Below the pieces are notes generated by a model. The model was not told where the DNA came from, ran no database searches, and worked only from the letters and a program-made list of their open reading frames with translations. DNA of 25,156 nt from a virus, in IMG/VR virus record IMGVR_UViG_3300018476_000040, positions 1 to 25,156 of that record. One strand, written 5' to 3'. The position numbers and the translations under genes were made by a program. How positions within the stretch are numbered: the first letter of the stretch is position 1; the number at the start of each line of letters is the position of its first letter. Shown piece by piece: positions 1-25,156 of this stretch.

Positions 1-523
1 CCACGGAAACCCAGCCGGTGTCGGGTGTCCAACCGGCGACCACTTGGGCATTCCCGGGCAGATCGGGAATTTCCGCGATTTCGATCGGCGGCAGCGTATT
101 GTCCGGACGCGGTTGCGAACCCGGCAGGCTGTTGTCGATACCCGGCTGTTCGCCCGGAAGACCGGTGCCCGGTCGCGGATCGTTCGGACCCCAGATGTAG
201 ATCGGAAGCCAACCACCGCCGCCATCCGGCGGAAGCACGATCGGGTGTTCCGGCCTCGGCTGGGAACCCGGCAACGAGTTGTCGATACCCGGCTGTTCGC
301 CCGGGAGACCTTGGTCGGGATGCGGCAGCGAACCGCCCGGCGGAAGCGGGAAATAGATCGGGTGTTCCGGCCTATTGATGCCACCCGGCAAGCTGTTGTC
401 GATACCCGGCTGCGAACCCGGCAGACCCTGATCCGGCCTTCCAGGCGGCTTACCCGGCAAACCTTGATCCGGGCGTTCGCCACCGCCCATCGGGGTAATA
501 AGAGCAATAAACGACTTCGTCAT
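1..523 (-). CDS. Pro/Gly-rich repeat protein, cut by left edge
   Basis: The frame is open from the ATG at 523 to the window edge: 174 codons with no stop, so the C-terminus is missing. The start at 523 is chosen because AGGAGA (536-531) lies 7-8 bases upstream; the ATG at 529 is too close to it. After a short hydrophobic N-terminus (MTKSFIALITP) the protein is built of degenerate repeats: PDQGLPG three times, PGIDNSLPG three times and RPEHPI twice. A less repetitive part near the edge contains WTPDTGWVSV. No signal peptide or catalytic motif is visible. Similar Pro-Asp-Leu-Pro-Gly repeat proteins occur among late genes of other podoviruses (recalled, not searched), without a known function. 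It is the last gene of the leftward block, 21 bases after the adaptor gene, so a virion or late role is inferred. The reading frame is certain; the function is unknown. Confidence 0.8.
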   Translation of the reverse strand, partial: MTKSFIALITPMGGGERPDQGLPGKPPGRPDQGLPGSQPGIDNSLPGGINRPEHPIYFPLPPGGSLPHPDQGLPGEQPGIDNSLPGSQPRPEHPIVLPPDGGGGWLPIYIWGPNDPRPGTGLPGEQPGIDNSLPGSQPRPDNTLPPIEIAEIPDLPGNAQVVAGWTPDTGWVSV

Positions 524-544
524 CTGCATTTCTCCTGGGTTGGA

Positions 545-1183
545 TTATCCGAACGTCTTTCTCCTAACCGGCATCAACACGGACCCGCTCGCCATGTCTA
601 CTTTATGAGCGTTGTTCATGTCATTGACGGTTCTTACTACTTCTTTGTCCCACATCGGACCGCGTTCGTCCTCAATGGAGTACATAGAAGCAATGTGCAA
701 AATCTTAAGGGTGTAGACTGTTGGGTGATAAGCATTCGGCCAGTTGTTGAGATCATTGGTCAACGGCGGAATGTTCTGATAATAGCTAAGCTCCACCTTA
801 ACACCCGGTGGGATCGCATCGTAATTGCCGATGTAGATGAAATTACCCATGATAGTGTAACGACCAACCTTGTAAGACTGGTCCGCAACCGGATCATCGG
901 GGTATTCTGGATTGAAGAAAGCGTCCGTCGTTTGGTAACGACAGACGCCAGTTGAGGGAAGTCTAACTAAACGTATCTCCTGCCAGTCCAACGGAAGGGG
1001 GACTCTCTCCGTCGTCAGATCGGAAGTGTCGATCTGAACCATGTGCTTGACCCGGAGCACAGTCGAAAGCTGCTCCTCGGCCATGCGAATCCAACCGGTT
1101 ACCACCTCATTCGGATAAACGTCCTCGCCAAGCGCGAGCCACTTGCGGATTTCGTTGCATTTATCGGTGAGGAATGTGGGCAT
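545..1183 (-). CDS. head-tail adaptor protein, SU10-like
   Basis: This 212-aa protein looks like the phage adaptor that sits under the portal ring and joins the head to the tail. Visible pointers are the N-terminal helix with MPTFLTDKCNEIRKWL, a beta-rich middle part (PLPLDWQEIRLVRLPS, YTIMGNFIYIG, KVELSYYQNIPPL) and a helical C-terminus ending in basic residues. This order is typical of SU10-type adaptors. The size fits the family. Its ATG overlaps the stop of the preceding 101-aa gene by one base (TAATG), so translation is probably coupled. Its place downstream of the capsid genes agrees with an adaptor role. The family call is from remembered similarity; a generic connector protein is the main alternative. 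Confidence 0.7.
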   Translation of the reverse strand: MPTFLTDKCNEIRKWLALGEDVYPNEVVTGWIRMAEEQLSTVLRVKHMVQIDTSDLTTERVPLPLDWQEIRLVRLPSTGVCRYQTTDAFFNPEYPDDPVADQSYKVGRYTIMGNFIYIGNYDAIPPGVKVELSYYQNIPPLTNDLNNWPNAYHPTVYTLKILHIASMYSIEDERGPMWDKEVVRTVNDMNNAHKVDMASGSVLMPVRRKTFG

Positions 1184-1488
1184 TATCTACCAACCCGTCC
1201 GGACCATACTCGGAATGCCTTATTGTCTGGGTCATCTAACCATTTAGCCCAGTCATCGTCACCCCAGTCTTCGAGTACCGATTTCTCGTAGACGGTGACA
1301 GGCACCCCTCGTGCCAACAATTTGTTGACGGAACGTCTAGGGTGGAGTTCGGCCATTATCTTGTTATTTTCAATGGCCTGCGTCAAGTCCTGTTCTGTAT
1401 AGACGTGGAACAGTTCGGGTGTCTCGTCCTCCCAAACCATGGTACGCTTTATGGCACCATCGTCTCTGTATACGAATTTACGTTCCAT
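1183..1488 (-). CDS. 101-aa late protein, function unknown
   Basis: I do not recognise this protein. It begins MERKFVYRDDGAIKRTMVWEDE and is rich in Asp, Glu and Trp, with WGDDDWAKWLDDPDNKAF near the C-terminus. It has no membrane segment or Cys cluster. It lies between the 653-aa virion-type protein and the adaptor and is coupled to the adaptor by TAATG, so a small structural or assembly role is likely. AAGGG lies about 9 bases before the ATG and supports this start. Oddly, the -10 element of a promoter-like sequence (1515-1487) covers the start codon, so transcripts from that promoter would begin inside the gene. The next in-frame ATG is codon 17 and has no clear ribosome site. Confidence 0.7.
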   Translation of the reverse strand: MERKFVYRDDGAIKRTMVWEDETPELFHVYTEQDLTQAIENNKIMAELHPRRSVNKLLARGVPVTVYEKSVLEDWGDDDWAKWLDDPDNKAFRVWSGRVGR

Positions 1489-1515
1489 GGTAGCACGCCC
1501 TTACTTCGCTGTCAA
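1487..1515 (-). promoter_or_regulatory. sigma70-like promoter of the phage family
   Basis: TTGACA (1515-1510) followed by GC, a 17-base spacer ending GTGC, and TACCAT (1492-1487). It matches the promoter module repeated through the window. The expected start point (about 1480) lies inside the 101-aa gene, so it would chiefly serve the adaptor and the repeat protein. Confidence 0.6.
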
Positions 1516-1541
1516 GTTGCCGTATACTGTTCCGTATATTC

Positions 1542-3503
1542 CTACTTTTTCTTACTTAGTATCCCACCACCTTGTACTGGCTTGTATAATGCTTCTGCCG
1601 CTTTGCTGTGTTGCTTAAAATAATAATCGTATACCTTCGGTGGAATTACATCTGGGCCAGCTTTTTTCGCCTCGTCCAGTTCTTTGAGGGTGGCATTTTC
1701 GAATTTTTCCCACACGCTACCTTCTGGAAGAGGCCAATTTTTGCTGCCCGGTGGCTTATTTGCCATCGCATTTTGTGCGTCGTACCATTCCTCCGGAGTG
1801 AGCGTGCCCTCTTTATACATCTTATTCATGCTCTGGGCTTCATTCCACTTCTGAGCATGGGTCATATTGTGGTAATCCCAGTTAGCATCTTTCACCAACT
1901 GGAGTTTGTAGAACTCATATTCGGATATTTTCCCCTCGTTTAATTTCTTATAAAGGGCACTTCCATTAAGGGCCTGTAAATCCTCCAACTCTTGTAACCC
2001 TTTAATTTTCTGTGAGAAAGGATGGACACTCGACCCCGAATATGTGCCCCCGACGCTTGAGGTTTTTGGTGTGGCGTGCCCCAAATCCTCAAACAATAAT
2101 TTATCGTGCATTACCGCATATTCTGCATTGGTCATTTCGCCCTTCGCCAACGCATCCTTATACGGCTGCAGCTTCTTCATCTGCTCGTTAAATTTCTTCT
2201 CTTCTACCTTCCAATTTTCCTTCCACTTGGCGTGAGCAGCATCCTGCTTAGCCTTTTCAGCCTCGTAAGCCTTACCAATCTGTTTAATCTTGGTATCCGG
2301 CGCGCTCTCTTCCCACCATTTCGCCGTATTGACTCGGGGGTTCTTCGTAAGCGTCTCGTATTCTTTCGGCTTGCTAAGGATACTCTTGGGGATACCACCA
2401 TAACTGCGCTCACTAAGCGAAGTGGGGGCATCCGGTGTCCAAAGAGTTTTGTGCCCGTAGAGCGGGGCAATACCACGCTTCCTAATTAATTCAGCGCCCT
2501 CCTCCGAAAATCTGGGTATAAATTGATTCTCGCGGAACCCCATAACTGTGTCGGTCCTTCCAGAACCGGCGTGGGGGTAAACCATGGAGTCATAACCTCG
2601 GCTCTCCAGCATCGGGATAAATTGACTCTGCCAATCCTTGGGCTTAGAAATGTTGTACATGTCCTCCAGAAGACCGCGAGGGGCTACAAATCCCTTCCGC
2701 ATCGCATCTTCGAGGCCCTGAATTACGTTACCGGCGACGTTAAACTTTCCGGCATCAACGGGATAATTTAAAGCAGCTCTAAAATCACCCACATAAGGCT
2801 TAGTGCGAGGCCCAGCGATATCTGGATCATCAAATCGCTTACCGCTCATAAAGTCTATTTTTGGCTTCTCCCCGGGTCCAATAACATACGGGTATCCTTC
2901 TAAATCTTCCCCGTGTTTGAAAGCGTACATACGAGGTACTTCATCGGCGATAGTGGCGTGAATGCCTAAATCATGCGTTGCCGGGGGCGGTTTAAGGCCG
3001 GTATATTCTACTGGCGCTCCGGTCCCGTGTAAAAGCGGGAGAACCGGGGGATCCTTCTTGCGGCGCAGAATACCAGAGCCGAGGGCTTGTTCCCCACGAT
3101 TGACGGCGACCCCCATAAGGCCACCAGTTCCCATCGTATTGAGCGCCATTCCCGGTGCCCAATTAGTTTCCGCCTGAGATCTTTGAGAATCGTACCAATC
3201 CGCCTCTTCCGACCCCGCTGGGTACGGATTAGGTTTCATCAAATTCCCGGGGGTCTTAACGGTATCCAGAATGCCACTTACCATAGCACCTGGAAGGTTG
3301 TCAGCTATGGCATTGGCCACAGGATGACCCGCCGAAAACTGAGGTCCCTGGGGAATGGCGGGTTCGCCAACATCCGGGAGCGGTTCGTCCGGCTTGGTTA
3401 TAACGACCCGCTTCAGCCCTTGGGTGGGGGATTGGTCAAGATTAGTAAATTGACCAACACCCTTCTGGCCAAACATACCCTGCAGATCGTCCCACCAAGT
3501 CAT
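1542..3503 (-). CDS. 653-aa virion-type protein with ART-like domain
   Basis: A large soluble protein between the capsid and adaptor genes. Residues 1-150 are low-complexity and Pro/Gly-rich. Residues 155-330 resemble ADP-ribosyltransferase-like domains found in phage polyvalent and virion proteins. The pointers are LLHGT at 157-161 (His-Gly of the first strand), DLGIHAT at 178-184, SRGYDSMVYPH at 301-311 and MGFRENQFIPRF at 321-332, in the order usual for that fold. A clear catalytic Glu is not certain. Residues 400-640 are helical and charged, with three copies of a short motif of the form L/Y-x3-G-x-[LIM]-[ST]-x2-E-[YW] at 449-462, 518-532 and 560-573. The start is 2 bases after the stop of the 59-aa gene, lacks a good ribosome site and lies just behind a strong hairpin. 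An ejected internal virion protein is my inference. Confidence 0.6.
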   Translation of the reverse strand: MTWWDDLQGMFGQKGVGQFTNLDQSPTQGLKRVVITKPDEPLPDVGEPAIPQGPQFSAGHPVANAIADNLPGAMVSGILDTVKTPGNLMKPNPYPAGSEEADWYDSQRSQAETNWAPGMALNTMGTGGLMGVAVNRGEQALGSGILRRKKDPPVLPLLHGTGAPVEYTGLKPPPATHDLGIHATIADEVPRMYAFKHGEDLEGYPYVIGPGEKPKIDFMSGKRFDDPDIAGPRTKPYVGDFRAALNYPVDAGKFNVAGNVIQGLEDAMRKGFVAPRGLLEDMYNISKPKDWQSQFIPMLESRGYDSMVYPHAGSGRTDTVMGFRENQFIPRFSEEGAELIRKRGIAPLYGHKTLWTPDAPTSLSERSYGGIPKSILSKPKEYETLTKNPRVNTAKWWEESAPDTKIKQIGKAYEAEKAKQDAAHAKWKENWKVEEKKFNEQMKKLQPYKDALAKGEMTNAEYAVMHDKLLFEDLGHATPKTSSVGGTYSGSSVHPFSQKIKGLQELEDLQALNGSALYKKLNEGKISEYEFYKLQLVKDANWDYHNMTHAQKWNEAQSMNKMYKEGTLTPEEWYDAQNAMANKPPGSKNWPLPEGSVWEKFENATLKELDEAKKAGPDVIPPKVYDYYFKQHSKAAEALYKPVQGGGILSKKK

Positions 3504-3505
3504 TT

Positions 3506-3685
3506 CTAAGGCCGGTAGGAGAAGCTCGGCTTCCGGCCTTTTTTAGGCTGGATAATGCCGGTCCCGGTGTCGGCTTTATTGAAGTCCTTGGCTACCTTTT
3601 TGGGGATACCCATCTTCTTGGCGAATTTGGGGTTATGCGCAGCGGCGGCCATCGTACGCGCTTGCTTAGGTGTTTTGCTCGGCAT
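3506..3685 (-). CDS. 59-aa conserved phage protein, unknown function
   Basis: A small basic protein, MPSKTPKQARTMAAAAHNPK onwards, with KKMGIPKKVAKDF in the middle and a Lys/Arg-rich tail. Small proteins with the same layout (KQ-x2-MAA-x-AHNPxFAKK-x-GIP) are common in tailed phages, but no function is known to me. The start at 3685 is preceded by GGAGG in ATGGAGGAAACC. The gene follows the capsid gene after an intrinsic terminator, so its expression is probably lower than that of the capsid. Its last codons form a strong hairpin (3508-3540) next to the start of the 653-aa gene. Its high positive charge could fit nucleic-acid binding, but that is speculation. Confidence 0.75.
   Translation of the reverse strand: MPSKTPKQARTMAAAAHNPKFAKKMGIPKKVAKDFNKADTGTGIIQPKKGRKPSFSYRP
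3508..3544 (+). terminator. terminator-like hairpin facing rightwards
   Basis: On the + strand AAGGCCGG (3508-3515) pairs with CCGGCCTT (3533-3540), with an inner GAAGC/GCTTC stem and six T residues (3539-3544). It looks like an intrinsic terminator for antisense transcription. On the - strand the same fold lies within the 59-aa gene's 3' end and just ahead of the 653-aa gene's start. Confidence 0.45.
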
Positions 3686-3697
3686 GGTTTCCTCCAT

Positions 3698-3728
3698 CGA
3701 AAAATACACCTCCCCCGTTAGGGGGAGG
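3698..3728 (-). terminator. intrinsic terminator after capsid gene
   Basis: On the - strand CCTCCCCC, loop TAAC and GGGGGAGG (3728-3709) form an 8-bp GC-rich stem with a 4-base loop. It is followed by TGTATTTTT, a proper T tract. It sits 17 bases after the capsid stop codon and would separate strong capsid expression from the downstream late genes. Some read-through is needed because no promoter is seen before the 59-aa gene. Confidence 0.85.
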
Positions 3729-3744
3729 CCAGTCTCAGGAGAAG

Positions 3745-4752
3745 TTAGGTGATGACAGCGCCCTTGACGGAGCCGTTCATCAGAATGTGCGCGAGCGGGT
3801 TGCGCATTTCGACGCCCCACTCGGCGAGGATCATCCGGGTTTCCGCATCGCCGATCTTGGCGATCTGGTAGGAGCGGAAGTTCCGGAAGAACCCGACCGC
3901 AAGGTAGTTGGGATCGAGCAGAAGGCTCATATCGGCGGCTGCTGGGAACCAGAGCGACGGAATCGCCATCACGCGACCGAAATCGGTAGCGATAATGTCG
4001 ACCGTTGCGACCACTTCCGTCTTGCCGACGAGAATCTGCGAGCCGGTACGACCTTCGAAGGTCGATACGGTCCGCTTCGGTCCCGGGGGCAGAACCCACT
4101 TCGAGGGCTTGCCACCGTTACGATAAGCCTTCTCCATCGCATCACCGATCTGGATTTCGGTGAGCGCCGTCGCCGCTGTTGCGGTGAACGGATCGGTTGC
4201 GAGGATCGGAACACCTGCGGTCGGTCCGATTGCGCCGGCAACGCCGACGATAGCACCGTTGATACCGCCAGCCTTATCGACGGCTCGGGCGAGCCAATGC
4301 GGGATCGATTCGGTCTTGCGGGCGGTTCCCGGATCGGAACCGTCGACACGTGCTTGTCGAGAGCACATGATGGATTCCATGTCGCACTTGAGTACCTTGG
4401 ACTTCAAGGCCATCTGATGGCCCATTTCGGAACCCTTACCGGCTGCGTCGGCAGCTTCCTGGGAACCCGAGACGGTCGCATCGCGGCTCGAAATCTGAGT
4501 CACGTTGGTCAGACGAACTGTCGGCTGGGAAGCAGCGCGAGCCAGTTCGAAACCTTCGAGCTGCGCGTTGTTCGGATCGACGGTAGGCAGGTTCTCGCTC
4601 TGCCAGTCGAAGGTCCGGTTCTTGACGTTCCGTCGGCGAGCCAGTGACATAACCGGCGTGTCGAACGGGTCGATGTTGTAAATTGAGTTCGAAAGGTCCT
4701 CCCTATTGGCTTTCGCCTGATAGGTGGTAAATACTCCGCCAACTTGGGGCAT
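3745..4752 (-). CDS. major capsid protein, SU10-like
   Basis: This 335-aa protein is the likely major head subunit. It begins MPQVGGVFTTYQAKANREDL and continues with IDPFDTPVMSLARRRNVKNR, a start typical of the SU10-type (DUF5309) capsid family of podoviruses. Further family-like parts are TNVTQISSRDATVSGSQEA in the N-terminal arm, LKCDMESIMCSRQARVDGS in the long-helix region, and FRSYQIAKIGDAETRMILAE near the C-terminus. The length matches the family. The ATG lies just after the scaffold stop (TAATCATG), with AGAGGA as ribosome site inside the scaffold's last codons. A strong terminator follows. Position after portal and scaffold is the classic order. The family name is from memory; the capsid role is well supported by context. 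Confidence 0.9.
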   Translation of the reverse strand: MPQVGGVFTTYQAKANREDLSNSIYNIDPFDTPVMSLARRRNVKNRTFDWQSENLPTVDPNNAQLEGFELARAASQPTVRLTNVTQISSRDATVSGSQEAADAAGKGSEMGHQMALKSKVLKCDMESIMCSRQARVDGSDPGTARKTESIPHWLARAVDKAGGINGAIVGVAGAIGPTAGVPILATDPFTATAATALTEIQIGDAMEKAYRNGGKPSKWVLPPGPKRTVSTFEGRTGSQILVGKTEVVATVDIIATDFGRVMAIPSLWFPAAADMSLLLDPNYLAVGFFRNFRSYQIAKIGDAETRMILAEWGVEMRNPLAHILMNGSVKGAVIT

Positions 4753-4754
4753 GA

Positions 4755-5897
4755 TTATCCTCTTGCAAGAATCTGATCAAACACTACGGCAGCATCGTCG
4801 ATGCTTCCAGTGCGGTTGAGCCTCTTCATTGCCGAGTTGTCACGCCTCTGGACCGTGCGCGATTTTGCGCTTCCCGTCCCCGGAGCAACTGGCTTCGCTT
4901 GCGCGCGAATGACTGGCTTCGGCTTGGCAGCCATCATTCGATCGTACTTGGACGCCTTCAATAGAACTTGAAGCATCCTGCTGTCGTATACTTGCGACAA
5001 CTCCTCTTCTGAGAACCCCATCGAAAGACCGGTCTTCCTCATGGAAGTGAGGTCCTTGACTTTCTTTTTCGGGTCCGACCAATTTTTGCGATTCGCCGCC
5101 TCGAACTTCTGACCTTCCTCCTCGGCGAACGCTTGCAATTGAGCGTGGCTGGATTCTTCCATCTTCTTGCGAGCTTCGGCGGTCTGTTGCTTCAGCTGCG
5201 CTTGGAACTGCTTGGACTTGTCGTAGTAGCGCTGCATTTCGCGCGCCTTTACGGGGTCCTTGGTGAATTCCGCGTCCCAATCGGGTTCCGGCGGAATCAA
5301 TGTCTTCATGTGTTCTTCCATCTGCTGCGCAACGTTCATGGAGTATTCGTAGTTATGAACGGCGTCGGCAGCGGCTCTTCGGACGATCTTCTTGGCTTCG
5401 TCCAGCTGGTTCATTCGCTGGTGGAAGGTCTGGGTGCGAACGTAGCCCTCCAGAGCTTCCTTGATGGTGACTTCCTGGGGTTCCCCGTCGACGGTTACTT
5501 CAACCTTCCGCCCGAGAATTTCAGCGTCGGCTCCTTCGGCGGCTTCTTCATCTTCGGCTTCTTCGTCCACGGAATCATCATCTTCGTCGTCGGACTCACC
5601 CTCTCCTCCGTCGCCGTCTTCCTCATCGTCGCCGTCGCTATCTGATCCATCTTTTTTGCCAGTATCCCTTGGATCGGCTTTACCACTTTTGCCATAAATC
5701 TTCTCCTCTGGGTCTTCGTCGCCACCGCCCTTTGCGGGGCTATCTTGGTCGACTTCGTTGCCCTGATCGAGGTTGTCGAACAGGGTTTCAGTAGGGGCGG
5801 AGAAGTCTTCTTTCTTGGAGTGGCCACCTTTCGACGGAGCCGCTGCACCGCTTTCTACGTCAAATGCTACGGCGGCCTTCTCCATCGAATCTGCCAT
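4755..5897 (-). CDS. scaffolding-like capsid assembly protein
   Basis: A 380-aa hydrophilic protein between portal and capsid genes, the usual place of the scaffold that guides shell assembly. The first 60 residues are variable. Residues of roughly 65-130 form an extreme Asp/Glu run, followed by a small beta segment (GRKVEVTVDGEPQEVTIKEA). A long, probably coiled-coil helical part follows, with QMEEHMKTLIP and KQFQAQLKQQTAEARKKMEE. A basic C-terminus with many Lys/Arg could contact the capsid shell. I chose the ATG at 5897 rather than the GTG one codon earlier because it overlaps the preceding stop as TGATG and has AAGGGG 8 bases upstream. No protease motif is seen, so self-cleavage is not indicated. 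The sequence itself is too biased for a firm family call. Confidence 0.75.
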   Translation of the reverse strand: MADSMEKAAVAFDVESGAAAPSKGGHSKKEDFSAPTETLFDNLDQGNEVDQDSPAKGGGDEDPEEKIYGKSGKADPRDTGKKDGSDSDGDDEEDGDGGEGESDDEDDDSVDEEAEDEEAAEGADAEILGRKVEVTVDGEPQEVTIKEALEGYVRTQTFHQRMNQLDEAKKIVRRAAADAVHNYEYSMNVAQQMEEHMKTLIPPEPDWDAEFTKDPVKAREMQRYYDKSKQFQAQLKQQTAEARKKMEESSHAQLQAFAEEEGQKFEAANRKNWSDPKKKVKDLTSMRKTGLSMGFSEEELSQVYDSRMLQVLLKASKYDRMMAAKPKPVIRAQAKPVAPGTGSAKSRTVQRRDNSAMKRLNRTGSIDDAAVVFDQILARG

Positions 5898-6172
5898 CAC
5901 TTATCCCCTTTATGGTATTTATTACGAAGTTCGTGGTCGACTTCGTATTGTTTAAGCTGGGCCTGCAGGTCGTTGATGGCCTTCATCATAGCATGCGCCT
6001 GCGTAGCTGTCAAGCTACCAACATCCGCGCCTAGTAGCGTTCCGACCGCCCGGGAATATACTTCCTCTAGCGCCGAAATAAAGACGGGATGCCGTAATAT
6101 ACTGTTAGCTTCCCCCGCCCTCTGCTCTATCTCATAATTGCTGAGGCGGGGCTTCTGCTGGTCGTTCGGCAT
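5897..6172 (-). CDS. 91-aa helical phage protein, unknown
   Basis: A small, mostly helical protein with YEIEQRAGEANSILRHPVF, then LEEVYSRAVGTLLGAD and ALKQ-type C-terminal helix (LQAQLKQYEVDHELRNKY). Small proteins of this sort often lie between portal and scaffold in podoviruses, but I know no function; a role in portal or scaffold assembly is inferred from position. The start overlaps the end of the portal gene by 41 bases, and the stop overlaps the scaffold start (TGATG), so all three are translationally linked. A promoter of the phage family (6013-5985) is embedded within its codons and points to the scaffold and capsid genes. Confidence 0.75.
   Translation of the reverse strand: MPNDQQKPRLSNYEIEQRAGEANSILRHPVFISALEEVYSRAVGTLLGADVGSLTATQAHAMMKAINDLQAQLKQYEVDHELRNKYHKGDK
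5985..6013 (-). promoter_or_regulatory. internal promoter before scaffold/capsid
   Basis: TTGACA (6013-6008) plus GC, 17-base spacer ending ATGC, and TATGAT (5990-5985), an extended -10 type. It lies wholly inside the 91-aa gene. The expected start is about 5978, some 80 bases before the scaffold ATG. Confidence 0.6.
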
Positions 6173-8336
6173 CTGTACTTACTCCACCCATCATTTGTCG
6201 GGCTGCATCCGGTATTTGTAGTGGAGCAGACGGTTGAGTATCTGCCGTCGGCGTATTTTGAGACATAAATTCCTCTTCGAGGACGTCCGCTCCGAACTGC
6301 GCTTCAATCTTCGCGGCATCGAGCAGTCCTTTCACAATCATTTGATCGCGTCGGAAGTCGTCGTCTACACGGAGTTTTCGGTCCTCGAAATTCGACTTCG
6401 AAATAGCCGTAGCCATAGTAACGCGATTCTTTTCCATCTGGCTCTGCGCAAGAAGGGTGGCTGCATCGGGTTCCTTCGGCGTTTCCGCAATTGCCTTAAG
6501 CTGTTCGGGTGTAACTTCTTTGTAATATCTGCCGACATTTTTGACATTCGCGATGGCGAGAATATCTGTGAGCGTATTGCGGAACTCTTGGACGCCGCAG
6601 AGCGGATTCTCCACGCCGAACTGAGTCATAATCGTCGTCTGGGTCTGCTTGACGTCTTGCAGCACCATAAGCCGCGTCATATCGGAACCCTTGCCGAGGG
6701 TCGGGTTAACCGAAATGCGCATGGTAGGATCGTAGGTGGAAGGATTGACGGTCGTCCACTTCCCCGCCAGCTTGATCGTGCGTTCCGCGTTGGGCTTGTT
6801 GACAATTTCCCGCAGCAGCCCCTGGAACAGCTGCTTCATGCCGGTCTCGGCGAGAATGCGAGCACACAGTTCGATGCGTTCTTGGGCACCCTGAACGATT
6901 GCGTCGATGCCAGTTACGTTAGTAGATTGCAGAGCTTTAGGATCGACGCCCTTCGACGCATCCGAGATACCCGTCCGCGATTGCCGCAGCTGTTCCATAA
7001 TTCCGAACATTTCAAAGACGGGCTGGCCGACGAAATTATGGTTAATGGACATAACTGCGGCGTTGGGGTCGCCAGTGGTTCTGATCGGAGCGCCAATTTC
7101 GTCATTGAGCACATCGTCAGAATTGGTCGTGGTCTGATTGAAGACAGTTCGAGGCCAGATCGATTGTGCCAATGAGTCAAGGGAACCTCTCAACATGTTC
7201 GTCTTGATTACCTGGATATCTTTCACAAGATCGGCAGGAGTATCGCCCACCAGAGTATGAGGTTCAGGGTCAGGGCACCAGACAGCGAAGTTGGCATGCT
7301 GTACCACTTCATCACTAAGAATAAGATGATCATCCCCGATAGTGTGAATCTCGCGAAGCTCAGCGATTCCGTCTCCGTCCTTGTCAATGCGGATAAAATA
7401 ACAGCCGTACCTAACGTCCCAAGCATCGCTCAAGTCTCCTTGATCGAGGCCGGAATTACGGAACAAGCGGTCTGTTGAGTAATTATCCGGTTGTTGGTTC
7501 ATATAATCGGTCAGTTCGTCCAGATCGTAACCCATCTTGACTAGTTCTGACACGTTTACGATTTGGTCGTGACCGATCAGCGGCGCGTAAGCAACGTCCT
7601 TGGCCTTGCGGGATACACGGAACTCGTCGAGCGGCACCGAAACGATACGTGTGATCGGCTTCGACTTCGAGAAGCGGATACGGAGCTTTCCAATTACCCC
7701 CGGAATAACCGGGTGGGGTTCTTGCTCGAGCACTTCCATGCTCGGATTCTCGCTGGTGAGGTATTGCAGACCCTCCGGAGTTACGTTTTGATACTCCTGC
7801 TCGGTCACTTCCTCGTCGTTGTCGGTCCACCAACGCACAACGCCCGTCTTGCAACGCAAGGCGTCTTTACAAATGTCGTGGACGATCAGGAACCCCGGGT
7901 TATCCTCCCAGAGGATGTAGTTGAGATACGCCGTACACTGCTTGGCCATATCTTCCTGGCCTTCGTGGTTCGGCGAGCAATTCACAACATTCTCGGTACT
8001 AGTAAAAATGCGCATGAGGCTAGGAAGAATAGCCATAACAGTATCCCGAAAATCAGTGCTAACTGCACTTGATTTTCCCTCGCCTTCCTGCTCTGGATAC
8101 TCTGCGTAAAAGTATTTAAGATTTTCCTCACGGGCAGGCCCCAACTCGCTCTGTTCAAACGCAACTGCGTCATCAATAAGCGCTCGCACCGTATAATCAT
8201 ACACGGTATCGTCTTCGTCACCCGAGGCTGCTTGCGTTACGCCAGCCGGGGGCACCTGAACACCTAGCAATCCGGTCCCGGGGAAGTCGAGCCGTTCCAT
8301 CGCTTCGCCTTCGATCGGGGCAAATTGCTTGTTCAT
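6132..8336 (-). CDS. portal protein, P22-like
   Basis: A 734-aa protein, the right size for the podoviral portal, the dodecameric ring through which DNA is packaged and ejected. It has the expected N-terminal segment with VRALIDDAVAFEQSELGPAR, a helix-rich crown-side part and SLMRIFTSTENVVNC, all like P22-type portals. Later parts include GDTPADLVKDIQVIKTNMLR and SRTGISDASKGVDPKALQST, segments of the wing/stem region that I recall as conserved in such portals. The tail is rich in Gln, Pro and Ala and probably disordered. The ATG overlaps the terminase stop (ATGA), as expected for a terminase-portal pair. No frameshift is seen. The family subtype is recalled; the portal call is strong from size, context and motifs. 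Confidence 0.9.
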   Translation of the reverse strand: MNKQFAPIEGEAMERLDFPGTGLLGVQVPPAGVTQAASGDEDDTVYDYTVRALIDDAVAFEQSELGPAREENLKYFYAEYPEQEGEGKSSAVSTDFRDTVMAILPSLMRIFTSTENVVNCSPNHEGQEDMAKQCTAYLNYILWEDNPGFLIVHDICKDALRCKTGVVRWWTDNDEEVTEQEYQNVTPEGLQYLTSENPSMEVLEQEPHPVIPGVIGKLRIRFSKSKPITRIVSVPLDEFRVSRKAKDVAYAPLIGHDQIVNVSELVKMGYDLDELTDYMNQQPDNYSTDRLFRNSGLDQGDLSDAWDVRYGCYFIRIDKDGDGIAELREIHTIGDDHLILSDEVVQHANFAVWCPDPEPHTLVGDTPADLVKDIQVIKTNMLRGSLDSLAQSIWPRTVFNQTTTNSDDVLNDEIGAPIRTTGDPNAAVMSINHNFVGQPVFEMFGIMEQLRQSRTGISDASKGVDPKALQSTNVTGIDAIVQGAQERIELCARILAETGMKQLFQGLLREIVNKPNAERTIKLAGKWTTVNPSTYDPTMRISVNPTLGKGSDMTRLMVLQDVKQTQTTIMTQFGVENPLCGVQEFRNTLTDILAIANVKNVGRYYKEVTPEQLKAIAETPKEPDAATLLAQSQMEKNRVTMATAISKSNFEDRKLRVDDDFRRDQMIVKGLLDAAKIEAQFGADVLEEEFMSQNTPTADTQPSAPLQIPDAARQMMGGVSTDAERPAEAPPQQL

Positions 8337-9655
8337 CTAAGTCTCCTCGTCGGACTATTGTGCATCCGCTTCAGGTTGCGCCGCAATGCGCCTTCCCCGA
8401 TGCCGATCACATTGGAGCCGCCAATCATGAAGGCGAGCATATTTAAGGATACTGCGCCTACCCGGAATGCGTCGGAGGCGTGCGAGGCCCAGTTGTGGAC
8501 TGGCTTTCCGGTTGGCCCTTTGTGGTAATTTCTGAGTGCAGTGTATCCAGGTTCGGTTCGAACCTTGTCGAACCAGCACATTCGGAGAACTGCTCGCGTG
8601 GCCGAAATCCCATCTTCAACAGTGTGTGCCGGACAAACGAAGACGTTGGGGAGCATACCATCCAGAACTTCTTTTCTGGAGACCCCAGTTCCAAGCTCTC
8701 GTGCTTTGATGTCGTGGGGGAGTACGTGAACCCCATATTGGTAAGGCTTGCCTTTAATTTGCCCCACGTAGTGTTCAAGCCCTTTGCCAGTGTTCGCATA
8801 GTAGTCGATAACATGGAGTTCTCTCCCGCACTTCTGCACGAACCAGATCACCATTTCGTCGTCGATACCAAGGTCCCACCACGTCATAACGAGGGAATTG
8901 GGGTCGTACGGAACTCCGCAAATCTGGCTCGGGGTTGCCATCTGAATGTCGTTGAGTACTTCGCCGTAGTAGGAACCCTCCACCGGAGCGTCGAAGGAAC
9001 ACATCATTTCACGGGCGAACTCGTCGCTCGTCATGTCCTTCCGCATCTCTTGGACTTCCAGGGGGTCCAGAGCGTCGGTTTCCGTCACTGGTATGTTGAA
9101 TATATCCCAATCGTCGGACTTCTCAGCCCGCTTCTTCAATTCGTGGAAGTGATCATCCCCGTTAGACGTGCCAGAAATGATACCCCACCCGCCATAGTCA
9201 GCAAGGCAAGGACGCACAACGCTGCCAAGCATAGAAGGATTAAGCATAGGATATTCATCCGCGACAATCCCATCGAAATACAGCCCTCTCATTCGTTCGT
9301 AAGCAGCGGAACCGCCGTATAAGTTAATCATAGCGCCGTTCGGCAGAACTACTTGAAGGTCGCCTTCCACAACACGAACTGATGGGAGAACCCCAGTGTA
9401 ATACTTGTAATACCCCCAAACAAGGTCTTTGGCTTGCGCAAAGGATGGCCCTATATACCCATAACGCGGCGGTGGGAAGGTCCGTTTGTTCTCGAGAGCT
9501 TTTCGGACAGTGTGGTTGCACAGCGCGACTGTCTTTCCGGCTCGTCGGTGGGCGACGACGAATTTCCATCGCTTCAAGCTTTCGTGAAGCGGCCGAAAGT
9601 GCACCCGTGGAACGTAGGGAATGGTAATCCGGGGTGCTTGTTCTTCCAGGCTCAT
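8333..9655 (-). CDS. terminase large subunit
   Basis: A 440-aa packaging motor: ATPase that pumps DNA into the head plus nuclease that cuts the concatemer. Residues 35-42 (AHRRAGKT) form the Walker A, IVADE at 130-134 the Walker B with the catalytic Glu, and SGTSN around 161-165 the coupling motif. The nuclease part begins with WWDLG (Asp261), continues with HVIDYY (Asp284) and LPHD (Asp315), and ends with the family-typical HASDAFR near the C-terminus. All key acidic residues are present, so the enzyme looks intact. The ATG follows directly on the stop of a 30-codon microgene (TAG-ATG). The end overlaps the portal start. The length is near the usual 430-500 aa of podoviral terminases. Confidence 0.95.
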   Translation of the reverse strand: MSLEEQAPRITIPYVPRVHFRPLHESLKRWKFVVAHRRAGKTVALCNHTVRKALENKRTFPPPRYGYIGPSFAQAKDLVWGYYKYYTGVLPSVRVVEGDLQVVLPNGAMINLYGGSAAYERMRGLYFDGIVADEYPMLNPSMLGSVVRPCLADYGGWGIISGTSNGDDHFHELKKRAEKSDDWDIFNIPVTETDALDPLEVQEMRKDMTSDEFAREMMCSFDAPVEGSYYGEVLNDIQMATPSQICGVPYDPNSLVMTWWDLGIDDEMVIWFVQKCGRELHVIDYYANTGKGLEHYVGQIKGKPYQYGVHVLPHDIKARELGTGVSRKEVLDGMLPNVFVCPAHTVEDGISATRAVLRMCWFDKVRTEPGYTALRNYHKGPTGKPVHNWASHASDAFRVGAVSLNMLAFMIGGSNVIGIGEGALRRNLKRMHNSPTRRLR

Positions 9656-9748
9656 CTAAATGTCTCTTCCCGCCTGTAAATGGCACCAAATAACGTAACG
9701 ATGGAACCCCCACCAATACGGATTAGCGGGGGACCATCTAATAATCAC
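9656..9748 (-). CDS. possible 30-aa Trp/Tyr-rich microprotein
   Basis: A 30-codon frame with a GTG start that overlaps the previous stop as GTGA and ends in TAG directly against the terminase ATG. It reads through WSPANPYWWGFHRYVIWCHL and is unusually rich in Trp, Tyr and His. It fills exactly the space between two coding frames with coupled ends on both sides, which is the main evidence. No family is known to me. It could instead be leader sequence that only carries ribosomes to the terminase gene. Confidence 0.4.
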   Translation of the reverse strand: MIIRWSPANPYWWGFHRYVIWCHLQAGRDI

Positions 9749-9828
9749 TGTATCGGCCTCATAATGGCAAACATTACCGCTAGGAATATAAGCATAACGC
9801 CGAAAGCAGTGAGGGGGTCTACTTCCAT
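9745..9828 (-). CDS. 27-aa single-span membrane microprotein
   Basis: Reads MEVDPLTAFGVMLIFLAVMF and continues to AIMRPIQ. Residues 8-23 form one hydrophobic helix with an acidic N-terminus and a basic Arg after it, so an inner-membrane peptide is likely. The ATG overlaps the stop of the Acb2/Tad1-like gene (TAATG) and the TGA overlaps the next GTG. Coupled spacing on both sides and a clean hydrophobic pattern support a real gene. Function is unknown; a lysis- or membrane-related role is only a guess. Confidence 0.6.
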   Translation of the reverse strand: MEVDPLTAFGVMLIFLAVMFAIMRPIQ

Positions 9829-10034
9829 TACTTCTTCGCCGTGGTAACCAGTTTAACCGCCCACATCGCGGCCTCTTCGAATGCCGTCATGGCCAACGCC
9901 GCTAAGCGCGGGTCCATGTGCTTGTGTTCCTCACAGAAGTCGATACAATCGGCGGACCATCGCTTGATCTTGTCGACTTTGTTGTCCTGCGACGGGTTGA
10001 AGGATTCCCGTACCCTCTCTGCCCCGATGCTCAT
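9828..10034 (-). CDS. Acb2/Tad1-type hairpin protein
   Basis: A 68-aa two-helix protein. The ATG at 10034 is chosen because it overlaps the previous stop as ATGA; a start ten codons earlier is possible but would lie deep in the upstream gene. The key stretch is ERVRESFNPSQDNKVDKIK, then SADCIDFCEE and a second helix ending AFEEAAMWAVKLVTT. The pattern R-x-x-FNPS, K-V-x-x-IK and EEAAMWAVK is the one I recall for the Acb2/Tad1 hairpin family. Characterised members soak up the cyclic nucleotide signals of CBASS and Thoeris defence. The protein would act in the cytoplasm. It lacks the extra C-terminal parts of some members, so ligand choice cannot be read. Being beside the terminase genes suggests late or constitutive expression. 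Family fairly likely; sponge activity inferred. Confidence 0.7.
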   Translation of the reverse strand: MSIGAERVRESFNPSQDNKVDKIKRWSADCIDFCEEHKHMDPRLAALAMTAFEEAAMWAVKLVTTAKK

Positions 10035-10327
10035 GCGATGCTCTGCGCGACGTGCTTCTCGCACTTTTCGCCGATGGCGCGGCGTTGCTCCATGAGATAC
10101 GTCAACACTTTCTCGACGGAGTTACGCGTGGCGTCGTTCGTCCCAGATGACGGCAGACGCTTCATCTGATCCGAAAGCATGGCAGCCACCGAGACTGCGT
10201 TATGCAGTGCGATGAAGTGTGCCTCCTCGTCGCGCTGCTGCTTAAGCTGCGCTTCCGTCAGGCGTAACTGTGGCTTTGGTAGGGGAATGTCTCGCTGCGC
10301 GATGTCTTTACCCTGTGTCTCGTTCAT
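10031..10327 (-). CDS. 98-aa helical protein, unknown
   Basis: I do not recognise this protein. It begins MNETQGKDIAQRDIPLPKP, has a long helix with LTEAQLKQQRDEEAHFIALH and a second with VEKVLTYLMEQRRAIGEKCEKH. It is charged and soluble. It overlaps the small-terminase gene by 20 bases and the Acb2/Tad1-like gene by 4, so the three are translated together. AAGGG about 9 bases before the ATG acts as ribosome site. A role as terminase accessory or regulator is possible from its place, but nothing in the sequence shows it. Confidence 0.7.
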   Translation of the reverse strand: MNETQGKDIAQRDIPLPKPQLRLTEAQLKQQRDEEAHFIALHNAVSVAAMLSDQMKRLPSSGTNDATRNSVEKVLTYLMEQRRAIGEKCEKHVAQSIA

Positions 10328-10802
10328 GTTCGATCACCCTTCCCTGTACTTCTTGCGGTTCTTTCTCTTCTTCGCCGAAAGTTTGGCCGTCGCCCCACTG
10401 GACGACAATAGTTCCACCAGCGGAGTTCTTGACGGTAACACCTCCAGAACTTCCAGATCCCCACCCGCGATGCTTCCCGATGTTAGTAAGTACGAATCGA
10501 GACATGGTGTCCCGTCGCGAAGGATCCAATTCGTCCGTAAGCGCATTGTATACGTTGCTTTCCGCTATGTCAACTAACCTATCAGCTGCTTCTTGCATTT
10601 CAGCGGATAGGTAAGGGGACTTCTTAACGAATGCGCGTAGCCGTATGGAGGTTATCTTAAGTAGCTTCGCCGCTTCAGTTATGTTCCCTGCCGCCATCCA
10701 GATAGCCGTCCGACATTCCTCGATGTCGAGAGGAAGTTCGAACGGTCGCTCTGAATACGGCATCGTAGGCAGAGCGACCAGATCGTCGGGAATTTCCGTC
10801 AC
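10308..10802 (-). CDS. terminase small subunit-like protein
   Basis: A 164-aa protein placed where podoviruses carry the small terminase, the DNA-recognition ring that selects phage DNA for packaging. Residues 30-60 carry a helix-turn-helix (ECRTAIWMAAGNITEAAKLL then a recognition helix with RLRAFVKKSP). A helical oligomerisation part follows, with AESNVYNALTDELD and SRFVLTNIGKHRGWG. The C-terminus is acidic and Gln/Glu-rich. The start is a GTG with only a distant AAGGA, because the preceding gene ends just 14 bases earlier. A full promoter lies inside its codons (10573-10545) and points to the genes downstream. The HTH and context make the call likely; sequence identity to a named TerS is not claimed. 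Confidence 0.75.
   Translation of the reverse strand: MTEIPDDLVALPTMPYSERPFELPLDIEECRTAIWMAAGNITEAAKLLKITSIRLRAFVKKSPYLSAEMQEAADRLVDIAESNVYNALTDELDPSRRDTMSRFVLTNIGKHRGWGSGSSGGVTVKNSAGGTIVVQWGDGQTFGEEEKEPQEVQGRVIEHERDTG
10545..10573 (-). promoter_or_regulatory. internal promoter in small terminase gene
   Basis: TTGACA (10573-10568), exactly 17 bases, TACAAT (10550-10545). Both hexamers match the sigma70 consensus at 11 of 12 positions. It lacks the GC after -35 and the TGn of the other copies. It would drive the 98-aa gene, the Acb2/Tad1-like gene, microgenes and large terminase. Confidence 0.5.
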
Positions 10803-10816
10803 CGAAAAGTATATCC

Positions 10817-11605
10817 TTACTTCTTCGGCTTGTTCTTGTCTTCCTCGGCTTTGTCGGCCTTCGCCTTGGCTTCCTCAGCCTGCTTCGCTTCCACCTTGGT
10901 CCGCTCATCGAAAGCGGTCTTCCCGGCCTTGTTCTCCTGCTCGCGTTCCGCCTTGGCGACAGCTGCGCGTTCGTCGTCGGATTTGGTTACAAGGATAGCT
11001 CCTTGCACCTGTCCGCGATTCCGAGAATCTGTCGGCAGATAATCGGGGCGGTCGGTCTGCGGGTTGCCGTGCGGAAGGTTGCTGGTTCCCGTGTGACGCC
11101 GCCTTGCTTCCCTGTGGTCGCTGGTCTTCGCAGCTGATTCTGCGTACGCTTCGGGGCTTGAGGGCATCCACCGATTGTCGACGCCCGGGTTCAGCGGGGG
11201 AATAAGCTCCGCGCCGGATTCTGTAACCAGCGCGTGGTAACCACTGCCCTCTGCGGCGTACTGCTTCCGCACTCGAATCCACTTCACTTGGTCCTCGACG
11301 TTCGGGATGAACTCGTAGACTCCGGTGATTGCGCCCGCGTCGTCGAGGGAAGCGTACCAGACGTCTCCGACCGGCATCTGATCCGCGCCGATTACGTTAT
11401 CGAAAAGCCCCTCGAACTGAGTGGGGATTCCGCCGGTCTTATTGGCGACGGAACGCACGTAGGCTCGGGTCTCGCCTTCATTGATGGCGTGATCGAAATC
11501 CTTTTGCTCCTCGGGGCTGAAATTCTTGAGGAGCGGATGCGGAGGATTGGCAGCCGAAAGTGGTTCAGTCTGAGGGGGATCATTCTGAGGCTGTAGGTTA
11601 GTCAT
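10817..11605 (-). CDS. 262-aa first late-block protein, unknown
   Basis: First gene of the leftward block, directly behind its promoter. The ATG at 11605 has GGGAGAG 7 bases upstream; the frame is open far beyond it, but codons before this start read as low-complexity and lie upstream of the promoter. Residues 20-140 look folded, with HPLLKNFSPEEQKDFDHAIN, VWYASLDDAGAITGVYEFIP and a WIRVRKQY segment. Residues 150-205 are hydrophilic, and the last 50 residues are almost only Lys, Ala, Glu and Asp (a probable charged helix). No family is recognised. A packaging- or head-associated role is suggested only by its place before the small terminase. Confidence 0.7.
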   Translation of the reverse strand: MTNLQPQNDPPQTEPLSAANPPHPLLKNFSPEEQKDFDHAINEGETRAYVRSVANKTGGIPTQFEGLFDNVIGADQMPVGDVWYASLDDAGAITGVYEFIPNVEDQVKWIRVRKQYAAEGSGYHALVTESGAELIPPLNPGVDNRWMPSSPEAYAESAAKTSDHREARRRHTGTSNLPHGNPQTDRPDYLPTDSRNRGQVQGAILVTKSDDERAAVAKAEREQENKAGKTAFDERTKVEAKQAEEAKAKADKAEEDKNKPKK

Positions 11606-11635
11606 TATACAACTCTCCCGTGTGAAAGAAACTCC

Positions 11636-11664
11636 ATGATAACACGTGCGTAGGCGCGTGTCAA
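11636..11664 (-). promoter_or_regulatory. promoter of leftward late block
   Basis: TTGACA (11664-11659), 17-base spacer ending GTGT, TATCAT (11641-11636). Start expected near 11629, about 24 bases before the first late gene's ATG. This is the main leftward promoter of the divergent region. Confidence 0.8.
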
Positions 11665-11763
11665 GTTGAGGCGGAACATGTGGAACGGTGTTCGACGGGC
11701 GTGGGAGAGTTTTAGTGCAGGGGTACGCGCGTTGCAAAGCGTTCCGCTCCGGAATGGGTCCCG

Positions 11764-11792
11764 CCCCTCGCTCGTCTGTGACGAGCGAGGGG
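11764..11792. repeat. 13-bp perfect inverted repeat, 3-base loop
   Basis: CCCCTCGCTCGTC (11764-11776), TGT, GACGAGCGAGGGG (11780-11792). It is followed rightwards by TTGGGGGGTTTC rather than a T tract. It lies between two divergent promoters, where no transcript needs ending except antisense ones. Role unknown: terminator, protein site or replication signal. Confidence 0.8.
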
Positions 11793-11847
11793 TTGGGGGG
11801 TTTCAAGCGCGCGAAACGAGTGGAACCAAAATTCGAATCCCAGATGC

Positions 11848-11858
11848 GACACCGTGTC
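11848..11858. promoter_or_regulatory. operator-like dyad before rightward promoter
   Basis: GACAC-C-GTGTC, two 5-base arms around one base, ends 3 bases before the -35 element at 11862. A bound regulator here would touch RNA polymerase. It is short and could be chance. Confidence 0.35.
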
Positions 11859-11861
11859 ACA

Positions 11862-11890
11862 TTGGCACGCGCAACGCGGCGTGGTACAAT
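11862..11890 (+). promoter_or_regulatory. rightward promoter for paralogue 1
   Basis: TTGGCA (11862-11867), 17-base spacer ending GTGG, TACAAT (11885-11890). The leader of about 75 bases can fold: GGGGCGA (11904-11910) with TCGCCCC (11922-11928), competing with CTCGGG (11892-11897) against CCCGAG (11926-11931). Confidence 0.75.
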
Positions 11891-11970
11891 GCTCGGGCAA
11901 TGGGGGGCGACGCAGCCCCTATCGCCCCGAGGCCCCGGCCCGGGTTCCGCTGCAGTCCTAGGAGCATCGT

Positions 11971-12462
11971 ATGTCCCGTAAGTCTCGCGCCCTCGCCGCC
12001 CCCGTCGCCGCCTTCGTCGACGCGCCCGACACCCCCACCCTTGCCGACGTGCTCGAAGCCCTCCCGGGCGTCGATGCCGAAGTCGCCGAGGACGTCGCTC
12101 GGAAGGGCTCGGTGGTCCGCGCCACCTACAAGAAGCTCTACGCGGCTCGCGCCTCCGAGGCGGGCCTGCCGAAGGCGGCCCAGCGCTCCTGCTGGGATTG
12201 GCTCGCCCAGCAGTTGGCTGGCGAAGTCCTCGTCGACGGCAAGTTCGTCGAGTCCCGGTTCCGCGCGCTGCTCGACGCGAACGGCGTCCGGAACGACCAC
12301 TGGGGCACCGGCGAGAAGCGCACCAAGGGCTGGGAAGGCCGCCTCCGAATGACCGGGCGGCTGGCGCTCCAGAAGGTGGTGGCCAAGCAGGGCTTCCTCG
12401 CCACGGCGGACGGCGAGGAACTCCCCGCCCCCGAGGACTTCGTCGCCAAGCACACCCACTGA
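11971..12462 (+). CDS. GW-GR-RMTGR family protein, paralogue 1
   Basis: A 163-aa protein, one of four related proteins in the window. Residues 1-45 are an Ala/Pro/Asp-rich lead. Residues 47-142 are the shared domain: VVRATYKKLYAARA, a helix with CWDWLAQQL, a hydrophobic helix FRALLDANGV, and the signature KGWEGRLRMTGR at 119-130. It is followed by LALQKVVAKQGFL. The many Arg residues around the signature suggest nucleic-acid contact, but no known domain is recognised and the fold is unknown. The ATG has TAGGAGC 7-8 bases upstream. It is the first gene behind its own promoter and is followed by a 9-bp GCAA hairpin. I remember similar hypothetical proteins in other phages, none with a known role. 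Confidence 0.85.
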   Translation: MSRKSRALAAPVAAFVDAPDTPTLADVLEALPGVDAEVAEDVARKGSVVRATYKKLYAARASEAGLPKAAQRSCWDWLAQQLAGEVLVDGKFVESRFRALLDANGVRNDHWGTGEKRTKGWEGRLRMTGRLALQKVVAKQGFLATADGEELPAPEDFVAKHTH

Positions 12463-12471
12463 GGAACCACC

Positions 12472-12493
12472 GGGCGGGGCGCAAGCCCCGCCC
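12472..12493 (+). terminator. GC hairpin with GCAA loop after paralogue 1
   Basis: GGGCGGGGC, loop GCAA, GCCCCGCCC: a 9-bp all-GC stem capped by a GNRA tetraloop, 9 bases after the stop codon. No T tract follows (ATCCTCCC), so it may stabilise the mRNA 3' end or weaken transcription rather than stop it fully. Confidence 0.6.
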
Positions 12494-12507
12494 ATCCTCC
12501 CAGCATC

Positions 12508-12521
12508 GCGAAACTTTTCGC
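12508..12521. promoter_or_regulatory. GCGAAA-N2-TTTCGC dyad
   Basis: GCGAAACTTTTCGC lies directly against the ribosome site AAGGAG of the 26-aa gene. It is a near copy of the perfect palindrome at 12675-12690, so one DNA-binding protein could bind both. As RNA it could also fold weakly. Confidence 0.45.
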
Positions 12522-12533
12522 AAGGAGAAAATC

Positions 12534-12614
12534 ATGGAACCAGTGGAAATCGAGTTCGTTATCTGCGTACTTCTCACCACCGCTGTTACGTTCTTCGCGG
12601 CGTGGAATTGGTGA
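12534..12614 (+). CDS. 26-aa membrane microprotein
   Basis: Reads MEPVEIEFVICVLLTTAVTF and ends FAAWNW. A good ribosome site, AAGGAG, lies 8 bases upstream. Residues 7-23 form one hydrophobic segment with an acidic N-terminus and Trp residues at the end, typical of a small inner-membrane peptide. It is too short for any family call. It sits after paralogue 1 and its hairpin, and could be co-transcribed by read-through. The ribosome site and the clear hydrophobic pattern are the evidence; the function is unknown. Confidence 0.6.
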   Translation: MEPVEIEFVICVLLTTAVTFFAAWNW

Positions 12615-12978
12615 AACCGCACGCGGGTACTGGAACTGGGCGCGCGAATGCGCCCAACCACGCGCAGCGCGCGTTGCGAAACGTTTCGCAGAGTACGGCC
12701 GAAAGTACGTGCCGCGTACGCCGAAACAGCGGCCCCGGAACATGGCGCGTTGCGCGTGGAGACGTTTCGTATGGCGGTGCCTCCCGTATTCCGGTGTCCG
12801 AGGTTTTTCCTGCGGCTGGCCCAGCCTCTCTCCCCCGCGCCGCACCGAAAATAGCTGCCCCTCCTCCCCCACGCGTGGCTCCCTTCTCCCCCCACTTCGG
12901 ACCCCCCGGGACGGGAGGAACGGAGGTACTGAAAGGACTGACAAGCGCAACGTTCGCCACCTCCACTCGAAATCCTAC
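12615..12978. other. GC-rich region with palindromes, no clear gene
   Basis: About 360 bases before the next promoter. It holds the 16-base perfect palindrome TGCGAAACGTTTCGCA (12675-12690), inside a 21-base element that matches 11727-11747 at 18 positions. A third, interrupted copy lies at 12745-12770. GTACG words cluster at 12690-12720, and C-rich runs fill 12820-12910. A 123-codon frame from a GTG at 12611 exists but has low-complexity content. Operator or origin function is possible. Confidence 0.5.
12675..12690. repeat. 16-base perfect palindrome
   Basis: TGCGAAACGTTTCGCA is its own reverse complement. Related half-sites occur at 12508-12521, 12761-12770 and 11727-11747. The arrangement suggests sites for a dimeric DNA-binding protein. 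Confidence 0.75.
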
Positions 12979-13007
12979 TTGACAGCACCCCCGTCCTGTG
13001 CTACAAT
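12979..13007 (+). promoter_or_regulatory. promoter of small-gene run
   Basis: TTGACA (12979-12984) plus GC, 17-base spacer ending GTGC, TACAAT (13002-13007). Start near 13014, 22 bases before the first ATG, so the leader is short. Confidence 0.85.
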
Positions 13008-13035
13008 CGTCGCACGGACCAACCCGGAGCAGAAC

Positions 13036-13323
13036 ATGCCGCACAAACGAGTCCAAGCCATCGAATACGACGCGGAGGCCGACGTCCTTTCGGTCGAGCA
13101 CTTCGATACCGTCGAACAAGCCTTCGCATGGTGCGAAGCCAAGCGCGGCGCTCCGCTCCTTGCGGGCGATACCGAGTTCGGCTACCAGCTGCAAACCGAG
13201 CAGGAACGCACCGACGGCATCGGCTTCCCGCCGCGCTGGTACGAAGTCCACGCCGTCGACGAGCACGGGAACATCGACTACCTCGAAGAATCCGACCACG
13301 AACAAGGGAGCTTCTTTCAATGA
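13036..13323 (+). CDS. 95-aa small early protein, unknown
   Basis: A small acidic soluble protein beginning MPHKRVQAIEYDAEADVLSV. The part HFDTVEQAFAWCEAKRG is a strand followed by a helix with the [ST]-x-E-x-A pattern that recurs in at least seven other small proteins here. A beta-rich part follows, with RWYEVHAVDEHGNIDYLEE. The ATG is preceded by CGGAGCAGAAC, the GGAGCA-type ribosome site used by most genes of this region. It is the first gene behind the promoter at 12979 and overlaps the next gene by four bases (ATGA). I know no function. Phage early genes of this size often encode host-takeover or anti-defence proteins, which is context only. Confidence 0.8.
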   Translation: MPHKRVQAIEYDAEADVLSVEHFDTVEQAFAWCEAKRGAPLLAGDTEFGYQLQTEQERTDGIGFPPRWYEVHAVDEHGNIDYLEESDHEQGSFFQ

Positions 13324-13577
13324 TCATCGCTTATTTGATGCCGCAAACCGCCGACGAGCCGCGCGACGGCCTTTCCTTCATTTCGGTGGCCCCGACCCAG
13401 CAGGAAGCCATCGAGAAGCTGGGCGCGCAAATCCGCCACGTTTACGAGGACGCGAAGATGATCGAATGGCATCTTCTCAATCAGGACGAACTTCCCCACG
13501 TTGTCGTGGTGTGGGAAAGCGAGGACGATAAGATCGAAGTCCGCGACTTCTTTTGGCTCCACGTGGCGGAGGACTAA
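13320..13577 (+). CDS. 85-aa small early protein, unknown
   Basis: Begins MIIAYLMPQTADEPRDGLSF, followed by SVAPTQQEAIEKLGAQIRHV, again a strand plus a helix with the E-A pattern, then VVVVWESEDDKIEVRDFFWL as a beta hairpin. It is acidic and soluble. The ATG overlaps the preceding TGA (ATGA), so it is translated from the upstream ribosomes; AAGGGAGC lies 10 bases before it. It probably has the same small alpha/beta build as its neighbour. No family is recognised. Confidence 0.8.
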   Translation: MIIAYLMPQTADEPRDGLSFISVAPTQQEAIEKLGAQIRHVYEDAKMIEWHLLNQDELPHVVVVWESEDDKIEVRDFFWLHVAED

Positions 13578-13579
13578 GC

Positions 13580-13753
13580 ATGAGCGAGGAGGAGAAGTTC
13601 TATAAGCGCATGAACTGCGCGATCGACGAGGTGAAAGATACCGTGGACCTTGTTGGTACCATTGGCTTATGGCTGGTGGGACTGGCTTTCGGTGGCGGCA
13701 CTATTCTGATCGTCGTTATAATGATCCTGAACAGGCTGGGGAAGACACTGTGA
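13580..13753 (+). CDS. 57-aa single-span membrane protein
   Basis: Begins MSEEEKFYKRMNCAIDEVKD, an amphipathic charged lead, followed by one hydrophobic helix at about residues 25-51 (IGLWLVGLAFGGGTILIVVI) and a basic tail NRLGKTL. The positive tail suggests the C-terminus is cytoplasmic. The ATG lies two bases after the preceding stop, with GGAGGA as ribosome site. The stop overlaps the next start as GTGA. It pairs with another single-span protein directly downstream. A holin or a membrane-level exclusion protein is possible, but no lysis enzyme is nearby. Confidence 0.75.
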   Translation: MSEEEKFYKRMNCAIDEVKDTVDLVGTIGLWLVGLAFGGGTILIVVIMILNRLGKTL

Positions 13754-13851
13754 AACCAGCCCCCACCATCGACTTCGCTGTGTGGCTATTCGTCACGCTG
13801 ATCGCATTCCTACTGAAGACCGCACACAAATGGAGCAAACATGACAACTGA
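13750..13851 (+). CDS. 33-aa membrane microprotein
   Basis: A GTG-started frame coupled by GTGA to the previous gene. It reads KPAPTIDFAVWLFVTLIAFL and ends LKTAHKWSKHDN. Residues 7-23 are one membrane-spanning helix with a basic C-terminal tail. It overlaps the next gene by 11 bases. Overlaps on both sides and the hydrophobic pattern make it likely real. Together with the 57-aa protein it forms a two-gene membrane pair; partner interaction is a guess. Confidence 0.6.
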   Translation: MKPAPTIDFAVWLFVTLIAFLLKTAHKWSKHDN

Positions 13852-14068
13852 AACCGACGCCGACACCGTGAAGGCCTACATTATCGTCAACAAGGGCGCG
13901 CAGGAGCTTTACAACGTCGATTCCCTCGACGAAGTAGCGCGAATTTGCTGCAACGAGCGCCCCCAGAACGAAGTGCGCGACGACATTCGGTGGTCGCTCA
14001 AGCGAACTGGCCGGTGGGACCGCGAGGACGGCGTTATCATCGTCATTCTCGCCACGCAGCCCGAATAG
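13841..14068 (+). CDS. 75-aa small early protein, unknown
   Basis: Begins MTTETDADTVKAYIIVNKGA and has NVDSLDEVARICCNERPQNE, a strand-helix pair like its neighbours, then RWSLKRTGRWDREDGVIIVI. Two adjacent Cys residues are present without a metal-site pattern. GGAGC lies 7 bases before the ATG (GGAGCAAACATG). It ends the first small-gene transcript; the next promoter begins 5 bases after its stop. No function is known to me. Confidence 0.75.
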   Translation: MTTETDADTVKAYIIVNKGAQELYNVDSLDEVARICCNERPQNEVRDDIRWSLKRTGRWDREDGVIIVILATQPE

Positions 14069-14072
14069 ATAC

Positions 14073-14101
14073 TTGACAGCGCCACCGCGACGTGGTACAA
14101 T
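14073..14101 (+). promoter_or_regulatory. promoter of second small-gene run
   Basis: TTGACA (14073-14078) plus GC, 17-base spacer ending GTGG, TACAAT (14096-14101). Start near 14108, 20 bases before the ATG at 14128. Confidence 0.88.
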
Positions 14102-14127
14102 TCCAAATCGACAACGGAGCACAGAAC

Positions 14128-14334
14128 ATGGGTAAGCCAGTAATCATCGTAGAGTTCGAGCCAGACGATTCGGTCACATGGAACAGCGTGGGATGGGGCA
14201 AGCTCCCCGTCCTTATGGAGGCGGCCCGAGCAGCTATTCGGTTGGGCAGCAACCCGAAGGAAGTGATCGAACTCCTGCAAGCGGCGGGGTTCGAGGTGGT
14301 GGAAATGGTAGCCCCCAGCGCAACGGAGCACTGA
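14128..14334 (+). CDS. 68-aa small early protein, unknown
   Basis: Begins MGKPVIIVEFEPDDSVTWNS and continues with LPVLMEAARAAIRLGSNPKE and VIELLQAAGFEVVEMV. This looks like strand, helix, helix and strand: a tiny alpha/beta protein. The ATG at 14128 has GGAGCACAGAAC directly upstream, the local ribosome-site pattern. An earlier in-frame ATG at 14092 lies within the promoter and cannot be used. First gene of its transcript. No family is recognised. Confidence 0.78.
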   Translation: MGKPVIIVEFEPDDSVTWNSVGWGKLPVLMEAARAAIRLGSNPKEVIELLQAAGFEVVEMVAPSATEH

Positions 14335-14338
14335 ACAC

Positions 14339-14527
14339 ATGTTCCAAGTCATCACAAGCAGCAACGACGGGACCTACTACCCGATCGCCTTCTTCGCCGA
14401 GGAGGAGGACGCACGGGACTTCGTAGAGCGTGAGAAGTCCAAGTGGAAGAACATCTACTTCTCGCAGTGCACTTCGGCGATCATGGTTCACACCCTTGTG
14501 GACCAGAGCAAGTGGAGAATCAGATGA
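14339..14527 (+). CDS. 62-aa small early protein, unknown
   Basis: Begins MFQVITSSNDGTYYPIAFFA, followed by the helix EEEDARDFVEREKSKWKNI and a C-terminal strand SAIMVHTLVDQSKWRIR. The strand-[ST/A]-EE-x-A-helix build matches the neighbouring small proteins. GGAGCACTGAACAC precedes the ATG. It overlaps the next gene by four bases (ATGA). The function is unknown. Confidence 0.78.
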   Translation: MFQVITSSNDGTYYPIAFFAEEEDARDFVEREKSKWKNIYFSQCTSAIMVHTLVDQSKWRIR

Positions 14528-14757
14528 GCTACGTGGCATTCGTGAGCGACGAGCGCGAAGGCGAATCCTACGTGAACGGCCCGTTCGACAGCTTCGAGCA
14601 GGCGTGCAAGTGGGCCAACGAATTCGTGGTGGACAAGGCTAAAGAATACGGCCTCCACGCCAACGCGGACGGGGGCTCTTTCGCGTGGATAAGAGCGGAG
14701 GGCGACGAAGATGAAGTCGTGCTGGAAGTCACCGTTATGACACTTATCGCCCCCTAA
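14524..14757 (+). CDS. 77-aa small early protein, unknown
   Basis: Begins MSYVAFVSDEREGESYVNGP, followed by FDSFEQACKWANEFVVDKAK, then SFAWIRAEGDEDEVVLEVTV as a C-terminal beta hairpin. It is acidic. It shows the clearest form of the shared pattern: strand, turn with Gly-Pro-Phe, [ST]-x-E-x-A, helix, strands. The ATG overlaps the preceding stop. It is the last gene before a strong hairpin that separates it from convergent genes. No function is known to me. Confidence 0.78.
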   Translation: MSYVAFVSDEREGESYVNGPFDSFEQACKWANEFVVDKAKEYGLHANADGGSFAWIRAEGDEDEVVLEVTVMTLIAP

Positions 14758-14763
14758 GCACAG

Positions 14764-14801
14764 CGACGCCCCCGCTGGCCTTTCGGCTGGCGGGGGCGTC
14801 G
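14764..14801. terminator. bidirectional terminator hairpin
   Basis: CGACGCCCCCGC (14764-14775) pairs with GCGGGGGCGTCG (14790-14801), 12 bp, with a TTTC-centred loop of 14 bases. It lies between the ends of two converging genes, 6 bases after one stop and 9 from the other. T tracts are weak on both sides, so it may need Rho or act as a barrier. Confidence 0.7.
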
Positions 14802-14810
14802 TCGTATCTG

Positions 14811-15104
14811 TTAGTCTTCCAGTATGTTCTCGTCGAGAATGCGCCTGCACCCCGCCTCGTCGTGCGTAACCGCGTAATACAACATGTCGCGGAATGCCTG
14901 AACCGATGGGAACGGCACCTCGCGATGGAACCGCTCGACCATCCCGACGAACTGGTAGTGATAAGACATCAACGCCTCTTCTTCAGTGGCGTAAGGCCCG
15001 TTAGGTTCCACCTTCATGTTCTTCTCGGGATAGTAATACCACCCCTCTTCGCTTGGGCCAGCCCCGTGCGGGAAGTCCTTTTTGCCGTCGTGCCAGTAAA
15101 GCAT
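14811..15104 (-). CDS. 97-aa small protein, unknown
   Basis: Begins MLYWHDGKKDFPHGAGPSEE with GWYYYPEKNMKVEPNGPY. The helix ATEEEALMSYHYQFVGMVER shows the E-A pattern shared with the small rightward proteins, and a C-terminal helix with DMLYYAVTHDEAGC follows. The ATG at 15104 overlaps the preceding stop as TGATG. It forms a leftward two-gene unit with the 65-aa gene. Despite its opposite direction it seems to belong to the same protein group. No function is recognised. Confidence 0.75.
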   Translation of the reverse strand: MLYWHDGKKDFPHGAGPSEEGWYYYPEKNMKVEPNGPYATEEEALMSYHYQFVGMVERFHREVPFPSVQAFRDMLYYAVTHDEAGCRRILDENILED

Positions 15105-15301
15105 CAATCCTGCTCCCCGTTTTCCGTATCGCGCAACGTGATCGTAAGGCGCTGCGGCGGTGCGCCAACGAACGCGTCCTTCCTGACGTAGAACGAGCCG
15201 ATCTTCGCGCCCGAGCCGATCGTGGCTCTTACGTTGCTCACCACTTCCATGTAGCGAACAGCACCCTTTGTCTCTTTTTCCAGTACGAAATCGATCTTCA
15301 T
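15104..15301 (-). CDS. 65-aa conserved small phage protein
   Basis: Begins MKIDFVLEKETKGAVRYMEV and continues with a strand IGSFYVRKDAF and a final strand RLTITLRD. The layout (KxxFVLEKxTKGAVRY, then IGxxYVRKxA) is one I recall from many phage and prophage hypothetical proteins; no function is known to me. It should be a small all-beta protein. The ATG at 15301 has AAGGAGC 7 bases upstream; the frame is open earlier but those codons overlap the promoter. It is first in its leftward transcript and coupled to the 97-aa gene. Confidence 0.8.
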   Translation of the reverse strand: MKIDFVLEKETKGAVRYMEVVSNVRATIGSGAKIGSFYVRKDAFVGAPPQRLTITLRDTENGEQD

Positions 15302-15338
15302 GTCGTGCTCCTTACGCGGGCGGGATCGCCCATGGCCC

Positions 15339-15367
15339 ATTGTACCACAGGCGATCGCCGCTGTCAA
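15339..15367 (-). promoter_or_regulatory. leftward promoter with palindromic spacer
   Basis: TTGACA (15367-15362) plus GC, 17-base spacer, GTGG and TACAAT (15344-15339). The spacer contains the palindrome GGCGATCGCC, a possible operator between the two promoter hexamers. It starts 9 bases after the paralogue 2 stop. Confidence 0.85.
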
Positions 15368-15375
15368 GTACTACT

Positions 15376-16062
15376 TCACTCCTTGGGGAGGTAACGCTGC
15401 CGCCATTCCATCGGTGCCTCGAACGGCTCCTCCACCCCACTTTCGTGCGGCTTCATCAGGAACCCGGTCGTTGCGACCTTCTTCTGCAGCGCAACTCGCC
15501 CCGTCATCCGGAACCGGCCCTCCCATCCGCGGGTTCGGCTGATCCACTTCGAATGGTCGATTCCGTTCACGTTGAGCAGCGCGACAAAGGCGCGAATGTC
15601 GATCTTCCCCTTGTCATCGAGGCAGAACTTGGCGATCTCTTGTGCCAGCCAGTCCCAGTTCGACCGCTTGGCCGCCTTGTTGGTCAGCCCTTGCGCCGCC
15701 GCGTTCTCCGCGTAGCGCTTCTTGAACTTGACCTTCACCACGCCGCCCTTCTCCTCCTCCTCGGGGGGCTGTTCCTCCGCGTCCTCGGGCTGGATTTCCT
15801 CGGGCTGTTCCTCGTCCGCCTCGTCCAGTTCCGCCTCGGTGGGCGGCTTTTCGGCGTCCTCACGGAACCGGGCGACCTTGCCCTCCTCGATGGCGCGTGC
15901 CATAAGGTCCAGGCCTTCCTGCGTAGGTTCCAACACGATCACTTCCTGATCGACGTTCCCGCCCTGATTCGCCTCGGCGGGAAGGACGCCCGCGCGGAAC
16001 TTCTCGGCAGTTCGTGCCTGTGCTTCCGCCTTCGTCTCTTTGCGCTTGCTATTACGTGCCAT
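15376..16062 (-). CDS. GW-GR-RMTGR family protein, paralogue 2
   Basis: A 228-aa, three-part protein. Residues 1-25 are basic (MARNSKRKETKAEAQARTAE). Residues 30-68 contain VIVLEPTQEGLDLMARAIEE. Residues 69-105 are a nearly pure Glu/Pro/Asp linker. Residues 107-204 are the shared domain: VVKVKFKKRYAENAA, NWDWLAQEIAKF, the helix FVALLNVNGI, and RGWEGRFRMTGR at 178-189, then VALQKKVATTGFL. It is closest to paralogue 1, sharing WDWLAQ and the R-M-T-G-R block. The ATG at 16062 is preferred because GGAGC lies 8 bases before it; the GTG two codons earlier is too close. It is the only leftward paralogue and has its own promoter. Function unknown; a linker plus Arg-rich domain would fit a DNA- or RNA-binding protein. 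Confidence 0.85.
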   Translation of the reverse strand: MARNSKRKETKAEAQARTAEKFRAGVLPAEANQGGNVDQEVIVLEPTQEGLDLMARAIEEGKVARFREDAEKPPTEAELDEADEEQPEEIQPEDAEEQPPEEEEKGGVVKVKFKKRYAENAAAQGLTNKAAKRSNWDWLAQEIAKFCLDDKGKIDIRAFVALLNVNGIDHSKWISRTRGWEGRFRMTGRVALQKKVATTGFLMKPHESGVEEPFEAPMEWRQRYLPKE

Positions 16063-16104
16063 GTTCACTGCTCCAGAACGGTCGCACCATCGCGACCTGA
16101 CTTA

Positions 16105-16133
16105 ATTTTAACACGGGACAGTGGGGCTGTCAA
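16105..16133 (-). promoter_or_regulatory. leftward promoter of paralogue 2
   Basis: TTGACA (16133-16128) plus GC, 17-base spacer ending GTGT, TAAAAT (16110-16105). Start near 16098, 36 bases before the ATG. It stands back to back with the rightward promoter at 16191, about 57 bases apart. Confidence 0.85.
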
Positions 16134-16190
16134 GTACTACTTCGTATGTTCCGTGCAGAAGCACCTCCCCATGAACATGTGAAAAAATAC

Positions 16191-16219
16191 TTGACAGCCG
16201 CCCCGCGCCATGTTAGAGT
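16191..16219 (+). promoter_or_regulatory. promoter of zinc-ribbon/HTH run
   Basis: TTGACA (16191-16196) plus GC, 17-base spacer ending ATGT, TAGAGT (16214-16219). The -10 is weaker than in other copies. A small stem CCACA-GCA-TGTGG (16228-16240) lies at the 5' end of the leader. Confidence 0.78.
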
Positions 16220-16258
16220 GAGGCGTACCACAGCATGTGGGAATTACGGAGCAAAGTA

Positions 16259-16474
16259 ATGGGATACGTAATGGCAGCAGGAACCTGCTTTGGGTGCAAA
16301 GGAGTGTTCATGTTCAACCCGCTGCGCGTGCCTTCAATCCGCGTCAACGGGGTGAAGGAGCCGATCTGCAAGACGTGCGTGGATCGCATAAACCCGCAGC
16401 GCAAGAAGAACGGGGTACCCGAAATAGTGCCCCATAAGGATGCTTATGACGCGGCTGACGAAGGCGAACTCTAA
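16259..16474 (+). CDS. 71-aa zinc-ribbon-like protein
   Basis: Two Cys pairs, C10-F-G-C13 and C37-K-T-C40, are 23 residues apart and enclose a beta-type stretch. This is the pattern of a small zinc ribbon that could bind nucleic acid or protein. The C-terminal part is charged and acidic. The start at 16259 is chosen for CGGAG 7-8 bases upstream; an ATG 8 codons earlier lacks a ribosome site. It overlaps the next gene by 29 bases. First gene of the transcript from 16191. The partner and function cannot be read. Confidence 0.75.
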   Translation: MGYVMAAGTCFGCKGVFMFNPLRVPSIRVNGVKEPICKTCVDRINPQRKKNGVPEIVPHKDAYDAADEGEL

Positions 16475-16616
16475 GATCCCCATCTGCAGCAAGTGCGGGC
16501 GGGTATTGAAGGGGCGAGTCCCTCTCGACGCCACCGACATTATATGCTTCTTCTGTGACAACGATCCGGGAGAAGATGCGGAGGAGAAGCTAACAAATTG
16601 GAAGGACGTGAAGTGA
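16446..16616 (+). CDS. 56-aa zinc-ribbon protein
   Basis: Starts MTRLTKANSKIPICSKCGRV. Cys14-x2-Cys17 and Cys34-x2-Cys37 (CFFC) give a compact zinc ribbon with a 16-residue spacing and a typical Gly after the first pair. The C-terminus is acidic, ending in NWKDVK. AAGGA lies about 6 bases before the ATG, within the upstream gene that it overlaps by 29 bases. The good metal-site pattern shows it is real although it is short and nested. Function unknown. Confidence 0.7.
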   Translation: MTRLTKANSKIPICSKCGRVLKGRVPLDATDIICFFCDNDPGEDAEEKLTNWKDVK

Positions 16617-16639
16617 TACGAACCCTGAGGGTATGAGAC

Positions 16640-16804
16640 ATGAGCATTACATATCGTGGCTACACAATCAATCAAAACTCAGACAGATGGTATGAGATCA
16701 GTCTGAATGGAAAATTGATTGCCGTGCGGAAAAGTGAAGAGCAAGCCTATAGCTTCATAGATGCTCAAAAGCGCGGCGACACCAACTGGAAGGACAAGCG
16801 ATGA
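16640..16804 (+). CDS. 54-aa small protein, unknown
   Basis: Reads MSITYRGYTINQNSDRWYEI, then SLNGKLIAVRKSEEQAYSFI, ending NWKDKR. The order is beta hairpin, beta hairpin, then a helix with SEEQA, the short motif seen in the other small proteins of the window. GAGGG lies about 8 bases before the ATG. The stop overlaps the next start as ATGA. The C-terminal NW-K-D-K resembles the end of the previous gene, possibly by chance. No family is recognised. Confidence 0.65.
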   Translation: MSITYRGYTINQNSDRWYEISLNGKLIAVRKSEEQAYSFIDAQKRGDTNWKDKR

Positions 16805-16995
16805 GCCAAGCCGAAAGAGACGTGATCGAGTTGGAACTGATGATCGATAGGAACACTATCGACAAGGTGCTCGATGCGCTGGTAAGAATCTGCAGCGAGA
16901 AGGCAGACCACATCGAAGAGAACTATTCAGACCCCGATCTCGCGGAACGCTGGAGGGCGATCGCCAAGAGAATCGACGCCGTGGAGGGTCTGTGA
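16801..16995 (+). CDS. 64-aa helical protein, unknown
   Basis: Begins MSQAERDVIELELMIDRNTI, with helix KVLDALVRICSEKADHIEE and a final helix RWRAIAKRIDAVEGL. It is all-helical and acidic. The ATG overlaps the previous stop (ATGA) and its own stop lies 2 bases before the next ATG. A small dimeric helical protein is plausible. No function is known to me. Confidence 0.7.
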   Translation: MSQAERDVIELELMIDRNTIDKVLDALVRICSEKADHIEENYSDPDLAERWRAIAKRIDAVEGL

Positions 16996-16997
16996 AC

Positions 16998-17369
16998 ATG
17001 GCAGTTAAGATGATAACGGTGCAGTTCGATCTGGACATCGAACTATTCACCAAGATACTTGCGCACTCGAATCAGGGTGTCAAGTTTTCGGTCTACGGCG
17101 ACGATAAGCCGCAACGCATCGAGGAACCAGAGCGCCAACTGACGCTCGCACCACCGAAGAAAGGAGTAAGGCACGTGCTTCTACCGTACATGAAGAAGCA
17201 CCCTGACAAGACCTTTACCACCAAGGAAATGATAGCGATAGCCTCCAATTTCGGCTACAACGAAAGTGCGGTGTATAACGCCGTACACAACATGCATCGC
17301 GACGGATTACTCCGTCGTTACACCCCGGGTAAGTACCGGATTTCAAAAGCAGGGATAACACATGGCTAA
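16998..17369 (+). CDS. winged-helix DNA-binding protein
   Basis: A 123-aa protein with two parts. Residues 1-50 are a beta/alpha lead (MITVQFDLDIELFTKILAHS). Residues 57-120 look like a winged helix: RHVLLPYMKKHPDKTFTTKE, then helix MIAIASNFGYN, recognition helix ESAVYNAVHNMHRDGLLRR, and the wing YTPGKYRISKAG. Such domains bind DNA in small phage regulators. The ATG at 16998 is chosen over the GTG at 16992 because GGAGGG lies 9 bases before it. It overlaps the HTH gene downstream by 8 bases, so the two regulators are made together. Its targets are unknown; the dyads at 12675 or 20451 are candidates. Confidence 0.7.
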   Translation: MAVKMITVQFDLDIELFTKILAHSNQGVKFSVYGDDKPQRIEEPERQLTLAPPKKGVRHVLLPYMKKHPDKTFTTKEMIAIASNFGYNESAVYNAVHNMHRDGLLRRYTPGKYRISKAGITHG

Positions 17370-17610
17370 AGGACCGTTACGTTTATACAATTCGTACAAC
17401 TTCGTCGATAAGGACCCGGTGATCGATAAGGTCCGCACGCTTATTAAGCGGGAAGGTTGGTCACCTAAAGACATACACGAGAAATCGGGGGTGTCGCCAA
17501 CCACACTCCATAACTGGTTTGAGGGCAAAACTAAGCGCCCCCAGTATTGCACCATTATGGCAGTGGTTAGCGCTATGGGCTACAGACAGGCATTCGTTAA
17601 GAAGAGCTAG
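17362..17610 (+). CDS. Cro/CI-type helix-turn-helix regulator
   Basis: An 82-aa protein with an XRE-like five-helix domain at residues 22-75. KVRTLIKREGWSPKDIHEKS forms helices 1-2, GVSPTTLHNWFEGKTKRPQY holds the recognition helix (TTLHNWF), and CTIMAVVSAMGY is the closing helix. The lead NSYNFVDKDPVIDK recurs in phage HTH proteins I remember. It lacks a protease or dimerisation domain, so it resembles Cro more than CI. No divergent repressor is seen, so a lysogeny switch is not indicated. A strong hairpin follows the gene. Targets are unknown. Confidence 0.82.
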   Translation: MAKGPLRLYNSYNFVDKDPVIDKVRTLIKREGWSPKDIHEKSGVSPTTLHNWFEGKTKRPQYCTIMAVVSAMGYRQAFVKKS

Positions 17611-17642
17611 GCGACGGCGTTCTGCTCCGTGCGTCGTTGCCG

Positions 17643-17682
17643 CCCCGGGGGAGGAACCCAGTCGCGCTTACCTCCTCCGGGG
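17643..17682 (+). terminator. 12-bp GC hairpin after HTH gene
   Basis: CCCCGGGGGAGG (17643-17654) pairs with CCTCCTCCGGGG (17671-17682), with one G-U pair and a 16-base loop. TCCCCATTTCG follows, so there is no real T tract. It lies 33 bases after the HTH stop and 29 before the next ATG. It probably attenuates transcription into the second zinc-ribbon pair. Confidence 0.6.
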
Positions 17683-17710
17683 TCCCCATTTCGATTAGGG
17701 AGGAATTACG

Positions 17711-18040
17711 ATGAGATTCCCCGGTGTTGGTTTGATAGTAACTTATGAGCCTGAGGAACTAGTTATGGAATATAAAAGAACCAAATTCCGTGCGCGTTGT
17801 TGGCACTGCGGTAAGGAGAACGATTCCGCCGCACCGGCAAATCACACAGACGAAGACGCTGTGCCGAATAACGGCGACCTGCTGCTGTGTTTCCGTTGCG
17901 GTGCGTTTATGGTGGTCGATAAGGACATGCCCGACAACGTTCATAAGCCAACCCCGGCTGAGAATCGGGAGATCGCCATAGACAAAAATCTAAAGAAAAT
18001 TTATGAAGCGTGGTTAGCACATAAACTAGGGGGTAATTAA
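17711..18040 (+). CDS. 109-aa zinc-ribbon protein
   Basis: Cys30-W-H-Cys33 and Cys60-F-R-Cys63 form a zinc ribbon, with His45 and several acidic residues between. The rest contains NREIAIDKNLKKIYEAWLAH as a C-terminal helix. AGGGAGG lies about 7 bases before the ATG and supports this start; a shorter form from Met19 is possible. The next gene begins 1 base after its stop. The sequence LLLCFRCGAFMVVDKD is a usual ribbon strand pair. The function is unknown. Confidence 0.78.
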   Translation: MRFPGVGLIVTYEPEELVMEYKRTKFRARCWHCGKENDSAAPANHTDEDAVPNNGDLLLCFRCGAFMVVDKDMPDNVHKPTPAENREIAIDKNLKKIYEAWLAHKLGGN

Positions 18041-18041
18041 A

Positions 18042-18314
18042 ATGCCTAAGCCAGTCTGCGTCAAGTGCCAGCGGTTCTACCGCGTCAAGGAAAACGGGGT
18101 TTATCCCCTGGAAGGCAAGCCCATCGTAAACGGGGCGGAACCGGGGACAGGCGAACCCGAAAAGTGGGCACCCTACAAAATATGGCAAGCCGATTTATGG
18201 CACTGCCTCGGTTGTGGGCACGAACTAATCACCGGATTTGGTAAGCGTCCGGTGTGGGAAGATTACTACGTAAGCGACATGATCGAACACACTCACAAAG
18301 TGAATGATTGCTGA
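18042..18314 (+). CDS. 90-aa zinc-ribbon protein
   Basis: Cys6-V-K-Cys9 and Cys55-L-G-Cys58, followed by Gly-His, give a widely spaced zinc ribbon. Between them lie the beta strand GVYPLEGKPIVNG and YKIWQADLWHC. I recall similar phage proteins (PxxCxKCxxFYRxKKNG ... ADLWxCxGCG), all unnamed. The last residues (KVNDC) add one more Cys. It starts one base after the previous stop and ends overlapping the next start by one base (TGATG), so it lies in a tightly coupled run. Confidence 0.8.
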   Translation: MPKPVCVKCQRFYRVKENGVYPLEGKPIVNGAEPGTGEPEKWAPYKIWQADLWHCLGCGHELITGFGKRPVWEDYYVSDMIEHTHKVNDC

Positions 18315-18496
18315 TGATAAGACCGTTTTACGTATCACGAAATGAGGATGACAAGGGCAAAGCCACTTACACCGTAGTGGATTATTACTTACACCGCCCG
18401 ATTTGTGTGATGATCCTTGACAGGGACAGCACCAACGAATTATACGCCGATCGCATTGCGAAGGCGCTCAACGAAATGCTACACCCGGAGAAGTAA
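18314..18496 (+). CDS. 60-aa small protein, unknown
   Basis: Begins MIRPFYVSRNEDDKGKATYT and continues with VVDYYLHRPICVMILDRDST and helix YADRIAKALNEMLHPEK. The order strand, strand, strand, helix suggests a small alpha/beta protein. The ATG at 18314 overlaps the previous stop as TGATG. A promoter-like sequence lies within its second half. No function is recognised. Confidence 0.7.
   Translation: MIRPFYVSRNEDDKGKATYTVVDYYLHRPICVMILDRDSTNELYADRIAKALNEMLHPEK
18417..18446 (+). promoter_or_regulatory. possible internal promoter
   Basis: TTGACA (18417-18422) plus GG, an 18-base spacer and TATACG (18441-18446). It would start about 45 bases before the ATG at 18498. The spacer is longer than in the other copies and TGn is missing, so it may be chance. 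Confidence 0.3.
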
Positions 18497-18497
18497 C

Positions 18498-19202
18498 ATG
18501 ACAAAGGTAGTCGATATCATGGAATTGGTGTTCCCAGCATACAGACCCGTTCTTACAGAAATGTTAGACCGTGAAGGTATGAACGGAGACACGACGGTCG
18601 CGCAGGTTTTCGCTCACTTCCTGCCCGACAACATAAAGTCCCCAGAGGAAAGGGTGGCCCTCGGCGCTTTGGGCGGTGCTTTGAACAAGCACACCGCAAA
18701 TAAGTTCAGCCCCAAGCTGAGCTTAACCAAGCACTGCGAAATCCTGGCGTTATACCGCATGGGTTATAACGCTGATTTGTTAGCGAAAGCGTACGGAGTA
18801 GACCGAAAGACGGTCACTCACATGTATAACCCACAGTCCCCCAAATACAAGGGAGTGAAGGGACAAGAAAAGATAATGGGCACCGATGGGCTAATTCGGG
18901 TGTACGTAACCGATGTAGTTCTAGCCCACATCAAGAACTTTGAGACCCCGGTCGAGGAACTAAGCAACAAATACGCCAATAAGAAAGAGGGCGTACATCT
19001 TGTGCAGGGAATTAACTGCACATTCAAGCATCGCCTCGAAATTCGCTGGTGCGAACCGGACGAGGTGGAAGTCAAGGGTTGGTACTACAAGGACATGGAC
19101 GGCGACTTCCCTGAGGCTTGGATTCGCGGCGACGACGATTCCATGAAGAATAGCCAGGCATGCTTAAATTTCGCCCTTAAAGATATTTCAGACCCATTGT
19201 AG
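18498..19202 (+). CDS. 234-aa protein with HTH segment
   Basis: The ATG at 18498 follows GGAGAAGTAAC and starts MTKVVDIMELVFPAYRPVLT. Residues 76-112 hold a probable helix-turn-helix: LTKHCEILALYRMGYNADLL, then AKAYGVDRKTVTHMYNP, like the HTH of transposase- or sigma-related factors. The C-terminal half is mixed, with YVTDVVLAHIKNFE and WYYKDMDGDFPEAWIRGDDD. No catalytic motif is seen, so it is likely a DNA-binding protein or regulator. It ends a coupled gene run; the next promoter starts 20 bases later. Its HTH resembles that of the 69-aa protein at 20568 in layout. Confidence 0.7.
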   Translation: MTKVVDIMELVFPAYRPVLTEMLDREGMNGDTTVAQVFAHFLPDNIKSPEERVALGALGGALNKHTANKFSPKLSLTKHCEILALYRMGYNADLLAKAYGVDRKTVTHMYNPQSPKYKGVKGQEKIMGTDGLIRVYVTDVVLAHIKNFETPVEELSNKYANKKEGVHLVQGINCTFKHRLEIRWCEPDEVEVKGWYYKDMDGDFPEAWIRGDDDSMKNSQACLNFALKDISDPL

Positions 19203-19222
19203 CACTGTACTGGAGGCCAATC

Positions 19223-19251
19223 TTGACAGGGACCCCGGGCCGTGCTATACT
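19223..19251 (+). promoter_or_regulatory. promoter of paralogue 3
   Basis: TTGACA (19223-19228) plus GG, 17-base spacer ending GTGC, TATACT (19246-19251). Start near 19258, 35 bases before the ATG. Both hexamers are near consensus. Confidence 0.88.
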
Positions 19252-19292
19252 AAGACACGGCGAGGGCAACAATAAAAACAGGAGAACTAGGA

Positions 19293-19841
19293 ATGACTAA
19301 CCGAATCAACGGCATTCCTGTTGACGGAGGAATAGCATACAAGGAGGGTGTAATGGCTGGCGACTGCCCTTACATGGAAGAAGACCCCGACTTCAATCGA
19401 TGGAATGAGGAATGGGATGCGGCAGCGGACGACCACGAAGAACACACCAAGACACAACCCAAAGTGGGATCGGTTGTTACGAACCGGTATAGAGCGCTAT
19501 ATTCGGAAAGCGGACACCCCACCCATTGCGGAGATGCTCTTGCCACCCTCCTCAATTCCCTATGCAGCAATAAGGCCGGTACAAACCTCGAGCTATTTGA
19601 AAAAATTTGTGCCGCCAACGGAGTTGATCTTACGAAGTACAATCGTACCACTAAAGGATGGCAAGGACGACTCCGAATGACGGGACGTAACCTGCTGGCG
19701 AAGCGAGTCGCAGCAAACCACGGCAGGTTATACATGCCGGAAGAGATGGGAGGTGATTTCTACCAACTAGACGAGGACTGGGTTTACACTACGCAGAACA
19801 AATACAAGCCAAAAACGGAGCAACAAGATGTCACAGGGTGA
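19293..19841 (+). CDS. GW-GR-RMTGR family protein, paralogue 3
   Basis: A 182-aa protein. Residues 1-57 are an acidic lead with DPDFNRWNEEWDAAADDHEE. Residues 58-145 are the shared domain: VVTNRYRALYSESG, a helix with CGDALATLLNSL, LFEKICAANGVDL, and KGWQGRLRMTGR at 121-132, followed by NLLAKRVAANHGRLYMPEE. A Tyr/Lys-rich tail follows. AGGAG lies 8 bases before the first ATG; a second in-frame ATG at codon 21 has an even stronger AAGGAGGG. Two protein forms, 182 and 162 aa, are therefore possible. It lacks the WDWLAQ block of paralogues 1 and 2. It is first behind its own promoter and overlaps the next gene by 14 bases. Confidence 0.85.
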   Translation: MTNRINGIPVDGGIAYKEGVMAGDCPYMEEDPDFNRWNEEWDAAADDHEEHTKTQPKVGSVVTNRYRALYSESGHPTHCGDALATLLNSLCSNKAGTNLELFEKICAANGVDLTKYNRTTKGWQGRLRMTGRNLLAKRVAANHGRLYMPEEMGGDFYQLDEDWVYTTQNKYKPKTEQQDVTG

Positions 19842-20070
19842 ATTTTCGGTCTACCAGTTCTTCCCAAACGAGCAGTACGAAAAGGTGCGCGCGTTCGTAT
19901 CGGCGGAGGAAGCTGTAACCGCAGCAGAACACTACACCAACAACGTGGCCAGCCGAATGGGGCTGACCCAACGCGTGATTATCACCGACGGGGGTGATAA
20001 CATCGTATTCGAGTGGCTGCAAGGCAAGGGCATCGTATTCCCGCCCGACATGAGCAAGGAGCAAGCATGA
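19828..20070 (+). CDS. 80-aa conserved small phage protein
   Basis: Begins MSQGEFSVYQFFPNEQYEKV, then RAFVSAEEAVTAAEHYTNNV, then the strands QRVIITDGGDNIVFEWLQGK and GIVFPP. The VYQFF start, the F-V-S-x-EEA helix and the ITDGGD-x2-x-F-E-W strand pair are a set I recall from phages of alphaproteobacteria, still without a function. It is the best-formed member of the strand-EEA-helix-strand group in this window. GGAGCAAC lies before its ATG inside paralogue 3, and the stop overlaps the next ATG. Confidence 0.82.
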   Translation: MSQGEFSVYQFFPNEQYEKVRAFVSAEEAVTAAEHYTNNVASRMGLTQRVIITDGGDNIVFEWLQGKGIVFPPDMSKEQA

Positions 20071-20438
20071 ACGACAATTGGCAACACAAAGACGCGAAGG
20101 TCGATCTTACGGTCGACGACTTGCTCGCCATATTCATAGAGCAAGAGGCACCCGAGGTGGCTTGTGAGGCGATGAACGGCCCCTTTCGGTCATTCGTACA
20201 TTGGCTCCACGCGGCTCACCGGGCGAAAGCCGACCCCCAAGACGTTCGCAAGTCGCTGCTCGCCATCATTTCGTCCATGATAATGGAAACGTCCAAGCGG
20301 ATGGGCGAAATCGACGAGGAGGGTCGTAGAGTACCCATGGAAGTATGGATCGGTGAGCTTGTCTTGGATTTGCGCGACGAGCTAATCCACGACTTGGACA
20401 CTTATCAAAGAACCATACGGCGGCCCCCGGGCCACTGA
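20067..20438 (+). CDS. 123-aa helical protein, unknown
   Basis: Begins MNDNWQHKDAKVDLTVDDLL and is mostly helical, with FIEQEAPEVACEAMNGPFRS, LLAIISSMIMETSKRMGEID and a C-terminal helix LVLDLRDELIHDLDTYQ. It is soluble and charged. The ATG overlaps the previous stop (ATGA), with AAGGAGC upstream. It ends the transcript that begins with paralogue 3; a hairpin-forming repeat pair starts 13 bases after its stop. No family is recognised. Confidence 0.75.
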   Translation: MNDNWQHKDAKVDLTVDDLLAIFIEQEAPEVACEAMNGPFRSFVHWLHAAHRAKADPQDVRKSLLAIISSMIMETSKRMGEIDEEGRRVPMEVWIGELVLDLRDELIHDLDTYQRTIRRPPGH

Positions 20439-20450
20439 CCTCGAAGACGG

Positions 20451-20482
20451 CGTACGGTACGTCTGAGGCGGCGTACCGTACG
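20451..20482. repeat. inverted pair of CGTACNGTACG dyads
   Basis: CGTACGGTACG (20451-20461) and its exact reverse complement CGTACCGTACG (20472-20482), with a 10-base gap. Each copy is itself a dyad around one base. Together they can form an 11-bp stem. A third copy lies at 20541-20551. Confidence 0.75.
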
Positions 20483-20540
20483 TAAGGCAGCGGGGCGGTG
20501 AACCGCACCACCTATAGCGGTAGCGGCCTACCCCCATTCA

Positions 20541-20551
20541 CGTACCGTACG
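20541..20551. promoter_or_regulatory. third CGTACCGTACG operator-like dyad
   Basis: Identical to the copy at 20472-20482 and 17 bases before the ATG of a small HTH protein. Three identical dyads within 101 bases ahead of an HTH gene suggest autoregulation. Confidence 0.6.
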
Positions 20552-20567
20552 TTCAGTGAGGAACTAC

Positions 20568-20777
20568 ATGGGTTCAGATAGTCACAAATTAAGTTACGGC
20601 CAGCGCCGCGAGATCGTCAAGATGTACGAAGAGGGGCACAAGCTGGAATACATAGCTGCGTTGTATGGTGTGAGGCGTGAATATCCCAGCAAGCTAGCTC
20701 TTCGCTGGGGGTCCAAGCCTCGAATGCCAGGCATGTGTAAGAACCGGAACGTATTGAAGACCAGAAAAACAACTTGA
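20568..20777 (+). CDS. 69-aa helix-turn-helix protein
   Basis: Begins MGSDSHKLSYGQRREIVKMY, continuing EEGHKLEYIAALYGVRREYP: a three-helix HTH like that of Hin-type or transposase-type DNA-binding domains. The tail is very basic (SKLALRWGSKPRMPGMCKNR, then KTRKTT). The ATG at 20568 has GAGGA 5 bases upstream; a GTG start four codons earlier is less likely. Its stop codon lies within the -35 of the next promoter (20774), so the gene abuts the replication transcript. Three dyads lie directly upstream and are its likely sites. It may regulate itself or the PrimPol gene. Confidence 0.72.
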   Translation: MGSDSHKLSYGQRREIVKMYEEGHKLEYIAALYGVRREYPSKLALRWGSKPRMPGMCKNRNVLKTRKTT

Positions 20778-20802
20778 CAGGCACCCCGGCCTGTGGTATA
20801 CT
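20774..20802 (+). promoter_or_regulatory. promoter of PrimPol/helicase gene
   Basis: TTGACA (20774-20779) plus GG, 17-base spacer ending GTGG, TATACT (20797-20802). The -35 overlaps the stop of the HTH gene. It drives the replication protein through a folded leader of about 105 bases. Confidence 0.88.
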
Positions 20803-20805
20803 CTT

Positions 20806-20877
20806 CCTTGCACCACCCCCGTGTGCAAGGAGAAGTCGCAGCGAGGAATCAAGGCAGGCCAGCCTCCTCGCTGCGAC
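20806..20877 (+). promoter_or_regulatory. structured leader RNA of PrimPol gene
   Basis: Two stems. The first, TTGCAC (20808-20813) with GTGCAA (20823-20828), would lie at the very 5' end of the transcript. The second is a 13-bp perfect stem, GTCGCAGCGAGGA (20835-20847) with TCCTCGCTGCGAC (20865-20877), with a 17-base loop. About 40 bases separate it from the ATG. It could protect the mRNA, bind a protein or act as an attenuator. Confidence 0.7.
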
Positions 20878-20916
20878 AATCTTTGAGAAGGGTGGGAACC
20901 TAAGGACGGGGAATAG

Positions 20917-23460
20917 ATGCCAGAGATCATCAAGGGTGGCTTCGCACTAAGCGAGGCCGATGAAAAACTCGTCAATCACCAGCGAAAAATCACCTCAGAC
21001 GTAAATAGCGGTTTTATTCAGGTCGGGGCGGTATTTCTGCAGATGTCGGGGAAGAATCCGTACGAATCGGATTGGTTCCGTCGTAAATTCAGAGACACTA
21101 ATCTTCAGGAGTGGATAGACAACCCGCGAATGCGGGACTTAAACCTCGGGTTCAACCTGCAGTTCGGCTGGTTGGACATGGACATGGACTCCGAAGACCC
21201 GCGCTACAACGAATGCATCGTTAAGGCGATCAAGTTCCTCGGGATCGACAGTCGGTTCTCTTTCGGTAGGCAATCTAAGGGCGTTCCATCCCACGTTCTA
21301 GTTCAGCTTTACGACGCAGACCAAGCGAACTATGACGACTTAAAGAAATTCGAACCTAAGGGGTTCCGCGTCGACGGGAAGTTCTTTAAGTGTGAACTCC
21401 GTTCGATGGCCCCGCTCCCCGATAACGCTCAAGCCAACACAATCAAGGAATCGCGGCAAACTGTCATGCCCGGTTCTATCTATGTCCACAAGTTGAAGTC
21501 CGGGGAGTATGACCTTTCGGTTTGGTACGGCCCCGATGGTAAAGTTGCCACCCACATAAGCGAAATAGCGTCCACTACTTCCCGCAAGGTCGAGTTCTCA
21601 CGGTTAATCACCGCCATCGCATTCGGCACGTTCCTGTACGTAATCCAACCCCACTGGCAGGAAGGCGGAAGACAAGCACTGGCTAATAAGATCGCTGGGT
21701 TCCTGGCCCGCGTGGTTCGCGACAGCAAGGCAGTTAACGACGGCGAACATACGTCCCAAAGCACGTTCTGCCCCCTGTCTACCCCTGAAATGGCAGAATC
21801 CCTGATCGACTTCATCTGTGCTGACATGGGTGATATCGAAGCTTTCATGCGGAAGCGTACCTTCCGTGACGCGATGAAAAAGTTGGAGGCGAACCCTGAT
21901 GCAAAAATCCCCGGATGGGTGGTGCTGGAAGCCACAGTGGGAATCGAGTCCAAGATTGCCCTCCAAACCGTCCTTATGCCGGGGGTGGACGTCTCGCCGC
22001 TTACTGTATTGGGTGACACCTTCCTATACGATGAAACATCTGACGCTTTTATTGATCGTGATTTTTTCAGAGCTGGTGCTGATAAATTTGTATTCGACGG
22101 TTCCGCGCTTGATCGCCGTTATCGCAACGTATTTATCGAACTAGGCGGCAAGCAAAAGCCCATCTGGAAGGTGTTTGAGCAGTCCAAGCTACGCCGAAAT
22201 GTGAGTATAAGTCTATGCAACCCTGATCTTCCGCAAGGAATTGTGTACCGGCAGGCAAGATCGGGCACTATTCTTAATGAGGATCAGGAAAGCGCACCGG
22301 GCGATGGCTCCATAACAATTTATAACACATGGCGTGGTTGGCCAATAAGTCCCGCCGTTAATCCGAATCCAGAACTTCTAAAAGAGTGCATGGACAAGTG
22401 GAACAAGATGGCTGGTTATCTGTGCCAAGACAACAAGGTGCAAGTAGGCTGGCTGTGGAAGTGGGTTGCCCACACCGTAAAGGAACCGGGGCAGAAGCAA
22501 CAGATCGCGCCCATATTCGTCGGTGGACAGGGAGTAGGAAAGTCATTCTTCAGTGACTACTTCCTTGGCAAGTTGTTCGGGAACCTGTACGGACAAGCGT
22601 CACCGAAAGTACTCGAGGGTGATTTTTCGGTCGAGCCATTCCTGAACAAGATGTTTGTGTTCATGGACGAGGCGAAAATCTACACCGAAAGAGCACAGGA
22701 CGAAGTTAAGAAGATAATTCGCGCAACCAGTCTTCCAGGTGCGGTGAAGTACGAATCATCGCGCACCCACCCCATTTACGCTCGCATGATCTTCGCGTCC
22801 AACCGCTTTGACATGAACATGGGGATGAGCAACGACCGAGCTATCTATTTCATTAAGACGTACGACCAAGACTTCGTGGGCAAAACCGCTAACGGGTTTA
22901 AGTCGTGGGTCCAGACTCTAAAGCCATTCTACGAGGAATACTTCGCCTTCATGGACCGGCTCGATGTAAAAGAGCATTACATGTACTTGCTCATGAACAC
23001 CGAGGTTTCCCGTGAGGAAATCGAGGACAATTCTACGTCTAGTGCAAACGATAGCCACATCGTAGAATCTAACATGTCCAATCCCAAGCGGATAGCGAAG
23101 TACATCCTTGAAAATGACAGAATCTTCGAGGATATCGGGATAGAGGAGCCGTTCCCGATCGAGGAACTGTATAAACGCATTATCGATACCTGCGACATGA
23201 CCGGCCTTAGACTGCGGAACCGTGACGATATATTTAACGAATTCAAGTCGGCTGACCTTGTGGAGTGGACCTTGTTTAAGGGCCGAAAGCTTCTCAGGTT
23301 CAAGTATCGGGTTGGAACTCTAGTCGATCTGTTCGGCGATCACATCGGGATGAAGTTTGAGTGTAATCACACGTTATCCGAGCAAGATTACGGCGAAAAT
23401 AAGTGTCAGATGGGAGAAGGTAAGCCGTGGCGCGGCAGAACAAATCGCTTCGGCATATAG
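20917..23460 (+). CDS. primase-polymerase/SF3 helicase fusion
   Basis: An 847-aa replication protein. The N-terminal part (about 30-230) looks like an archaeo-eukaryotic-type PrimPol: WLDMDMD at 85-91 gives the metal-binding Asp residues, PSHVLVQ at 124-130 the Ser-x-His-type motif, and CELRS at 159-163 a third acidic motif. Residues 230-500 link to a D5-like helicase. GGQGVGKS at 536-543 is Walker A, VFMDEA at 581-586 Walker B, and FASNRF at 626-631 the SF3 sensor motif, followed by NDRAIYF with the expected Arg. A C-terminal wing part follows. It should prime and unwind phage DNA at the origin. The ATG lies about 8 bases after AAGGACGGGG. Own promoter, folded leader. The helicase is certain; the PrimPol part is likely. 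Confidence 0.9.
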   Translation: MPEIIKGGFALSEADEKLVNHQRKITSDVNSGFIQVGAVFLQMSGKNPYESDWFRRKFRDTNLQEWIDNPRMRDLNLGFNLQFGWLDMDMDSEDPRYNECIVKAIKFLGIDSRFSFGRQSKGVPSHVLVQLYDADQANYDDLKKFEPKGFRVDGKFFKCELRSMAPLPDNAQANTIKESRQTVMPGSIYVHKLKSGEYDLSVWYGPDGKVATHISEIASTTSRKVEFSRLITAIAFGTFLYVIQPHWQEGGRQALANKIAGFLARVVRDSKAVNDGEHTSQSTFCPLSTPEMAESLIDFICADMGDIEAFMRKRTFRDAMKKLEANPDAKIPGWVVLEATVGIESKIALQTVLMPGVDVSPLTVLGDTFLYDETSDAFIDRDFFRAGADKFVFDGSALDRRYRNVFIELGGKQKPIWKVFEQSKLRRNVSISLCNPDLPQGIVYRQARSGTILNEDQESAPGDGSITIYNTWRGWPISPAVNPNPELLKECMDKWNKMAGYLCQDNKVQVGWLWKWVAHTVKEPGQKQQIAPIFVGGQGVGKSFFSDYFLGKLFGNLYGQASPKVLEGDFSVEPFLNKMFVFMDEAKIYTERAQDEVKKIIRATSLPGAVKYESSRTHPIYARMIFASNRFDMNMGMSNDRAIYFIKTYDQDFVGKTANGFKSWVQTLKPFYEEYFAFMDRLDVKEHYMYLLMNTEVSREEIEDNSTSSANDSHIVESNMSNPKRIAKYILENDRIFEDIGIEEPFPIEELYKRIIDTCDMTGLRLRNRDDIFNEFKSADLVEWTLFKGRKLLRFKYRVGTLVDLFGDHIGMKFECNHTLSEQDYGENKCQMGEGKPWRGRTNRFGI

Positions 23461-23475
23461 ATATTCAAGGGGTAC

Positions 23476-23504
23476 TTGACAGCCGGTCGCGGGTGTGGTA
23501 GGAT
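23476..23504 (+). promoter_or_regulatory. promoter of paralogue 4
   Basis: TTGACA (23476-23481) plus GC, 17-base spacer ending GTGG, TAGGAT (23499-23504). It begins 16 bases after the PrimPol stop. The leader to the ATG at 23638 is about 127 bases, the longest of the set. Confidence 0.85.
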
Positions 23505-23524
23505 GCAGATGATAGGGCAGCACT

Positions 23525-23633
23525 TGGACTTCGGTCCATATGAACCTTCAAAAGCCCCACCCGACAGGTTGTGGGGACGGCTCCGGGGTAAGGACTGCTA
23601 AGTCCCGGAGAGATCAAACCCCAAGAGGAAGTC
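23525..23633 (+). promoter_or_regulatory. structured leader RNA of paralogue 4
   Basis: Three stems: TGGAC-TTCG-GTCCA (23525-23538, a UUCG tetraloop), CCCCAC (23555-23560) with GTGGGG (23571-23576), and CTCCGGG (23581-23587) with CCCGGAG (23604-23610), which has an inner GGACT/AGTCC option. GACTTC in stem 1 (23527-23532) is complementary to GAAGTC (23628-23633), next to the ribosome site AGAGGAA. A switch between the two pairings is possible. Confidence 0.6.
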
Positions 23634-23637
23634 TAAC

Positions 23638-24042
23638 ATGACCGAAGAGACCGAAGTCAAGACCACCAAGTCGATCGTTCCGTCGAAGTACGCTGGTCGT
23701 TACAAGAACGGCGGCGAAGACGAACTGGCGCAGTTCATCAAGGCGCAGTGCGTCAGCGAGGGCAACTTCCACTTCTCCAAGTTCTTTGAACTGATGGCGA
23801 AGAACGGGATCGCCCAGGATAAGGTCGATCATTACGCCAATCAGGTCGCCGAAAAGCGACACGGCGCAGAAGGCCGCGCTCGCATGACCCTCCGCAACAT
23901 GCTCGCCACGTTCGTTCGCAAGAACGGCAAGGCGATCGCTCTCGACGGCAGTGAAGTACCGGTGAACCTCCCCAAACCGGCCCTCACCGGGGCGGCGAAG
24001 GCTGCACAGGAAGCTTCCACGGCCCAAGAGGCTGCCGAGTAA
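23638..24042 (+). CDS. GW-GR-RMTGR family protein, paralogue 4 (divergent)
   Basis: A 134-aa protein. Residues 12-100 are the shared domain in its most divergent form: IVPSKYAGRYKNGGEDELAQ, FHFSKFFELMAKNGIAQDKV, and HGAEGRARMTLR at 75-86, where the usual GW becomes HGA and the last Gly becomes Leu. Then follow NMLATFVRKNGKAIALDGSE and an Ala/Glu-rich tail. AGAGGAA lies about 8 bases before the ATG. The gene has its own promoter, a long folded leader and two hairpins after it, so it is strongly insulated, as fits a highly expressed single gene. Codon use looks regular. Function unknown. Confidence 0.82.
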   Translation: MTEETEVKTTKSIVPSKYAGRYKNGGEDELAQFIKAQCVSEGNFHFSKFFELMAKNGIAQDKVDHYANQVAEKRHGAEGRARMTLRNMLATFVRKNGKAIALDGSEVPVNLPKPALTGAAKAAQEASTAQEAAE

Positions 24043-24113
24043 CCGGGGTCAGCCCCCAAGCCCACCCGGTTACTTTGTGGTGGACCCCCGGCGCTTAGCG
24101 GCGTGCGGGGGTC
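24039..24113 (+). terminator. tandem terminator hairpins after paralogue 4
   Basis: First stem: GTAACCGGG (24039-24047, including the stop codon) with CCCGGTTAC (24065-24073), followed by TTTGTGG. Second stem: GACCCCCG (24083-24090) with CGGGGGTC (24106-24113), followed by TTCACGTATCT. Two strong stems in series before the next promoter (24134) should end the transcript. Confidence 0.75.
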
Positions 24114-24133
24114 TTCACGTATCTAAAGCATAC

Positions 24134-24162
24134 TTGACAGCCGCCCCCGGGCGTGGTACACT
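24134..24162 (+). promoter_or_regulatory. promoter of right-end gene run
   Basis: TTGACA (24134-24139) plus GC, 17-base spacer ending GTGG, TACACT (24157-24162). Start near 24169, 38 bases before the ATG at 24207. Confidence 0.88.
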
Positions 24163-24206
24163 ATCGCTACGGGAGCAATCACGCCCCGGAACAGCGAGCA
24201 AAGCAC

Positions 24207-24698
24207 ATGAACCCGAATACAGTAAAAGACTTACAGCTGGTTTGTGAAAACCTAACTTGGTTGACTGGCAAAGTAAGAACCCAAACGGCCGAAGCGGTCG
24301 CCACCGACGACCACATCGAAGTGATCAGGCACTACGATCAACTCCGCCAGATCAACGCTCTGATCAAGGAAGCCCGCGAGGCCCTCGGCCAAATCGAGGA
24401 ACGTCTCTCCCGGGAGCAGGTGCCGGAAGTCCTCCGCGCACACAAAATCAAGACCATCACTGTCGAAGGCGTAGGCCGGGTCTCCCTCGGAACGCGCTGG
24501 TCTGCGTCGATCCCCGAAAAGGTCGACGGATTCGATTGGCTGCGCAACAACGGCCACGGCGGCGTTATCACCGAGACGGTGAACGCCCAGACCCTCGGCG
24601 CACTCGCCAAGGAACTGAACGCTGAGGGCAAGGAACTTCCCGCCCCCACGTTCACGACCAACATTATGACCTACACCTCGATCACCAAGGTGAAGTAA
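24207..24698 (+). CDS. 163-aa conserved phage protein near replication genes
   Basis: Begins MNPNTVKDLQLVCENLTWLT. Residues 25-72 form a long coiled-coil-like helix (IEVIRHYDQLRQINALIKEA, then REALGQIEERLSREQVPEVL). Residues 75-163 form a beta-rich part: HKIKTITVEGVGRVSLGTRW, FDWLRNNGHGGVITETVNAQ and a final FTTNIMTYTSITKVK. I remember proteins with this layout next to single-strand binding or annealing genes in other phages; no role is established to my knowledge. The ATG at 24207 is the one after GCGAGCAAAGCAC; earlier codons lie inside the promoter. It is coupled to the next gene. Confidence 0.8.
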   Translation: MNPNTVKDLQLVCENLTWLTGKVRTQTAEAVATDDHIEVIRHYDQLRQINALIKEAREALGQIEERLSREQVPEVLRAHKIKTITVEGVGRVSLGTRWSASIPEKVDGFDWLRNNGHGGVITETVNAQTLGALAKELNAEGKELPAPTFTTNIMTYTSITKVK

Positions 24699-24883
24699 TG
24701 CCCAAAGAGCAAGAGGAAGAGTACCTCGGTGACGGCTTGTATGTCGCGTTCGACGGCTACATGTTCCGTCTACGAGCGCCGCGAACAGACGGGGATCACA
24801 TCGTGTTCCTCGAACCATCCACCCTCAAATCCTTTGACGAATACGTTAGGAAACAACATGAACGATATGGTAAAAAGCAATAG
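24698..24883 (+). CDS. 61-aa conserved small phage protein
   Basis: Begins MPKEQEEEYLGDGLYVAFDG, followed by YMFRLRAPRTDGDHIVFLEP and the helix KSFDEYVRKQHERYGKKQ. The DGLYVxFDGYxxxLRA stretch and the later V-x-LEPxxL are familiar from many phage replication clusters, without a known function. The build is beta hairpins plus one C-terminal helix. The ATG overlaps the preceding stop (TAATG), and its 3' end overlaps the next gene by 26 bases. Confidence 0.8.
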   Translation: MPKEQEEEYLGDGLYVAFDGYMFRLRAPRTDGDHIVFLEPSTLKSFDEYVRKQHERYGKKQ

Positions 24884-25156
24884 CGGCGTACCCGAACATC
24901 TCGCCGGTTACGCGAAGGCAAAGATCGGTAACATCGACTCCACCGATCGTATTATCCCGAGGATCAAGCTGATTCAGGCTATTTCGCCTGAGTTGACTGA
25001 CTTCCCGGACCAAGCCAAGGCCGGACAATTCTGGCACTCGGTCGCGCAAGAGAACCTCGGCCCATCACTCAAAGCGGTCCCTATCGTAATCAGGAAGTCC
25101 TATGTTCTTTGGTCCCCTAGGAATGATGACCGTGGCATTCTTGCTCGGGCAATGGA
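24858..25156 (+). CDS. partial phage protein, cut by right edge
   Basis: The frame starts at the ATG at 24858 and stays open to the window end (99 codons plus two bases). It begins MNDMVKSNSGVPEHLAGYAK and contains IIPRIKLIQAISPELTDFPD, then GQFWHSVAQENLGPSLKAVP and IVIRKSYVLWSPRNDDRGIL. The P-R-[IL]-K-L-x-QAxSPEL stretch followed by G-x-F-W-H is familiar from unnamed phage proteins beside recombination or single-strand binding genes. The ATG follows TAGGAAACAAC. The missing end prevents a function call. Confidence 0.75.
   Translation, partial: MNDMVKSNSGVPEHLAGYAKAKIGNIDSTDRIIPRIKLIQAISPELTDFPDQAKAGQFWHSVAQENLGPSLKAVPIVIRKSYVLWSPRNDDRGILARAM

Follow-up and report, generated by a model that had tools for sequence, protein, structure and literature searches.

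A candidate Acb2-like nucleotide sponge in an exchangeable slot between the putative small and the large terminase genes of related phages

The described systems closest to the protein discussed here are two families of phage proteins that bind signals of host immunity. Vs.4, the Acb2 protein of bacteriophage T4, binds cGAMP via Y8, H11, K23, R79 and F82, and binding is lost when its hexamer interface (L29, A66, A73, A77) is mutated (PMC10097602); Jenson et al. found the homologues of Vs.4 in phrog_717 (PMC10097602). In Tad1, the gcADPR pocket needs loops of the N-terminal beta domain (PMC12043709). On the host side, RNAs from terS and from the terS-terL boundary activate the CBASS of staphylococci (PMC10686824), and Thoeris is set off by the major capsid protein (PMC12578639).

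We describe a 68-aa protein encoded in a 25,156-nucleotide stretch of viral DNA (IMG/VR record IMGVR_UViG_3300018476_000040; hereinafter, the window) by a minus-strand open reading frame with an ATG at 10034 and a stop codon at 9828-9830. The original prediction placed this protein in the Acb2/Tad1 hairpin family, and rightly so: in a Pfam profile search, it matches PF24729 (Acb2/Tad1 hairpin) with 42.7 bits (E 6.5e-11; cut-off 27), and the motifs FNPS, KVDKIK and EEAAMWAVK occur in the order foreseen, at F12-S15, K19-K24 and E53-K61. There is, in addition, a weak match to phrog_717. A search of IMG/VR yielded 28 relatives with 51-93% identity, PF24729 was matched by all 22 relatives that were aligned, and the alignment of 22 sequences of this subfamily, which we denote type A, contains 20 invariant columns. 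The dN/dS value is 0.07 against the nearest gene (L001), with a median of 0.11 over 40 usable pairs, so that the gene is under strong purifying selection (dN/dS of about 0.1). Given the PF24729 score, the relatives that all match the family and the purifying selection, the reading frame is real rather than a chance one, and its product is a new member of PF24729, a name that does not prove the function of the protein. No match was found by tblastn at E 0.01 in 50,697 phage records, and neither a PADLOC match nor a meaningful NCBIfam match was obtained; a search with the subfamily consensus reached a Pasteurella phage at 5e-4, the other matches being weaker.

In the AF2 model (mean pLDDT 88), an N-helix (residues 3-7) is followed by the two helices of a hairpin (18-36 and 42-64), with no strands, and the two best matches among the viral models of BFVD are annotated Acb2/Tad1 hairpin proteins (TM 0.83); the helical hairpin on which the original prediction had staked its family call is, then, what modelling returned. 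Because the predicted structure consists of the N-helix and the hairpin only, the beta domain being missing, the protein is Acb2-like rather than Tad1-like in its modelled layout. Membership in Tad1 was considered and dropped, given that the N-terminal antiparallel beta-sheet domain is absent (68 aa, no strand in the model). A broader type A profile, when compared with the PDB, detected both Vs.4 (E 0.017, ranked below a chance match to a designed protein) and Tad1 (E 0.31) weakly, among designed-protein matches. For the sister subfamily, type B, the top PDB matches of the slot profile are Acb2 homolog 43, Acb2 p26, Vs.4 and Tad1 (6e-8 to 0.003), and types A and B match each other in hhalign at 97% (E 4.5e-11). 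The link of type A to the solved Acb2 proteins appears weak by direct search and firm only via type B. Foldseek listed no Acb2 in the PDB for the 68-aa model; Foldseek and VIA-align alike returned generic helical proteins only from the PDB and are uninformative for a hairpin of 68 aa. The G-protein gamma subunits that came up in a direct phmmer search of the PDB (E>0.4), and again with the type A profile, represent chance similarity.

The comparison of the binding pocket, with details drawn from Vs.4 and reviews, is based on the pocket and hhalign alignments, with which a MAFFT alignment disagrees around FNPS. Here, Y8, H11, K23, R79 and F82 of Vs.4 align to F12, S15, K24, K61 and T64 of the 68-aa protein, such that the aromatic residue (F12), the lysine (K24) and the basic residue (K61) are kept in kind and H11 and F82 are not; the interface alanines A66, A73 and A77 align to A48, A55 and A59. 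Since the solved Acb2 p26 has an alanine aligned at the F82 position, the loss of F82 alone does not exclude binding. The altered pocket residues, together with the short tip of the hairpin, could also be read as signs of a hairpin that has ceased to bind nucleotides and is retained because it interacts with a host protein in some other way, but this reading is highly improbable, given that type A as a whole preserves the aromatic position, K24, K61 and the interface alanines and that purifying selection on the gene is strong.

On the minus strand, the genes follow in the order putative TerS, 98-aa ORF, sponge, 27-codon ORF, 30-codon ORF, TerL and portal (Table 1). The identity of TerS, for which the family signal is a sub-threshold HTH_8 match only, rests on position and conserved gene order. 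The sponge gene had been described as coupled on both sides, and it does overlap its neighbors on both sides, but the partners are small reading frames (98 aa upstream, 27 codons downstream) rather than the terminase genes. The 172 nt from the sponge stop to the TerL start are filled by the 27-codon and 30-codon ORFs, the latter ending directly at the TerL ATG (TAGATG). RNA folding of 9620-10060 gave nothing unusual (z -1.3), with no sign of a special structured RNA. The 98-aa ORF was considered as a further sponge and set aside, with no significant fold or family support.

Table 1. Features of the terminase operon and its surroundings (positions in the window)
Feature	Position	Strand	Basis and remarks
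Large terminase subunit (TerL), downstream slot edge	8333..9655	-	PF03237, 34.6 bits; phrog_2; 60.6% to Ochrobactrum phage OH terminase
30-codon ORF, GTG start, GTGA overlap	9656..9748	-	Sequence; expression may or may not occur
27-codon ORF, hydrophobic	9745..9828	-	Sequence; TAATG overlap with sponge stop; expression may or may not occur
68-aa Acb2/Tad1-hairpin protein, type A	9828..10034	-	PF24729 match, AF2 model, BFVD matches
98-aa helical ORF (type E), no family	10031..10327	-	ATGA overlap with sponge gene; relative in L041 (33-34% identity)
Putative small terminase subunit (TerS), 164 aa, upstream slot edge	10308..10802	-	Next to TerL in 61 loci
Promoter-like site, extended -10, ahead of the leftward operon	11636..11664	-	Consensus scan only, 11/12 matches

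The position in the terminase operon, which the original prediction had singled out as unusual, is real, recurs in relatives and is common to other sponge subfamilies and to Tad2-like genes. Relatives were collected by a TerL scan of IMG/VR, a query that favors no slot content, and 26 non-redundant ones that have a TerL identity of 73% or more and a slot that could be read were compared. In these related phages, the TerS-TerL gap is a variable slot that ranges from overlap to about 1.5 kb. A PF24729-type protein is present in the slot of 14 of the 26 relatives, in three subfamilies: type A in seven, type B in five and type C in three, with L007 holding A and B in tandem. Type B proteins score 68-73 bits against PF24729 and type C proteins 26.6-32 bits, one C member being just under the cut-off. 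The slot is empty, with TerS joined directly to TerL, in four relatives (L040, L044, L057 and L058), and is likewise closed in Ochrobactrum phage OH; in seven slots, there is nothing but helical proteins of type D or E or further genes that belong to no sponge family, and a single slot contains only a membrane-like protein, with the proviso that IMG/VR contigs are fragments, so that a sponge gene missing from a record may lie elsewhere in the phage. In 25 records of close relatives (461 kb), all 12 PF24729 matches at E<1e-6 fall inside the slot, which makes up about 2% of that DNA. What is new here is this exchangeable sponge slot between the putative TerS and TerL; a literature search for a link between terminases and sponges turned up nothing describing a TerS-TerL slot, which is weak evidence of novelty.

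Other slot genes deserve mention in their own right. Type D genes (L003:3463-3651, L045:284-454, L046:2949-3173 and others) encode a helical pattern, 'PGSxERT...AEDALAYIQKL', in the register of the sponge hairpin, and type E is grouped with them as slot genes of that pattern with weak profile links to PF24729 type B. Among 11,701 ORFs, the type D profile had as its next-best matches three proteins of type B, a type over-represented there, and one of type E (E 0.03-0.06), with no reversed-sequence matches; this is suggestive, and only suggestive, of type D proteins being very diverged sponge hairpins. A membrane-like protein ('SxLWFLIGxIxLxGVVYLAIWVIE...PIPE..KQGIWV') recurs beside slot sponges (L003:3632-3847, L017:6442-6663, L054:3189-3407, L055:3064-3291, L016:2056-2373), and no family match was found for the L003 copy. 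Because endolysin-like genes also occupy the slot in some relatives (L017:6840-7475; L048:1091-1633, by eye only; L115:4506-5231), it appears to be a general late accessory site.

On a TerL tree, to which a targeted scan contributed five of the type B loci, the slot label requires 14 changes against a minimum of 4, compared with a mean of 19.9 in shuffles, so that it is still clustered. The clearest pair is L050 and L056, in which the flanks match at 97% identity (181 bp, TerS side) and 94% identity (5.25 kb from the TerL start), and between these flanks L050 carries type C and L056 type B; similarly, the slot of L054 holds type B and that of L055 no sponge, the TerL-region DNA being 94% identical. 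The gene of the window and that of L001, a phage with a TerL not recognisably related to that of the window, share 84% nucleotide identity over exactly the gene and none beyond, and the L002 gene shows the same gene-only similarity at 78%. Additional type A genes have portal and scaffold-like genes on either side in L006, lie close to genes of the capsid region in L014 and belong to a replication-like region in L024, these three regions having been assigned by eye from gene size and order. Comparison of these loci shows that sponge genes are exchanged in place and have moved as cassettes between phages. A further observation is that a type A-like gene occurs in seven identical copies (L093-L099) on different contigs of a single Rhodobacteraceae MAG, as if carried by a multicopy or transposing phage.

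Outside the close relatives, TerL was detected for 27 type B relatives, and in eight cases the type B gene is no more than 1.5 kb away from it, compared with 1.9 such cases predicted for random placement (Poisson p 7e-4); two of these eight loci look like near-copies. In the Pasteurella phage, the homologue lies immediately upstream of TerS-TerL, and a Providencia phage has a homologue among its internal virion genes; placement among late genes is, then, recurrent, though not found everywhere. This recurrent proximity to TerL, along with the location between the putative TerS and TerL in many relatives, is what one would expect of a packaging or terminase accessory factor that employs the Acb2 fold structurally. 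We nevertheless regard such a role as quite improbable: L040 and L044, with TerL 81-82% identical, join TerS and TerL directly with no hairpin, subfamilies are swapped between near-identical phages, and close copies reside in the replication, portal-scaffold and capsid regions of unrelated phages. With gene-only similarity between unrelated phages and copies in other regions, a packaging role is not to be expected.

The neighbors of the hairpin genes point in another direction. In L020, the gene that follows type A encodes a Tad2-like protein (PF11195, 81.5 bits), and in the 60 records searched, all five Tad2-like genes, found in four records, adjoin a PF24729 gene, inside the slot in L020 and L043, outside it in L006, and as two in a row in L027; the Tad2-like and PF24729 genes overlap by ATGA in L020, L043 and L006. 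In L027 (3543-4262), the two Tad2-like genes form a tandem of three sponge-family genes with a type A gene. No Tad2-like gene was found in the window itself. The linkage of two different sponge families in these gene neighborhoods is the strongest indication from context of an anti-signalling role. The same partners point to Thoeris pressure in some relatives, PF24729 covers Tad1 as well, and the pocket differs from that of Vs.4 at F82 and H11, so the protein could be a sponge whose main ligands are signals of the Thoeris type (gcADPR isomers, His-ADPR) or some other nucleotide rather than the signals of CBASS. Against this, which we deem unlikely, the beta-domain loops that the Tad1 pocket needs for gcADPR (PMC12043709) are absent here, and a second Thoeris sponge beside a Tad2 partner would presumably be redundant.

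Taken together, the 68-aa protein is probably an Acb2-like nucleotide sponge for CBASS, located in an exchangeable slot of a late operon, and, by analogy with Acb2, CBASS cyclic nucleotides are its most likely class of ligands. The hairpin subunits would assemble, probably into a hexamer as in known Acb2 proteins, and the assembly would hold cyclic di- and/or trinucleotides from the host CBASS cyclase, such that the sequestered signal would fail to trigger the suicide effector. The position suggests late expression: from a slot in the late operon, the sponge would be made together with the late proteins and would be present when terminase RNA and capsid proteins can trigger CBASS and Thoeris. 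Because RNA of terS-terL can trigger CBASS and the capsid protein can trigger Thoeris, a sponge encoded alongside the terminase genes would appear in the cell along with the triggers. Conceivably, although we consider this doubtful, the sponge is built into the alarm-raising transcript itself, so that countermeasure and trigger come from one message simultaneously; if true, selection for joint expression of sponge and trigger would account for why the slot recurs at this site, which lies between terS and terL and upstream of the capsid gene.

The type A proteins, likely sponges for immune signals, comprise a compact subfamily to which phage isolates contribute only distant relatives. The slot offers a genomic rule for finding more sponges, namely, to inspect the TerS-TerL gap; near-identical phages that have naturally exchanged one subfamily for another lend themselves to comparing ligand ranges; and the slot position makes it testable whether phages time the sponge to coincide with the triggering of host signalling by terminase RNA or capsid. 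Separately, the window encodes a paralogous family of four proteins (11971-12462, plus strand; 15376-16068, minus; 19293-19841, plus; 23638-24042, plus) that share the segment 'NG...RGW(E/Q)GRxRMTGRxxLxxxVA' and reach no Pfam cut-off.

Among the known systems, Tad1 (PDB 7uav, 8kbb and others) has the C-terminal helical hairpin domain in common with the 68-aa protein, which, unlike Tad1, is without the N-terminal beta-sheet domain, and Tad2 (PF11195) is another sponge family with an unrelated fold that adjoins PF24729 genes in four related records. Acb2 homolog 43 (PDB 9ptq, 76 aa, six chains in the entry) is also a short protein of the PF24729 type and is the top PDB match of the sister type B, not directly of the 68-aa protein. 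The resemblance to the Acb2 proteins Vs.4 (PDB 7uq2) and p26 (8h2j, 8ixz) includes the N-helix followed by a two-helix hairpin and the aromatic, lysine and basic positions of the pocket, and, with Vs.4, extends to the interface alanines and the MW..(K/R) signature. Compared with these two, the protein is shorter (68 against about 88-94 aa), as the original prediction held with regard to some studied members, with a much shorter hairpin tip, and, unlike Vs.4, it has threonine for F82 and serine for H11. The genomic setting differs too: vs.4 of T4 lies near regB and vs, among non-structural genes, whereas the 68-aa gene lies beside the terminase.

Follow-up and report, generated by a model that had tools for sequence, protein, structure and literature searches.

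Why would one phage keep four diverged copies of the same small domain? The DNA analysed here, called the window, is a whole IMG/VR record (IMGVR_UViG_3300018476_000040), a 25,156-base fragment whose near-complete relatives measure 37-48 kb. An earlier note made from the sequence alone had described four paralogues of an uncharacterised domain on both strands, each with its own terminal additions and each the first gene behind its own promoter, and had proposed that every copy has a task and that the domain binds nucleic acid, perhaps as a silencer, sponge or decoy. We find that the family is real, old and multi-copy, that it is tied to the gene module of 2-aminoadenine (Z) genomes, in which this base stands in for adenine, and that it is almost confined to phages with that module; its members are putative accessory proteins of phages with modified DNA.

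Four homologous copies of a basic domain

The four open reading frames, and the two genes that flank the last of them, are given below, with orthologues in Ochrobactrum phage vB_OspP_OH (OH).

11971..12462, plus strand: copy A, 163 aa; domain at about 12106-12423; short acidic C-terminus; orthologue of OH p04
15376..16062, minus strand: copy B, 228 aa if started at ATG and 230 if started at the upstream GTG (16068); domain at about 15436-15747
19293..19841, plus strand: copy C, 182 aa; domain at about 19467-19745; acidic N-terminus; orthologue of OH p15
20917..23460, plus strand: directly 5' of copy D, primase-polymerase/helicase of the replication module (PHROG DNA primase, 7e-17); orthologue of OH p22
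23638..24042, plus strand: copy D, 134 aa; domain at about 23668-23958; Ala/Glu-rich C-terminus; orthologue of OH p23
24153..24698, plus strand: directly 3' of copy D, Gam-like protein (PHROG 2378)

The signature of the domain reads KGWEGRLRMTGR in copy A, RGWEGRFRMTGR in copy B, KGWQGRLRMTGR in copy C and HGAEGRARMTLR in copy D. Copies B-D are 31-48% identical to copy A over the aligned parts, and the aligned copies have in common, among other positions, D76, N104-G105, G120, G123-R124, R126-M127-T128 and R130 (copy A numbering). D76, N104, G123, R124 and M127 are invariant among 80 sequences, and the family core (D, N-G, G-R-x-R-M and a hydrophobic pattern) is present in all four window copies. 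A hidden Markov model (HMM) seeded with the four copies and iterated over relatives recovered all four in the window and no fifth, with E values of 5e-26 to 2e-38, which excludes chance and makes the copies homologous. Model and alignment thus agree with the description of four paralogues on both strands. The terminal additions differ as described, with acidic N-termini on B and C (that of B long, with a net charge of -15) and an Ala/Glu-rich tail on D, whereas the family domain is basic, with a median net charge of +6.

Promoters and leaders

A near-consensus sigma-70-type site lies upstream of each copy, bearing out the claim that every copy is the first gene behind its own promoter.

11862..11890, plus strand: promoter-like site of copy A, TTGGCA-17-TACAAT
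16105..16133, minus strand: promoter-like site of copy B, TTGACA-17-TAAAAT, extended -10
19223..19251, plus strand: promoter-like site of copy C, TTGACA-17-TATACT, extended -10
23476..23504, plus strand: promoter-like site of copy D, TTGACA-17-TAGGAT, extended -10

The window holds 19 promoter-like sites, against 6.6 expected in shuffles. Because the strong copies, about 12 in the window, also head other genes, this promoter type is shared beyond the family. Family genes are nevertheless preferred: 53 of 95 of them in the window and 72 related loci are preceded by a site at no more than 250 bp, versus 152 of 1063 other genes, an odds ratio of 7.6, which carries more weight than the nominal p of 1e-18 because the contigs and loci are related. 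The stricter pattern TTGACA-N14-TGN-TANNNT, with a GC-rich spacer, occurs at twelve sites between window positions 1515 and 24162 on both strands and 352 times in 1.02 Mb of relatives, and is absent from shuffled sequence and from 254 kb of random viral contigs. A dyad (operator) within the promoter spacer was also considered; complementarity over 299 promoters was 0.34 versus 0.31 expected, a slight excess on which we make no claim. The ORF at 17362-17610, which from its sequence alone resembles an XRE-type helix-turn-helix regulator, would be an equal candidate binder of any such dyad.

A position as first gene behind strong promoters in an early region, together with the acidic N-terminal extensions of B and C and the varied appendages, would suit small host-takeover or counter-defence proteins, diversified by duplication, that bind factors of the host or block its nucleases. 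We consider this quite unlikely, since the core is strongly conserved among phages of Alpha- to Gammaproteobacteria and orthologues are kept, unlike typical fast-changing inhibitors, and since in bacteria the homologues are joined to a nuclease.

The leader of copy D (window 23505-23637, 133 nt) has a folding energy of -42.8 kcal/mol and contains a structured element of about 95 nt that is near-identical in one relative (L072). The element has no Rfam match and is absent from the other copy-D leaders examined, which measure 36-53 nt. RNA-binding regulators of phage transcripts could be imagined from such an element, from the basic charge and from the place of each gene at the head of an operon; given that most copy-D leaders lack the element, that it belongs to no Rfam family and that the sole fused enzyme found is a DNA endonuclease, we regard this reading as very improbable.

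Relatives and paralogue groups

Among 50,697 phage records, only phage OH (two records) gave a clear match, while IMG/VR yielded 72 loci of the GW-x-GR-x-RM family. In 25 long contigs and OH (37-48 kb), the number of copies per genome was four in 8, three in 15, two in 2 and one in 1, so that 23 of 26 near-complete relatives carry three or four. A FastTree phylogeny of 130 domains resolved clean clades for B (support 0.998) and D (0.94); B branches with A in a joint split (0.79) that takes in 53 of the 56 members of A, and the recovery of group C was weak (34 of 37 members, support 0.42). In the most plausible reading, A, C and D are long-standing paralogues, each maintained as an orthologous group, and B is a later duplicate confined to a subclade of relatives. 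The recurrence of groups A, C and D across near-complete relatives, with B marking a subclade, speaks for the proposal that each copy has a task.

A superfamily with PHROG 8941

Copy C gave a weak match (E 0.06) to a protein of Burkholderia phage Bm1, and the latter retrieved 47 matching records, mostly from phiVC8/VP2/VP5-type Vibrio phages, with Alteromonas phage ZP6, Stenotrophomonas phage BUCT555, Salmonella phage PMBT28 and relatives. This Bm1-type family corresponds to PHROG 8941, for which no function is annotated, and bears the motif HLN-x-G-[QM]-QRMN-x-GN. The earlier note was right to describe the family as hypothetical in other phages.

Compared directly with the PHROG 8941 model, the window proteins gave no match at E values up to 1. 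The window-family HMM reached LNxGQQRM members down to 5e-10, and the reverse search reached 1e-4. Alignment of the two profiles with hhalign gave 96.8% (E 2.6e-10, 73 columns), compared with 0.7-0.9% for reversed profiles; at the profile level, the window family and the LNxGQQRMNxGN family are shown to be homologous. In AlphaFold models of both branches (pLDDT 86 and 84), shorter helices lead into a long one that bears the motif. The LNxGQQRM branch is also multi-copy, with two copies in phiVC8, two in ZP6, three in Bm1 and four in contig L131.

Searches for known families and folds

Scans of the window proteins of the family with Pfam, NCBIfam, PADLOC and PHROG returned nothing over the curated cut-offs, and none matched a known characterised family. 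Several candidates were set aside: Pfam MCP_C on copy D (E 0.01, below cut-off) and PADLOC AbiEii on copy C (E 0.0099) were taken as chance, and PchB (phmmer against PDB sequences, E 0.075) and VSV L (profile search of the PDB, E 0.73) were rejected. For H-NS, Fis, HU and the like, no Pfam, PDB-sequence or fold match to the family was obtained. The PD-(D/E)XK nuclease models mREase_II and DUF6998 had no match in copies A, C and D, and copy B had no Pfam match. In the domains fused to long phage members nothing significant was found, zinc-finger-like matches in PMBT28 being below cut-off.

The paralogues do appear to share a fold, as the copy A model matches predicted structures of the OH paralogues. 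These, with one uncultured phage protein, were the only matches in a fold search of BFVD. Neither the copy A model (pLDDT 86) nor that of an LNxGQQRM member (pLDDT 84) had a match in the PDB; this excludes nothing, and it means that we draw no structural analogy to a DNA-binding protein.

Association with the Z-genome module

The LNxGQQRM branch includes phiVC8, a published Z phage (PMC8599892, PMC8342488), as well as ZP6 and PMBT28, in which PurZ genes are annotated. The MazZ of phage OH has been compared with Z-phage MazZ (PMC8342488), and the OH PurZ shows GSTGKG, a typical PurZ motif. We examined the association from both sides. In contigs chosen only by the domain (25 with the window family and 30 with the LNxGQQRM family, G023 not being counted twice), PurZ was found in 51 of 55 (24 of 25 and 27 of 30, respectively). 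In contigs of at least 24 kb chosen only by PurZ, the domain was found in 11 of the 15 tested. All ten reference phages with PurZ and DpoZ carried the domain, compared with none of 19 random viral contigs (an arbitrary 16-mer pick), which also lacked PurZ.

The exceptions are informative. In two PurZ-less domain contigs, G026 and G046, DpoZ lies close to the contig end, so purZ may lie just outside; a third, G027, has domain proteins in common with G026. The domain was absent from all five Z phages of other types that were tested, S-2L and four PurZ0 actinophages, and is therefore not needed for every Z genome. A DpoZ-2 match was lacking in S-2L, G067 and G068 and weak in G064 and the PurZ0 phages; DpoZ-2 fits the presence of the domain best and explains most of the exceptions. 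Two are real: G066 has PurZ and DpoZ and no domain copy in its 31-kb record, and G023 (L074), a distant 44.8-kb contig, has one domain copy and no PurZ or DpoZ match. In G023 an ADP-ribosylglycohydrolase gene follows the domain copy, and a scan of the neighbouring genes gave nothing explanatory.

Phage OH and the PurZ/DpoZ phages have PurZ, DpoZ, DatZ, helicase, Gam-like and p26 genes in common, and not capsid or portal genes, which places the domain in the replication/modification module. The Gam-like protein (PHROG 2378) is found, besides OH, in all nine PurZ/DpoZ phages tested. OH p26 (L002 12371-13234, PHROG 2402), an uncharacterised protein, likewise occurs in OH and in all nine PurZ/DpoZ reference phages tested. 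Because these phages share the whole replication module, the association may mean co-inheritance only, and this is the conservative reading. No purZ or dpoZ was seen among the window ORFs, the record ending before the region that carries them in OH and in complete relatives; the window is accordingly assigned to Z-type phages through its relatives. This link to 2-aminoadenine genomes was absent from the earlier note.

The same company would be expected of a replication-module protein without base specificity, that is, a DpoZ-type replisome accessory (a loader, clamp-like protein or primase partner) that makes mainly protein contacts and is linked to Z only indirectly. Its presence would then track DpoZ-2 rather than PurZ, as it does; copy D sits between the primase-polymerase and Gam-like genes, and OH p24, p26 and the helicase are similarly distributed. 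Three or four copies with their own promoters would however be unusual for a replisome subunit, and the bacterial nuclease fusion points to DNA, so that we hold this explanation to be unlikely.

A bacterial branch fused to a BisI-type nuclease

A search of 84,980 prokaryote species with the window-family pattern found no relative, while the LNxGQQRM pattern found ten loci, among them bacterial fusions and some phage-like contigs. Five of the ten encode two-part proteins, with the domain followed by a nuclease, in Caulobacter, Phenylobacterium, Brevundimonas and two Sphingomonadales assemblies; four of these five sources are metagenome assemblies.

L299 9746-10804, and L297, L295, L292 and L293: domain-nuclease fusions, putative alphaproteobacterial restriction enzymes

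The N-terminal parts of the fusions align with the window family at 96.4% in hhalign (E 1.4e-9, 71 columns; reversed 0.1%) and with the LNxGQQRM family at 99.5%. The fusions tested match mREase_II in PADLOC (Caulobacter, 2.5e-52) and DUF6998 in Pfam, and, among BisI-family enzymes of solved structure, Eco15I (2.5e-38) and NhoI (3.5e-20) match the nuclease part of the Caulobacter protein. The active-site residues of Eco15I are E49, D69, Q79 and K81 (PMC11347163), and all five fusions keep the same E-20-D-10-Q-2-K spacing; the predicted nuclease active site is thereby shown to be intact. One fusion had a weak integrase SAM-like match at its N-terminus. The arrangement is rare, matching in the seed genome only among 385 Alphaproteobacteria. 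A Rhizobium plasmid carries the domain without the nuclease; on this plasmid (pRspN1341a, L301 9730-13568) it stands beside Shedu, AbiGi, GIY-YIG and zeta-toxin genes, near mobF.

The fusions invite a bolder reading, in which the superfamily would be the first dedicated reader of 2-aminoadenine DNA, the phage paralogues would act as chromatin or transcription proteins of Z phages on DNA that host readers of the minor groove deal with poorly, and the bacterial BisI-type fusions would restrict such phages. We treat this as possible but rather doubtful. Because BisI domains themselves read modified cytosine (PMC11347163), the fused N-terminal domain need not be a modification reader.

Proposed role

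On balance, the family is probably a basic DNA-binding domain of the replication/base-modification module that serves Z-DNA in phages with PurZ and DpoZ. We infer DNA binding from the median charge of +6, from the company of the replication/base-modification module and from the fusion to a bacterial DNA endonuclease. The nucleic-acid binding of the earlier note thus gains indirect support, and its silencer, sponge or decoy roles find none that is specific.

In measurements with guanine, inosine and 2-aminopurine, Fis bound 56- to 225-fold less well when purines carried the 2-amino group (PMC3711457), which lies in the minor groove. By this reasoning, a Z genome plausibly needs DNA-organising proteins of its own. 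In the model that we propose, a small, helical, basic domain, duplicated long ago, would bind DNA, probably through the Arg/Asn-rich terminal helix with G-x-x-RM-[TN]-x-x-N-x-L-[RK]. The phage copies would serve DNA with an additional 2-amino group in its minor groove, to which Fis and other host proteins that read this groove should bind poorly; they might do so as architectural proteins encoded by the phage, or as accessory ones in transcription, replication or packaging. The varied acidic N-termini and tails of A-D may let each copy act with its own partners or at its own time. Most at risk in this model is the assumption that the domain recognises Z rather than DNA in general.

The papers on Z-genome phages consulted here deal with nucleotide enzymes (PurZ, DatZ, MazZ, DmtZ) and polymerases, and the organisation, transcription and packaging of 2-amino-DNA are not addressed in them. 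The present family, which exists in several copies and accompanies the PurZ/DpoZ module in phages whose capsid genes are unrelated, offers a concrete candidate for these functions. That a few bacteria have joined it to a modification-dependent nuclease hints at a possible defence against Z phages, and in fragments without purZ, such as the window, the family can be used to recognise PurZ/DpoZ phages.

Comparison with known systems

Bacterial nucleoid-associated proteins such as H-NS, Fis and HU are small, basic proteins of the abundant type with several paralogues, and the likeness of the present family to them would be one of role only. DpnI-type winged-helix readers fused to endonucleases (PMC11037411) have a similar design, in which a small DNA-reading domain is joined to an endonuclease, but no sequence or fold relation to our family was detected, and they read N6-methyladenine; HhiV4I has been reported as inactive on dZ DNA. 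The BisI family (Eco15I, NhoI) is closer, in that a few Alphaproteobacteria have our domain as the N-terminal half and a BisI-type nuclease as the C-terminal half, whereas the phage copies have no nuclease and BisI itself reads 5-methylcytosine.

PHROG 8941, with phiVC8 p36, ZP6 AZS06540 and Burkholderia phage Bm1 CDS_0067, belongs to the same superfamily and resembles the window family in its PurZ/DpoZ setting and multiple copies, but its domain is shorter and has LNxGQQRMNxGN where the window family has GWxGRxRMTGR. Of the named phages, OH (Wolominvirus OH) is the nearest; its three copies, p04, p15 and p23, are annotated as hypothetical and were not studied in the description of that phage (PMC7139368). 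It lacks a copy B, its genome encodes PurZ, DpoZ and proteins resembling MazG and DatZ, and p04, p15 and p23 are orthologous to A, C and D at matching genomic places.
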